From: an uncultured Jannaschia sp.
Lineage (GTDB): Bacteria > Pseudomonadota > Alphaproteobacteria > Rhodobacterales > Rhodobacteraceae
NCBI RefSeq assembly: GCF_947494025.1
Contig: NZ_CANLTQ010000019.1
Coordinates: forward strand, 1 to 54,036
Reading direction: 5' to 3'
DNA length: 54,036 nt
How positions within the stretch are numbered: the stretch's first letter is position 1; each line of letters begins with the position of its first letter. Positions 1 through 54,036 of this stretch are shown one piece after another. The translations under genes were made by a program, and so were the position numbers. The notes beneath the pieces were generated by a model, which saw nothing but the letters and a program-made list of their open reading frames with translations, made no database searches and was not told the origin of the DNA.

Positions 1-23
1 GGTCGGGGCAGGCTCGAACATGC

Positions 24-45
24 CGTCCAGCCATGCCGCTGGACG
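24..45. repeat. 8-bp stem hairpin near the left edge
   Basis: An inverted repeat CGTCCAGC / GCTGGACG encloses the 6-base loop CATGCC. No T-run follows on either strand, so it is not a convincing intrinsic terminator. No gene could be recognised in bases 1-128. Confidence 0.3.
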
Positions 46-66
46 CGCCATGTGAATCCCGGACAG

Positions 67-84
67 GCTTCGTGCAACTAGGCC
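67..84. repeat. IS5-type right-end remnant
   Basis: The first 12 bases, GCTTCGTGCAAC, are identical to 14125-14136, which lies just beyond the second IS5-type transposase remnant where a right terminal repeat is expected. This suggests that the end of an earlier IS5-type element lies just left of the IS5 copy at 130-1128. Confidence 0.4.
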
Positions 85-129
85 GTTGTTGACGGTTCCT
101 TGGAAACCCGAACGTCATCGAGCATTAAT

Positions 130-144
130 GAGACGTTGTTGCAT
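130..144. repeat. IS5-type left terminal sequence
   Basis: GAGACGTTGTTGCAT lies 52 bases before the decayed transposase start and resembles the termini of IS5-group (IS427-like) elements. A near copy with two differences occurs at 51918-51932. A clear matching right end after 1128 was not found; 1168-1185 is only weakly similar. Confidence 0.45.
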
Positions 145-195
145 AAAAATTTGAGCGGGATTCACTTGGTGGATCCTGACTGTTAAATCGGACGC

Positions 196-1128
196 ATGCC
201 CACGCCTTCTCTGATCCGCCACCGCACGGCGAACTGATCAGCCTACAATGCCGCGCCGTGCAAGCGGAGCCCGTTGTCGGTCTAGTTCGACCCCACCATG
301 GTTTTGCCCGTGGAGAAGCCCGGCAGGCGGGGACGGCCCGAGGCCTTCTCGGATGTCGCGATCCGGACCTGCCTGACGTTGAAAGTGCTCTTCGGCCGTC
401 CGCTTCGCCAGACGGTTGGACTGGCCGGGAGCCTGATCCGGATGGCGGGCCTTGAATGGCCGGTACCGGACTTTTCTAAGCTGAGCCGCCGCCAGACGCG
501 GATCGCGGTGCAGATCCCGTATCGCGCCCCCGGTCTGCCGCTGAACCTCCTGATCGATAGTACCGGCATCAAGTTCCGTGGTGACGACGAGTGGCTGGCC
601 CGCAAGCATGGCTCCTCGCGTGGAAAACAATGGAGGAAGGTACGTATCGCCATGGACGCAGGCACGGGCGACGTCCGGGCGGTCGAGTTCACCTCGAGCC
701 GCCAGGGTGACAGCCCCCTGTTACCGGAGTTGTTGGCACAGATCCCGCCGGGCGAGCCGATCGGCACCGTTACCGCAGATGGTGCCTACGACACCCGGAA
801 GTGCCATGACGCAATTATCGAACGAGGTGCAAACGGGATCATACCCATTCGCCGCAACGGGCGCGTATGGAGGGAAGATTATTCCGCTGCCATCGCACGA
901 AACGAGAGCCTGCGGGCAACCCGACATTTGGGCCGGGCGTTCTGGAAGAGGTGGACCGAATACCACGTTCGCAGCCGGATCGAAGCGCGCATGAACTGCT
1001 GGAAGCTCTTCGGCGAAAGGATCATGTCGCAAGAGCCCGGCCGCCACACAGCCGAAATCCAAATCCGCATCGCCATCATGAACTGCACCTTGGCCCTCGA
1101 AAGGACTGAGATCGAGCCTGTCACCTGA
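196..1128 (+). pseudogene. IS5-family (IS427-like) transposase, two nonsense codons
   Basis: From 298 the frame is open and reads as a DDE transposase of the IS5 group: the segments GRPEAFSD, LFGRPLRQT, PDFSKLSRRQTR, LLIDSTGIK, VTADGAYDTRKCHDAI and the R-R-x-E-type end (HVRSRIEARMNC) are all recognisable. The natural start is probably the in-frame ATG at 196, reading MPTPSLIRHRTAN. Between it and 298 lie two in-frame stops, TGA at 235 and TAG at 283, each exactly where the family has tryptophan (the second in the VWFDP motif). A restart at ATG 298 would give 276 aa lacking the conserved N-terminus. The C-terminal end (LALERTEIEPVT) also departs from the usual LGIPVTE ending. Probably inactive. 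Confidence 0.85.
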
Positions 1129-1170
1129 ACCGAGCGGGGAAGAGGGGCGGCACGCTTGACGCAGGGATAG

Positions 1171-1320
1171 CACAACACCGTCAAGCTGAAGGCTCGCCTC
1201 CGCCGCATCGGCGCACGTGCTTACGATCCCCTTCTCCAAGCCCTGAGCGACATCTGCGGCCTGTTCGATCCCGGGGAGTGCCGGAACTTCTTCAGTGCCG
1301 CAGGATACGTGCCTGATTAA
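1171..1320 (+). pseudogene. IS630-family transposase, C-terminal remnant
   Basis: After an in-frame TAG at 1168 the frame encodes about 49 residues ending in the signature DICGLFDPGECRNFFSAAGY and a TAA at 1318. This matches the extreme C-terminus of IS630-family transposases (family knowledge). All upstream catalytic sequence is missing; the fragment abuts the IS5-type remnant, so one insertion or deletion probably removed the rest. Confidence 0.65.
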
Positions 1321-1374
1321 ACGCAAACCGCTTTAACCGGAACGATCGGTGCTGCCACGGTCGCCGGAAGGGCT

Positions 1375-2436
1375 TCAGCGCAGGCGTCGTTCGGTCGTTG
1401 CGTCGAAATACAGCGCGTTTGCAGGGTCGAAGCGCAACGCGACCTGCGTCCCCTCCGGAATCTCTCCATCGCTCCGGGTCTCGACCACGATCCGCGCGTC
1501 TTTGCCGTCGACCAGGTAGTCGTAGGCGACACCGCCGAGACGCTCGCGGATGTCGAGCCGGAGCGCCGATGCGCCTTCGTACACGCTCAGGTGCTGCGGA
1601 CGGAGCCCTACGATGACGGGGGCCCCCTCACCCGGCAAGGTCACGTCGGTCTCGATCGGCACATCACTCAGGAGCGAAGCCACGACCTTGCCGTCTTTGA
1701 CGGTCCCCTCGATGAAGTTCATCGAGGGCGAGCCGATGAATCCCGCGACGAATTTATTGTCGGGATCGGAGTAGAGGTGCATCGGCGTGCCCACCTGCTC
1801 GATATGGCCGGCGCGCAGCACCACGATCTTGTCGGCCAGAGTCATCGCCTCCACCTGATCGTGAGTGACGTAGATCATGGTCGCGCCGATCTCCTTGTGA
1901 AGGCGCGCGATCTCGATCCGCATGTCGACCCGAAGCTCGGCATCGAGGTTGGAAAGCGGCTCGTCGAACAGGAACACCTCGGGCCCGCGCACGATGGCGC
2001 GACCGATCGCGACGCGCTGGCGCTGGCCGCCGGACAGTGCTTTCGGCTTGCGCTTTAGATAGTCGCCGAGCTTGAGGATGCGGGCGGCCTCGGAGACCTT
2101 GCCGCGGATCTCCTCCTTCGGGTGCCCGTTCATCCTCAGGCCGAACCCCATGTTCTCCTCGACCGTCATGTGCGGGTAGAGCGCGTAAGTCTGGAAAACC
2201 ATCGCCACGCCGCGGTCGGCGGCATCGATACGGGTGACGTCGCGCCCGCCGATGTGGATCGTGCCGTTGCTTGTCTCCTCGAGTCCGGCGATCATCCGCA
2301 GAAGCGTGGACTTGCCGCAGCCCGAGGGTCCTACGAAGACGCAGAACTCGCCGTCGTCGATCCGAAGATCGAGATCATGGATGACCTGCACTTCGCCGTA
2401 TCTCTTGACTGCCTTTTCAAGCGTGACGCCGCTCAT
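1375..2436 (-). CDS. ugpC: sugar ABC transporter ATP-binding protein (UgpC/MalK type)
   Basis: Cytoplasmic ATPase of a carbohydrate importer, 353 aa, the usual length for the MalK/UgpC family. Walker A GPSGCGKST is at residues 36-44, the signature LSGGQRQR near 135, Walker B VFLFDEPLSNLD follows, and a switch histidine sits in VTHDQ. A TOBE-type regulatory domain fills the last 110 residues. The start at 2436 is chosen because GGGAGGAAG lies just upstream; the longer open frame to 2619 runs into the upstream gene. It is 31 bases downstream of the IclR regulator on the same strand and divergent from the binding-protein and permease genes it presumably energises. Such ATPases can serve several importers, so substrate is inferred from neighbours. 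Confidence 0.92.
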   Translation of the reverse strand: MSGVTLEKAVKRYGEVQVIHDLDLRIDDGEFCVFVGPSGCGKSTLLRMIAGLEETSNGTIHIGGRDVTRIDAADRGVAMVFQTYALYPHMTVEENMGFGLRMNGHPKEEIRGKVSEAARILKLGDYLKRKPKALSGGQRQRVAIGRAIVRGPEVFLFDEPLSNLDAELRVDMRIEIARLHKEIGATMIYVTHDQVEAMTLADKIVVLRAGHIEQVGTPMHLYSDPDNKFVAGFIGSPSMNFIEGTVKDGKVVASLLSDVPIETDVTLPGEGAPVIVGLRPQHLSVYEGASALRLDIRERLGGVAYDYLVDGKDARIVVETRSDGEIPEGTQVALRFDPANALYFDATTERRLR

Positions 2437-2467
2437 GGTATCTTCCTCCCTGGATTCCGTATGTACG

Positions 2468-3256
2468 TCAGCCCGGGAACTGCCAGTCCGCGGCGGCTCC
2501 GGCGATCTCGGTCGCGGTTTCGACCAATGCCGACCGCAGCGCGGCGAGGTCGTCGAGCGTTTTTCGGGCCGTAGCGCTGGTGACGGACAGCGCGCCGAGG
2601 ACGCGCCCGGCAGGCGCAAGGATCGGCGCCGCGATGCAGACGATACCCGGTTCGTGCTCCTCGCGGTCGTAGGCCACCCCCTCGGCCCGGACCTGCGCCA
2701 GTTCCACCTCCAGCGCCGCGGGTGTCGTGATCGTGGTCGCGGTATGGGCGTGGAAGGCCTGCAGCTTCAGCGCGGCCGCACGCTCGTCGTCGGGCAGATG
2801 GGCCAGCATCGCCTTGCCGAGGCCGGTGCAATAGGCCGGGCCGACCTTGCCCGCTTCCGAGAACATCTCGATCGGATGACGGGCGTTCCGCTTGTCCATG
2901 TAGAGAACCTGACCGCGTGCCAGCTGCGCGAGATGGATCGTTTCGCCGGACCGCGCCGAGAGCGCGTCGAGATAGGGCCGCGCGATCGGCGCCAGTGAGG
3001 TCTGCCGCCAGGCCGCATGCGCCAGGCGCACGAGACGCAGTCCGGGCGCATAGGTGCCCGCCGTCGCCTCGAAGGTCAGCATGCCCTGGTTCGTCAGCGT
3101 CTGGAGCAGCCGGTAGAGTGTTGCTCTGGGCCAAGGCGATCGGGCCAGCAGTTCGCCGAACCGTACGGGTCGGCCGTGCCCCGCCACCATGTCGAGCACC
3201 TCGAGCGCCTTGCCGACGGTACCGTCGCCGCCTGTCTGGGGTGCCTGCTGGTTCAT
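2468..3256 (-). CDS. IclR-family transcriptional regulator
   Basis: 262 aa, typical IclR length. The N-terminal winged helix (residues 12-75) includes VGKALEVLDMV and RATLYRLLQTL; the C-terminal effector domain contains the family patterns AYCTGLGKAMLAHLP and EPGIVCIAAPILAPAGRVLGALSV. It probably binds a sugar or sugar acid and controls the divergent galactoside operon and its own operon with the ABC ATPase. A near-perfect palindrome at 3333-3351, inside the divergent promoter region, is a good candidate operator. Starts at ATG 3256. Confidence 0.9.
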   Translation of the reverse strand: MNQQAPQTGGDGTVGKALEVLDMVAGHGRPVRFGELLARSPWPRATLYRLLQTLTNQGMLTFEATAGTYAPGLRLVRLAHAAWRQTSLAPIARPYLDALSARSGETIHLAQLARGQVLYMDKRNARHPIEMFSEAGKVGPAYCTGLGKAMLAHLPDDERAAALKLQAFHAHTATTITTPAALEVELAQVRAEGVAYDREEHEPGIVCIAAPILAPAGRVLGALSVTSATARKTLDDLAALRSALVETATEIAGAAADWQFPG

Positions 3257-3285
3257 GTGCGGCTGCAGCCTCCGATGGTCGGGTG

Positions 3286-3315
3286 TTGACAGCCATAGAC
3301 TGCGTCCCGCATAGT
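3286..3315 (+). promoter_or_regulatory. candidate sigma-70 promoter of the galactoside operon
   Basis: TTGACA at 3286-3291 and CATAGT at 3310-3315 are separated by 18 bases. Transcription would start near 3322 and run into the IclR-type palindrome at 3333, a layout that suits repression. Confidence 0.5.
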
Positions 3316-3332
3316 TTCAATAGTTGGACAGA

Positions 3333-3351
3333 TGTTTCACATAATGGAACA
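3333..3351. promoter_or_regulatory. candidate IclR operator palindrome
   Basis: TGTTTCACATAATGGAACA is a 7-5-7 inverted repeat with one mismatch. It lies 29 bases before the binding-protein ATG and 77 bases before the iclR start, so one site could control both directions. Palindromes with TTTCA or TGGAAC half-sites are typical for IclR-family regulators. Confidence 0.55.
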
Positions 3352-3379
3352 CCCGATGTCGAATTATAGGGAGGACTTC

Positions 3380-4639
3380 ATGCTCAGACTTTCATGCTCG
3401 GCAATGGCGGCGCTGGCGATGACGGCATCGCTGGCGCCGCCTGCGGATGCACAGGATCTGTCCGGCACGCTCACCATCTTCTCGGACATGTCGAATCCGG
3501 CGCCGCGCGCGGTGATGGAGGGCATGGCGGAGCGGTTCGACGCGATGCACCCCGACCTCGAGGTCGAACTCACGATCATCGACCGCGAGGCGTACAAGAC
3601 GCAGATCCGCAACTTTCTTTCCGCGAACCCGCCCGACGTGGCGAACTGGTACGCGGCAAATCGGATGGCGCCGTATGTCGGCGCCGGTCTGTTCGAGGAC
3701 GTCTCCGATCTCTGGGCAGAGCCCGAGATCTCCGAGAACCTTGCCTCCACCAAAAGCGCTCTGACGCTCGACGGCAAGCAGTGGGGCGTGCCCTACACCT
3801 ACTATCAGTGGGGCGTGTACTACCGCGAAGACATCTACGAGGAACTGGGTCTTGACGAGCCGCAGGACTGGGCGGCGTTCAAGTCCAACTGCCAGGCGAT
3901 CCTCGATTCGGGCCGCAAGTGCTTCACCATCGGAACCAAGTTCCTTTGGACCGCAGGCGGCTGGTTCGACTACATCAACTTGCGGACCCATGGCTACGAC
4001 TTCCACATGCAGCTGACTCAAGGCGAGGTGGAGTGGACCGACGACCGCGTCCGCGAGACCTTCGCCAACTGGCGCGAGCTCATCGACATGGGAGCCTACG
4101 TCGACAACCATCAGTCCTACAGCTGGCAGGAAGCGCTGCCGTTCATGGTCAACGGCGAGGCCGCGGCCTACCTGATGGGCAACTTCGCGGCGGCCCCGAT
4201 GCGCGAGGCCGGGCTCGGGGACGACCAGCTCGACTTCTATCAGTTCCCCGCGATCAACCCCGACGTGGAACTGGCCGAGGACGCGCCGACCGACACGTTC
4301 CACATTCCGGCGGGCGCCGACAACAAGGAGGCCGCGCGCGAATTCCTGCGCTTCGTGGTTTCCGCCGAGAACCAGACCGAGATCAACTCCGGCGACGCGT
4401 TGGGTCAGTTGCCGGTGAACGCTCAGAGCTCGGTCGACGACGACGAGATGCTGAAGCAGGGCTTCGAAATGCTGTCGTCGAACAGCCCCGGCGGCATCGC
4501 GCAGTTCTTCGATCGCGACGCGCCGGCCGAAATGGCCGCGATCGCGATGGAAGGGTTTCAGGAATTCATGGTGTTCCCGGACAACCTCGACGACATCCTC
4601 GGTCGTCTGGAGCAGGCCCGCCAGCGCATCTATCAGTAA
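3380..4639 (+). CDS. sugar ABC transporter substrate-binding protein
   Basis: Periplasmic solute-binding protein of the family 1 (MalE/UgpB-like) type, 419 aa. Residues 1-22 form a Sec signal peptide, with a hydrophobic core MAALAMTASLA and a likely cleavage after PADA. The mature protein shows family segments such as FDAMHPDLEVELT, GKQWGVPYTYYQWGVYY and FMVNGEAAAYLMGNFA. The start at 3380 is chosen over an in-frame ATG at 3332 because GGGAGGAC lies 5-12 bases upstream and the signal peptide begins there. It is first in the operon with two permeases, alpha-galactosidase and beta-galactosidase, so galactosides are the likely cargo (inference). Confidence 0.9.
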   Translation: MLRLSCSAMAALAMTASLAPPADAQDLSGTLTIFSDMSNPAPRAVMEGMAERFDAMHPDLEVELTIIDREAYKTQIRNFLSANPPDVANWYAANRMAPYVGAGLFEDVSDLWAEPEISENLASTKSALTLDGKQWGVPYTYYQWGVYYREDIYEELGLDEPQDWAAFKSNCQAILDSGRKCFTIGTKFLWTAGGWFDYINLRTHGYDFHMQLTQGEVEWTDDRVRETFANWRELIDMGAYVDNHQSYSWQEALPFMVNGEAAAYLMGNFAAAPMREAGLGDDQLDFYQFPAINPDVELAEDAPTDTFHIPAGADNKEAAREFLRFVVSAENQTEINSGDALGQLPVNAQSSVDDDEMLKQGFEMLSSNSPGGIAQFFDRDAPAEMAAIAMEGFQEFMVFPDNLDDILGRLEQARQRIYQ

Positions 4640-4750
4640 TCCTTGCATGCGTCCCTGCGGTCAGATGCCTGCGGGGGCGCCGGCGACCTTTCCCGCGTCG
4701 CGGCTCCGTCCGGACGCTCCATGCACGCTTCCAAGGGAGGAGAGCGCGCC

Positions 4751-5677
4751 ATGACCACCGCCACCTTGCCGGACACCCACGCCGATCGCGGACCGGGTTG
4801 GTTCCGACGCAACCGAAGGACTCTCGCGCCTTGGCTCTTTCTGGCCCCGGGGGTGGTGTTCTTCCTGTTCTATGTCGTCTTTCCGGTCTTCCAGAGCTTC
4901 CAGATCTCCTTCTACCGCTGGGACGGGCTGAGCGATCCACAATATGTGGGTCTCGCCAATTATCGGGAACTCGCGACCGACCGCGCCTTCGAGGTCTCGG
5001 TCTGGAACAACTTCAAGTGGCTGCTGCTCTACCTGCTGGCCATTCCCGGCGGGCTTTTCATCGCGCTCTTCCTGAACCAGACGGTGACGGGAATCCGCGT
5101 CTACAAGTCTTTATTCTTCTTCCCCTTCGTGATCAGCCAGGTCGTCGTCGGACTTGTCTTCACATGGTTCTACGATCCGACTTTCGGTCTGCTGAACACG
5201 ATGCTGCAAGGCATCGGCTTCGGCCCGGTCAACGTACTCGGCGATCCGACGCTCGCGACCTACGGCATCATCGCCGCCGGTCTCTGGCCGCAAGTCGCCT
5301 ACTGCATGATCCTTTTCCTGACCGGCCTCAACGCGGTCGATCCCGAACAGGTCGAGGCGGCGAGGCTCGACGGCGCCAGGGGGGTCCGGATGCTGTGGTA
5401 CATCATCCTGCCGCAGCTGCGGCCGGCGACCTTCATCGCCTTCGTGGTGACGATCATCGGGGCGCTGCGCTCGTTCGATCTGATCTCGATCATGACCAAT
5501 GGCGGGCCGTTCGGCTCGACCCGGGTGCTGTCCTTCTACATGTTCGAGAAGGCGCTGTCGGAATACGGCTTCCGCATGGGCTACGGCGCCGCGATCGCCG
5601 TCGTGCTCTTCCTCATCATGCTTTGCTTCATCGCCTATTTCCTGTGGTCGATGTGGCGCCAGGAACAGGGGCGCTGA
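4751..5677 (+). CDS. sugar ABC transporter permease (MalF/UgpA type)
   Basis: Inner-membrane permease of 308 aa with about six hydrophobic segments; the first (APWLFLAPGVVFFLFYVVF) starts near residue 27. The cytoplasmic loop that contacts the ATPase is present as EQVEAARLDGARGVRMLWYIILP, the EAA motif of importer permeases. ATG 4751 follows the ribosome site GGGAGGAG by 8 bases; an open frame extends upstream without a plausible start. It lies 111 bases downstream of the binding-protein gene and one base before the second permease gene. Confidence 0.9.
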   Translation: MTTATLPDTHADRGPGWFRRNRRTLAPWLFLAPGVVFFLFYVVFPVFQSFQISFYRWDGLSDPQYVGLANYRELATDRAFEVSVWNNFKWLLLYLLAIPGGLFIALFLNQTVTGIRVYKSLFFFPFVISQVVVGLVFTWFYDPTFGLLNTMLQGIGFGPVNVLGDPTLATYGIIAAGLWPQVAYCMILFLTGLNAVDPEQVEAARLDGARGVRMLWYIILPQLRPATFIAFVVTIIGALRSFDLISIMTNGGPFGSTRVLSFYMFEKALSEYGFRMGYGAAIAVVLFLIMLCFIAYFLWSMWRQEQGR

Positions 5678-5678
5678 G

Positions 5679-6527
5679 ATGTTTCCCAGACCGATCCAGC
5701 AGGCGTCGCGGGGCGCCCAGATCAGCTACCAGTCACTGATCCCGGTAGCGCTCATCCTGTGGCTCGCGCCCCTGATCGCGGTGGCGATCTTCTCGATCAA
5801 GCCGGACACCGACTTCACCACCGGCAACTATTGGAGCTGGCCCTCGCGGTTCGAGGGAGCGGCGAACTACGGCAAGGTCTTCTTCGAATCCGACATGCCG
5901 CGGTACCTGATGAACTCGGTGCTGATCACCGTGCCCACGGTGATCGGTGCGGTGGCGCTGTCGTGCATGACCGGCTTCGCGCTTGGCGTCTACAAGTTCC
6001 GCGGCAACCTGTGGCTGTTCTTCATGTTCGTCGCGGGCAACTTCGTGCCGTTCCAGATCCTCATGGTGCCGGTGCGGGACCTGACGCTCGATCTGGGGCT
6101 CTACAACACCAAGACCGGGCTCGTGCTGTTCCACATCGCGTTCCAGACCGGGTTCTGCACGCTCTTCATGCGCAACTTCATCCGGGCGCTGCCGTTCGAG
6201 CTGATCGAGGCCGCCCGGGTCGAGGGCGTGGCCGAGTGGCGGATCTTCTGGTTCGTCGTTCTGCCGCTCATGAAACCCGCCATCGCTGCGCTGTCGGTGC
6301 TGATCTTCACCTTCATCTGGAACGACTATTTCTGGGCCGTCGTGCTGACCCAGGGCGCCGAGAGCCAGCCGGTCACCGCCGGCATCACCTCCTTCAACGC
6401 GCAGTATCGCGCCGCCTATCACCTGATGAGCGCGGGTTCGATCGTGGCAGCGCTGCCGCCCGTGGCCATGTTCTTCATGATGCAGCGCCATTTCATCGCG
6501 GGTCTGACCCTCGGCGCGGTGAAATGA
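5679..6527 (+). CDS. sugar ABC transporter permease (MalG/UgpE type)
   Basis: Second inner-membrane permease, 282 aa, with hydrophobic helices beginning near residue 18 and an EAA loop reading ELIEAARVEGVAEWRIFWFVVLP. Final segments include PAIAALSVLIFTFIWNDYFW, characteristic of the MalG subfamily. The ATG follows the upstream permease stop by one base and its own stop overlaps the GH36 start (ATGA), so translation of transporter and hydrolase is probably coupled. Confidence 0.9.
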   Translation: MFPRPIQQASRGAQISYQSLIPVALILWLAPLIAVAIFSIKPDTDFTTGNYWSWPSRFEGAANYGKVFFESDMPRYLMNSVLITVPTVIGAVALSCMTGFALGVYKFRGNLWLFFMFVAGNFVPFQILMVPVRDLTLDLGLYNTKTGLVLFHIAFQTGFCTLFMRNFIRALPFELIEAARVEGVAEWRIFWFVVLPLMKPAIAALSVLIFTFIWNDYFWAVVLTQGAESQPVTAGITSFNAQYRAAYHLMSAGSIVAALPPVAMFFMMQRHFIAGLTLGAVK

Positions 6528-8608
6528 TCCGCACGTGGACGCTCGAGGACGAAACCCAAAGCCTCGTCCTCGCCTCCCGGGACGATCGACTGCCGCAGGT
6601 CGTCTATTGGGGCCCGCGTCTGCCCTCGGACGAGGCGCGGACGCTGGCCGAGGCGGCCGCCCGCGACGTCACGGGCGGGATGCTCGACCGCAATCCCGAC
6701 CTGTCGATCTGTCCCGAGGCGTCGCAGACCTTCGCGGGCCAGCCCGGCCTCCTCGTCCGCGCGGCCGACGGTACACCGCTTGTACCGCGCTTCCGTTACG
6801 TCGAGGTGCGCACGGCGCCGGGCGCGGTCGATCTGGTCTGGCGGGACGATGATTTTGGTCTGACCTATCATGCGAGACTGGCGCTCGATCCGCAGACCGG
6901 GATGATCGCCGCGCGCGCGGCGATCGAAGCCGACGAGGCCGTCCTTCTCGACTGGCTCGCCGCGCCGGTCTTTCCCGCCGCCGATGCCTGCCTCGAGATG
7001 ATCGACGTCTCGGGCCGGTGGTGCGGCGAGTTCGCGCTCAACCGCGTGCCGTGGGTGCCCGGCATCCGCCTGCGCGAGAACCGCACGGGACGCACCGGAC
7101 ATGAGCATTTGCCGCTGCTCTACCTTCCGGAGGCGGGCGCCACCAATACCGGGGGCTGCGTCACCGCCTTCCATTACGGCTGGTCCGGTGGGCACCGGAT
7201 GGTTGCCGAGGAACTGCCCGACGGCCGCCGCCAGATTCAGTTCGGCCACGCGGGCCGGACCGAGACCGCGCCGGGCAGGCGGTTCGAGACGGCGACGCTC
7301 TACGCCTGTCGCTCCGACCGTGGCCTGAACGGCTGCGCCGTATCCTTCCAGCGCCACCTGCGAGACCGCATCTTGACGTGGCCCAAGCCCGATGCGCCGC
7401 GCCCGGTGCATTACAATTGCTGGGAGGCGGTCTATTTCGACCATGCGCTGCCCGAGCTGACCAAGATCGCCAGCCGTGCCGCCGCACTCGGCGCCGAGCG
7501 CTTCGTGCTCGATGACGGCTGGTTCGGCCGGCGCGACGACGACGCCGCGGCCCTGGCCGACTGGACCGTCGATCCGCGCAAGTATCCGGACGGCCTCGGC
7601 CCTCTGATCGATCACGTGCATGAAGAGGGCATGTCGTTCGGGCTCTGGTTCGAGCCCGAGATGATCAGCCCCGACAGCGATGCCTACCGCGCGCATCCCG
7701 ACTGGGCGCTAGGCCATGCCGACCAGACGCTGGGGCGCCGGCAAATGGCGCTCGACATGAGCCGCAAGGATGTGCGCGACCATCTGTACGAGCGGATCGC
7801 GGAAATTCTGTCGGCCTACGAGGTCGACTACATCAAGTGGGACCACAATCGCGTCCTGCCTCTGCCCGACGGCGCGCAGACGCGCGGCACCTACGCGCTG
7901 CTCGACCGGCTGCGCGCCGCCTTTCCCGCCGTCGAGATCGAGAGCTGTGCCAGCGGCGGCGGCCGGATCGATTTCGGGATCCTGGAGCGGACCCAACGTG
8001 TCTGGCTCTCGGATTCCAACGATGCGCTCGAACGGATGCGCATCCAGCATGACGCGGCGCTGCTCCTGCCGCTCGCGGTCACCGGCAGCCATGTCGGCCC
8101 GCGCCGGTGCCACACCTCGGGTCGGATGCTCGATATCCGCGTACGCGCCTGGGTCGCCGCGCAACGCCACATGGGATTCGAGATGGACCCGCGCGAACTG
8201 ACCGAGGACGAGGCGGAGGTGCTGACCGAAGTCACCGCCTGGTGGAAACGCAATCGCGACTGGATGCGGCAGGCCGACATTCTGCGGCTCGACAGCGCCG
8301 ATCCCGCGATAATCGCCGAAGAGCAACTGGCCGCCGATGGCGGACGCTTCGTGGTCTTCGCGGGCAAGGCGCGCAGCTCCGACCAGATCGTGCCGCGTCC
8401 GCTGCGGCTGACCGGTCTCGACCCGGCGGCGCGCTACCGCGTCACACTGCTGAACCGCGAGGAAGCGCCGGCGGGCCTGTCGCGCGGGGCGACCGCTCTC
8501 TCTGTCGGACCGGTCACGATGTCGGGTCAGGCGCTGATGCATCACGGCCTCGTCCTGCCGTGGAGCTTTCCCGAAACAATGTGGGTGCTCGAGGGCGCGC
8601 GGCTGTGA
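6524..8608 (+). CDS. alpha-galactosidase, glycoside hydrolase family 36
   Basis: Cytoplasmic retaining alpha-galactosidase, 694 aa, close to the usual 700-730 of bacterial GH36. It would release galactose from melibiose, raffinose or galactosyl-glycerol taken up by the adjoining importer. Seen directly: an N-terminal beta-sandwich region, then the TIM barrel with FVLDDGWFGRRDDD, FGLWFEPEMISPDSD, the nucleophile motif YIKWDHNR (Asp440), ESCASGGGRIDFG and SDSNDALER, whose first Asp (497) is the likely acid/base. The ATG overlaps the upstream permease stop by four bases. No signal peptide is visible. The specific substrate cannot be read from sequence. Confidence 0.93.
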   Translation: MIRTWTLEDETQSLVLASRDDRLPQVVYWGPRLPSDEARTLAEAAARDVTGGMLDRNPDLSICPEASQTFAGQPGLLVRAADGTPLVPRFRYVEVRTAPGAVDLVWRDDDFGLTYHARLALDPQTGMIAARAAIEADEAVLLDWLAAPVFPAADACLEMIDVSGRWCGEFALNRVPWVPGIRLRENRTGRTGHEHLPLLYLPEAGATNTGGCVTAFHYGWSGGHRMVAEELPDGRRQIQFGHAGRTETAPGRRFETATLYACRSDRGLNGCAVSFQRHLRDRILTWPKPDAPRPVHYNCWEAVYFDHALPELTKIASRAAALGAERFVLDDGWFGRRDDDAAALADWTVDPRKYPDGLGPLIDHVHEEGMSFGLWFEPEMISPDSDAYRAHPDWALGHADQTLGRRQMALDMSRKDVRDHLYERIAEILSAYEVDYIKWDHNRVLPLPDGAQTRGTYALLDRLRAAFPAVEIESCASGGGRIDFGILERTQRVWLSDSNDALERMRIQHDAALLLPLAVTGSHVGPRRCHTSGRMLDIRVRAWVAAQRHMGFEMDPRELTEDEAEVLTEVTAWWKRNRDWMRQADILRLDSADPAIIAEEQLAADGGRFVVFAGKARSSDQIVPRPLRLTGLDPAARYRVTLLNREEAPAGLSRGATALSVGPVTMSGQALMHHGLVLPWSFPETMWVLEGARL

Positions 8609-8663
8609 TGTCGCGTCAGCCCCCATCCATGCAGGACCACCCCGCGGGACGGAAGCGAGCCGC

Positions 8664-9059
8664 ATGGACATGACCGCCACCTTTTCCGATCTCAACGGAG
8701 TCTCCGTCCTCATCACCGGCGGCGGGTCGGGTATCGGCGCCGCGCTGACCGAAGGTTTCCTGCGAATGGGTGCCAGGGTCGCCTGGATCGCCGTCGACCG
8801 GGGCACGTCGAATCTGCGGCTCTGGCTCATGGACGCCGAGGGGACCGTGATCGAGAAGCGCGGTTCCGACAAGGGGATGAACGCGCTCGACCGCACCGGG
8901 TTCGAGCCGACGCTGGTGGAGATGGCCGTCGACGTACTGCCCGAGAACGGTTTGGCGCCGGTGATCGTCTGCGGGATAGCGGGCTCGCGCCAAGGTTGGA
9001 CCGAGGCGCCCTACTTCCCCGCGACAGCGCGGGCGCAGATGAATGGACGGACCACATGA
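8664..9059 (+). pseudogene. SDR / 2-dehydro-3-deoxygalactonokinase chimera (double-deletion remnant)
   Basis: An uninterrupted 131-codon frame made of pieces of two genes. Residues 8-41 (LNGVSVLITGGGSGIGAA and on to MGARVA) are the NAD-binding start of a short-chain dehydrogenase of the galactose-dehydrogenase type. Residues 42-118 (WIAVDRGTSNLRLW, SDKGMNALDRTGFEP, CGIAGSRQGWTEAPY) are the ATPase-fold N-terminus of a DgoK-type kinase, then a short tail joins NGRTT and stop. The SDR catalytic Tyr/Lys region and the C-terminal two-thirds of DgoK are absent, and a tryptophan usual in DgoK VDWGT is Arg. The stop overlaps the aldolase ATG (ATGA), as expected for an intact dgoK-dgoA junction. No catalytic activity is expected; two in-frame deletions are inferred. 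Confidence 0.75.
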
Positions 9060-9610
9060 GTCGAGAGATCATCGCGATCCTGCGCGGCATCACGCCCGAT
9101 GACGCGGTCTCGGTCTGCGAGGCGCTGATCAGCGCGGGCATCGACCGGATCGAGGTGCCGCTCAACTCGCCCGAGCCCTTCGACAGCATCGGCCGCATGG
9201 TGGAGACGGCCGGCGATCGCGCGGTAATCGGCGCATGCATGGTCGTCTCCCCCGATTGCAATCCCGAGGTGATCCGCGCCACCAAGGCGGCGGGCATGCT
9301 GTCCTATCCCGGCGTCTTTGCCGCAACGGAATGCTTTGCGGCACTCCGCGCGGGTGCCGACGGGCTGAAGGTCTTTCCGGCCGGCAAGCTCGGCACCGAC
9401 GGGCTGAAAGCGCTGTCCGCAGTACTGCCGCGCGAGACCAGGATCTATGCCGTAGGCGGCGTCGGGCCCGGCGATTTCGCCGCGTGGCATGCTGCCGGCA
9501 CGACCGGCTTCGGCATTGGAACGGGCATCTACACGCCCGGGCTCGGGGTCGCCGAAGTGACCCGCAAGGCCGCCGCCCTGGTCGCCGCCTGGGACGCGCT
9601 GCACGTGTGA
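9056..9610 (+). CDS. dgoA: 2-dehydro-3-deoxy-6-phosphogalactonate aldolase
   Basis: Class I KDPG/KDPGal aldolase, 184 aa, slightly shorter than the usual 200-210. It cleaves 2-dehydro-3-deoxy-6-phosphogalactonate to pyruvate and glyceraldehyde-3-phosphate, the last step of the DeLey-Doudoroff galactose route. Visible family patterns are IAILRGITPDDAVSVCEALI, GIDRIEVPLNSPEP and ADGLKVFPAGKLG; the lysine in LKVFPA (Lys105) is the Schiff-base residue. It begins at ATG 9056, overlapping the chimeric ORF, and is followed 26 bases later by the GH42 gene. The DgoA (galactonate) rather than Eda assignment rests on operon context. Confidence 0.87.
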   Translation: MSREIIAILRGITPDDAVSVCEALISAGIDRIEVPLNSPEPFDSIGRMVETAGDRAVIGACMVVSPDCNPEVIRATKAAGMLSYPGVFAATECFAALRAGADGLKVFPAGKLGTDGLKALSAVLPRETRIYAVGGVGPGDFAAWHAAGTTGFGIGTGIYTPGLGVAEVTRKAAALVAAWDALHV

Positions 9611-9636
9611 GCCATTCTGGTGCGAAAGGAAATCCG

Positions 9637-11541
9637 ATGAAACGCACGCTGGGCGTCTGCTATTACCCGGAGCACTGGCCGCGCGAGATCTGGGACGAGG
9701 ATGCGGCACGCATGGCCGCCGTGGGTCTGACTTGGGTCCGGATCGGCGAATTCGCCTGGAAGCGGATCGAGCCGCAGCCCGACGTGCTCGACTGGACATG
9801 GCTCGACGACGCGATCGAGGTGCTCGGCGCGGCGGGGCTGAAGGTCGTACTCGGCACGCCAACCGCGACGCCGCCTCGCTGGGTTCTGAACCGCCATCCC
9901 GACATGCTCGCCGTCGACGCGGAGGGGCGCCCGCGCAAGTTCGGCTCGCGTCGCCACTACTGCTTTTCGCACCAGGGCTACCGTGCTGAATGCCGCCGCA
10001 TCGTGACGCTGATGGCGGACCGGTACGGCCGCAACCAACACGTCGCCGCCTGGCAGACAGACAACGAGTACGGCTGCCACGAAACGGTGATCTCGTACTC
10101 CGACGCCGCGGGCGCGGCATTCCGTGACTGGCTCGCGCAGCGCTACCAGTCGGTGGACGCGCTCAACCGCGCATGGGGCAACGCTTTCTGGTCGATGGAC
10201 TACGACAGCTTCGACGAGATCGACCTGCCCAACCTCACGGTGACCGAGCCGAACCCGGCCCATGCGCTGGACTTCCGGCGGTTCTCCTCCGACCAGGTAG
10301 CGAGCTTCAACCGGGCCCAGGTCGAGATCCTGCACGCGCGCACCGATGCGCCGCTCGCGCACAACTACATGGGCCGCGAGATCGGCTTCGATCATTTCCG
10401 GGTTGGCGCCGACCTCGATATCGCGAGCTGGGATTCCTATCCGCTGGGCTTCCTCGAGGATCGCGTCGGAGCGGATGCCGAGACCCAGCGGCTCTACGCA
10501 CGTCAGGGCGACCCGGACTTCCAGGCCTTCCACCACGATCTCTACCGCGCGGTCGGGCGCGGACGCTGGTGGGTGATGGAGCAGCAGCCCGGTCCGGTGA
10601 ACTGGGCACCCCACAACCCCGCGCCGTTGCCCGGCATGGTCCGGCTCTGGTCGTGGGAGGCCTTCGCCCACGGCGCCGAGGCGGTGTGCTATTTCCGTTG
10701 GCGGCAGGCGCCGTTCGCGCAGGAGCAGATGCATTCGGGGCTGCTGCGTCCCGACAGCTCCGACGCCCCCGCGATCGACGAGGCTTGCCAGGTCGCCCGC
10801 GAGATTGCAGCGGCGCCCGAGTTGGCACCGGTGCGGGCGCCGGTCGCCCTGATTTTTGATTTCGACGCTGCCTGGGCCTGGCAGGTCCAGCCGCACGGAC
10901 AGGGGCTGTCCTATTTCGAGCTGGTCTTCGAACATTACCGTGCCCTGCGCCGACAGGGCCTTTCGATCGATATCGTGGCGCCGGAGGCGGACATCGAGGG
11001 CTACCGCGTCGTTCTTGCCCCGGGCGTGATGCACATGCCGGACGAGATGAAGTCGCGGCTGGCGCGCAGCGACGCGCAGGTCCTGATCGGGCCGCGCAGC
11101 GCCGCCCGCGACGCCAGCTTCTCGATCCCGGTGCCGCTGCCGCCGGCTTGGCCAGGACTGGACGTGACCGTCGCCCGCGTCGAGACGTTGCGCCCGGACC
11201 TGCCGGTCACGCTGGCGGGCGGGGGCCACGCCGTCCGCTACCTCGAAACGCTCGAAGGCACCGCCGAGCCGGTGCTCACCACGGCGGCCGGAGCGCCGGT
11301 CGCGATGCGCAGCGGCGCGGTGACCTACATGGGCGGCTGGGGCGATGACACGGCGCTGGACCGGCTGGTGGCGGACCTCGCGGCCCGGGCCGGGATCGAG
11401 ACGCGCAAGATGCTCTCTGGCGTGCGTGTGCGCGAAACCGGCACCGAGCGGTTCTGGTTCAACTATGGTCCCGACCCCGTGGAGACGCCCGTGGGGCGGC
11501 TGGAACCGGCAGGGATGTTGCGTGAAAGGTTGGTTACCTGA
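9637..11541 (+). CDS. beta-galactosidase, glycoside hydrolase family 42
   Basis: 634 aa, somewhat short but within range for GH42. It hydrolyses beta-galactosides in the cytoplasm. The TIM barrel opens with CYYPEHWPREIWDEDAARM; the acid/base is Glu144 in WQTDNEYG, and the nucleophile is Glu315 in WWVMEQQPG. A trimerisation-like middle domain (APVALIFDFDAAWAWQVQP onward) and a small C-terminal domain follow. Ribosome site AAAGGAAA lies six bases before ATG 9637. It is last in the operon and complements the GH36 enzyme, so the unit handles both galactoside anomers. Confidence 0.92.
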   Translation: MKRTLGVCYYPEHWPREIWDEDAARMAAVGLTWVRIGEFAWKRIEPQPDVLDWTWLDDAIEVLGAAGLKVVLGTPTATPPRWVLNRHPDMLAVDAEGRPRKFGSRRHYCFSHQGYRAECRRIVTLMADRYGRNQHVAAWQTDNEYGCHETVISYSDAAGAAFRDWLAQRYQSVDALNRAWGNAFWSMDYDSFDEIDLPNLTVTEPNPAHALDFRRFSSDQVASFNRAQVEILHARTDAPLAHNYMGREIGFDHFRVGADLDIASWDSYPLGFLEDRVGADAETQRLYARQGDPDFQAFHHDLYRAVGRGRWWVMEQQPGPVNWAPHNPAPLPGMVRLWSWEAFAHGAEAVCYFRWRQAPFAQEQMHSGLLRPDSSDAPAIDEACQVAREIAAAPELAPVRAPVALIFDFDAAWAWQVQPHGQGLSYFELVFEHYRALRRQGLSIDIVAPEADIEGYRVVLAPGVMHMPDEMKSRLARSDAQVLIGPRSAARDASFSIPVPLPPAWPGLDVTVARVETLRPDLPVTLAGGGHAVRYLETLEGTAEPVLTTAAGAPVAMRSGAVTYMGGWGDDTALDRLVADLAARAGIETRKMLSGVRVRETGTERFWFNYGPDPVETPVGRLEPAGMLRERLVT

Positions 11542-12150
11542 CCGGAAACCAATCGGTCGCAGCAGTCGGTCTCAGCGGAGTCCGCGGGAAAGTTCAGCGC
11601 GCGGGTGCGTCTGGAGGACGGGCGTAGGAATATGACGGTTGCATCAACGCTCCACTCGGGCGCGGACTTTCACACCGTCGGCAGAAAAACCCTGTTTGTC
11701 CGGATCGCCATCGCTCTCTGCGAATGACCGGTACGGCGACCTGCGCTTCGCTTCGGAGTTCCAGATGCTTCGGCCGAGCGCGCCCCGCCGGATATTCTGC
11801 ACGTGGACTGGAGAAGTAGCGAACGACTGAAAAGTCCAAGGTTTCGAAGTCTAAGGTTTGCGGCTGCTGAATGCTCGCCATTCAGCGGCGATAAACCTGA
11901 CAAGGAGGAAAGCGCGGGCGGATTTCGGTGCTATGGGAATCGTGGTTCAGGGCGTTCTCAGGCGATGCGCCGAACTTCGGGCCCGCTGACGCCGAGCGGC
12001 GCAGGCCCGTCGATTTTGGCAGACCGATGTTGTCGCGCGGTGTTCCGTTTGGCCATCCGGGACCTGTTTCGATGCAAGTTCTGATCGAACGGTCACACAC
12101 ACTATTGGGTCCGACGCCTCGGGATCGCAGGGCCGGGTGTGACGGGTGGA
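11542..12150. other. 609-base stretch without a recognisable gene
   Basis: Six-frame reading finds only short frames with no family resemblance. The segment near 11920-12130 lies 3' of the minus-strand IS91-type transposase and is probably its noncoding terminus, but no defined terminal sequence could be assigned. Nothing regulatory was identified. Confidence 0.4.
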
Positions 12151-12786
12151 TCATGCGGCATCCTCCCCCGGCGGCGCGCGGGACTGCGGGATCCGGTCGC
12201 GGGGTAAGGTCTCGACGACGCGCATCGCACCGCCGCATCGGGGGCATGCCTGGCACGGGTCTTGCGCATCGGCATCTGTGCGCCCGTTCTTGCCGGTTGT
12301 TCGATCCGGCTCTCGCTCCGTGTCTATCAGACGCCTGATCGTCTCGATCCTGTCGCGGCGGATGCCGTTGGCGAGGAAGCCGGTGTGGCGGATGCGGTGG
12401 AAGCCGGACGGCAGGACGTGGACCAGGAACCGGCGGATGAACTCGATCGTGGCCAGGCGCATGACCCTCATCCGATCTCAGCGCTTGATGCGGTAGTCCT
12501 TCCACCGGAAGGCCACGGTGCCGGCGTCCGCGCTGACGAGACGGTGGTTCGAAATAGCCACCCGGTGGGTGTACCGGCTGAGATAGGCCAGGACCGCCTC
12601 GGGGCCGCCGAAGGGCGGCTTGGCGTAGACGACCCAGTCGACCTTGCGCAGCGGCGCGAGATGGGCCGCGAAGGTGCTCGTGTCGGCCAGCTCCGACAGA
12701 TCGCCGAAGAAGGCCAGCTCGCCCGCCTCGTGCAGCCTGACCAATTCTTCGAGGAACAGGCGCCGGAACAGCCTCGATCTTGGCAT
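12151..12786 (-). pseudogene. IS91-family transposase, truncated and interrupted by a stop
   Basis: The C-terminal half of a Y2/HUH rolling-circle transposase of the IS91 group: [49 protein letters not shown] and FRWKDYRIK, then TGA at 12478, then the same frame continues [20 protein letters not shown] and a terminal [10 protein letters not shown] zinc-ribbon-like motif. The internal TGA is thus a nonsense codon, probably at a former glycine codon. The N-terminal half with the catalytic tyrosines is gone; at about 12790 it is joined out of frame to the integrase gene. Confidence 0.8.
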
Positions 12787-13378
12787 GACCCAGCGGGACC
12801 TGGATCACCCGGATATCGGTCTTACCCTCCATCAGATGGGTGGCGAAGCTGTGTCGCAGCGTGTGCGGCGAGACCCTCTTCCTGATCTCGGCGAAGTCGC
12901 AAGCCGCGCCGAACGCGCGGTTGAACTGCCGAGTCGAGATCGGGTCGACCCGGTTGCGAGCGGGAAAGAGCCAGCCCGCGGGCCGGGCTTCGCGGTATTA
13001 GTCGCGCAGCAGCGTCAGCAGGCTGGGCGACAGCATCACATGCCGGTGCTTGCAGCCCTTTCCCTGATCGATCCGGATCAGCATCCGGTCACTGTCGATA
13101 TCGGTTTCACGGAGATGGGTCACCTCGCTGGCACGAAGGCCGCCGCCATGTGCGGTACGCAGGGACCGTGGCTCCGGCGGGGCCGCGTAAGCCCGAGCAA
13201 CGAACGCGGCCCGGTACTTCAGGCCGGGGCCCTGGGCGACTTCGAGAATGCGCGTCACCTCCTCGGCGCTGAGCACCACCGGGATCTTCTTCGCCAGACG
13301 CTGATACCGCATGTGGCGGTTCATCTCGGCGCGCGTGGGTCGCTGACGGTCTGGTTCGATCCCGGCATGGCTTGGCAC
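12787..13378 (-). pseudogene. tyrosine recombinase (IS91-associated integrase), degenerate
   Basis: A XerC/D-like integrase catalytic region: KIPVVLSAEEVTRILEVA, GGGLRASEVTHLRETDID, IDQGKGCKHRHVMLSPSLL, then a TAA at 12998 where the family has Tyr, then the same frame with [27 protein letters not shown] and [10 protein letters not shown]. The box-II H-x-x-R is present, but the final catalytic tyrosine region is lost at the junction with the IS91 transposase. About 14 codons (near 13150-13190) interrupt the usual AYGAGLR motif. The N-terminal core-binding domain is missing; the IS5-type remnant begins there. Integrase followed by IS91 transposase is a common pairing, so one deletion probably fused the two. 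Confidence 0.75.
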
Positions 13379-13447
13379 GCGGCGCCGTCGGGCAAGCGCG
13401 GCGCGCAGCCGGTCTAGAGCGAAGCTGCGATCCAGGCCTGCCTGACC

Positions 13448-13486
13448 CCTGCCCGGCAGGTCATCACGCAGTGATGTCCCGAAAGG
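13448..13486 (-). repeat. palindromic mini-element, copy A (39 bp, inverted)
   Basis: Reverse-oriented copy of the element also found at 13910-13950 and 32180-32222. On the minus strand the first hairpin reads CATCAC-TGC-GTGATG, a perfect 6-bp stem, followed by CCTGCCGGGCAGG, itself a palindrome. It differs from copy C by four single-base gaps and several substitutions and sits exactly between codons of the IS5 transposase (CTGACC and ATCGAAG). Confidence 0.7.
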
Positions 13487-13909
13487 GATCGAAGTTCTCT
13501 TCGGCCTGCCGCTGCGACAGACGAACGGCTTCGTCGCGAGCCTGCTGAAGCTGGCAGGGCTCGACTGGCCAGTCCCGGCCTCTGTGCCGGCGGCAGAAGA
13601 TCCTGGCCCTGCAACTGCCCTATCGTGGCAGCGGCGGGCTGCTGCACCTGCTCGTGCCCTCCCGGGATCATGCTGCGCATGACCCTGCGGGGCAGCGGAT
13701 GGCGCCTATGACGGCCGGACCTGTCGCGACGCTATCGCCCGCCGGGGCGCCGACGCGAGCATCCCGCCGGGACGCAACGCCAAGCCGTGGAAGAAGGACA
13801 GCCCGGGGCGGGGGCGAGAAACGAGGCCCTGCGTGCGATCAAGCGCTTCGGCCGGGCGTTCTGGCGCAAGTGGAGCGGATCCCATCGCCGCAGCCGTGCG
13901 GAAACGAAG

Positions 13910-13950
13910 CCTCTCGGGACATTGCTGCGCAATGCCCTGCCGGCCAATGG
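13910..13950 (+). repeat. palindromic mini-element, copy B (41 bp)
   Basis: Starts CCTCTCGGGACATTGC and ends CCGGCCAATGG. First hairpin CATTGC-TGC-GCAATG is a perfect stem. It interrupts the IS5 transposase between the conserved GCGGAAACGAAG and ATGAACC, i.e. inside RAETK-MN. Confidence 0.75.
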
Positions 13951-14124
13951 ATGAACCGCCTGAAGCTGCTGGGTCAGAGGCTCGCCGCCCGCGACTCCGA
14001 TCGACAGACCGCCGAGCGTCAAATCCGCATCGCCATCCTCAACCGCTCCACCGCCCTCGGTATCCCCGTGACGCGGCCCGTCGGATGAAATCAGACGGGG
14101 AAAGGGAACCTTCAGCCTTCAGAC

Positions 14125-14142
14125 GCTTCGTGCAACAGCGCC
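14125..14142. repeat. IS5-type right terminal sequence
   Basis: GCTTCGTGCAACAGCGCC lies 36 bases after the transposase stop and shares 12 bases with 67-78. It marks the right boundary of the degenerate IS5-type element; the TetR-controlled cluster begins immediately after. Confidence 0.45.
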
Positions 14143-14197
14143 CTACCCGGCCCATCATCGACGCCGCACCGTGTTGACACTCCGCTTCCACTATCAT

Positions 14198-14214
14198 ACC
14201 GACCAACCGTCGGT
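14198..14214. promoter_or_regulatory. candidate TetR-family operator
   Basis: ACCGACCAACCGTCGGT is a perfect 6-5-6 palindrome, 21 bases before the GTG start of the TetR gene. A TTGACA at 14174-14179 upstream could be a -35 element, though a well-spaced -10 is not obvious. Autoregulation of the whole cluster is the natural reading. Confidence 0.6.
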
Positions 14215-14235
14215 TTTTAAGGTTGGAGCGATGCG

Positions 14236-15048
14236 GTGGATCACGACGGCGACTCCCGCACCCAGATCAATCTGCAGTCCAAGCGGGTCCGCCTGGCGCG
14301 GGACATGCGACGGTCGCAGATCCTCGACGCCGCGCAGGCGCTGTTCGTCGCGCGCGGCTGGGACGCCGTGACCATCGCCGACGTGCTGGCCGAGGCGGGC
14401 ATCTCGAAGGGCGGCTTCTACCACCACTTCTCCGCCAAGGAGGATCTGCTCGACGCCTTGGTGGAGCGCTTCACCGAGCGGGCGATGGACGGCACGGCCG
14501 GGGCGCGGGAAGCTGAAGGCGACGCACTGGCACGCTTCAACACATTCGTCGACGCGTCGAACCGGTGGCGGGCCGAGCACGGACCCGAGCTGCGCTTCTT
14601 CCTCGACGTGATGCTGCAGCCGGGCAACGAGACGCAGTTCGCGCGCATCAACGCCGCCTCGGCGGAGGTCACGCTGCCGGTCCTGCGCGGGCTGATCGAG
14701 GAAGGCGCGTGCTCCGGGCGCTTCGATGTTCCCGACGCGGGGCTAGTGGCGGAAACGATCCTCGCCCTTGGGCATGGCCGCCGCGCGGCGCTGCGCGCGG
14801 CCGTGAAGGCGACCGACGCGGGCGATCTTGACGCCGCCGCGCTGACGCTGGAGGCGCGGATGGCGGGCGAGGCCCGGCTGATCGACCGGCTGCTGGGCCT
14901 GCCGCCGGGCAGCGTCGTGCTTTCGGAGGCGGGCAAGCACCGCGAGATGCTGGCCGCCATTGCCGCGCCGTGCGGCGACCGACGACCGCGGGCACCGAAA
15001 CCAACCCGGACACCGAAACCAGGCAGCGAAAGGAGACCCCCATGCTGA
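14236..15048 (+). CDS. TetR-family transcriptional regulator
   Basis: 270 aa with a TetR DNA-binding domain near residues 25-70: RSQILDAAQALFVARGWDAVTIADVLAEAGISKGGFYHHF; the rest is an alanine-rich ligand-binding domain, with an unusual basic proline-rich tail (RRPRAPKPTRTPKPGSERR). GTG at 14236 is the longest start; ATG near 14305 (MRRSQIL) is a possible alternative. It is the first gene of a co-directional cluster with a STAS-like protein, SDR and an HlyD/RbbA/YhhJ exporter, and its end overlaps the next start by seven bases. By analogy with CecR in front of ybhGFSR it probably represses the exporter; the ligand is unknown. Confidence 0.85.
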   Translation: MDHDGDSRTQINLQSKRVRLARDMRRSQILDAAQALFVARGWDAVTIADVLAEAGISKGGFYHHFSAKEDLLDALVERFTERAMDGTAGAREAEGDALARFNTFVDASNRWRAEHGPELRFFLDVMLQPGNETQFARINAASAEVTLPVLRGLIEEGACSGRFDVPDAGLVAETILALGHGRRAALRAAVKATDAGDLDAAALTLEARMAGEARLIDRLLGLPPGSVVLSEAGKHREMLAAIAAPCGDRRPRAPKPTRTPKPGSERRPPC

Positions 15049-15806
15049 CCGTCAAGGAACTGAAACCGAACGTCTACGAGCTGACGCTGAAGGGCGTCGT
15101 CGACAAGACGGACATCGAGACTATGGAGCGGGAGTTGACGCCTGCGCTCAAGGGCGACGGCCCTCTAAGCCTGATCCTGCGCGCGGAGGAGTGGCGCGAC
15201 ATCACCGCCGACGCCATGGCCGCCGACATGCGCTTCGAGTTCGGCCTCCTGCCGCAATGGGCGAAGATCGCCCGGATGGCCGTCGTCACCGACCTGCAGG
15301 CATTCGAGGCGCTGATGCGGTGGGTCGACCCGATCGTGCCGATGATCCACATGCGCTCCTTCCCCGCCTCCGAGGCCGCGGCGGCCGAGGCCTTCGCGTC
15401 GGACCTGCCGGACCGCGCCGCCGCCGCGGACGGTTCGGGCATCCGGCTCCTGTCGGACGGCTCGGACGGGCTGGTCGCCTTCGAGGTGACGGGCCGGATC
15501 ACGAAGTCGGACGTCGACGCCGTCTTCGCGCCGCTGGAGGACGTGATGCAGGGCGACCGCAAGGTCGGCGTCCTGGCGAAGTTCAACGACTGGGACGGGT
15601 TCGACCCCGGCCTCTTCACGGATGCCGGCGGAATGATGGGCTCCAAGATGGGAATGGCGGGCCACATGACGCGCTACGCTGTCGTCGGCGCGCCCGGCTG
15701 GATGCGGGGCATGGTGTCGGCCATGGCGCCGATGATGCCCTTCGAGATGCGCAGCTTCGAGGCGTCCGATGCCGCGCAGGCCGAGGCCTGGGCCCGCGCG
15801 GGCTGA
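15042..15806 (+). CDS. tandem SpoIIAA/STAS-like domain protein
   Basis: 254 aa with two similar halves. Residues 1-120 (LTVKELKPNVYELTLKGVV to LMRWVDPIVPMIHMRSFPASEAAAAEAF) and 130-254 (IRLLSDGSDGLVAFEVTGRITKSDVDAVFAPL to MMPFEMRSFEASDAAQAEAW) share the order beta strand, DI/DV, W-D/W-R, then a final MR-SF-AS-AA-AEA segment, typical of SpoIIAA-like (DUF-type STAS/CRAL-TRIO) proteins. No enzyme motif or membrane segment is seen. AAAGGAGA precedes ATG 15042; the start overlaps the TetR stop, implying coupling. Function in the cluster is unknown; a membrane-associated lipid- or regulator-binding role is only speculation. Confidence 0.75.
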   Translation: MLTVKELKPNVYELTLKGVVDKTDIETMERELTPALKGDGPLSLILRAEEWRDITADAMAADMRFEFGLLPQWAKIARMAVVTDLQAFEALMRWVDPIVPMIHMRSFPASEAAAAEAFASDLPDRAAAADGSGIRLLSDGSDGLVAFEVTGRITKSDVDAVFAPLEDVMQGDRKVGVLAKFNDWDGFDPGLFTDAGGMMGSKMGMAGHMTRYAVVGAPGWMRGMVSAMAPMMPFEMRSFEASDAAQAEAWARAG

Positions 15807-15886
15807 ACGACAACGGTTCGCCGCCTCGCGGCGCGGCGCGGCGAACCGTCCGACCACATCGGACGCGTGGCCACGGAGGCACGGGA

Positions 15887-16656
15887 ATGGGACGTTTGCA
15901 GGACGGGATCGCCCTCGTCACGGGCGGCGCGGCGGGGATCCGGCTGGAAACGGCGCGGCTCTGCCTGGCCGAGGGCGCGCGGGTGGCGCTGGTGGACTCG
16001 TGCGTCGCGGATCTCGCGCGGCGACCGCCGATCCGGACGGCGGCGCGGACGTGCTGACGATCACGGCGGACGTGAGCGGAGAGGAGGACACCCGGCGCTA
16101 CGTCTCGGAGACGGTTCGGGCGTTCGGGCATATCGACGTCCTCTTCAACAACGCCGGGATCGGGGGCCGTGTGGTCCCGCTAACCGAGCGGAGCGTCGAG
16201 GACTTCGACCGCGTGATCGCGGTGAATGTGCGGAGTGCGTTCCTGAGCTTGAGGCAGGTCCTCCCGGCCATGAAGAAGGGGCGGGCCGGCAGCGTCGTCA
16301 AGATGTCGTCCATCGCCGGGCTGAAAGGCAGCCCGAACGTCGCGCGCTACATTCCCTCCAAGCACGCCGTCGTGGACTTGACCCGTGCGGCGGCGGTAGA
16401 GGCGGCGTCGTTCGGCGTGCGCGTCCACTCGGTCCACCCCTCCCCGGTCGATACGCGGATGATGCGGTCGCTGGAGGCGCAGTTTGACCCAGATCATGGT
16501 GACGCGGCGAAGCGCGGGCTAGTGTCACAGACACCGCTCGGCCGCTACGGCCGGTCCATGGACGTGGCGCAGTTGGCGCTGTTCCCCGCCCCCGACGCGT
16601 CGCGCTTCGTCACCGGGGCGCGATATGCGGTCGGCGGCGGCATGGCCGCGACCTGA
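15887..16656 (+). pseudogene. short-chain dehydrogenase/reductase with one frameshift
   Basis: The 5' part (MGRLQDGIALVTGGAAGI) and the 3' part from about 16020 (ADVLTITADVSGEEDTRRYV to FVTGARYAVGGGMAAT) are in different frames; together they make a normal SDR of about 255 residues. The 3' frame has the NNAGIGG motif, catalytic Ser in KMSSIAG and Tyr-x3-Lys in YIPSKHA. In the 5' part the third glycine of the TGxxxGIG motif is Arg (GIRLETA). The shift lies near 16010-16025. A sequencing indel would restore the frame but not the glycine. Confidence 0.75.
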
Positions 16657-16683
16657 CCGCCCCAAAAGATTGGAGCTCGCTTG

Positions 16684-17709
16684 ATGAAACATTTCCGCCT
16701 CGCCTTCGGCGCCCTCGCCGTGCTGGCCGCGATCGGCGCGGTGGCCTGGTACGTCTGGGATCGGAACACCGGCGGCCTGCCCGCGGGCATCGCCGCGGGC
16801 AACGGCCGGATCGAGGCCGATCAGATCGACGTGGCGACCCGCACGCCGGGCCGCGTGGCCGAGATCCGCGTGGCCGAGGGCGCGTTGGTCGAGGCGGGCG
16901 AGGTGCTGGCGGTGATGGACACGCGCGAGCTGGAGGCGCAACGCGCGCGGGCGCGGGCCGACGCCGCCCGTGCGGCGAGCCAGGTCGAGGAGGTCGCGGC
17001 CCTGATTGCACAGCGCCGGGCCGAACTGGCGTTGGCGGAGGACGAGTATGCGCGCGCCCGGACGCTGGCCGAGCGCGGCGTCAACGCGGCGTCGGTGGCC
17101 GAGCAGCAGGCCACGCGACGCGCCTCCGCCGGGGCGGCGCTGGACGCGGCGATCGCGCAGCTCCACACCGCCGAGCGCGGGGTCGAGGCGGCCGAGGCGC
17201 TGGTCGGCCAGTACGAGACGCAGATCGAGGACGCGACGCTGACCGCGCCGATCTTCGGCCGCGTCCTCTACCGCCTCGCGCAACCGGGCGAGGTACTTGC
17301 GGGCGGCGGCAAGGTCCTGACGCTGCTCGACCTGTCCCAAGTCTATATGGAGGTTTTCCTGCCCGCGAACGAGGCCGCGACCACGGCGATCGGCGCCGAG
17401 GCGCGCATCCGGCTCGACGCCGTCCCCTACGCGATCCCCGCCTATGTCAGCTTCGTCTCGCCCGAGGCGCAGTTCACGCCCAAGCAGGTCGAGACCGCCG
17501 ACGAGCGCGAAAAGCTGATGTTCCGCGTCAAGGTCCGCGTGCCCGAGGAGCTGGTGCGCGCCTATATCGATCAGGTGAAGACCGGGCTGCGCGGCGAGGC
17601 CTTCATCCGCCTGCTGGGCGATGAAGGGGCACCGTGGCCCGCCGGCTTCGTCGGCCAGCCGATCCCCGAGGACGCGTTGCCGCCCGCTGCCGCAGCCGTC
17701 GCGGACTGA
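16684..17709 (+). CDS. yhiI: HlyD-family periplasmic adaptor (YhiI/YbhG type)
   Basis: Membrane-fusion protein of an ABC exporter, 341 aa. One N-terminal transmembrane segment (residues 5-23), then a lipoyl/barrel half ([35 protein letters not shown]), a long alanine/glutamate-rich coiled coil (about 75-170, with [17 protein letters not shown]), the second lipoyl half ([34 protein letters not shown]) and a beta-barrel domain. A TTG lies directly before ATG 16684; ATG is preferred. Its stop overlaps the rbbA start (TGATG), so adaptor and ATPase are co-translated. Order and length match E. coli yhiI-rbbA-yhhJ. Confidence 0.87.
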
Positions 17710-20433
17710 TGCCGGTGGACCGCGACGCACCCCCGGTCGCCCGCCTGGGCGGCGTCACGCATCGCTACGGCAAGGTGCCGGCGCTCGACGACGTGACGTT
17801 GGATTTGCCGGCCGGCCGGATGCTGGGCCTGATCGGTCCCGACGGCGTGGGCAAATCCACCCTGCTCGGCCTCCTGTCGGGCGCCCGGAAGATTCAGGCG
17901 GGGAATGTGGAGGTGCTAGGCGGATCGATGGCCGACGCGGCGCATCGGGAGGGGGTCTACACCCGCGCGGCATACATGCCCCAGGGGCTGGGCAAGAACC
18001 TCTACCAAGAACTCAGCGTCTTCGAGAACCTCGACTTCTTCGGCCGCCTCTTCGGCCACGGCGCAGCCGAGCGCCGCCGCCGGATCGACCGCCTCCTGCG
18101 TGCCACCGGGCTCGACCCGTTCCCCGACCGGCCCGCGGGCAAGCTGTCGGGCGGGATGAAGCAGAAGCTGGGCCTGTGCTGCGCGCTGATCCACGATCCC
18201 GACTTCCTGATCCTCGACGAGCCGACCACCGGCGTCGATCCGCTCTCACGGAGGCAGTTCTGGGATCTGATCGACGACATCCGCGAGGACCGGCCGGGGA
18301 TGAGCGTTCTGGTCTCGACCGCCTATATGGAGGAGGCCGAGAGGTTCGACTGGCTGGCGGCGATGGACGCCGGCCGCATCCTGGCCACCGGCACGCCGGA
18401 CGAGCTGCGTGTGCGCACCGGGGCGGACGACCTGGAGGCGGCGTTCGTCTCTCTCCTGCCGCCGGGCAAACGCCGTGCGGAGGGGGCGCTGGAGATACCC
18501 CCGCGCGCGCCGCGGGAGGGCGAATCCGCGATCGTCGCCAAGGGCCTTACCCGGCGCTTCGGCGATTTCACCGCCGTGCGCGACGTCAGCTTCGAGATCG
18601 AGCGAGGCGAGATCTTCGGCTTCCTCGGCTCGAACGGGTGCGGAAAGACCACCACGATGAAGATGCTGACGGGCCTCCTGCCCGCCTCCGAAGGCGAGGC
18701 GTGGCTGTTTGGCGAGCCGGCCGATGCGAACAACATCGAGACCCGCCGGCGCGTCGGGTTCATGTCGCAGAACTTCTCGCTCTGGGGCGGCTTGACGGTC
18801 CGCGAGAACCTCGCGCTTCACGCGCGGCTCTTCCGTATCGACCGCGCGGAGATCGCCCCGCGGATCGACGGGCTTCTCAACGAGTTCGACCTCGTCCCCC
18901 ATGCGGGTGCAATCACGGGCGACCTGCCGCTGGGGCTCAAGCAGCGGCTGTCGCTGGCCTGCGCGATCATCCACCGCCCCGACATGCTGATCCTCGACGA
19001 GCCGACCTCCGGCGTCGATCCGGTCGCGCGCGACGAGTTCTGGGCGCTGCTGATCGGTCTGTCGCGACGCGATCACGTCACCATCTTCATCTCGACGCAC
19101 TTCATGAACGAGGCGATGCGCTGCGACCGCATCTCGCTGATGCATGCGGGCGAGGTGCTGGTCTACGACACCCCGCAGAACCTGGCGGCCGAGGATGGCT
19201 CGACCTCGCTGGAGGAGACCTTCATCCGCTACATCGAGAGCGCCATCGGCGAGCCCGCAGACATCGGCGCCGCGACATTGGCGCCCGCCGCGGACGCGCC
19301 CCGGCGGCCGCAGCCTCGGCCGCCTTCTTGCCGTCAGTCGGCGCGAGATGCTGGAGGTGACGCGCGACCCGATCCGGCTCGCCTTCGCGTTCCTTGGCTC
19401 GATGGTGCTGATGCTGATGTTCGCCTACGGCATCTCGTCGGACGTCGAGGACCTGCGCTTCGCCGCCTTCGACCAGGATCGCACCCCCGAGAGCCGCGCC
19501 TACCTCGCCAACTTCGAGGGCTCCCCCTACTTCATCGAGCTGCCGCCCGTCGCGAGCCTCGACCAGCTCGAGACGCGGATGGCGGCGGGCGAGGTGACGT
19601 TGGCGCTGGAGATCCCATCGGGCTTCGGCCGCGCGGTCACGACCGGCGAGCCGACGCGTGTCGCCGCCTGGATCGACGGGGCCAACACCCTGCGCGCCGC
19701 CACCATCGAGGGCTACGTCCAGGGCGCGCACGCGACCTTCCTCGGCGACCGCGCCACGGCGGCAGGCCTCTCCGGAGCGGCCGGCCCGGTTGTCGAGATC
19801 GAGCCACGCTACCGCTACAACCCCAGCTTCGAGAGTATCTACTCGATGGCGCCCTCCGTGCCCGCGATCCTCCTGATGCTGTTCCCCGCCATCCTCATGG
19901 CGGTCTCCATCGCGCGCGAGCGCGAGATCGGCACGATCACCAACTTCTACGTCACGCCGACCTCGAAGCTAGAGTTCCTGCTCGGCAAGCAGCTTCCCTA
20001 CGTCGCCGTCGGCTTCGTCAACTGGCTGATCCTGACGGCGATGGCGGTGCTTCTGTTCGGCGTGCCGCTGACCGGCAGCGCGTCGGCGCTGGCGCTCGGG
20101 GCGCTGACCTACGTCTTCGCCGCGACCGGATTCGGCCTGATCGTCGCGGTCTTCACCCGCAGCCAGGTGGCGGCGGTCTTCGCCACCATGATCCTCGCCA
20201 TGCTGCCTACCGTGCAGTTTTCGGGCCTCAACCAACCGGTCTCGACGCTCGAGGGCGCGGCGCGGGTCATGGGGCAGCTCTGGCCCACCAACTACTTCAT
20301 GCAGATGAGCGTGGGCGCCTTCAACAAGGGGCTCGGTTTCGGCGCGCTCGGGACGAACATCCTGCTGATCGCGGCCTTCGTTCCGGTCTTCGTCGGCACC
20401 GCCGCGCTGCTGCTCCAGAAGCAGGAGCGGTGA
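17709..20433 (+). pseudogene. rbbA: RbbA-type ABC-ABC-permease fusion with a frameshift
   Basis: The first frame (17709 to about 19290) encodes two ABC ATPase domains: Walker [13 protein letters not shown] then [11 protein letters not shown], signatures [10 protein letters not shown] and [10 protein letters not shown], Walker [14 protein letters not shown] and [13 protein letters not shown], ending [12 protein letters not shown]. The second frame (about 19290-20433) encodes the ABC-2 permease: RRLLA-like segment, [47 protein letters not shown] and LLLQKQER. In E. coli RbbA both parts form one protein of about 911 aa; here a +1 shift lies between 19265 and 19325 near a CCCC tract. The first frame stays open far downstream but reads as nonsense there. 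Could be a true frameshift, a sequencing indel, or a split gene restarting at ATG 19348. Confidence 0.8.
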
Positions 20434-21554
20434 TGCGCGCCCTCGGCAACATCCTGTGGCTCACCGGCAAGGAGCTGCGGACGCTGTGGCGCGACTTCGT
20501 GCTGCTGCTGCTCGTCATCTACTCCTTCGGGCCGGGCATGTATGTCGAGTCCAACGCCGCCGGCGAGACGATCAGCAATGCCGCCGTCGCCTTCGTGGAC
20601 GAGGACCGATCCTCCCTGTCGCGCGGCCTGCGCACCGCGCTCTACCCGCCCTGGTTCCTGGAGCCGCGCCTGATCGAGGCGGACGACGTCGACCGCATGA
20701 TGGACTGGGGCGAGGTCACCTTCGTCGTCGTCGTCCCGCGCGGGTTCGAAGCCGACGTCCGGGCAGGCCGCACGCCCGAGCTTCAGATCAACATCGACGC
20801 GACCAAGACGCAGGCCGCGGGCGTCGGCACCGGCTACCTCACCGCGATCCTGACCGAGGAGGCGCAGCGCTTCGCCGCCCGCGCCGACGTCACGGCCGAC
20901 CCGCCCATCGACCTGGTGGTACGGCGCGCTTTCAACCCCGCCGGCAACAACGTCTGGTTCGCGGCGATCGGGGGATTGCTGAATTCGCTTTCCATGCTGA
21001 CGATCGTGCTGGTCGGCGCCGCATTGATCCGCGAGCGCGAGCACGGCACCATCGAGCACCTGCTGACGATGCCGGTCACGCCGATCGAGATCGCGCTGGC
21101 CAAGGTGCTGGCGAATGGCGGCGTGATCTTCGCGGCCTTCACCTTCTCGCTGTTCGTCGTGGTCGAGGGCGCGCTCGGCATTCCCTTCGCGGGCTCGCAG
21201 GCGCTCCTGCTGGCCGGGACGGCGATCTACGTCTTCGCCGCCGCCGCGATCGGCCTGCTTTTGGGCATCGTGGCGCGGACCATGGCGCAGTTCGCGCTGC
21301 TCATCATGCTCGTCATCATGCCGATCATGATCCTGTCGGGCGGCATGACCCCGGTGGAGAGCCAGCCCGCCTGGCTGCAGCCCATCACCTGGCTGCTGCC
21401 CTCGCGGCACTACATGGCCTTCGCCGAGGCGATCTTCTACCGCGGCGCGGGCCTGAGCATCGTTTGGGCCGACTTCCTCTGGACCTTCCTGCTCGGCGCG
21501 GCCTTCCTCGCGCTCGGCCTCGTCCTCTTCCGCCGCTCGGTCGCGGGGGGCTGA
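20433..21554 (+). CDS. yhhJ: ABC-2 type permease (YhhJ/YbhR type)
   Basis: 373 aa inner-membrane permease. An N-terminal helix ([15 protein letters not shown]) is followed by a large extracytoplasmic domain ([35 protein letters not shown]) and five hydrophobic segments from residue about 175; the conserved loop [20 protein letters not shown] is diagnostic of this group. It starts at ATG 20433 in a TGATG overlap with the rbbA stop. With yhiI and rbbA it forms a tripartite exporter; substrates of this class are drugs or other amphiphiles in characterised relatives, not determinable here. Confidence 0.88.
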
Positions 21555-21557
21555 CGG

Positions 21558-22613
21558 ATGCGGCCCCTCCCCCTTGCCGCGCTCCTGCCCGCCGCATGCG
21601 CTTCGCGCGCCCCGCTCGTCCTCGCCCCGGACGCGCCGGGCCGCGTTCACGGGATCCTCGTCGCCGCGACGCGCGCGGAGGCGGGACAGGGAGCCGACCT
21701 ACGGGCGCTACGCCGTCGCCGTGCCGCCCTGTCACGTGCCGGGCACCGTCGCTTGGCCGGACGCCACGCCCGATCCGGCAACGGACATCACCGTGTCGAA
21801 TGCCGCGCTCACGGACGACCGCGCGGCGTTCCGCACCGGGATCGACCCGCGACCGTCGGAGCGGCCCCGGGGGCGGCGCGAGGTCGTCGTGTTTGTCCCC
21901 GGCTACAACGCGAACTTCGCCGAAGAGCTCTACCGCTTCGCGCAGACGGTCCACGACTTTGGGACGACCGTCTTGCCGATCCTCTATTCCTGGCCGCCGG
22001 CCGCGCCGGCGGGCGACTACCTTTACGATCGCGACAGCGTGCTCTTCGTCCGTGGCGGGCTGGAGGCGCAGATCGACCTCGTGGCCGACCTGGGGTGGAC
22101 AGCGTCACGTCGGTCGCCCCTTCCCTCGGCTCGCAACTCCTGAGGGAGACGCCGCGGACCCGAGCGCTGCGTACAGGTGGCGCGCTTTGGCCCGAACTGG
22201 GCCACGTCGCCCTGATCTCGCCCGACGTCGAAGCGGGCATGTTCCGCCAGCAGGTCGCGCCGATCAAGATGTCGCCGGAACCATTCGTGATCTTCGCCTC
22301 CGCGCGAGATCGGGCGCTGCGCCTGTCCGAATGGCCGAGCGGGTCCGGCCGACTGGGCGGGATCGACGACGTCGCCGCGTTGTCGGGCCCCGACGTCACC
22401 GTGATCCACACCGGCGCCGCTGCGGCCCGAGGCGCGCACCACCTCACGCCGGTCGCGTCGCCCTGGATGATCTCGGTCTTGCGGGGGCTGCAGGCGAACG
22501 AGCGCTTCGCCTTGGGCCGGCCGGAGCCCTCGGCGGCGCTGCCGATCCGGATCGTGGCCAGCGGCAATGCCTTGGTCCTGGTGATCGCGCCACCCACGGC
22601 GCTCACCCGCTGA
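21558..22613 (+). pseudogene. DUF900-family alpha/beta hydrolase, two frameshifts
   Basis: Three consecutive pieces in alternating frames make one DUF900 lipoprotein-like hydrolase of about 340 residues. Piece 1 (21558 to about 21685) has a signal-like start MRPLPLAALLPAACAS and ILVAATRAEAG. Piece 2 (to about 22095) has TYGRYAVAVPPCHVPGTVAWPD, VVVFVPGYNANFAEELYRFAQ and SWPPAAPAGDYLYDRDS. Piece 3 has VAPSLGSQLL, corresponding to the nucleophile elbow (usually H-S-x-G; here His is Pro), then ISPDVEAGMFRQQ and FASARDRALRLS. It starts 4 bases after yhhJ and ends in a TGATG with the MscS frame, so it belonged to the operon. Confidence 0.72.
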
Positions 22614-22630
22614 TGCGAAGGAGTATGCCG

Positions 22631-24367
22631 ATGTTCTTGCAGGGCGCCGTCGCGTCGATGGACGTTTGCAGGCTCGCACCCCGGCTCGGCCCCGCCGTGG
22701 TCTGGCTCGTGCTGGCGCTTCTCCTCGCCACGCCCGCAGTCGCTCAGACGATGCCGGACCTCGCGGGCGGGGCGGAGCCCGTCGCGACGACCGTCGTCGA
22801 TCCCTTTGGTCGTGACACGCTCCGGGGCATGGTCGACGGCCTGATCGACGCGCTGGCCGACGCGGATACGGATCGAGCGGCGCGCTACCTCGATCTGTCG
22901 GCCGTCCCGGAGGCGCTGCGGGAATTGCGGAGCGCCGAGTTCGCCACCGCGATCGAGGCGGTGCTGGACCGCTCGGGCGGTATCCTCCCGACTTACCTTC
23001 TGAGCACCGCGCCGGAAGGGAACACCGACGACGGCCTGCCTGCCGACGAGGACGGCTTTGCGGTGATCCGTACCGATGAGGGCTCCACCGAGCTCACCGC
23101 GCATCGGGTGACCGGACCGGAGGGCGCGCAGGTCTGGCAGGTGACGCCCGAAACGCTCGCCCTGGTCCGCCGCCTGTCATGGACGGCGCCCGTCGGCCTG
23201 GTCGACCGTCTCACCCCCGCTTCGTGGGCCGTGCCGCGGTTCGCCGGCGCCCCGATTACGCATTGGGCGGCCTTGGTCGTGCTCGCGCTCGCGTCGCTCG
23301 CCATTGCCCGCACCGTGGCGCTCGCGCTCCTCTGGATCGCCGGGCGCGCCTGGTCCCCACTGAGGACGGGTCGGACAGCGCATGTCGGGCAGGCCGTCCT
23401 TCTGCCGATCGGGCTGTTCCTCGCTTGCGTTCTGTTCTCGCTCGCGAGCTTCCTCGCCGGCATCTCCGTGATCGCGCGCGCCCTCGTGGCGCCCCTCGTC
23501 GAGATCGTGGCCTGGTTGGCGCTTGCCTGGCTGGTCTGGCGCGCCATCGACGCCGCGACCCGCGCGAGCTTGGACAGCATGACGCGTCGAGGCAGGGTCG
23601 GCGCCATCTCGGTGGTGACCCTGATCCGGCGCGGCGGCAAGATCATGATCATCGCCGTCGCCGTCGCCGCCGTCCTCGGTTCGCTTGGCGTCAATCTGAC
23701 GGGCTGGATCGCGGCGCTCGGTCTGGGCGGCCTGGCCTTCGCGCTCGGCGCGCAGAAGACCATCGAGCACTTCGTGGGCTCGCTGACGCTGATCGCCGAT
23801 CAGCCCGTGCGCGTCGGCGACTTCTGCCAGGTCGACGGCTTGCTGGGCACGGTCGAGGACATCGGCATGCGTTCGACCCGCATTCGCACCCTCGATCGGA
23901 CGCTGGTGACGATTCCCAACGGCGTCATGTCCGGGGCGACGATCGAGAACTACACCAGCCGGGACCGCTTTTTGTTCCGCAAGACCCTGTCGTTGCGCTA
24001 CGAAACCACGTCCGACCAGATGCGCGTCGTGCTCTGGCGGCTGCGCGGCCTGCTCGAGGCCGACGCACGCGTGACCGAGGATCCGGCCCGCGTGCGGTTT
24101 CTCGACTTCGCCGACAGCTCGCTCGACCTGGAGATCTTTGCCTACGTGCTGGCCGAGGATTACGACGCGTTCCTCGCCGTCGGCGAGGATCTGAACCTCG
24201 CGATCATGGACGTCGTGGACGAATGCGGCGCCCGCTTCGCCTTCCCGTCGCGCACCGTCTACCTCGAAAAGAGCCTGACCCCACAGGAAACCCAAGGAGT
24301 ATCGCATGGAAACGAAGATGAAAGCCGCCGTCGTGACCGAGTTCGGGCGGCCGCTCGACATTCGTGA
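22631..24367 (+). CDS. MscS-type mechanosensitive channel with extracytoplasmic N-terminal domain
   Basis: 578 aa. Signal peptide (WLVLALLLATPAVAQ), a periplasmic domain of about 170 residues (DTLRGMVDGLIDALADADTDRAARYLDL), then five hydrophobic segments. The pore helix and beta domain carry the MscS pattern: GVNLTGWIAALGLGGLAFAL, AQKTIEHFVGSLTLI, QPVRVGDFCQVDGLLGTVEDIGMRSTRIRT, TIPNGVMSGATIENYT. The ATG at 22631 has AAGGAG seven bases upstream; in-frame ATGs at 22613 and 22625 are less well placed. The last 20 codons overlap the adhP gene by 62 bases and look like read-through of a lost stop after VYLEKSL. Likely protects against osmotic or envelope stress. Confidence 0.85.
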   Translation: MFLQGAVASMDVCRLAPRLGPAVVWLVLALLLATPAVAQTMPDLAGGAEPVATTVVDPFGRDTLRGMVDGLIDALADADTDRAARYLDLSAVPEALRELRSAEFATAIEAVLDRSGGILPTYLLSTAPEGNTDDGLPADEDGFAVIRTDEGSTELTAHRVTGPEGAQVWQVTPETLALVRRLSWTAPVGLVDRLTPASWAVPRFAGAPITHWAALVVLALASLAIARTVALALLWIAGRAWSPLRTGRTAHVGQAVLLPIGLFLACVLFSLASFLAGISVIARALVAPLVEIVAWLALAWLVWRAIDAATRASLDSMTRRGRVGAISVVTLIRRGGKIMIIAVAVAAVLGSLGVNLTGWIAALGLGGLAFALGAQKTIEHFVGSLTLIADQPVRVGDFCQVDGLLGTVEDIGMRSTRIRTLDRTLVTIPNGVMSGATIENYTSRDRFLFRKTLSLRYETTSDQMRVVLWRLRGLLEADARVTEDPARVRFLDFADSSLDLEIFAYVLAEDYDAFLAVGEDLNLAIMDVVDECGARFAFPSRTVYLEKSLTPQETQGVSHGNEDESRRRDRVRAAARHS

Positions 24368-25328
24368 GATTCCGGTGCCTCGGATCGGCCCGGGGCAGGT
24401 TCTCGTGCGCGTCCGGGCGTCCGGCGTCTGCCACACCGACCTGCACGCGGCGGAAGGCGATTGGCCGGTGAAGCCGCACGTGCCGTTCGTGCCGGGCCAC
24501 GAGGGGGTCGGCGAGGTCGCGGAGATCGGCGCGGGGGTCACGCATCTGAAGGAAGGAGACCGGGTAGGCGTGCCTTGGCTGCACACGGCCTGCGGCCGTT
24601 GCGAGCATTGCGTCGGCGGATGGGAAACGCTGTGCGACACGCAGCAGAACACCGGTTACAGCGTCGACGGGGCCTATGCCGATTACGTCGCCGCGGATGC
24701 CAACTTTGTCGGCGTCATTCCGGCCGGCCTGGACTGGGGCCCGGCTTCGCCGGTGCTCTGCGCGGGCGTGACGGTCTACAAGGGTCTCAAGGAGACCGAG
24801 GTGCGGCCGGGTCAGTGGGTCGCGATCAGCGGCATCGGCGGACTCGGGCACATGGCCGTGCAATACGCGAAGGCCATGGGCATGAACGTGGTGGCCGTGG
24901 ACGTGGCGGACGACAAGCTCGACCTGGCCCGCGCGCTCGGGGCCGACGAGGTAATCAACGCCAAGGAGGTCGACCCGGCAAAGGAAGTCTCGTCGAACCT
25001 GGGCGGCGTGCACGGGGCGCTGGTGACGGCGCCGTCGCGCCCGGCCTTCGCGCAGGCCGTGGGCATGCTGCGCAAGCATGGCACTCTGTCCCTCGTCGGA
25101 ATTCCGCCGGGCGATTTTCCCCTTCCGATCTTCGAGGTCGTCCTCAAGCGGCTGACGGTCCGTGGCTCCATCGTCGGGACGCGGCTGGACCTCGCCGAGT
25201 CGCTGGCCCTTGCTGCGGAGGGCAAGGTCGAGACGGAGTTCGCCTGGGACGAGCTGGACAACATCAACGCCATCTTCGACCGCATGCGCGAGGGCAAGAT
25301 CGAAGGTCGGGTCGTGCTGCGGATGTGA
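24306..25328 (+). CDS. adhP: zinc-dependent alcohol dehydrogenase
   Basis: 340 aa, the usual length of AdhP-type medium-chain dehydrogenases. Catalytic zinc ligands are seen in ASGVCHTDLHAAEGDW and PGHEGVGEV and the later VLCAGVTVYKG; the structural zinc cluster is CGRCEHCVGGWETLC. The NAD site is GIGGLGHMAVQYAKAMG. It oxidises primary alcohols or reduces aldehydes in the cytoplasm. CAAGGAG precedes ATG 24306, and the start lies within the 3' end of the MscS gene, so it is the last gene of the TetR cluster and could be co-regulated. Confidence 0.93.
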   Translation: METKMKAAVVTEFGRPLDIREIPVPRIGPGQVLVRVRASGVCHTDLHAAEGDWPVKPHVPFVPGHEGVGEVAEIGAGVTHLKEGDRVGVPWLHTACGRCEHCVGGWETLCDTQQNTGYSVDGAYADYVAADANFVGVIPAGLDWGPASPVLCAGVTVYKGLKETEVRPGQWVAISGIGGLGHMAVQYAKAMGMNVVAVDVADDKLDLARALGADEVINAKEVDPAKEVSSNLGGVHGALVTAPSRPAFAQAVGMLRKHGTLSLVGIPPGDFPLPIFEVVLKRLTVRGSIVGTRLDLAESLALAAEGKVETEFAWDELDNINAIFDRMREGKIEGRVVLRM

Positions 25329-25393
25329 TCGTTCGGATTCCTGCGGTTCGGAATGACCTCGATCCTCGGAGGCGACCAGCCCCCGTTTGAACG

Positions 25394-26860
25394 TCAGAGC
25401 ACGACAAGGAGGAGGGCGCCGCCCGCCAGAGCGTAGAGGGCGCAGGCCGGCGCGGTGCGGGCGAGGATGTCGCCCTCGCGCGCCACGAGGCCCACGGTCG
25501 CGCTGCCGGCGATGATGTTGTGCGGCGCGACGACGTTGCCGATCGCGGCGCCGAAGCCCTGCGCCGCCAGCATCGCCACCGGCGGCAGCGACAGCGCGGC
25601 GGCGCTCGAGACCTGGAACTCGCTGAAGAGGATGTTCGAGGCCGTCGCCGAGCCGGTGACGAAGGTGCCGAGAACTCCTACCGCGGGCGCCGCCAGCGGC
25701 CAGAGCGGCCCGGCGCGCGCCGCTGCCCCGGCGAGGGCGTCGATCATGCCGGAATGGACCATGACCCGGCTGAGCGCGAGCATCGCGAGAAGCGCCAGCG
25801 CCACCGGTCCCAGTCGACGCAATGCGGCGCCGAGGGCCGGCGCGACCTCGGCGCCGCGCCCCGTCGCGATGGCGCCGATCAGAAGTCCTGCGAAGAGCAG
25901 CGTGCCGGGGTGGTAGAGCGGCTGGAACGCGCCCGAGAAGACCCCGGCGAAGGACCAGTCGAGGGCGAGACCGCCGAGCCCTTCGCGCAGCGGCGGCACG
26001 AGGCGAGTGGCGAGCACCAGCGCGAGGATCAGCATGTAGGGCACGAGGTCGCGCCCGAGGCCGCCGAAACCGCCGTTCTTGCCCGACCGGTGCCGGAGCA
26101 CGGTCGCGAAGACGGCGAGGCCCGCGAGCGCGCCGCCGAGCGACGGCAACTCGGGCCCGGCAAGCGCCGCGATCGCCAAGAAGGGGACCAGGAACGACGC
26201 CGCCGCGAAGCCGGTCCAGCCGAGGTCGCGGCGGGTCAGCGGTCCGTCGCCCGCGAGCCGCATCACGGCCAGGAGCAGGAGCGTGCCGAGCGCGGCATGC
26301 AGCGCTGCGGTCGCCCGCGCGATCTCGGTCGCGGGCAGGCCGGTGATCTCGGCCTGCGTCAGCGCCGGCGTGCCGACCGCGCCGAACGAGACCCCAGCGG
26401 CGTGGCCCAGAAGCGCCAGCGCCACCGCCCGGACCGGAGGGAAGCCGATTCCGACAAGCAGCGGCGCGGCGAGGGCGACCGGCGTGCCGAACCCCGCCGC
26501 GCCCTCCATGAAGAGGCCGAAGAACCAGGCGATCAGAACCGCTTGCAGCCGCCGGTCGTCGGTGAGCCCAGCCAAGGCATCACGGATGCGGTCCACCGCG
26601 CCGGTCGCGCGCTGGAACTCGTAGAGCGCCAGCGCCGGCAGGATGATCCAGAAGATCACGGCCGTGGAATGCAGCGCCTCGGCGGCGAGGCCCAGCCCCG
26701 CCTGCGTTTCGGGCACCGGTCCGGCCAAGTCGAAGGCGGCAAGCGCCACGACGGCCGCAGCAGCGAGCCCCGCGACCCCGGCCCGCGCCGCCGACCAGCG
26801 CAGCCCCGCCATCCCGACGAGCACCACCGCAAGCGGTGCGAGCGCAAGGAGCGCGGGCAC
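25394..26860 (-). CDS. lldP: L-lactate permease family transporter
   Basis: 488 aa, membrane protein with about 12-14 hydrophobic segments. Family patterns of LctP/LldP: FGLFMEGAAGFGTPVALAAPLLV, LGHAAGVSFGAVGTPAL, GVLGTFVTGSATASNILFSEFQ and NVVAPHNIIAGSATVGL. Proton-linked uptake of lactate or glycolate is the known role. A GTG start at 26860 is used. It lies 27 bases downstream of the D-lactate dehydrogenase gene on the same strand, indicating a lactate operon, and is convergent with adhP. Confidence 0.87.
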   Translation of the reverse strand: MPALLALAPLAVVLVGMAGLRWSAARAGVAGLAAAAVVALAAFDLAGPVPETQAGLGLAAEALHSTAVIFWIILPALALYEFQRATGAVDRIRDALAGLTDDRRLQAVLIAWFFGLFMEGAAGFGTPVALAAPLLVGIGFPPVRAVALALLGHAAGVSFGAVGTPALTQAEITGLPATEIARATAALHAALGTLLLLAVMRLAGDGPLTRRDLGWTGFAAASFLVPFLAIAALAGPELPSLGGALAGLAVFATVLRHRSGKNGGFGGLGRDLVPYMLILALVLATRLVPPLREGLGGLALDWSFAGVFSGAFQPLYHPGTLLFAGLLIGAIATGRGAEVAPALGAALRRLGPVALALLAMLALSRVMVHSGMIDALAGAAARAGPLWPLAAPAVGVLGTFVTGSATASNILFSEFQVSSAAALSLPPVAMLAAQGFGAAIGNVVAPHNIIAGSATVGLVAREGDILARTAPACALYALAGGALLLVVL

Positions 26861-26887
26861 CCGTTCAGCCGGACCGGCCGACGGCGC

Positions 26888-27889
26888 TCATGCCCGATGC
26901 GCCTCCGCGCGGACTTCGTGCGGCACGCGGCCGTCGCGCTCGAAGGCGTCGATGTTGGCGATTGTCGTCTCGGCGATGGCCTGCAGCGCCTCGCGCGTGA
27001 AGAAGCCCTGATGCCCGGTGACCAGCACGTTGGGAAAGGTCAGCAGCCGCGCGAACACGTCGTCGGGGATGAAGCGGTTCGACAGGTCCTCGAAGAACAG
27101 ATCCCCCTCCTCCTCGTAGACGTCGAGGCCGAGCGCGCCGATCGCGCCGCGCTTCAGCCCCCGGATCAGCGCGCGGGTGTCCACGACCGCGCCGCGCGAG
27201 GTATTGATGAGCATGACGCCGGGCTTCATGCCCGCGATCGCCGCGTCGTCGATCAAGTGATGCGTGGCGGGCGTCAGCGGGCATTGCAGGGTGACGATGT
27301 CGCTTCGCCGCAGCAGCTCGTCCATCTCGACATAGTCGACGCCCATCGCCTCGCAATCGGGGTTCGGCGTCGGGTCGTGCGCCAGCACTTCGCAGCCGAA
27401 GCCCGCCATGATCCTGGCGACGACGCTGCCGATGAGGCCGGTGCCGACGACACCGACGGTCTTGCCGTGGAGATCCATTCCCATCAGCCCGTCGAGCGCG
27501 AAGTTGCCCTCGCGGACCCGGTTGTAGGCGCGATGGATGTGCCGGTTGAGCGTCAGGATCAGCGCCACGGTGTGCTCGGCGACGGCATGCGGCGAATACG
27601 CCGGCACGCGGGCCACCGTCAGCCCCGCCGCCGCGGCGGCCTCGAGATCGACGTGGTTGAACCCGGCCGAACGCAGCGCGATCAGACGAACGCCCGCCTG
27701 CGCCAACCCGCCGACGACCTCGGCGCCGAGGTCGTCGTTGACGAAGGCGCAGACCACCTCCGCCCCTTCGGCGAGCCGGACCGTCTCGGGCGTCAACCGC
27801 GCCTCGAGGAAGCGCATTTCGTGGCCGCCCCTGGCTCGGCCGAGAAAGGCCTCGTCGTGCGGCTTGCTGCTGAAGACGGCGACGCGCAT
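26888..27889 (-). CDS. ldhA: D-lactate dehydrogenase, LdhA type
   Basis: 333 aa 2-hydroxyacid dehydrogenase that reduces pyruvate to D-lactate with NADH. Seen: [19 protein letters not shown] (NAD motif), catalytic Arg in [47 protein letters not shown] (a motif found in fermentative LdhA) and [13 protein letters not shown] with the Glu and His. Start 27889 has GGAGGG upstream. It is transcribed divergently from the GH65 gene and together with the downstream lactate permease forms a fermentation/lactate exchange unit. Confidence 0.92.
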
Positions 27890-28015
27890 CGACAGGTCCC
27901 TCCCTTCCCCTCGCGGACCTTGCGGCCGGGTGCGTCCGACGTCAACACGGCGGGGTCTGGCCCGCGTCGATCGCGCCGCTATAGTCCCGGCCGCAAGAGC
28001 TTTCCGGAGGAGCCA

Positions 28016-30421
28016 ATGCTGCGCCCGCGCCGATACCCGCCCCGTGACGTGTTTCCGGTCGATCCCTGGGCGCTCACCGCGACGCGGTTCGACGCCGATC
28101 TGCTTGAGCGCTATCCCGGCCAGGCCGAGACCATGTTCGCGATCTCGAACGGCTATCTGGGCGTGCGCGGCACGATGGACGAAGGTAGCCCGGTCGAGGA
28201 GCCGGGCACCTACCTCAACGGGTTTTACGAGACGCGGCCGATCACCTACGGCGAGAGCGCCTACGGCTTCCCGAAGGTCGGCCAGAGCATGCTCACCTGC
28301 CCCGATGGCAGCGTCATCCGCCTGACCGTCGACGACGAGCCGTTCGAGCTTTCCCGCGCCGAGGTTCTGGGCTTCTCGCGCCGGCTGGACCTGAGGCGCG
28401 GCGTGCTGACGCGCGACGTGACCTGGGCGACGCCGCGCGGACACCGGTTGCGGCTCAGGACGACGCGGCTGGTGTCGCTGGCGATGAAGCACGTGGCCGC
28501 GGTTCACTGGAAGCTCGTGCCCGAGGACGACGTCGACCTGCTGATCTCCTCCGATCTCGTCGAGCGCGCGCCGCTGCCGGTCGAGGACTTCGACCCGCGC
28601 CTCGCCGATGCGCCCGGCGCGCGGGTGCTGAACCCGACCGGCACCGAATGCGGCGGGCTTCGTGCGGTCATGGGTTACGTCACCGGCGGCTCGCGCCTCG
28701 CGCTCGGTTGCGGCATGGACCACCGGCTCGAGACGGCATGTCCGCACGACGCCGGCGCCGCCTGCGGCGCGGAGGGCGCCACGGTCACGATCCGCGTCGC
28801 CGGCAAGGCGGGCGAGCCGATCCGCTTGACCAAGTTCGTGGCCTACCACCACGCCCCCAAGGAAGCGGAGGATACACGCGCCGCCGCTGGCCGCAGCCTC
28901 GATCACGCGATAGCGACCGGGTTTCCGGCCCTTCTCGCCCGCCAGGAGGACGAGGTCGGTGACTTCTGGCAACGCGCCGACGTCGAGATCGACGGCGATC
29001 CGGCGACGCAGCAGATGGTACGCTGGAACCTGTTCCAGTTGATGCAGGCCTCGGCGCGCGTCCACGGCCACGGCATAGGTGCCCGCGGTCTGACCGGGCG
29101 CAGCTACGAGGGGCACTACTTCTGGGATACCGAGATCTACGTCCTGCCATTCCTGATCTACACCGCGCCCGACATCGCTCGCGCCGTGCTGAAGTTCCGC
29201 TACGACATGCTGCCAAAGGCCCGCGCGCGCGCGACCGAGCTGGGGCATCGCGGCGCGACCTTCCCATGGCGGACGATCAACGGCGACGAGGCGTCGGCCT
29301 ATTACGCCGCCGGCACCGCGCAATACCACATCAACGCTGACATCGCCTATGCGCTCGGGAAGTATGTCGAGGTCACCGGCGATGATGACTTCATGGTCCG
29401 CTACGGCGCAGAGATCCTCGTGGAGACCGCACGATTCTGGCTCGATCTCGGCTTCTTCTCGAAGCGCCGCGACGGACGGTTCTGCATTAACGCCGTAACC
29501 GGGCCCGACGAATACAATGCCGTCGTCGACAACAACTACTTCACCAACCTGATGGCGCAGGCGAACCTGCGCCAGGCCGCGGCGGTGGTGGCGGCGCTCG
29601 ATGCGCCGGCGCGGGCGGTCCTGGCGCAGCGCACGGGACTGGCCGAGGGCGAGCCTGCAGAATGGGTCGAGGCCGCGGACCGGATGTACCTGCCCTTCGA
29701 CGAGCGGCTTGGCGTCCACCCGCAGGACGACAGCTTCCTCGACAAGGAGGTCTGGGATTTCGAGAACACCCCCGACGAGCATTATCCGCTGCTGCTGCAC
29801 CACCATCCGCTGAACCTCTACCGGTCGCAGGTCATCAAGCAGGCCGACACGCTGCTCGCGATGTTCCTGATGAACGGGCGGTTCTCAGGCGAGGAGAAGA
29901 AGCGCAACTTCGACTATTACGACCCGATCACGACGCATGACAGCTCGCTTTCGGTCTGCATCCAGTCGATCATCGCAGGCGAGATCGGCTATCGCGCCAA
30001 GGCGTGCGACTACTTCCAGTTCGCCGCGGCGATGGATCTTTCCGACATCGGCGGCAACGTGAAGCACGGGGCGCACGTCGCCTCGATCGGGGGCACCTGG
30101 CTGGCGCTGATCTACGGCTTTGCGGGCCTGCGCGACGGCGGCGGCAGGATCGCCTTTCGCCCATGGCTGCCCGACGACTGGACGGGCCTGCGGTTTCCCC
30201 TGACGGTGCGCGGCCGGCACATCCGCGTCGCCGTGGGTCGCGAGACGACGATCTATCGTTTGGAGGCGGGGGAGCCGATCGAAATCTTCCACGACGGAGA
30301 GCCTGTACGCCTGAGCCCGCGGGAGCCGGAGGCGCGACGGCGTACGCCCGCAACCGCCAAGGCGGAACCTTGCCTCGGACACGGCGCCTCGAACCCAGCC
30401 GTTCCCGGAACGGCGATGTGA
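28016..30421 (+). CDS. GH65 disaccharide phosphorylase (maltose/trehalose/kojibiose type)
   Basis: 801 aa, cytoplasmic. It would split an alpha-linked glucose disaccharide with phosphate to beta-glucose-1-phosphate and glucose. N-terminal super-sandwich domain ([21 protein letters not shown]), then the alpha/alpha barrel with [45 protein letters not shown], catalytic acid Glu499 in [28 protein letters not shown] and the phosphate loop THDSSLS. GGAGGAG lies five bases before ATG 28016. It is convergent with the beta-phosphoglucomutase gene just 4 bases away, the standard partner. Which disaccharide is used cannot be told from sequence; the last 40 residues are low-complexity. Confidence 0.9.
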
Positions 30422-30425
30422 GACC

Positions 30426-31163
30426 CTAAGCGACGGCGACCTCGGAGAGATCACCCACCACGACGTCGGCGCCCGCCGCCCGCAGCGCGTCGACCCGAGC
30501 GTCATGCCCGACGCCGATGACGCGGGCAAAGCCCGCGCGGCGTCCAGCCTGCACGCCCGCGACCGCGTCTTCGAACAGCGCGGCACGGCCCGCGCCGACG
30601 CCGAGCCGTCGGAGGGCCTCGACGAAAATCGCCGGATCGGGCTTGCCGGGCAGATCATTGCGGGACGCTACGACCCCATCGACCCGAACCTCGACGAACC
30701 GGGCGAGCCCGGTCGCGTCGAGCACCGCCTCCGCGTTCGCGCTCGACGAGGCGACGGCGACCCGGATGCCGGCCCCGCGCAGCGCCGCGAGCAACGCCTC
30801 CGCCCCCCGCAGCGGTGCCGCGTCCCGCACCAGCCGCGCCCGCACCAGTTCGTTCTTGCGTCGCGCCAGCCCGGCGACGGTCGCGGTACCCGGCGGATCG
30901 TCCGTCGCGCCCTCAGCCAAAACGATGCTGCGGGATGCGAGAAAAGCCCGAACGCCCTCCAGACGTGGCCTGCCATCGACATAGGCGAGGTAATCGGCGC
31001 GGGTGAACTCGGGCAGCGGGTCCGGCCGGTCACAAAGAAACGCGTCGAACATCTCCTTCCAGGCCGCCTCGTGCAGGCTCGCCGTATCGGTCAGCACGCC
31101 GTCGAGGTCGAACACCACAGCGTCGAGGTCGTTGCGCGAGAGCTGCAAGGCCTGTTTGCCCAT
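30426..31163 (-). CDS. pgmB: beta-phosphoglucomutase (HAD superfamily)
   Basis: 245 aa; converts beta-glucose-1-phosphate made by the neighbouring GH65 enzyme to glucose-6-phosphate. HAD motif I is VVFDLDGVLTDTA (nucleophile and acid/base Asp), motif II VAVASSSANAEAVL, motif III lysine in DLPGKPDPAIF and motif IV LFEDAVAGVQAG. Cap residues TRADYLAYVDGRPRLEGV are typical of pgmB. The start at 31163 is chosen for the GAGGAG eight bases upstream; the frame is open 11 codons further. Confidence 0.9.
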   Translation of the reverse strand: MGKQALQLSRNDLDAVVFDLDGVLTDTASLHEAAWKEMFDAFLCDRPDPLPEFTRADYLAYVDGRPRLEGVRAFLASRSIVLAEGATDDPPGTATVAGLARRKNELVRARLVRDAAPLRGAEALLAALRGAGIRVAVASSSANAEAVLDATGLARFVEVRVDGVVASRNDLPGKPDPAIFVEALRRLGVGAGRAALFEDAVAGVQAGRRAGFARVIGVGHDARVDALRAAGADVVVGDLSEVAVA

Positions 31164-32040
31164 GAAGTTGCTCCTCAGCTTCGTATTGCTCTCCAACCGA
31201 CCCGGGAACCGGACACGCCTCGTCTGAACCGTCCCGCGTTTGTCGAAGGTGATTTCGGTTGGTTTCTACGCCGCCATGCCGGCGGTCTCCAGCGTGTCGT
31301 AGCAGGCGGCTTCGGCTTCGGCCGGCGGGACGTGCCCGATGGGCTCCAGCAGGCTGCGGGTGTTGAACCAGTCGACCCATTCGAAAGTGGCGAGCTCGAC
31401 GGCCTCGAACGAGCGCCAGGCCCGCGTAGGTAAATGACCTCGGTCTTGAAGGGGCCGATCACGGTCTCGGCGAGTGCGTTGTCGTGACTGTCGCCGACGC
31501 TGCCGACCGACGGCTCGATCCCTTCCTCCGCAAGCCGCCCCGTGAACCGATTGGCCAGGTATTGCGCGCCGTGGTCCGTGTGTGACGAGCCCTGCGCCTC
31601 TTGCAGGCTGACAGTCGTGGATCGCCTGCTTCAAGGCGTCGAGAACGAAGCTCGCGGTCGCACTGCCGCTGACGCGCCATTCCACGATCCGACGGGCGTA
31701 GGTGTCGATGACGAAGGCCACATAAACGAAACCGGCTCACGCCGCCAAGGAGGTGACGTCGCTCACCCACAGCCTGTTGGGCGCCGGGGCCTGAAACCGT
31801 CGGTTCACCTTGTCGCGCGGGCATGACTGGGTTGGATCGGGAATAGTCGTCCTGATCCGCTTGCCGCGCACGGCGTCCTGCAATAATCCCATGGCACGCA
31901 TCAGCCCCTCGACCGTGCATCGAGCAACGGCGAAGCTCTCGCGTCGTAGCTGCCGGCAGACCTTCCGGGCGCCGTGGAGCCGAAATTCTCGACGTGGCCG
32001 CGCGCGATCTCGGCCCGCAGTTCCCGGCCCGCCTCGCACG

Positions 32041-32078
32041 GTCGGACAGTCGGACAGTCGGACAGTCGGACAGTCGGG
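32041..32078. repeat. 8-bp tandem repeat, about 4.5 units
   Basis: Four copies of TCGGACAG plus a partial unit in a row, inside the IS3 orfB remnant where a normal copy would have one unit (coding RLSDRARR). The expansion of three units adds 24 bases, i.e. is in frame by itself. Confidence 0.85.
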
Positions 32079-32179
32079 AAGGATCGTCCCGCCGCGCTCG
32101 ATGCGCATGATACGTCGACGGGGCGATCGGCAGCAGCCGGCAAATCGGCTCGACCCCGTAGAGTCCGCGATGGTCGTCC

Positions 32180-32222
32180 CCTCTCGAGACATTGCCTGCG
32201 GCGATGCCCTGCCGGGCAATGG
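32180..32222 (+). repeat. palindromic mini-element, copy C (43 bp)
   Basis: Starts CCTCTCGAGACATTGCC and ends GCCGGGCAATGG. First hairpin CATTGCC-TGC-GGCGATG (one mismatch), second GCCC-TGCC-GGGC. On the coding strand of orfB it lies between the codons for MVAFI and DDHRGLYGV, shifting the frame. Two single-base gaps separate it from copy B. Confidence 0.78.
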
Positions 32223-32589
32223 ATGAACGCGACCATCGCTTCAACGGGCGGTCGAGCTCCATCCCGCTGCCCGGCAGCGGCCTGCTGGCAAACTGCGAGA
32301 GGGGGGACAGAATATGCCGACGCTTTGCGCAGGATCCCGTTGGCTTGACGCAGCTCACGGTTCTCACGCTCAAGCTGTCTGATCCGATCCCGCTCCTCGC
32401 TGGTCAGTCCAGGCCGGAGCCCGTCGTCGCGCTTGGCCTGCCGTACCCAATTGCGTCGCGTCTCACCGCTGCACCCGATCTTCACCGCGATCGACTGGAT
32501 CGCGGACCACCGGCTCCCATGCGCCCCGCGGTGCTCCTGCACCATCCGAACCGCCCGCTCCCGAACCTCCGGCCATCGCGGGGCCGTCG

Positions 32590-33162
32590 CATGGAACGAC
32601 AGGCCCGGCTGGATCACGGTCCGTTGCGCGCGTGTGGGCGGCAACGTCTCCCGTGCGCGCAATTCGTTCAGGTCGCCCCCGAGGATCGCGGGGCCGCCGA
32701 AATGGTCCTCCGCCCGCAGCACCCGCGCCATCCGCCGCAAGCGGTCCGTCCGCCGCAGGCCGAGATGCAACGCGCCGATAGTCAGGGCTGCGCCACGTCC
32801 GACGCAGCGGGCGAGCGCCGCCCCGCGCGGCTCCAGGCCCGGCGGATCGATCGCCTCGAGGTCTGAGACCTCCCAAACAAACCCGGGGGCGAGCAGGATG
32901 GCGTTCCCGTGATGGTCGATGGTCGATGGTCGATGGACGGTGTGGCGGGATCGGCGTCAATCATCGACCAGCGTTCGGCGTGTACCATGGCGGGTGGTAG
33001 CGCGGGCGGCCGGGGCGGCAGCCGCTTGTCGGCTTCCTGAAGCGAGACGATGTCGGCGCGAACCCGCCCTGGCACGCGCAAGACGCGGACGGAATCGCGG
33101 CGCCGGTTGAGACCCACGGCCCTGCGAATGTTTCCGCACGCGATCCGCTGCTGCGTCGTCAC
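32590..33162 (-). pseudogene. endonuclease/exonuclease/phosphatase family protein (YbhP-like), truncated
   Basis: N-terminal pieces NIRRAVGLNRRRD, RADIVSLQEADKRLPPRP and MVHAERW, then in other frames GLEPRGAA-like sequence, IGALHLGLRRTDRLRRMARVL, AILGGDLNEL and PGLSFHA. These correspond in order to the EEP fold motifs (QE, GTHLG, GDFNE, SFHA); the terminal SDHLP region is lost where IS3 orfA begins. A 7-bp tandem repeat at 32910-32937 adds a frameshift. The GTG at 33162 overlaps the cardiolipin synthase stop, as in clsB-ybhP pairs, so it was once the second gene of that operon. Confidence 0.7.
32910..32937. repeat. 7-bp tandem repeat, 4 units
   Basis: Units TGATGGT, CGATGGT, CGATGGT, CGATGGA in a row inside the EEP pseudogene. 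A seven-base unit changes the frame with each copy gained or lost. Confidence 0.85.
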
Positions 33163-34520
33163 AGGAGCGGTCCGAACAGGCGCGCGACAGGGGCCAGGGC
33201 GCGGACATGCCAGGGACCGGGGATCTCGACCGGGGTGGCGCGCGCGAAATCCTCCGCGAGCATCGCCTCCACCCGGGCGGCGAAGTTCCGATTCTCGATC
33301 AGCGCCGTCTCCTCGAAGTTCAGCAGCGCCGAGCGGATGTCGAGGTTGACGGTGCCGATCGAGGCAACGTCGTCGTCGATCAGCATGACCTTGGAGTGCA
33401 TGAAGCCGGGCCGGTATGCGTGCACCGCTATGCCGGCTGCGACGAGATCGCGCGCGGCGGCGCGGGACGCATACCAGGCGAGGACGTTGTCGGAGGGCGC
33501 GGGGATCAGGATGCGGACGTCGGCGCCGCGCAGGGCGACCAGCTTCAGGGCCGTCGCAAGGTCGGCATGCGGCACCAGATAGGGCGTGGCGATCCAGAGG
33601 CGGCGCGTCGCCAGTCCGACGAGCCCGCAGAGGAGCAGGCTTCCCCGTTCGAGCGCGTCCGTTGCGCCGAAGCCCGCCACGAGACCCTGGCAGGGTCCGG
33701 GCGCTTCAGGTTTCGACGGCAGCTCTGCCGCGGGCCGCAGCGTCTCGCCGGTCAGACCGGCCCAGTCGGCGGCGAAGATCGCGCGCAGTTGGTCGACCAT
33801 GGGGCCTTCAAGGCGGATATGAGTGTCGCGCCAGGCGTCGAACCGGGCGCCCCCGTCGATGTACTCGTCGCCGACGTTGATCCCACCGGTGAAGCCGATC
33901 TGCCCATCGACGACGACCGCCTTACGATGGTTGCGGAAGTTTACCCCGATGCGCCCCAACGCACGGTGCGGCGCGACGATCCCCTGAAACCGGACGCCCT
34001 CGGCCTTGAGAGCGCGGACGTAGCGGAATCCGAGGAATATCGAGCCCACCACGTCGCACAGGACGCGCACATCCACGCCACGCCTGGCGGCGGCCGTCAG
34101 GCGCGCCCGCAGCGCCTCGCCAGTCCCGTCCGCGCGGATAATATAGAACTGGACAAGAACCTCGCGCTCCGCCCCGTCGATGGCCGCGAAAATCGCGTCG
34201 AACGTCTCGCGTCCGTCAATCAGGAGGGTGGCGGCGTTGCCCTCCGTTACCCGCGCGCCCACGATGCCGGTGAGCGCATCGAGCCGGGCGCCCGCCGGGG
34301 CGGAGGTCGCCTCGGCCTCCTGCGCGCCCTTCGGCGATGTCGAGCGCGCGACGGAGCTGAACAGCGCGAAGGCAGGGATGGCGAGCAGGGGGAACGCAAT
34401 CAGGAACACGACCCAGGCCGCGGCCCCCTGCGGGGTGCGCGCCGTCGTCAGGGCCGCGCGTGCCACGAAAAGCCCCGCGAGCGTGAGGGCAATCTGCATG
34501 CCGATGCCAAGGAAGATCAC
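33159..34520 (-). CDS. cls: cardiolipin synthase / phospholipase D-like
   Basis: 453 aa. Two N-terminal hydrophobic segments (ALTLAGLFVARAAL, AAWVVFLIAFPLLAIPAFALF), then two phospholipase D domains with HKD motifs NHRKAVVVDGQIGFTGG and MHSKVMLIDDDVASIGTVNLD. It would condense phospholipids to cardiolipin at the inner membrane. The GTG at 34520 is the longest start; ATG 34499 is an alternative. An IS256-type left end begins at 34523, only 2 bases outside the start, so the native promoter, and possibly a few codons, have been displaced. Confidence 0.87.
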   Translation of the reverse strand: MIFLGIGMQIALTLAGLFVARAALTTARTPQGAAAWVVFLIAFPLLAIPAFALFSSVARSTSPKGAQEAEATSAPAGARLDALTGIVGARVTEGNAATLLIDGRETFDAIFAAIDGAEREVLVQFYIIRADGTGEALRARLTAAARRGVDVRVLCDVVGSIFLGFRYVRALKAEGVRFQGIVAPHRALGRIGVNFRNHRKAVVVDGQIGFTGGINVGDEYIDGGARFDAWRDTHIRLEGPMVDQLRAIFAADWAGLTGETLRPAAELPSKPEAPGPCQGLVAGFGATDALERGSLLLCGLVGLATRRLWIATPYLVPHADLATALKLVALRGADVRILIPAPSDNVLAWYASRAAARDLVAAGIAVHAYRPGFMHSKVMLIDDDVASIGTVNLDIRSALLNFEETALIENRNFAARVEAMLAEDFARATPVEIPGPWHVRALAPVARLFGPLL

Positions 34521-34522
34521 GA

Positions 34523-34757
34523 TAGTGTCCCAACGGTTGGTGCAGGAGGCCGCGTGCGGAGCCCTCGGCGTAGCGCAGCGCGCGGCCGGGGGTAACGCTG
34601 ACGGTCACCGCAGATCTTCGGAAAAAATTCGGGTTGCAAGGCTCAGAACAAAAACCGGAGACGACGATGGCCGACGATAGAATGACGCTGCCTGGGCTTG
34701 TTGAAAAGGAGACCGGGCGATCTCGTGCGCGGGTTTTGGCGCGATGTCACACGGAAT
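34523..34757 (+). pseudogene. IS256-family element, left end and transposase N-terminus
   Basis: TAGTGTCCCA at 34523 and the following 60 bases match 53109-53170 closely (shared CAGGAGGCCGCG-like and GGCGTAGCGCAGC blocks). After 140 bases the frame from ATG 34667 reads MADDRMTLPGLVEKETG, the start of an IS256-type Mutator transposase, and is cut off near 34757, where 5-FCL sequence begins on the other strand. Everything else of the element is gone. Confidence 0.7.
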
Positions 34758-35187
34758 CGTCGGCGACCACCACGTCCGGGACCATCTCGTGCCCTTCGCT
34801 CGGCTCCGGGATGTTCCAGATGCCGCGCTCCATCGGGCAGCTTGGCGAAAAAGAGCGGAAAATGCGCGGTGCGGCATTCTCGACGACGACCGGCAGCAAG
34901 ACGTTCGCTCCGGCCGAATGTGCGCGGCCAGACCATTCGCGCAGATCCGGCTCGCCGCGGATCGGCCAACAGACGGCGATCCGCAAGCCCGGTCGTGACG
35001 CGGCGATCGCATCGAGGGCGCCTGCCAGCGTGGTCGTCATCGCGGTGCGGTCGGAACTGGAAATGCGCCTGCGGGCCTCCATCAGCCGGGCCCGTTCGGT
35101 CTTGCGGAACCGCGCGACATCCCGCACTGTCTCGGGATCGACGGGTTGCCCGTCGATCAGTTCGTGCGCGAAGCAGGCGGGGGCCAC
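34747..35187 (-). pseudogene. 5-formyltetrahydrofolate cyclo-ligase, truncated at both ends
   Basis: The frame reads ACFAHELIDGQPVDPETV, DVARFRKTERARLMEARRR, IAVCWPIRGEPDLREW, NVLLPVVVENAAP, and MERGIWNIPEPSEGHEMVPDVVVA, all matching the N-terminal two-thirds of 5-FCL (folate cyclo-ligase). The C-terminal glycine-rich GNGGGYYD ATP-binding segment is absent because the IS256 remnant replaces it at about 34757. The 5' side is joined to a PACE gene fragment: TGA, one base, then GTG. Loss of the catalytic end makes activity unlikely. Confidence 0.75.
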
Positions 35188-35188
35188 C

Positions 35189-35317
35189 TCAGAACGCCAG
35201 CGGACCCATCTCGTTCAGCGGATGGCCGAAGATCCACGAGAACAGGGGAACCGCGATCAGCAGTCCCACGAGCTCGAAGCTGACGGCTTGTCGGATACGA
35301 TCGGAGGTGCTGCGCAT
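35189..35317 (-). pseudogene. PACE-family efflux transporter, first repeat only
   Basis: A 42-codon frame MRSTSDRIRQAVSFELVGLL through SWIFGHPLNEMG matches the first bacterial-transmembrane-pair repeat of PACE (chlorhexidine-type) exporters, normally about 145 aa with two repeats. It stops where the 5-FCL fragment begins, so one deletion removed the rest of this gene and the start of 5-FCL. Confidence 0.65.
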
Positions 35318-35432
35318 GAACGGCGCCCGCTTCTCGTCCGGGCCGTCCCGAATACTGTCTCGATCGTCGAGCGAGGTCGTCCTCGAAACCGGAGATAAGG
35401 CCGGCTGGGAAAGCTTCGATCTGAGACGCCCC

Positions 35433-36551
35433 TCAGGCCGCCCGCCGCTCGTCCGAGCCTCGGAGGAGAAGCCCGATGACGTCGGACCGGGTCAGGATAC
35501 CGGCCAGCTTTCCCGCTCGCGTCACGGGCACGACCTCGACCCCCTGCCCCGCGAACCGATCTAGAAGCAGCCCGACCGGCAGATCGTGAGGCACGGCTGC
35601 TGTCGCCGGCCGCATGACATCCGAAGTCACAAGCGTAGAGCGCTTCTGTCGCAGAGCCGTCACCGGTCCGGCTGCGATGAGGGGCGCAATGAGATCGGCT
35701 TGCAGCACGAGACCGAGGAGCTTCCCGTGGGCGTCGATGACGGGCAGGCTCTTGATCGCGTTCTTCCGGAACAGTCTCGCCAATTCAGTGAGCGGCGCGT
35801 CCGGACGCGCGGTGATCAGATCGCGGGTCATCACGTCGGCGCAGGTGGTCCCATCGAAACGATGATGCGCCGCCTCTTCCTCCGCCGCCGCCAGCAGACG
35901 GCCAAGATCCGCAACGCCGAGATTGGTGGACTGGTTGAAGCGCGCGAGGAGCGCGCCGAGGTCGTCATTCGTCAGCCCGAGCCGCAACGCCGCCTCGCGA
36001 CCCTCCGGGGTGTCGGCCTGCCGGAACGGATAGGCGCGGCCGGTAAGATGGTTGTAGCCGATGGCGGCGACGACGAGCGCGGCCGTGGTAATTCCGACCG
36101 GTGCAAGTGCGAACCAGACACCCGCTTCCAGGACCGGCTCCGGATCGAGCACGCTCAGCAGCGCCACCGCGCCGCCCGGCGGATGCAAGGCACGCAGCAG
36201 CATCATCGCCAGGATCGCTCCGCCGACGGCCAGGCCGGCCGTCCATGGCGCAGGAACAAAGGTCAGGGCCGCGAGCGCGACCAGGGCCGAAATGACGTTG
36301 CCGACGAGAGCCGACCACGGCTGCGCGAGCGGGCTGTTGGGTACCGCGAAGAGCAAGACCGCACTCGCCCCGAGGGGGGCGAAGAGCGCGACGGTCAGCC
36401 CCGCAACAGGGCGACCCGTGGCGACGAGGAGAGAACACAGGCAGAGCCCGACAACGGCCCCTGCCGCGGCGCGTAGCTGCTCCGGGAGACGAAAGGGCGA
36501 CATGGCCGGCAGGAGATGTCGGAGAGAACGCATCGAGGGGGAAACACGCAC
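35433..36551 (-). CDS. HPP-family membrane protein with C-terminal CBS pair
   Basis: 372 aa. Residues 20-165 form four hydrophobic segments of the HPP domain, with APLGASAVLLFAVPNSPLAQPW and the name-giving ALHPPGGAVALL. Residues 235-365 are two CBS domains (DVMTRDLITARPDAPLTELARLF, KSLPVIDAHGKLLGLVLQADL, VMRPATAAVPHDLPVG, VEVVPVTRAGKLAGILTRSDVIGLL). HPP proteins have been linked to nitrite transport in plastids and cyanobacteria; here the gene is next to YbaN, globin and denitrification genes, so a nitrite role regulated by nucleotide binding to CBS is plausible but inferred. GTG 36551 or ATG 36533 may be the start. Confidence 0.85.
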   Translation of the reverse strand: MRVSPSMRSLRHLLPAMSPFRLPEQLRAAAGAVVGLCLCSLLVATGRPVAGLTVALFAPLGASAVLLFAVPNSPLAQPWSALVGNVISALVALAALTFVPAPWTAGLAVGGAILAMMLLRALHPPGGAVALLSVLDPEPVLEAGVWFALAPVGITTAALVVAAIGYNHLTGRAYPFRQADTPEGREAALRLGLTNDDLGALLARFNQSTNLGVADLGRLLAAAEEEAAHHRFDGTTCADVMTRDLITARPDAPLTELARLFRKNAIKSLPVIDAHGKLLGLVLQADLIAPLIAAGPVTALRQKRSTLVTSDVMRPATAAVPHDLPVGLLLDRFAGQGVEVVPVTRAGKLAGILTRSDVIGLLLRGSDERRAA

Positions 36552-36657
36552 TTAGGGGGCGGATCGCCGTGCCGACAAGCACAGCAGACACCCTCTGCCC
36601 TATTGATGTGCGAAAGTGAAATCCCGGTTGGCGAAGCCAAATTCAAGGGCACATTGT

Positions 36658-36672
36658 CTGGCAAGATGCCAG
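36658..36672. repeat. short perfect hairpin between ybaN and the HPP gene
   Basis: CTGGCA-AGA-TGCCAG, 6-bp stem and 3-base loop, in the 209-base gap upstream of the HPP gene and downstream of ybaN on the minus strand. Could attenuate or terminate ybaN transcription; there is no clear T-run. Confidence 0.35.
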
Positions 36673-36760
36673 TAAGCTCGTGCGCGCCATCCGGACATCG
36701 CTAGGTAGAATTCAGAGCGCGGCAATAAAGAACGCTGACGCAGGATCACATTCCACTCGG

Positions 36761-37162
36761 TCACTCGTCTTGCCCGCCCGGACCGGGCCGCGTCAGGATG
36801 AAAAGCATCGCCCCCGCCAGAACAAGAGCCTGAAGGCCCAGAATCGAAGGCGGCAGTTTCACCAGCGAGCCAATCCCCAGGATCACCGCCATGGAAACAC
36901 ACGCGAGTGCTTTGTCGCGCCTCGCAATCGCTCCATGCGCTTCCCAGTCGCGCAGCGCCCCTCCGACGCGAGGATGATCCATCAGGCGGTGCCGCAGGGC
37001 CGGCGATCCTTTTCCGAAGGTCCAGGCCGCGACGATAAGAAACGGTGTCGTGGGCAGAAGCGGCAGCAGGATACCGATCATCCCGAGGCCGAACGAGACG
37101 GCGCCGCAGGCAACCCAGATCGCCCGTGGGACATGGCTCCCGGGTCCACGCGTACCGGTCAT
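36761..37162 (-). CDS. DUF454 (YbaN-family) inner-membrane protein
   Basis: 133 aa with three to four hydrophobic segments and the DUF454 hallmark GMIGILLPLLPTTPFLIVAAWTF followed by SPALRHRLMDHPRVGGALRDW. Function unknown in the family; it often lies near nitrogen-oxide or heme-related genes. Its ATG overlaps the globin stop by four bases (ATGA), so it is co-translated with the globin. Confidence 0.85.
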   Translation of the reverse strand: MTGTRGPGSHVPRAIWVACGAVSFGLGMIGILLPLLPTTPFLIVAAWTFGKGSPALRHRLMDHPRVGGALRDWEAHGAIARRDKALACVSMAVILGIGSLVKLPPSILGLQALVLAGAMLFILTRPGPGGQDE

Positions 37163-37632
37163 GCCAACCTCGGGTTCGGCGGCGTGGAGGATCGGCCGTA
37201 GCTGCTGCGCCGGTCGACGATGTTGCCGTGGATCGAGGCGGCGATGCGCTCGGCCCGCCCGATCACATGCGCGGCCCCGGGCGGCGGGCAGGTTTCCCGG
37301 GCCGCCTCTGAGAACAGGTCGAGCCAGCGGTCGAAATGGGCCTTCTCCATCGGCAGAAAAAGATGCGCGCGCATGGGCGAACCGTGATAGCGGCCTGTCA
37401 TCAGGGCGACGGACGACCAGAACGCGACCATGCGGTCGAGATGCGGTCCCCAGTCGGATATCCGTTCGGTGAAGATTGGCCCTAGAAGCGGATCGCGCCG
37501 GGCCAGGTCGTAGAACGCGTGGACGAGGCGCGTCAGCACGGCATCGTCGAGCCCGGTCCGATCCATCAGGGCGCGGGTGACCTCCGGCCGAAGCGTGACG
37601 ACCTCTCGGGGCGCGGGGACGGGACTGGACAT
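37159..37632 (-). CDS. group III truncated hemoglobin
   Basis: 157 aa. Globin helices are readable: LTRLVHAFYDLARRDPLLGPIF, WGPHLDRMVAFWSSVALMTGRYHGSPMRAHLFLP and HFDRWLDLFSEAARETCP, with the proximal-type histidine in the MRAH segment. Such globins bind O2 or NO and are found with NO-detoxification genes. It is transcribed divergently from the NsrR-like regulator with a 78-base gap that holds a candidate operator. Confidence 0.82.
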   Translation of the reverse strand: MSSPVPAPREVVTLRPEVTRALMDRTGLDDAVLTRLVHAFYDLARRDPLLGPIFTERISDWGPHLDRMVAFWSSVALMTGRYHGSPMRAHLFLPMEKAHFDRWLDLFSEAARETCPPPGAAHVIGRAERIAASIHGNIVDRRSSYGRSSTPPNPRLA

Positions 37633-37650
37633 GGCGTTCGGCCTTGAATC

Positions 37651-37665
37651 GGTATCCGATATGCG
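37651..37665. promoter_or_regulatory. candidate Rrf2/NsrR-type operator between globin and nsrR
   Basis: GGTATCCGATATGCG matches GGTATTCGAGATACC (42333-42347) at 11 of 15 positions, and TTT follows both within a few bases. It lies 19 bases before the globin ATG and 46 before nsrR. Confidence 0.5.
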
Positions 37666-37710
37666 ATTTTATACTTGTCGATTGCCGCCGTAAAGTCCCG
37701 AGGACGTCCG

Positions 37711-38145
37711 ATGCGCCTGACCGCCTTCACCGATTTCGGCTTCCGTGCCCTGATGCGGATCGCGAGCGAGCCGGACCGCGCCTTCTCGACCGCCGAGATT
37801 GCCGACGAGTTCGGTATCTCTCGCCATCACCTGACGAAGACGATGGCGGTGCTCGCCGCCGCCGGATTCCTGACCACACGGCGCGGCGCCGGCGGCGGGG
37901 CGATGCTCGCGCGACCGGCGGGGCAGATCGGGCTGGGCGCGGTGATGCGGGTGCTCGAGCGCGAGCAGGCGCTGGTCGAGTGCTTTCGCGCCGATGGCGG
38001 GGCCTGCGTGATCACGCCGGAATGTCGTCTGAAGCACTTCTTCGCCGAGGCCGAGGAGGCGTTCCTTGCCCGGCTCGACGGCTACACGCTGGCCGATTGC
38101 ACGCTGGCGCCGCGCGCGCGGCCCGTGGCGGAGGCGCTGTCGTGA
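37711..38145 (+). CDS. nsrR: Rrf2-family regulator, NsrR-like nitric oxide sensor
   Basis: 144 aa. Winged helix near residues 1-60 (MRLTAFTDFGFRALMRIASE, ADEFGISRHHLTKTMAVLAAAGFL, TRRGAGGGAMLARP). Three cysteines in ECFRADGGACVITPEC have C-x7-C-x5-C spacing, the [2Fe-2S]/[4Fe-4S] ligand pattern of NsrR. NO would destroy the cluster and release target promoters. Divergent from the globin and in an overlapping operon with DUF6522, nnrS and nnrU. Confidence 0.87.
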   Translation: MRLTAFTDFGFRALMRIASEPDRAFSTAEIADEFGISRHHLTKTMAVLAAAGFLTTRRGAGGGAMLARPAGQIGLGAVMRVLEREQALVECFRADGGACVITPECRLKHFFAEAEEAFLARLDGYTLADCTLAPRARPVAEALS

Positions 38146-38396
38146 AGCTGGATATCAACGCGGCGGGGGTCGAGGTTCCGGCGGACGAATTGGCCCCGCT
38201 CCTGGAGATGGCGCCGCCCGAGCTGCGTCGCCAGATGCGCGAGGGCGGCGTGACCAGCCTCTACGAGACGGGCGAGGACGAGGATGCAGGCCGGTTCCGC
38301 GTCACCTTCCGGTCGGCGCACTGGCGGGTGCGCTTCACCTGCGCGAGCGACGGGACGGTGCTGAGCCGGCAGCGCAACCGCCGCGGCGGGCCGTGA
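38142..38396 (+). CDS. DUF6522-like small protein
   Basis: 84 aa soluble protein without cysteine clusters beyond one Cys (FTCASDG). The pattern VPADELAPLLEMAPPELRRQMREGGVTSLYETGEDEDAGRFRVTF resembles small proteins that accompany nnrS/nsrR in proteobacteria. GTG start overlaps the nsrR stop (GTGA) and its stop overlaps the nnrS start in the same manner. Function not known. Confidence 0.7.
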   Translation: MKLDINAAGVEVPADELAPLLEMAPPELRRQMREGGVTSLYETGEDEDAGRFRVTFRSAHWRVRFTCASDGTVLSRQRNRRGGP

Positions 38397-39571
38397 GAGC
38401 GGGAACTGCGGCGCGGATGCGCGGCTGGGCCGGGCCGGCGGTGCTGAGCTTCGGCTTCCGGCCGTTCTTTCTGCTCGGCGGCCTCTGGGCCGCCGGGGCC
38501 ATGGCGGTGTGGATCGCGATGCTGTCGGGCGACCTGACGACGCCGACCCGCTTCGACCCCGTGGCCTGGCACGCGCACGAGTTCCTGTTCGGGTATCTCG
38601 GCGCCGTGATCGGCGGGTTTCTCCTGACGGCAGTGCCGAACTGGACCGGGCGGCTGCCGGTGACGGGGTGGGGGCTCGGCGGGCTCGTCCTGCTCTGGCT
38701 CGCGGGCCGCGTGGGCGTCGCGACCTCGGAATTGATCGGACCGCTCGCGGCCGGCATCCTCGACCTTGCCTTCCCGGTTTGCCTCGCGGCCGTGCTCCTG
38801 CACGAGGTCGTGGTGGGACGGACCTGGCGCAATCTGCCGGTCCTGGCGCTGCTCGCGGTCTTTGCGACCGCGAACGGCCTGTTCCACGTCGAGGGAACAG
38901 TCGGCGCTGGTGTACGACTGGGGCTGGCGACCGCCCTGATGATGATCGCCTTCGTCGGCGGCCGGATCGTCCCGAGCTTCACCCGGAACTGGCTGGTGAA
39001 GCGAGGTCTGGATGCGCCCCCGTCGTCGCCCATGCAGGGCTTCGACAAGGTGACGCTGGCCTTCACGGGCGCGGCGCTTCTGCTCTGGGTGGCTTGGCCC
39101 GATCGCGCCCCGACCGGTGCGGCGTTGATCGTCGCCGGCGGGGTGCAGGTCCTGCGGCTTGCGCGCTGGCAGGGGCATCGGACCCGGGGCGAGCCGCTGG
39201 TCTGGGTGCTCCATGCCGGCTACGCGTTCCTGCCGCTCGGCGCGCTGGTGATGGGGGCGGCGATCCTTGCGCCGGACCGCGTCGCACCCGCGGCCGCGCA
39301 GCACCTCTGGATGGCCGGGGCGATCGGGCTGATGACGCTGGCGGTGATGACGCGCGCGACGCTTGGCCATACCGGGCGCACGCTGCATGCCGGCCCCGCG
39401 ACGGTCGCGATCTATCTGGCGGTCATCGGCGCAACCTTCGTGCGGCTATGGGCGGGTCTCTGGCCTGCGGCCGCACCCGTGCTCCATGCCGCGTCGGGCA
39501 CGCTCTGGACCGCCGCCTTTCTGGGCTTCGCGATGACCTACGGCCCGATGTTGTTGCTGCCCCGACGATGA
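38393..39571 (+). CDS. nnrS: NnrS family heme-copper membrane protein
   Basis: 392 aa with about 12 hydrophobic segments. Typical NnrS patterns: LSFGFRPFFLLGGLWAAGAM, DPVAWHAHEFLFGYLGAVIGGFLLTAVPNWTG, IVPSFTRNWLVKRG, HAGYAFLPLGAL and MTRATLGHTGR. NnrS lowers damage from NO and supports denitrification. GTG 38393 overlaps DUF6522; ATG 38417 is an alternative start. Its stop overlaps the nnrU start. Confidence 0.9.
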   Translation: MRAGTAARMRGWAGPAVLSFGFRPFFLLGGLWAAGAMAVWIAMLSGDLTTPTRFDPVAWHAHEFLFGYLGAVIGGFLLTAVPNWTGRLPVTGWGLGGLVLLWLAGRVGVATSELIGPLAAGILDLAFPVCLAAVLLHEVVVGRTWRNLPVLALLAVFATANGLFHVEGTVGAGVRLGLATALMMIAFVGGRIVPSFTRNWLVKRGLDAPPSSPMQGFDKVTLAFTGAALLLWVAWPDRAPTGAALIVAGGVQVLRLARWQGHRTRGEPLVWVLHAGYAFLPLGALVMGAAILAPDRVAPAAAQHLWMAGAIGLMTLAVMTRATLGHTGRTLHAGPATVAIYLAVIGATFVRLWAGLWPAAAPVLHAASGTLWTAAFLGFAMTYGPMLLLPRR

Positions 39572-40239
39572 CGGGCTGGATCGCGTTCGCCGCCGCCTTC
39601 GCCGCGTTCTTCGTCAGCCATTCGGTTCCTCTCCGTCCGCCGGTCCGCGCGCGGCTCGTCCGCCTGCTCGGGCCGCGCAGGTTCGCCGTCGCCTATTCGG
39701 CGCTGTCGCTCGCCGCCTTGGCCTGGCTCGTCGTCGCTGCGGGACGCGCGCCCTATGTGGCGCTCTGGCCCCGCCTGCCGTGGCAGTCCTACGTCCCGCT
39801 CGCCGCCATGGCGCTCGCCTGCCTCATCGCGGCCTTCGCCGTCGCCCGGCCGAACCCGTTCTCGTTCGGCGGCAGATCCGGAGGGTTCGACCCGTCCCGC
39901 CCCGGCATCGTGCGCTGGATGCGACACCCGCTGCTGGCCGCGCTGGCGCTCTGGTCGGCGAGCCATATGGTGCCGAACGGCGATCTGGCGTATGTCCTGC
40001 TGTTTGGCACCTTCGCGGGCTTCGCCCTCCTGGGGATGCGGGTCGTCGATGAGCGCAGGCAGCGCGTGATGGGAGCGGCGCGTTGGACGGCGCTGCATCG
40101 CGCGGTCGCCGCCTGCCCGCCCCTGCCGTGCCCGGCATCGCTTCCGGGCGCGGCGCTTCGGCTCGCCCTCGCGGTGGCGCTCTATGCCGCGCTCCTCATG
40201 CTTCACCCGGTGGTGATCGGCGTCTCGCCGTTGCCCTGA
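39568..40239 (+). CDS. nnrU: NnrU family membrane protein
   Basis: 223 aa, about six hydrophobic segments (WIAFAAAFAAFFVSHSVPL, AVAYSALSLAALAWLVVAAG). Conserved NnrU pieces include PNPFSFGG, FDPSRPGIVRWMRHPLLAALALWSASHMVPNGD and GFALLGMRVVDERRQR. Required for nitrite and nitric oxide reduction in Rhodobacter relatives (family knowledge). ATG 39568 overlaps the nnrS stop by four bases; last gene of the nsrR operon. Confidence 0.88.
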   Translation: MTGWIAFAAAFAAFFVSHSVPLRPPVRARLVRLLGPRRFAVAYSALSLAALAWLVVAAGRAPYVALWPRLPWQSYVPLAAMALACLIAAFAVARPNPFSFGGRSGGFDPSRPGIVRWMRHPLLAALALWSASHMVPNGDLAYVLLFGTFAGFALLGMRVVDERRQRVMGAARWTALHRAVAACPPLPCPASLPGAALRLALAVALYAALLMLHPVVIGVSPLP

Positions 40240-40450
40240 TCATCCGGGACTGTCGTCCTTCAAGGTCGGAAGACGGGGCGGGTGCTCCAGGGAAATGCTT
40301 GCCGAGGCGTTTCCCGGCAGTGTGGATCTCGAGGTCAGCGCATCCGTCGGAAGTTCATCCTCAGCGGTAGCCCACATTATTACGTAGTCGAACAGCAAGT
40401 CCCCTTCGTGGCGGACATTCTCCCAAAGATATTGGAGGACGTCAAACGTC

Positions 40451-40480
40451 GATGCCCGGGCGATCGTTCATCCGGGCATC
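40451..40480 (-). terminator. hairpin downstream of nirK
   Basis: GATGCCCGG and CCGGGCATC form a perfect 9-bp stem with a 12-base loop, 14 bases after the nirK stop and between convergent nnrU and nirK transcripts. A short T-rich stretch follows on the minus strand. Confidence 0.55.
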
Positions 40481-40494
40481 ATCCCGTCCCTTCC

Positions 40495-41742
40495 TCAAGC
40501 GCCGATCGGCCGGGGCGGCACGACCTGCTCCATCAGGTCGTTGTCCCACTCGCCGTCGACGACGAAATGCGCCTCGGCCCCGAGCAGCGCGGCCTCGATC
40601 AGGTTGTGGTTGACGTAGGCGTAGGTGCCCGGCTGCTCGAAGGTGTACATCGCCGCCATGGCCGATCCGCCGCGGCAGAACCACGTCTCGAGTCCGGTCA
40701 GCGGTGCGTCGCTGAACGATCCGGCCTCCCAGACTTGATTGCCGTGCCCGCCGATCAGGTGGGGCCGTGAATCGCGGTTGGCCTGGTTGTGGATCATCAG
40801 CACCGTCTGGCCGACCGCAGACCGGATCGCGCCGCGCCCCGTCAGGGCGCCGACGGCGCCGTTGAAGACCGAATGGGTCGGGATCAACGTCCGCATCGCC
40901 GCAAGGCTGTCGGCGTAGTCCTCTCCGGCGGTGGCGTACTGGACGAAGTCGCCGCTCGCGTCCCGCGGCAGGTAGTAGTCCTGCTCCCCGATATAGGCGA
41001 TCTGGTCGTAGCGCAGCGGATTGCCGTCACCGTCCTTCAACCCGTCGCGCGGCAGGACCATGATTGCCCCGTTCATGCCGTGGCAGACGTGGTAGGGGAT
41101 CATCGCCCCGCCGGGCGCGCAATGATAGGTGAAGCAGCCGGGCTTTGTCGCCTTCCAGCGCAGCACCGTCTCCTCGCCGGGATAGATATGCGTCAGCGCC
41201 CCGCCGCCAAGCGCTCCGGTGGAGGCGTGGAAGTCGATGTTGTGCTCCAGCATGCTGTTCATCGGGTTGCGCAGTGTCAGTTCGACATAGTCGCCCTCGT
41301 GCACGACGATGAGCGGACCGGGGACCGAGCCCTCGTAGGTCAGCGCCCAGATGCTGGCGCCGGTATCCTCGTCCACCACCATCAGGCGCTCGCGGATCGT
41401 CATCTCGATCTCGAAGATCTTCGGCGGACCGCTCGCGACCTGCTCGTGCTCCGGCGCGTTTGGCGGCGGCACGAGGCGCTGCCGGACGCGCTCCAGCCCC
41501 GACAGGTCGGCCGGCGCGGCGTGGGTGATGGCGTCGGCCTGCGCCTTGATGACGGACGCGCCGGCCATGCGCGAGCGGGGCAGCGGCGCGCGGGCGGGGG
41601 CGCCATGGGCGAGCGTCCCGGTAAGCGCCGCCGCGCCAGCCAGGGCCGTGCCGCGCAGCATGCCGCGGCGGGTGGTCGTCGGACAGGAGGCCCTCCGGCC
41701 GCCGTCTGCCGTGATCGTCCGTTCTTGATCGTCGGTCTTCAT
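40495..41742 (-). CDS. nirK: copper-containing nitrite reductase
   Basis: 415 aa periplasmic enzyme reducing nitrite to NO. A twin-arginine signal ([20 protein letters not shown]) precedes two cupredoxin domains. Type 1 and type 2 copper ligands are visible in [36 protein letters not shown] and [12 protein letters not shown], with the catalytic Asp in NIDFHA and a His in [10 protein letters not shown]. Start 41742 follows GGAGG by eight bases. It is 63 bases downstream of pseudoazurin, its presumed electron donor, on the same transcript under an FNR box. Confidence 0.95.
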
Positions 41743-41805
41743 CTCGCGTCCTCCACACAACGGTTCAGGGACCCCGCCCGCGCGGGGCGGGGCGATCGGG
41801 CAAGG

Positions 41806-42246
41806 TCAGAGACCGAGCTCCTCGATCTGCATGACGAAGCGCTCCATTGCGTTGGGCGGAATGCGGCCGGCGAGGAACTCTCCGGGGACCTCCGACACGT
41901 CGCCCACGGCGACGGTCATCACCATGCCCATGGCGTAGTGCGGGAGGCACTTGATGCCGTAGAGACCGTCGGTCTCCAGCGTGACCTCGATCTCCTCGTT
42001 GATCCGGCCCTTGAAGGCGTCCGCGCCCTCCGGCGTCATCTCGAGAATGCTCTCGGCGTTGTGTCCGCGATCAGCGGCGAGGAACTTGACGGTGTCGCCC
42101 GGCGCGACTCGAAGGAAGGCCGGCTCGAATACCATGACCTCCCCGCCCTCGCCGCGGTTTAGCATCCGGACCTCATGGGTCTCGGCGAAACCGCCGGTGG
42201 CGGACATCGCCGCAAGGGCCAGTCCGGTGATCGTCGTCCTGAGCAT
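41806..42246 (-). CDS. paz: pseudoazurin
   Basis: 146 aa small blue copper protein of the periplasm. Sec signal MLRTTITGLALAAMSATGGF, then mature start ETHEVRMLNRGEGGEVMVFEP. Copper ligands: His in DRGHNAES and the loop CLPHYAMGM (Cys, His, Met). Start 42246 is favoured over the upstream in-frame ATG at 42282 because the signal peptide and a GAGGAG lie there. Donates electrons to NirK; promoter region contains an FNR box and a GGTAT palindrome. Confidence 0.93.
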   Translation of the reverse strand: MLRTTITGLALAAMSATGGFAETHEVRMLNRGEGGEVMVFEPAFLRVAPGDTVKFLAADRGHNAESILEMTPEGADAFKGRINEEIEVTLETDGLYGIKCLPHYAMGMVMTVAVGDVSEVPGEFLAGRIPPNAMERFVMQIEELGL

Positions 42247-42311
42247 GGCGCATCTCCTCGTCGCGCGTGTTTCGGATGCCACCCGCCTACGCCCGGTTTG
42301 AATCGGCGTTC

Positions 42312-42325
42312 TTGATGCAGATCAA
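42312..42325. promoter_or_regulatory. FNR/FixK box between paz-nirK and fnrL
   Basis: TTGATGCAGATCAA is a perfect TTGAT-N4-ATCAA palindrome, 66 bases before the pseudoazurin ATG and 90 before fnrL. It fits anaerobic activation of paz-nirK and possibly autoregulation of fnrL. Confidence 0.85.
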
Positions 42326-42332
42326 ATAAAAT

Positions 42333-42347
42333 GGTATTCGAGATACC
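42333..42347. promoter_or_regulatory. GGTAT palindrome, candidate NsrR-type operator
   Basis: GGTATTCGAGATACC is a perfect 5-5-5 inverted repeat seven bases from the FNR box and resembles the site at 37651-37665 in front of nsrR/globin. A repressor bound here could overlap the paz or fnrL promoter. Confidence 0.5.
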
Positions 42348-42414
42348 TATTTTGTGGAGGTGCCTCGAACCGGCGGCCATGACGCGCTAAGCTTGGCGCG
42401 CGGAGGACGACACG

Positions 42415-43131
42415 ATGCGCCAAGACATTCACAACGCCGACGTCCCCGTGCTGTGTCGCGCCTGCGAGGCGCGTCATCGCGGGATCTGCGGCGCGCTCGA
42501 CGCAAACGAGCTTCTGCGGCTCGGACGCAGGAGCAGCCGTCACGAGCACGGTGCCGGCACGACGCTCGTCGCGGTCGGCGATCGGCCCGAGCATTGCTCG
42601 AACATCCTCAGCGGCGTGGTGAAGCTGTCGAAGCTGCTGGCGGACGGGCGCCAGCAGGTGGTCGAGCTGCAGTTCGCGCCCGACTTCCTGGGTCGGCCCT
42701 TCGCCGAGCAGAGCGACGTCCTGGTCGAGGCGGCGACCGACGTGCGGCTCTGTTCGTTCCCGCGCCTTGCGCTCGAGGCGATGATGGCCGACGCGCCCGC
42801 CCTCGAGAACCGGATGCATCGGCAGGCGCTGCGCCAGCTCGACGATGCGCGCGACTGGATGATGACGCTCGGCCGGAAGAATGCCGCCGAGAAGGTGGCA
42901 TCGTTCCTGCTGATGATCGCGCGCCACGTGCGGCCGCAGGACGACGGGTATTCGTCACGTTTCGATCTGCCGCTCAGCCGCTCCGACATTGCCGACTTCC
43001 TGGGCCTTACGATCGAGACGATCAGCCGCCAACTCACCAGGTTGCGTAAAGACGGAACGATCGGGATCGAGAGGGCGCGTCATGTCACGGTGCAGGATCT
43101 CGAAGCACTGAAGCGCGCCGCCGCAATCTGA
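42415..43131 (+). CDS. fnrL: Crp/Fnr-family oxygen regulator, FnrL type
   Basis: 238 aa. The N-terminal CRACEARHRGIC (Cys14, 17, 25) and a fourth Cys in EHCSNIL supply the four ligands of an oxygen-labile [4Fe-4S] cluster. The cNMP-like barrel (LADGRQQVVELQFAPDFLGRPF) and the C-terminal helix-turn-helix LSRSDIADFLGLTIETISRQLTRL, with the E-x2-S-R residues that read TTGAT half-sites, are intact. Three matching boxes are seen in the window. Starts at ATG 42415, convergent with the hemerythrin gene. Confidence 0.9.
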   Translation: MRQDIHNADVPVLCRACEARHRGICGALDANELLRLGRRSSRHEHGAGTTLVAVGDRPEHCSNILSGVVKLSKLLADGRQQVVELQFAPDFLGRPFAEQSDVLVEAATDVRLCSFPRLALEAMMADAPALENRMHRQALRQLDDARDWMMTLGRKNAAEKVASFLLMIARHVRPQDDGYSSRFDLPLSRSDIADFLGLTIETISRQLTRLRKDGTIGIERARHVTVQDLEALKRAAAI

Positions 43132-43140
43132 CCTTGGCGA

Positions 43141-43641
43141 TCAGCCCGACTCCAGTCGACGGTATAGCGGCAGGACAATGTCGCGGTCGAAGGCCGAATG
43201 CCGTCGGAGCGGCTGGAACAGGCCGCGCATCAGGAAGCCCAGGCGGTCGGCGTCGGCGCGGCGCGGATCGCGGACAAAGCGCATGACGGATTCCGCGACC
43301 ATGACGGCATGGTCCTCGTCTTCGATATGCTCCGCCCTGAGGCGCGCGATTGTGACTTCGAGCCCGGCGCCGCTTGCGAGAATTGCGGGAAAGATGCGCG
43401 CTTCTTCGAGATCCTGGCACGCGCGCAAGGTCGGGTAGAGTTCTTCGGCCAGAACCGTCGCTGCCAAGGTGTCGATGCGGTCAGGGAGCGTGTCCGCCAG
43501 CGCTTCCAGTTCATGGCAGACCTGCTCCTGTCCCGAGATCAGAACCTCGAAGCGCAACGCAGGGCTGTTGGGTTCCCCGACTATTCCGGTGGGCGTCCGC
43601 ACCCCGTCGCCTCCCGTGACTGAATGATCTCCGAGAACCAT
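43141..43641 (-). CDS. hemerythrin HHE domain protein
   Basis: 166 aa helical protein. Possible iron ligands are His and Glu in EQVCHELEALADTLP, EELYPTLRACQDLEEARIFPAI, RLRAEHIEDEDHAVMV and RRHSAFDRDIVLPLYRRL, the layout of hemerythrin-like domains of the denitrification type. May bind O2, NO or repair iron centres. Start 43641 is uncertain because there is no strong ribosome site. It is divergent from ccoI over a 93-base gap that contains an FNR box. Confidence 0.72.
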   Translation of the reverse strand: MVLGDHSVTGGDGVRTPTGIVGEPNSPALRFEVLISGQEQVCHELEALADTLPDRIDTLAATVLAEELYPTLRACQDLEEARIFPAILASGAGLEVTIARLRAEHIEDEDHAVMVAESVMRFVRDPRRADADRLGFLMRGLFQPLRRHSAFDRDIVLPLYRRLESG

Positions 43642-43663
43642 AATTCCATATCCCGTCCATGAT

Positions 43664-43677
43664 TTGACATGGATCAA
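43664..43677. promoter_or_regulatory. FNR box upstream of the cco cluster
   Basis: TTGACATGGATCAA fits TTGAY-N4-ATCAA with one off-consensus base. It is 58 bases before the ccoI GTG, a good place for activation of ccoISNOQP, and 23 before the hemerythrin ATG. Confidence 0.75.
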
Positions 43678-43734
43678 GAAACGGGAACGACGTGAGCGGT
43701 AGGAGGACGGTGAACGCAACTTTCGGACGTCGCC

Positions 43735-45921
43735 GTGCCCGTTTCCGCTTCGGACAATTTCGCCAGGATCGAAAAGATCACGCTGTCCGCACCCTCCATC
43801 CGGTGCGGTGGCTGTGTAGCGGCGATCGAATGCGCACTCGCGGCGCTTCCGGCCGTGCATGACGCGCGCGCCAATCTGACGCTCCGTCGGATTACGGTGT
43901 CGCTTGCGCGGGGCGGTATCGGGCCGGACACCATCCTCGCCGAACTGGATCGGATCGGACATCCGGCGACCTTGATCGACGATACCGACCTTTCTGGCGA
44001 GACCCGTGATCGGACCGCGCAGGCGCTGCTGCGTGCCGTGGCGGTCGCGGGCTTCGGCGCGATGAACGTCATGCTTCTGTCGGTGGCCGTCTGGTCCGGG
44101 GCAGGCGGGGCGACGCGCGAGACGTTCCACTTGATCTCGGCCCTGATCGCCCTGCCGGTCGTGGCCTATGCGGGGCGGTTTTTCTTCGCCTCGGCCTGGG
44201 GAGCGCTGCGGACGGGGCGCATGAACATGGACGTGCCGATCGCGCTTGCGATCACGCTGGCGCTGACGCTGAGCCTGTTCGAGACGGCGCATGGCGGCGA
44301 GGAGGTGTTCTTCGACGCGGCGGTGACGCTGACCTTCTTCCTTCTGATCGGGCGCTATCTGGATCACCGGATGCGCGACCGGGCGCGGAGCGCGATGACC
44401 GGGCTCGCACGGCTCGCGGTGCGCGAGGCACTGGAGGTCGCACCCTCCGGCGGACTCCGGCCCGTCGCGGTCGAGTCGATCGTGCCGGGGATGGTCCTGC
44501 GGATACCGGCGGGCGAGCGCCTGCCCGTCGATGCCCGCATCGTCGCGGGCACCAGCGATCTCGACCGCGCCCTCGTGACGGGCGAGTCGCGCCCGGTCGC
44601 GGTGGCGGCGGGCTTCGAGGTCGAGGCCGGGGCGCTGAACCTGACCGGCCCGGTCGACGCGGTCGCGCTGCGCCCGGTGAGCGAGAGCTTCCTTGCGCAG
44701 ATGATGGGGATGCTGGCCACCGCCGAGGCGGGGCGCGGGCGCTACGTGCGGATCGCCGATCGCGCGGCGCGGCTCTATGCGCCGCTCATCCATCTGCTGG
44801 CTCTGGCGACCTTCGCGGGATGGCTGGCCGCGACCGGCGATTGGCAGCACGCCGCCTTCGTGGCGATCAGCGTGCTCATCGTCACCTGCCCCTGCGCCCT
44901 GGCGCTTGCCGTGCCGGTCGCGCATGTGGTCGCGGCCGGCCGGCTCATGGCCGAGGGTGTCCTGATGAAGGACGGTTCCGCGCTGGAGCGTTTGGCGGGC
45001 ATCGACCGCATCGTCTGGGACAAGACGGGCACGCTGACCACCGGGACACCGGCGCTCGCGGCTCTGCCCGCGATGGAGACCGCGACCGAAGCGGCGCTGG
45101 CGGCGCTGGCCGCACGCTCGGCGCATCCCGCGGCGCGCGCGATCGCCGCGCGCCTCCCCGTCCCGAATCTGGCGCTGGAGGACGTAGCGGAGCGTCCGGG
45201 ATTCGGCGTGGAGGGGCTGATCGGTGGGCGGCGTGCGCGGCTCGGCCGTGCCTCCTGGGTGGCCGAGATCGCAACCGGCCTGACGGAGGGCGACGGGCCA
45301 GCTTTCGCCTTCGAGGGGGAAGCCATGCTGCGCCTTCCGCTATCCGAAAGCCTGCGCAACGGTGCGGCGGAGGCGGTGGCGGCGCTGGCGCGGCGGGGCC
45401 TGCCCAGCGAGATCCTGTCGGGCGACGTGGCGTCGGCCGTCACGCGGATTGCCGCCCGGCTCGATATCGCGGAGATGCGCCACGAACTCACGCCCGCCCG
45501 CAAGATCGCCCGGCTCGAGGCACTGCGCGATGCCGGCCATCGCCCGCTGATGGTGGGCGACGGGCTCAACGACACCGCGGCGCTGGCCGCGGCGCATGTG
45601 TCGATGTCGCCGGCCTCGGCGTCCGAGGCTGGTCGTGCCGCCGCGGATTTCGTGTTCCTGCGCGACGATCTGGAGGCCGTACCCCTGACGTGGAAAATCG
45701 CAAGGCGCACGGCCGAAATCGTCCGGCAGAACTTCGGTCTTGCGATCCTCTACAACTGCATCGCCGTGCCGCTTGCCACGGCCGGTCTCGTCACGCCGCT
45801 GATCGCCGCGATCGCGATGTCGGCCTCGTCGATCGCGGTAGTGGCGAATTCGCTGCGGCTGAACAGGCGTCAAACGAGAACACCGGCGCGAAACTCGACG
45901 CTCCGGGAGGTGCCGGCATGA
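43735..45921 (+). CDS. ccoI: CcoI/FixI-type copper-transporting P-type ATPase
   Basis: 728 aa P1B ATPase supplying copper to the cbb3 oxidase. N-terminal metal-binding domain with SIRCGGCVAAIE, eight membrane helices with the CPC motif (TCPCALALAVPVAHVVAAG), TGES loop (LVTGESRPV), phosphorylation site WDKTGTLTTG, HP motif (RSAHPAARA) and MVGDGLNDTAAL. GTG 43735 is the only start that keeps the metal-binding domain; a stronger AGGAGG-GTG at 43701-43712 is out of frame, see findings. Its stop overlaps ccoS. Confidence 0.92.
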   Translation: MPVSASDNFARIEKITLSAPSIRCGGCVAAIECALAALPAVHDARANLTLRRITVSLARGGIGPDTILAELDRIGHPATLIDDTDLSGETRDRTAQALLRAVAVAGFGAMNVMLLSVAVWSGAGGATRETFHLISALIALPVVAYAGRFFFASAWGALRTGRMNMDVPIALAITLALTLSLFETAHGGEEVFFDAAVTLTFFLLIGRYLDHRMRDRARSAMTGLARLAVREALEVAPSGGLRPVAVESIVPGMVLRIPAGERLPVDARIVAGTSDLDRALVTGESRPVAVAAGFEVEAGALNLTGPVDAVALRPVSESFLAQMMGMLATAEAGRGRYVRIADRAARLYAPLIHLLALATFAGWLAATGDWQHAAFVAISVLIVTCPCALALAVPVAHVVAAGRLMAEGVLMKDGSALERLAGIDRIVWDKTGTLTTGTPALAALPAMETATEAALAALAARSAHPAARAIAARLPVPNLALEDVAERPGFGVEGLIGGRRARLGRASWVAEIATGLTEGDGPAFAFEGEAMLRLPLSESLRNGAAEAVAALARRGLPSEILSGDVASAVTRIAARLDIAEMRHELTPARKIARLEALRDAGHRPLMVGDGLNDTAALAAAHVSMSPASASEAGRAAADFVFLRDDLEAVPLTWKIARRTAEIVRQNFGLAILYNCIAVPLATAGLVTPLIAAIAMSASSIAVVANSLRLNRRQTRTPARNSTLREVPA

Positions 45922-46094
45922 CGATCCTCTATTTGCTGATCCCGGTCACCCTGGTGATGGGCGCCGCCGGGCTCGGCGCCTTCTTCTGGAGCCTTCGGGC
46001 CCAGCAATACGACGACCTCGCAGGCGATGCCGAGCGCATCCTGCATGACGGCCGGGACGAGCCGCTTCCGCCAAGAAAGGAGACCGCAAGATGA
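45918..46094 (+). CDS. ccoS: cbb3-type oxidase assembly protein CcoS
   Basis: 58 aa with one N-terminal helix (ILYLLIPVTLVMGAAGLGAFFW) followed by SLRAQQYDDLAGDAERIL, the conserved CcoS sequence. Needed for cofactor insertion in the oxidase. ATG overlaps the ccoI stop (ATGA) and its stop overlaps the ccoN start. Confidence 0.93.
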   Translation: MTILYLLIPVTLVMGAAGLGAFFWSLRAQQYDDLAGDAERILHDGRDEPLPPRKETAR

Positions 46095-47743
46095 TGACGC
46101 GTCTGACCGTCGCGGAGCGACAGAGCGCCATGTTCATCTCGGGCCTGGTCGCCGTCGCAGGCTTCGCCATGGCCGTCGCCGGTCACGGCGATCCGATGGG
46201 CGCGCATGGCTGGATCACGCTCCTCTTCGCCGCGACGCTGTTCTTCCTCGCCGGGGAGGCGCTCTATCACGACGAGCCGACCGAGGATCGCTCAGCGGAG
46301 TACTACGACGACCCGACCAAGGCCGGCATTCTGATCTCTCTCGCCTGGGCGGTGATCGGCATGGGGATGGGGGTCTGGGTCGCAGCGCAGCTCGCCTGGC
46401 CCGATCTCCGCTTCGACGCAGCCTGGTCGAGCTTCGGGCGTCTGCGACCGGTCCACACCTCGGGCGTGATCTTCGGCTTCGGCGGCAACGCCCTGATCGC
46501 CACGTCCTTCCACGTGATGCAGCGCACCAGCCGGGCGCGGCTCGCCGGCCATGTCTCGCCGTGGTTCGTGCTGCTGGGCTTCAACCTCTTCTGCATCATC
46601 GCCGCGTCGGGCTACCTGATGGGCGTCACCCAGTCCAAGGAATACGCCGAGCCGGAATGGTACGCCGACCTGTGGCTGGTGGTCGTCTGGGTCGTCTACT
46701 TCGTGCTCTACGTCCGCACGCTGGCGCGCCGCAACGAGCCGCATATCTACGTCGCGAACTGGTACTACATGGCCTTCATTCTGGTCGTGGCGATCCTGCA
46801 CATCGTCAACAATCTGGCCGTTCCCGCCAGCTTCGGCGCCGCCAAGAGCTATTCCGCCTTCGCCGGGGTGCAGGATGCGATGACCCAGTGGTGGTACGGC
46901 CACAACGCGGTGGCGTTCTTTCTGACCGCCGGATTTCTCGGCATGCTGTACTATTACCTGCCCAAGCGGGCCGAGCGGCCGATCTATTCCTACCGCCTGT
47001 CGATCCTGAGCTTCTGGGGGATCGTGTTCTTCTACATCTGGGCGGGGTCGCATCACCTGCATTACACCGCCCTGCCGCAATGGGCACAGACGCTGGGCAT
47101 GACCTTCTCGGTGATGCTGCTGGTGCCGTCATGGGCCAGCGCGGGCAACGCGCTGATGACGCTCAACGGCGCCTGGGACAAGGTCCGCACCGACGCGACT
47201 TTGCGGTTCATGATGATGGCGGCGGTGTTCTACGGGCTGTCCACCTTCGAGGGGTCGTTCATGGCGGTGCGCGCGGTCAATTCGCTGTCGCATTACACCG
47301 ACTGGACCGTGGGCCACGTCCATGCGGGCGCAATGGGTTGGGTCGCGCTGATCACCTTCGGGTCGATCTATACCGTCGTGCCGCTGCTCTGGCGCAGGGA
47401 GACGATGTATAGCTGGAAGCTCGTCGAGTGGCACTTCTGGCTCGCCCTGGCCGGGACCGTCATCTACATTTTCGCGATGTGGAACAGCGGCATCACCCAG
47501 GGGCTGATGTGGCGCACCTACACCGAGAGCGGCACGCTCGCCTATTCCTTCCTCGAAACGATGCTGGCGATGTACCCGTACTATGTCGCTCGGGTCATCG
47601 GCGGGTCGCTGTTCCTCGTGGGTGCGATCCTCGCGGCCTTCAACGTCGTGATGACGATCCGGAATGTCGGGTACCGGGCTCCGCAGATCGACTATCCAAC
47701 GGCGTCGGAGGCGGGTGAGCCCGCCATCCCGGCTGCGGAGTGA
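46091..47743 (+). CDS. ccoN: cbb3-type cytochrome c oxidase subunit I
   Basis: 550 aa catalytic heme-copper subunit with about 12-14 membrane helices. Histidine ligands of hemes and CuB are seen in RPVHTSGVIFGFGGNALIATSFHVMQRTS, QWWYGHNAVAFFLTAGFLGMLYYYLP, IWAGSHHLHYTALP and GHVHAGAMGWVALITFGSIY. High O2 affinity is a family property. Starts ATGATG at 46091, overlapping ccoS. Confidence 0.96.
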   Translation: MMTRLTVAERQSAMFISGLVAVAGFAMAVAGHGDPMGAHGWITLLFAATLFFLAGEALYHDEPTEDRSAEYYDDPTKAGILISLAWAVIGMGMGVWVAAQLAWPDLRFDAAWSSFGRLRPVHTSGVIFGFGGNALIATSFHVMQRTSRARLAGHVSPWFVLLGFNLFCIIAASGYLMGVTQSKEYAEPEWYADLWLVVVWVVYFVLYVRTLARRNEPHIYVANWYYMAFILVVAILHIVNNLAVPASFGAAKSYSAFAGVQDAMTQWWYGHNAVAFFLTAGFLGMLYYYLPKRAERPIYSYRLSILSFWGIVFFYIWAGSHHLHYTALPQWAQTLGMTFSVMLLVPSWASAGNALMTLNGAWDKVRTDATLRFMMMAAVFYGLSTFEGSFMAVRAVNSLSHYTDWTVGHVHAGAMGWVALITFGSIYTVVPLLWRRETMYSWKLVEWHFWLALAGTVIYIFAMWNSGITQGLMWRTYTESGTLAYSFLETMLAMYPYYVARVIGGSLFLVGAILAAFNVVMTIRNVGYRAPQIDYPTASEAGEPAIPAAE

Positions 47744-47748
47744 TTCCG

Positions 47749-48525
47749 ATGTTCAGAAAGCTCCTCAAACCCTTCGCGCGCTTTTTCGAGATGCACGCGC
47801 GCACCCATTACCGGGCGGAGCGGCACTCCTTCGCGCTCGCCGCCGGCATCATCCTCGCCGCGAGCGTCGGCGGGTTCATCGAGATCGCCCCGCTCTTCAC
47901 GATCGACGAAACGGTCGAGGCCGCGCCCGACATGCGGCTCTATACCCCGCTCGAACAGGCCGGGCGCGATATCTACATCCGCGAGGGCTGCTATGCGTGC
48001 CACAGCCAGATGATCCGCGCGCTCCAGGACGAGGTGGACCGCTACGGTCCCTATTCTCTGGCCGTCGAGAGCCAATACGACCACCCGATGCTCTGGGGGT
48101 CGAAGCGTACCGGCCCGGATCTTGCCCGTGTAGGCGAGAAATATTCCGACGACTGGCAGATGCGCCATCTCGTCGATCCCCGCGCGCTGGTGCCTGGGTC
48201 GGTGATGCCGCAATACGCCTTTCTGCTCGACGCGGAGCTGGAGACGGCCAGCCTGCCGGACCGTCTCGCCGCCCTGCGCGCCGTGGGCGTGCCCTATGAC
48301 GACGCCCAGATCGTGAACGCCGCCATCGATGCCCGTGGCCAGACGCTGCCCGACACCGATTGGGCCGAGGGGGTCGCGGAACGCTACGGCGAAGAGACCA
48401 ACATCCGGCACTTCGACGGGCGGCCGGGCGAGCTGACCGAAATGGACGCGCTCGTCGCCTACCTCCAGATTCTGGGCGGCCTGACGGACCTGCCGGCCGA
48501 AATGCAAGCGGCGAGAGGAGATTGA
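47749..48525 (+). CDS. ccoO: cbb3-type cytochrome c oxidase subunit II, mono-heme
   Basis: 258 aa, N-terminal membrane anchor (FALAAGIILAASVGGFIEI) and a periplasmic c-type cytochrome with EGCYACHSQMI, then TGPDLARVGEKYSDDW and an axial Met in PGSVMPQYAF. Five bases separate ccoN stop and ATG 47749; GTG 47740 is a possible alternative. Confidence 0.94.
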   Translation: MFRKLLKPFARFFEMHARTHYRAERHSFALAAGIILAASVGGFIEIAPLFTIDETVEAAPDMRLYTPLEQAGRDIYIREGCYACHSQMIRALQDEVDRYGPYSLAVESQYDHPMLWGSKRTGPDLARVGEKYSDDWQMRHLVDPRALVPGSVMPQYAFLLDAELETASLPDRLAALRAVGVPYDDAQIVNAAIDARGQTLPDTDWAEGVAERYGEETNIRHFDGRPGELTEMDALVAYLQILGGLTDLPAEMQAARGD

Positions 48526-48528
48526 CCG

Positions 48529-48699
48529 ATGGAACTGACGTATGAATGGACCTCGGCCTTCGCCAAGTCCTTCGGGTTGATCTATCTGATGGTCCTGTCA
48601 CTGGGCATCACGGTCTATGCCTTCTGGCCGTCCCTCGGAAAACGCTTCGATCGTGCCGCGAAAAGCGTGCTCGACGACGAGGAGGGACCATGTCGGTAA
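48529..48699 (+). CDS. ccoQ: cbb3-type oxidase small subunit CcoQ
   Basis: 56 aa with a single transmembrane helix (KSFGLIYLMVLSLGITVYAFWP) followed by GKRFDRAAKSVLDDEEGP, a normal CcoQ. It starts 3 bases after ccoO and its end overlaps ccoP by 10 bases. Confidence 0.9.
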   Translation: MELTYEWTSAFAKSFGLIYLMVLSLGITVYAFWPSLGKRFDRAAKSVLDDEEGPCR

Positions 48700-49568
48700 A
48701 GGAGCGCGATCCGCTGACCGGGCACGAGACCACCGGTCATGAATGGAACGGGATCACCGAACTCAACACGCGCGTCCCGCGGGTGATCTGGTGGACCATC
48801 GGCATCAGCCACGTCTGGGCGCTGGTCTACTGGGTGCTGATGCCGGCCTGGCCTTTGGTGCATACATATACCAAGGGACTTCTGGGCTATGATCAGCAAC
48901 TCGTCGTCGATGACCGCGTTGCCAAGGCCTACCGGCAGCTCGAGACCTGGCGGGCGCCGCTGACCGAGCTGCCTGCCCACCAGATCCGCGAAATCCCCGA
49001 GATCATGGCGCATGTGAACGCCACCGCTCCGGCGCTCTTCGGCGATTACTGCGCCGCCTGTCACGGGACGGAAGCGGCCGGCGGCCCGGGCTTTCCCAGC
49101 CTCGTCGACGACGCCTGGCTCTGGGGTGGCGATGCGGAAACCATCATGGAAACGCTGCGCGTCGGTATCAACGCCCCGCATCCCGAAAGCCGCATCGCCC
49201 AGATGCTCGCCTTCGGCGCTTTGGACATCCTGACCCGGCCGCAGATCCGAGCGGTCGTGGATTACGTTCAATCCCTCTCCGGGCTCGAGACGGAGGCCAC
49301 GCCGGAGGTTCTGGCCGAGGGCGAGACGATCTTCGCCGAGAATTGCGTGAGCTGTCATGGCGAGGATGCCCGCGGCATCCGCGACCTCGGCGCACCCGAC
49401 CTGACCGACGACACCTGGATTTATGGCGGCGACGATGCGACGATGTTCACCACGGTCAATCTCGGGCGCCAGGGCTGGATGCCTTCGTTCGAGACGCGGC
49501 TGTCTGCCGCCCAGCGGATGATGCTCACGCTTTACCTACAGGATCTGGACGCGGAGGCGGGCGAATGA
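48690..49568 (+). CDS. ccoP: cbb3-type cytochrome c oxidase subunit III, di-heme
   Basis: 292 aa. N-terminal segment GHEWNGITELNTRVPRVIWW, one membrane helix, then two c-type cytochrome domains with CAACH and CVSCH heme sites, each followed by a conserved DDAWLWGGD or DDTWIYGGD motif and a distal Met (MLAF, MPSF). Delivers electrons from cytochrome c to CcoN. ATG 48690 has GAGGAGG upstream. Confidence 0.95.
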   Translation: MSVKERDPLTGHETTGHEWNGITELNTRVPRVIWWTIGISHVWALVYWVLMPAWPLVHTYTKGLLGYDQQLVVDDRVAKAYRQLETWRAPLTELPAHQIREIPEIMAHVNATAPALFGDYCAACHGTEAAGGPGFPSLVDDAWLWGGDAETIMETLRVGINAPHPESRIAQMLAFGALDILTRPQIRAVVDYVQSLSGLETEATPEVLAEGETIFAENCVSCHGEDARGIRDLGAPDLTDDTWIYGGDDATMFTTVNLGRQGWMPSFETRLSAAQRMMLTLYLQDLDAEAGE

Positions 49569-49738
49569 CCCGCCCGCGCATGATCGGCATCTCCGCCGCA
49601 ATCCTGCTCGTCGCGGGCTTCGCCGCGGCCAACGCGCACCTCGTCACCGTCGCCATCGGCACTCAGCCCGATTGCGTCCTCGTCACCTCACAGAAAGAAG
49701 GCGCCGCCCTTCCGCGCGCGGCGAAACCGTCATGCTGA
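49565..49738 (+). CDS. small membrane protein of the cco cluster
   Basis: 57 aa: one N-terminal hydrophobic segment (MIGISAAILLVAGFAAANAHLVTVAI), then a short polar tail with two cysteines (QPDCVL and the final PSC). No assigned family. It overlaps ccoP by four bases and the next gene by seven, so it is almost certainly translated. It takes the place where ccoG/ccoH would often be found. Possible roles in oxidase assembly are guesses. Confidence 0.65.
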   Translation: MTRPRMIGISAAILLVAGFAAANAHLVTVAIGTQPDCVLVTSQKEGAALPRAAKPSC

Positions 49739-50613
49739 GCGATCGCACCGGCCCTCCGTCCCCGGACAACCCCCATGCGGGCGGAATGATCCCCAAGGTG
49801 GTTCCGCCGCTCCCGCGCCCCAATCCCCGCGCCCGCGACCTGCCCTGGCGCACGGCCTTCGTCTGGCTACGCGCGGGATGGTCCGATCTTTGGACCAATC
49901 CGCTTCCCAGCCTGCTCTACGGGTTCGGCGTCTTCGTCCTCTCCGTCTTCATCGTCTGGGGTCTGTTCCGGTTCGGCTACGAATACGCGCTCTTTCCCGC
50001 GCTGGCAGGGTTCCTGGTCGTCGGGCCGCTGATCGCCAACGGCCTTTACGAAAAAAGCCGTCATCTCGAACAGAAAAGGCGGATCGGCCTGGCGGGAATG
50101 ATCTTCGTGAAGCCGCGCTCCAGCTATCAGGCGCTCTTCATGGGTGCCCTTCTGCTGGGGCTCTTCATGCTCTGGCAGCGATCGGCGGTCCTGATCTACG
50201 CCCTCTTCTTCGGCCTCGTTCCGTTCCCCGGCACCGACGAGTTGTTGCCGATGCTTTTCCTGACGCCGACAGGCTGGGCTTTGCTTCTGACGGGCAGCGT
50301 GGTCGGCGCACTTTTCGCCGCGTTCGCCTTCGCCATCAGCGTCTTCGCCATGCCGATGCTGCTCACGGAACGCACCGACGCGCTGTCGGCGCTCGGGATC
50401 AGCATGGCCATGGTATGGAACAATCTCGCCGTGATGCTGGCTTGGGGGGGCGTCGTGCTGGGCCTGTTCCTGATCTCGGTCGCGACTGCTTTCGTCGGCC
50501 TGATCGTCGTCTTTCCCGTCCTCGGCCACGCCACCTGGCACGCCTACCGCACGATCCGGGCAGACGACCCGCGGAATGGCGAGACCGAGCGCATGTTCAT
50601 TCGCCCGGCGTGA
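49732..50613 (+). CDS. DUF2189 domain membrane protein
   Basis: 293 aa with about six hydrophobic segments. Typical DUF2189 patterns: AFVWLRAGWSDLWTNPLPSLLYGFGVF, ALFPALAGFLVVGPLIANGLYEKSRHLE, SVFAMPMLLTERTDALSALGIS and FPVLGHATWHAYR. Function is not established; genes of this type recur next to cbb3 or other terminal oxidases. ATG overlaps the preceding small gene; last member of the cco operon. Confidence 0.82.
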   Translation: MLSDRTGPPSPDNPHAGGMIPKVVPPLPRPNPRARDLPWRTAFVWLRAGWSDLWTNPLPSLLYGFGVFVLSVFIVWGLFRFGYEYALFPALAGFLVVGPLIANGLYEKSRHLEQKRRIGLAGMIFVKPRSSYQALFMGALLLGLFMLWQRSAVLIYALFFGLVPFPGTDELLPMLFLTPTGWALLLTGSVVGALFAAFAFAISVFAMPMLLTERTDALSALGISMAMVWNNLAVMLAWGGVVLGLFLISVATAFVGLIVVFPVLGHATWHAYRTIRADDPRNGETERMFIRPA

Positions 50614-50689
50614 GACTTTCGAGCCGTCGCCAGTGAGCGCGTCGCTCCATGTCTGCGACACTGCGCTGCTGGCAAGATCATCTGCTGAT

Positions 50690-51310
50690 CAAAGATTACT
50701 GCCGATCCTGGATCCCCAAGCGGCAGGTGACGATCAGCGAGGCCGACCTGCCCGATGCCGGCCTGCGCCTCGACCTCGCGCGACTGGCTTCATGCCGGGT
50801 TTGCAACGCGGGCTTCCGGGCCGTCGTTATCGACCATTTCGCCCGCCCCGACGCCCCCATGACGAAGGCGGCGGAAGGGGGACGCTGCGACGGAACTTCC
50901 AGGGCTATACCTGCGATACGGCAGAAATGCCGATCGGGCTCGGCGCCTCCACGATCTTGCGGCTGCCTGCGGGTCATGCGCAGACCGCGCCGCGCAATGC
51001 CCACTGGCGCGTGTACCACGGCCGACCTGCGACTGCGCACGGACATGCCCTCGCCGCCGAGGATCGGCTCCGGGCCCAGGTGATCGAGCGCCTTCCGTGC
51101 GACTTCGCCATTGATCCATCCGCCTTCGAGGATCGGGACGCGGTGCACGCCCTGACCGGACCGATCGCCTCGGCCTGGCGTGGCGCGTTTGCGCTCGACG
51201 GGGGGGGGTCTCTTCAGGTCCGGTCCGGCATAAAACACCTCGTCTGAATGATGGCCGTCGAGGACGACGCCTATACGGTGCCGGAGGGGCGGCGCAGCAT
51301 GGCGGTCTGA
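50690..51310 (+). pseudogene. oxygen-independent coproporphyrinogen III oxidase (HemN), 3' remnant
   Basis: WIPKRQVTISEADLP and FRAVVIDHFARPDAPM are in one frame; after a GGGGG tract near 50876-50880 the frame changes to LRRNFQGYTCDTAEMPIGLGAS, AEDRLRAQVIERLPCDFAI and AFALDGGG. This is the C-terminal 45 percent of HemN; the radical-SAM CxxxCxxC domain is missing. A run of nine G (51200-51208) and a stop at 51245 follow, and GRRSMAV near 51290 may be the original end. HemN genes commonly lie near fnrL-cco, so this is a relict of that context. Confidence 0.72.
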
Positions 51311-51322
51311 CTGGATGGGGCC

Positions 51323-51840
51323 TCAGCTTTGAATGCTCCGTAGGGACGCGGTGAGGGCGAGCACGTCAGCCGGCATCGGCGTGTCGAGTCCGTCATTCTC
51401 GACGATGACCGTATCGCCGAGGTCGCGCGCGCCGAATTCCGGCATCAGGAGAGCGAGGCGCATGGGGCAGTCCTTGTCGGTTCGTGCAGTGGCAAATTGC
51501 AAGATCCGGGGATCGCTTGCCGCACGATCTCCGCGTCGAGCGCCACGGGCTCTGCCATCACCGCTTCCACCTCGGCGCTGTAGCCCTGCCGTCCGAGATC
51601 GTTTCGGAGTACCTTGGCATTCGCCGCGCGCGTCTCCTCGATACTGTCGGACCAGTTGTCCGGGAACGCGATGACGCCGTATTCCCCCGCCCCGTAGGCG
51701 TAGACGGGCATCCGGGGCATCGCGTCCATGACCACCACCGAGAGATGAACTCCCAGGTCTCGGACGCTCTCCAGGAGCGGCGCCAATTCGCTCGGTTGGT
51801 CGTCGGCGTCCAGGAGAAGAAGTATCGTCGCGTTCCGCAT
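51323..51840 (-). pseudogene. universal stress protein-like gene with a frameshift
   Basis: From ATG 51840 the frame reads ATILLLLDADDQPSELAPLLESVRDLGVHLSVVVM and SIEETRAANAKVLRNDLGRQGYSAEVEAVMAEP, a typical Usp alpha/beta start. Around 51490-51510 it shifts; the other frame continues RTDKDCPMRLALLMPEFGARDLGDTVIVEND and ends ASLRSIQS. A full Usp tandem would be longer. An FNR box lies 58 bases upstream. Confidence 0.6.
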
Positions 51841-51897
51841 GTTGCCGCTCCCGAGCTTGGCTTGGGAAAGCACAAGCGATCCGGGCACAAAGCATTC

Positions 51898-51911
51898 TTG
51901 ACCGAAATCAA
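51898..51911. promoter_or_regulatory. FNR box upstream of the usp-like gene
   Basis: TTGACCGAAATCAA fits TTGAY-N4-ATCAA. Its centre is 64 bases upstream of the usp-like ATG on the minus strand, consistent with low-oxygen activation. Confidence 0.7.
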
Positions 51912-51917
51912 ATTGAC

Positions 51918-51932
51918 GAGACGCTGTTGCGT
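51918..51932. repeat. solo IS5-type end
   Basis: GAGACGCTGTTGCGT matches 130-144 at 13 of 15 positions, immediately beside an FNR box. No transposase is nearby, so it may be a relic or chance. Confidence 0.35.
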
Positions 51933-52013
51933 TTGTTCAGCGCAGACCGGAACTTTCCCGTTGCTGATGATGATGTCATCATGGGAGACTTCCGCCTTGG
52001 TTCCGGGCCGCGC

Positions 52014-52766
52014 TTATGAGGATGAGATATTGAAGCCGCTATCGACGTAGATGGTCTGCCCGGTCACGAAGCGGGCGGCGGGCGACAGCAGGAAGGTCGC
52101 CATCGCCCCGATCTGGTCGATAGTGACGAGCTGGCCCATCGGTGCGCGCGCGGCCGCCGCCTCCATCAGTCGGTCAAAATGACTGAGGCCCGAAGCTGCA
52201 CGCGTGCGCACCGGACCGGGCGAGAGCGCATTGACCCGGATCGCTTGCGGCCCGAGCTCGTGCGCGAGATAGCGGACGGTCGACTCGAGCGCCGCCTTCA
52301 CCGGGCCCATGATGCCATAGCCGGGCACGACCTTTTCCGAGCCATAGAAGCTCATCGTCAGAATGGCGCCGCCCTCGCGCATCAGCGGTTCGGCCCTTCG
52401 CGTGAGGCGAACCAGCGAATGGCACGAGACGTCGATCGCCGTTGCGAAGCCGTCGGCCGAACTGTCGAGCACGGGGCCCTGCAGATCCTCCTTGGGCGCG
52501 AAGGCGATCGAATGGACAAGGAAGTCGAGCGTGCCCCATTGTTCGGCGATCGTCTGGAACAGGGCATCCATCTGCTCGGGCTTCGTGACGTCGAGCGGCA
52601 GCAGGATCGGCGCCTCCACGGCCCGCGCGACCGGCTCCACATGCGGAAGCGCCTTGTCGTTCAAGTAGGTAAGCGCGATCTCGGCGCCCGCCTCGTGCAG
52701 CGCCACCGCGCATCCCGCAGCGAGGGATTCCTTGTTGGCGACGCCGACGACCAACCCGCGCATCAT
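52014..52766 (-). CDS. fabI: enoyl-[acyl-carrier-protein] reductase
   Basis: 250 aa NADH-dependent reductase of fatty-acid elongation. Seen: GLVVGVANKESLAAGCAVAL, VHSIAFAPKEDLQGPV, catalytic Tyr-x6-Lys in GYGIMGPVKAALES, and FLLSPAARFVTGQTIYVDSGF. All motifs intact. ATG 52766 overlaps the stop of the upstream ackA remnant; ackA-fabI is a common pair in this family, so this is probably a secondary FabI copy of an acetate/polyhydroxybutyrate island. Confidence 0.93.
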   Translation of the reverse strand: MMRGLVVGVANKESLAAGCAVALHEAGAEIALTYLNDKALPHVEPVARAVEAPILLPLDVTKPEQMDALFQTIAEQWGTLDFLVHSIAFAPKEDLQGPVLDSSADGFATAIDVSCHSLVRLTRRAEPLMREGGAILTMSFYGSEKVVPGYGIMGPVKAALESTVRYLAHELGPQAIRVNALSPGPVRTRAASGLSHFDRLMEAAAARAPMGQLVTIDQIGAMATFLLSPAARFVTGQTIYVDSGFNISSS

Positions 52767-53035
52767 GCCTGCTCCAAAAGGTCGCGTACGTGGATGGCCA
52801 TCATCTTCTCCTCGCTGGTCGGGATGACGAGTGTTTCGAACGCGTCAGCATCGCCAGGCGCTCGACCACGCCATCGCGGACCTGGGCGGCATTCTCGCCG
52901 ATGCCGGCGAAAAACACCGAGGCGTCGAGGCCACCAAAGGATACCGCCATCATCGCCGTGAACTGCGCCACCTTGAGGATGAAAAAGTCAATCGCGAACC
53001 CCGCACCTGCCTGGCCAGCTCTGTTCATGTCTTCC
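52763..53035 (-). pseudogene. ackA: acetate kinase, C-terminal remnant with frameshift
   Basis: FAIDFFILKVAQFTAMMAVSFGG and DASVFFAGIGENAAQVRDGVVERLAML match the final quarter of acetate kinase, including the IGENA motif. Near 52850 the frame shifts; the continuing frame FETLVIPTSEEKMMAIHVRDLLEQA then stops in overlap with the fabI ATG. The first 300 residues are gone, replaced by a receiver-domain fragment at 53037. Confidence 0.78.
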
Positions 53036-53036
53036 G

Positions 53037-53108
53037 AGGCATTGCCTGGTCGGTGATCAGAAGGTCGATGTCCGGCCGCCCGGTCATCGTCTCGAGCGCC
53101 TTCGTCGG
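53037..53108 (-). pseudogene. receiver-domain fragment of a sensory protein
   Basis: About 24 codons read PTKALETMTGRPDIDLLITDQAMP, the segment around the phospho-acceptor Asp (LLITDQAMP) of response-regulator or hybrid-kinase receivers. Cut at 53108 by an IS256-type end and joined to the ackA remnant at 53036. Confidence 0.6.
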
Positions 53109-53535
53109 TAGTGTCCCAGCCCGTAGTGTAGGAGGCCGCGCGCGGAGCCATTTGGCGTAGCGCAGCACGTGGCTGGTCTGGCGGCCACCGCGCTTCTTCG
53201 TAGTCTGAGGTTGTTCGACGACCGACGACAACGAAGGAGAGCACGATGACCGAGACCATGATCGACCTTCCGGGGGTGATCGCCAAGAGCGACGACACGG
53301 ACTTTCTGCGCGAGCTGATCCAGGATGCCGCGCAGCGACTGGTGGACATTGAGGTGTCTGCCGCGTGCGGAGCCGGGCATGGCGAGCGCAGCTCGGAGCG
53401 GGAGAACCAGCGCAACGGCTACCGGCCGCGGCAATGGGATACGCGCGCGGGCACGCTCGGGCTGAACATTCCGAAGCTGCGCAAGGGCAGCTGTTTCCCG
53501 ACCTTCCTGGAGCCGCGCAGATCGGCCGACCCTTG
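53109..53535 (+). pseudogene. IS256-family element, left end and transposase N-terminus
   Basis: Left end TAGTGTCCCA at 53109, then 135 bases of terminal sequence, then ATG 53246 with MTETMIDLPGVIAKSDDTDF, ELIQDAAQRLVDIEVSAACGAG, RENQRNGYRPRQWDTRAG and IPKLRKGSCFPTFLEPRRSAD, the N-terminal quarter of a Mutator-type transposase. It breaks at about 53530, where kinase-like coding sequence begins in another frame. Related to, but clearly diverged from, the remnant at 34523. Confidence 0.82.
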
Positions 53536-53540
53536 CGAGG

Positions 53541-53981
53541 TTGCTGATTCACTTGGAGTACCTGAAGTCAGTTCGCGCCAGCATCGGCCCGACGCAGTAC
53601 GAGCAGGACATCGCGTCGGGTAAGCTGCTTCAGGCGAATGACATCGGGTGTCACATACCAGCGGCAGTTCGGCGCGTGATCCTGAAGGCTGTCCATCCCG
53701 ATCCGGTCAAGCGGTACACCAGCGCCCTTGAGATGCGGCGCGCGCTCGAGAAGCTGAACTATCCGGGGCACTGGACCGTCGACGCTGCCGGCAATGAGGT
53801 CGGCAAGTACGGGACTTACGCATTTTCGCACTCAGCCGTGCCGGTTGGTGGTGCGAAGTTCGACGTAATCTGCAGCAAGCCCACGCCAGATCGGCTGAAA
53901 GGTCTGCGCGGGACAAACCAAGACATCTACGACACGCTCGTCCTCGGCACGACGATCGCAGAGGTGGTTCGGGAAAACTGA
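53541..53981 (+). pseudogene. serine/threonine protein kinase, C-terminal part
   Basis: From the IS256 junction a frame of 146 codons contains PAAVRRVILKAVHPDPVKRYTSALEMRRALEKL, corresponding to the last kinase subdomain with its conserved Arg, followed by a C-terminal accessory part WTVDAAGNEVGKYGTYAFSHSAV. The catalytic loop and ATP site are missing; TTG 53541 is only the first possible start. Lower G+C than the neighbours suggests a different origin. Probably the stump of a kinase gene cut by the IS256 event; downstream genes lie outside the window. Confidence 0.55.
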
Positions 53982-54036
53982 ACAGCCGGGATAAGTGGAT
54001 TTTCCGCGCCACGGCGGCATGATTGTCGCGAGCGAG
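53982..54036 (+). other. right edge, possible start of a further gene
   Basis: After the kinase stop there are 55 bases; ATG at 54019 opens a frame (MIVASE) that runs off the window. Too short to identify. Confidence 0.2.

Follow-up and report, generated by a model that had tools for sequence, protein, structure and literature searches.

A 41-nt hairpin unit that seems to have been inserted repeatedly into transposase genes of Rhodobacteraceae, often at the same spot

The movement of very small hairpin repeats that have no genes of their own is a standing question. It is raised here by a stretch of 54,036 nt from an uncultured Jannaschia sp. (termed "the window"), in which a sequence-only reading had noticed three copies of a short double hairpin with a covarying stem. 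This hairpin family gives good access to it through its numerous copies, its exactly defined insertion point, homologues without the insert, presence at one nucleotide on many branches and complete carrier genomes.

Copies in the window and the covarying fold

A covariance model (R1) was built from 15 copies and used to search the window. The full model found five hairpin copies (Table 1): the three already noticed, with coordinates about one base off, and two that had been missed. Copies 1 to 3 have E-values of 4e-14 to 6e-11, and all three are among the building sequences of the model, so that independent support comes from the further copies in the same genome and in its relatives. No Rfam family reached its gathering score within the window.

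Table 1. Hairpin copies and adjoining transposase sequences in the window. Element coordinates are those of the model match minus four target bases.
Feature	Position	Strand	Details
Hairpin copy 1	13447..13487	-	41 nt; R1 match 13443-13487, 54.9 bits
Hairpin copy between copies 1 and 2	13657..13697	+	41 nt; R1 match 13657-13701, 53.6 bits
Hairpin copy 2	13909..13949	+	41 nt; R1 match 13909-13953, 68.1 bits
Hairpin copy 3	32179..32221	+	43 nt, loop longer by 2 nt; in IS3-type DNA; R1 match 32179-32225, 58.1 bits
Degenerate hairpin copy opposing copy 3	~32264..32303	-	R1 match 32260-32303, 23.1 bits, E 0.0019
Degenerate IS5-family (ISPko1-type) transposase gene with three elements inside	~13325..14088	+	tblastn cluster; plasmid homologues; end taken from an ORF end
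IS3-type transposase fragment (HTH_Tnp_1) adjoining copy 3	32228..32725	-	Pfam: 22.9 bits (E 1e-4), under the curated cut-off of 24.1

Copy 1 has the stem CATCAC/GTGATG and lies antisense in an IS5-type transposase gene, and its site is empty in a homologue at locus L105. Copy 2 has the stem CATTGC/GCAATG and an outer G-C pair; it sits in the IS5 gene between ETK and M, and the corresponding site is empty at L104. An empty homologue of the degenerate copy is found at L160. These empty sites bear out the proposed location in IS5 and IS3 sequences of which homologues without the insert exist. The copy between copies 1 and 2 has the stem TCATGC/GCATGA, and flank mapping assigns its left flank to the first and its right flank to the second of two Asp codons of the IS5 gene (see below). 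Flanks from two different sites point to a deletion between two hairpins, and the copy is probably a chimera that arose by recombination between two units with loss of the intervening DNA.

The unit of about 41 nt comprises an outer 3-bp stem, a 4x4 loop, a 9-bp stem with a bulged A, and a 5-nt tail. The consensus is N-CC-TCTC-[GGG-A-CATTGC-TGC-GCAATG-CCC]-TGCC-GG-N-CARTG, with the tail also given as CARYG, and the general layout is N1-CC-TCTC-GGG-A-(6-bp variable stem, 3-nt loop)-CCC-TGCC-GG-N49-CARYG. The length is exactly 41 nt in 118 of 151 parsed copies. Covariation was quantified in an alignment of 124 matches (104 of them distinct) fitted to the model. Over the 12 pairs, 92.9% of the cells are paired, compared with 75.5 +/- 0.6% after shuffling and 33-46% in slid controls, and 164 double-change cells were observed versus 34 in shuffled alignments. 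An alignment made without structure (A2) shows the same covariation. GGG/CCC co-varies to GGC/GCC and GTG/CAC, and the six inner pairs are altered on both arms in many copies. The covarying stem of the sequence-only reading is thus confirmed, and its view that the fold is what is maintained gains support from the same data.

Covariation is strong for the inner stem and weaker for the outer stem. Counted on this alignment, the outer pair N1-N49 is CG in 69 cases, GC in 6, AU in 4, UG in 4 and unpaired in 18; some left ends among the 124 rows are inserted IS110 sequence and contribute extra mismatches. Counted per site class in strictly parsed copies, the values are CG 70, GC 3, AT 1, TG 2 and unpaired 5. 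The remaining two outer pairs are nearly invariant, so that the outer stem is supported by few events. Of four sequences folded, two as RNA and one as DNA have the nested form as their predicted minimum; the predicted folding energies are modestly better than those of shuffled sequences, with modest z-scores. What had been proposed as a second GC-rich hairpin is better interpreted as the outer stem that closes the unit (NCC...GGN), even though some predicted folds contain a short local hairpin.

Insertion target, host genes and distribution

Insertion points were determined by comparing the flanks of the elements with homologous IS copies that lack the unit (73 rows in one listing). Among the matches listed, the empty homologues are about 67-91% identical. 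Insertion is precise and without target duplication. It occurs directly 5′ of GAY, usually as C^GAYG, and on the opposite strand 5′-CRTC^ abuts the 5′ tail of the element. Target statistics were based on 81 site classes with one member each, from the 151 of 198 matches that fit the strict pattern; the other 47 lie outside it. The counts are C at -1 in 59, G at +1 in 72, A at +2 in 61, T or C at +3 in 72, and G at +4 in 55 of the classes. A separate sample of 47 yielded C at -1 in 41, G at +1 in 41 and A at +2 in 37. There is no repeated core dinucleotide at the empty sites. The closest listed empty homologue is 91% identical. Near-identical ISs of which one has the element and the other lacks it did not turn up, so that recent movement is not directly seen.

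The hosts are mostly transposase genes. Transposase homology lies within 350 nt of 168 of the 198 matches, which include repeated copies of the same IS, and on both sides of 109. For the own genome alone, the figure is 58 of 64 matches. For the separate sample, 35 of 47 adjoin transposase homology, in comparison with 46 of 900 control positions from the same loci. Nine loci from the remaining 12 were examined more closely for neighbouring proteins: Mu-transposase C-terminal/IS21, rve, IstB or IS110 matches were found at four, a phage integrase at two and LytB at one, two had no neighbour match, and the last three of the 12 have the flanks of one such locus. The hairpin lies within or beside at least eight types of IS, i.e. 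IS3, IS5, IS66, IS256, IS6/IS240, IS110, IS630 and IS21 (Pfam and NCBIfam, some assignments being below the curated cut-offs). Both orientations to the host gene occur (36 versus 19 site classes). Ordinary genes (DUF2169, ParB, an antitoxin-like HTH protein, a peptidase) lie close to a few of the copies.

Several ISs carry more than one unit. Plasmid pDSHI04 of D. shibae has three IS5-type copies of 0.92 kb that are 99.9-100% identical and contain two units each. In the Phaeobacter-like genome G110, an IS3-type element with five units is present in two copies of 99% identity, together with two deleted forms with four and three units, and genome G018 has an IS3-type element with six units.

At E<=1, the model has 66 matches in the own genome. 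In a search of 40 genomes at E<=0.01, copies were found in 20, i.e. in the own genome, in 16 of the 19 further genomes from its genus and in three of four from other genera of the family; none of the 16 genomes from outside the family had a copy. Within the family, sampled with one genome per genus, 75 of 198 genomes carry copies at E<=0.001, and the copy numbers per genome are lower bounds, as few candidates were scored in each. A class-wide sample gave matches in five of 240 genomes; besides the own genome, these are one more member of the family and three genomes from other families. A fixed 40-letter form of the hairpin was found on 47 named contig stretches, of which 46 carry names that we take to belong to Rhodobacterales; the one labelled Enemella evansiae, an actinomycete, is known by its label alone. 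Matching plasmid records number 112, and 87 of them are from Pseudosulfitobacter, Sulfitobacter, Leisingera or Phaeobacter. The family-wide covariance search that the sequence-only reading had suggested therefore returned many additional copies at non-orthologous places, i.e. neither absence from related genomes nor confinement to orthologous positions, and its idea of a repeated, mobile unit agrees with the presence at many unrelated places.

Recurrence at one nucleotide and candidate mobilisers

The ISPko1-type IS5 gene holds 36 copies at ten points, and 10 and 9 of them are at two Asp codons, which are presumably both catalytic by the DDE pattern of the family. The gene offers 34 CGAY places. 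To place presence and absence on a tree, 58 rows were reduced to 41 transposase rows by removal of 14 redundant or fragmentary ones by hand and of three by a length filter; the labels of three P. porticola rows were set by hand, L225 was left unlabelled, and the single chimeric hairpin of the window was scored at both Asp sites. The first-Asp site is occupied in 18 rows and empty in 20, which requires 13 changes, compared with 12.9 for shuffled labels. Well-supported branches force at least six changes at this site, and a single clade of occupied rows is rejected (p-AU 1e-6). For the second-Asp site (11 with, 23 without), nine changes are needed, at least three of them on well-supported branches. 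The rows of this tree are short and partly broken, some labels rest on the edge of a contig or match, and the bootstrap is unsettled. Occupation of the same nucleotide on many branches is consistent with repeated insertion; precise losses, if repeated, could give the same pattern.

Same-site pairs were also compared. With a flank identity of 0.8-0.9, the elements are identical in 10 of 13 pairs, which are not independent of one another; with a flank identity of 0.55-0.7, none of 60 pairs has identical elements, and the stems often differ. Stem type and site are partly linked, as with the TCATGC stems found at the second-Asp site. Across 66 pairs, a part of them extending to the end of the IS, flank identity shows no increase next to the element, and for lack of such a gradient gene conversion between IS copies was rejected as a route of spread. 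A function of the tail RTG as a translation restart before the Asp codon was likewise rejected, the phases being mixed (15/15/6).

The hairpin is itself a site of insertion for an element of the IS110 family (Pfam DEDD_Tnp_IS110 and Transposase_20). In the own genome, the right IS110 end is followed by the hairpin sequence CTCGGGA at 10 of 10 places. Of five left ends found in the analysis as a whole, four were read, and CCCTCT precedes all four. A full copy in genome G012 has a leader of 207 nt with CCCCTCT and, 17 nt on, TCCCGAG. Both leader sequences are kept in a 73%-identical relative in G018. The available part of the text of PMC11208160 gives a pairing rule for the target guides of IS110 bridge RNAs, and by this rule the two leader motifs fit as putative left and right guides for the hairpin. 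An inserted IS110 element with matching left and right guides in its leader is what is expected of a bridge-RNA target, and the element appears to be programmed to land in hairpins and is predicted to be RNA-guided. The arrangement is a nest of three levels, IS > hairpin > IS110, and its innermost member, which is probably RNA-guided, seems to be adapted to a hairpin carried by other transposons. The sequence-only reading had contained neither this element nor the outer stem, the C^GAY target, the preference for transposase genes or the recurrence at one nucleotide.

A REP-associated (Y1/HUH) transposase, which had been suggested, is not supported, as no match to the Y1 family (PF01797) was found in the own genome. 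In the family sample, Y1 occurs in 18 of 198 genomes, and 12 of these 18 carry the hairpin. Y1 is thus enriched among carriers but dispensable, as 63 of 75 carriers lack it, and it was rejected as a needed mobiliser. Of 33 Y1 loci scanned, three (L169, L293 and L184) have copies nearby, and at two a strong copy lies within about 0.6 kb. At L169, a strong copy about 550 nt before the Y1 gene and a weak one about 150 nt after it have opposite orientations; an IS5 gene contains the weak copy, and IS110 homology or remains adjoin the strong one. L293 has a Y1 remnant with strong copies at distances of about 520 and 1080 nt and a weak one on the opposite side; one strong copy is near IS110 homology, the other, by our reading, in IS3-like DNA. 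We therefore read these loci as mixed IS clusters. L184 has a partial weak copy about 260 nt from Y1. IS91-type Y2 genes are present in seven of 27 genomes, all with at least 10 hairpin copies, and five Y2-less genomes of the 27 (G007, G009, G011, G017 and G110) also have at least 10. The IS91 loci showed no related ends, and IS richness can explain the Y2 trend, which we keep as a lead. G110 has at least 20 hairpin matches and neither Y1 nor Y2. No candidate for the mobilising enzyme emerged from these searches.

On balance, we regard the unit as probably a non-autonomous, REP-like mobile DNA hairpin that is moved in trans and inserted precisely 5′ of GAY without duplication. It seems to have entered transposase genes repeatedly, often at the same spot. 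The reading is built on the covarying fold, the precise insertion, the preference for transposase genes, the presence at one nucleotide on many branches of an IS5 tree, the hairpins within near-identical ISs and the use as an IS110 landing site, all of them taken from the sequences themselves. Given the bulged hairpin, the short flanking motif and the lack of a duplication, our best guess at the mechanism is a HUH-like reaction on single strands, provided in trans. The unit would move as one folded strand and be recognised by its bulged base and internal loop, and a recombinase acting in trans might cut and join at CRTC in the way in which TnpAREP or the IS200 enzyme acts on bulged hairpins. 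Presence at the same nucleotide would then reflect repeated insertion, and the unit may persist in IS transposase genes because insertion is cheap there and the IS carries it onward. A bolder version, to which we give tentative credence at most, is a "homing hairpin": a non-coding 41-nt element that repeatedly finds the same conserved nucleotides, catalytic Asp codons included, in the transposase genes of unrelated IS families by a single-strand mechanism, as a parasite of transposons or an anti-transposon device of the host, and serves as a landing pad for IS110.

The hairpins might be immobile now, having entered a few ISs long ago and been inherited or copied within them, with the fold kept by structural constraint. 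The near-identical ISs with hairpins inside, the partial tracking of site by stem type and the frequent identity of same-site elements at 80-90% flank identity are in line with such a history. We nevertheless hold it to be unlikely, as hairpins are found in or beside at least eight types of IS, different stem types occur at the same nucleotide in diverged IS5 genes, the tree needs 13 changes at the first-Asp site, and it is not evident why a mere passenger of broken genes should retain covariation in its stem. Among enzymes, a Y1 (IS200-type) transposase that is present in some genomes only or has since been lost is quite unlikely as the mover: the carriage of the unit by two thirds of the family genomes with Y1, and the copies at three of 33 Y1 loci with their two-sided, oppositely oriented arrangement at L169, stand against the 63 carriers without Y1 and the position of the L169 copies in or beside other ISs, and general IS richness accounts equally well for the enrichment. 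That the IS110-family recombinase with its bridge RNA moves or copies the hairpin, beyond landing in it, is suggested by the element ends in hairpins (10 of 10 right ends, four left ends read of five) and by the two leader motifs retained in the G018 relative; we consider it improbable, because IS110 interrupts the hairpin at CT and the hairpin is therefore its target, because hairpin insertions lack a repeated core dinucleotide, and because G017 has 18 hairpin copies and no match to the IS110 element.

Movement as a short RNA into conserved codons, in the manner of a mobile intron, would account for presence at these codons on many branches without co-conversion, and the full RNA fold is predicted for two of four sequences; 41 nt is, however, too short for any known self-splicing intron, and the unit occurs in both orientations to its host genes (36 versus 19 site classes), so that we rate this route as highly improbable. 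Least of all do we expect the unit to be tolerated in working transposase genes by in-frame translation or bypass. Two IS256-type copies do share an insert that is in frame by our count, with open flanks and mostly third-codon-position differences, and two inserts in a P. porticola IS3-type gene are, by our reading, frame-preserving. However, the third-position bias may predate the insertion, several host genes have other frameshifts or stops, and the prevailing 41 nt (118 of 151 parsed elements) shifts the frame. Movement of a DNA hairpin in trans remains our preferred reading.

Comparison with known systems

A published description of this hairpin family was not found in the open-access literature searched, subscription papers being thinly covered; the terms Rhodobacter, Paracoccus, Roseo and Leisingera are absent from the main text of PMC12306157. 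The closest known repeats are REPs and REPINs, and the earlier view of a REP-like unit shorter than a MITE is supported. According to the available part of PMC3733652, REPs are likewise short, repeated, imperfect palindromes, with a bulge in some, and are landing sites of IS110-family elements. For E. coli REPs, the bulge is described as needed for recognition (PMC8266576, available part). In size (about 20-40 nt), high copy number (66 copies at E<=1) and conserved fold, the unit resembles REPs in general; in contrast to their mostly intergenic placement, it lies in or next to transposase sequence in 168 of 198 and 35 of 47 cases. It also has an outer stem and a 4x4 loop, and the CRTC beside it is target sequence rather than a fixed tag.

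CGTC REPs predominate in alphaproteobacteria and are without a dedicated transposase, a trait shared by the hairpin unit (PMC3733652, available part). The same source gives them stems of 8-9 bp that almost always start with AT, loops of 4-5 nt and a CCA-like tail. The resemblance is limited to the flanking CRTC, as stem and tail differ. The tetranucleotide GTAG of the GTAG REPs is absent beside the unit (flank C^GAYG, tail CARYG), and instead of copies flanking a Y1 gene as in that group, a two-sided arrangement was seen at L169 only, in or beside other ISs. MITEs have terminal inverted repeats and a target-site duplication, and no duplication was seen at the empty sites. IS200/IS605 elements share the bulged hairpin, the short preferred target motif and the lack of a duplication; they have two subterminal hairpins recognised by a Y1 enzyme, whereas the unit is a single hairpin without a gene and without a consistent Y1. 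The R box of integron attC sites is GTTRRRY/RYYYAAC, and no such box was found in the column counts of the hairpin alignment.

Hairpin elements and GC clusters of mitochondria are, in the part of the literature available, also tens of bases long, hairpin-forming and held to be mobile, with no enzyme known. The small dispersed repeats of cyanobacteria are likewise hairpin-forming, tens of bases long and held to be mobile; to our knowledge, no enzyme has been assigned to them. Both groups belong to other genomes and have other sequences, and we know of no case in which they nest in transposase genes. Rickettsia palindromic elements are palindromic, alphaproteobacterial and located in protein genes, but they are larger and in frame, in contrast to the mostly 41-nt, frame-shifting unit described here. 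IS621, ISPa11 and ISPpu10 are IS110-family elements that likewise land in hairpin repeats, RNA-guided where tested (PMC11208160, PMC11187229 and PMC1525189, as far as the available parts of these papers go); the landing hairpin here is of another family and is itself mainly inside other ISs. The unit is REP- and IS200-like, yet it differs from these groups in the defining features that were tested (GTAG, an associated Y1, extragenic placement), and for this reason we place it among the short mobile palindromes as a variant of its own.

Y1 and Y2 transposases near the hairpin copies

Transposases of the IS91 type (Y2) are present in seven of the 27 genomes compared, and every one of these seven carries at least 10 copies of the hairpin unit. 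At least 10 copies are also found in five genomes of the same set that have no Y2 gene. Loci that contain units, together with further features of the window, are listed in the table.

At locus L169, the gene for a Y1 transposase (IS200-type or REP-associated, HUH) lies between two hairpin copies, one strong and one weak, that point in opposite directions. A Y1 remnant at locus L293 is placed similarly relative to its hairpins.

Features of the window and of the extracted loci (L)
Feature	Location	Strand	Remark
IS91-type Y2 transposase, broken	window 12361-12777	-	adjoins hairpin-bearing IS5
Unit within IS91-type Y2 transposase match	L305 2465-2508	-	
Y1 transposase gene flanked by hairpin copies	L169 902-946, 1501-1860, 2009-2049		genome G124
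Unit in IS256-type copy	L046 1501-1547	-	
Unit in IS256-type copy	L047 1501-1547	+	
Six units in a single IS3-type element	L095 1501-2500		genome G018
Unit adjoining DUF2169 gene	L129 ~1501-1545		not an IS
Two units in tandem	L091 1416-1544		85 bases apart; divergent form
Further IS5-type transposase gene	window 196-1122		two stops
Tandem repeat, 8-base unit GTCGGACA	window ~32041-32078		adjoins IS3 remnant

Units within insertion sequences and divergent forms

The two IS256-type copies differ by 15%, chiefly at third codon positions, and have an identical unit in common, which by our count keeps the reading frame. A search of the window with the hairpin model found no unit in the further IS5-type gene. 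Among the genomes of the family sample, taken one per genus, the two-contig genome G048 yielded 14 weak matches (best E-value 4.6e-5), which perhaps represent a divergent subfamily.

An IS110-family element with its ends in hairpins

In the window's own genome, the ends of an IS110-family element are located within hairpins. The leader of this element, as present at locus L107 (genome G012, contig C56; leader at about L107 386-584), includes CCCCTCT and TCCCGAG. As judged from sequence fit, these motifs are compatible with target guides, i.e. bridge-RNA segments matching the landing site, for the hairpin.
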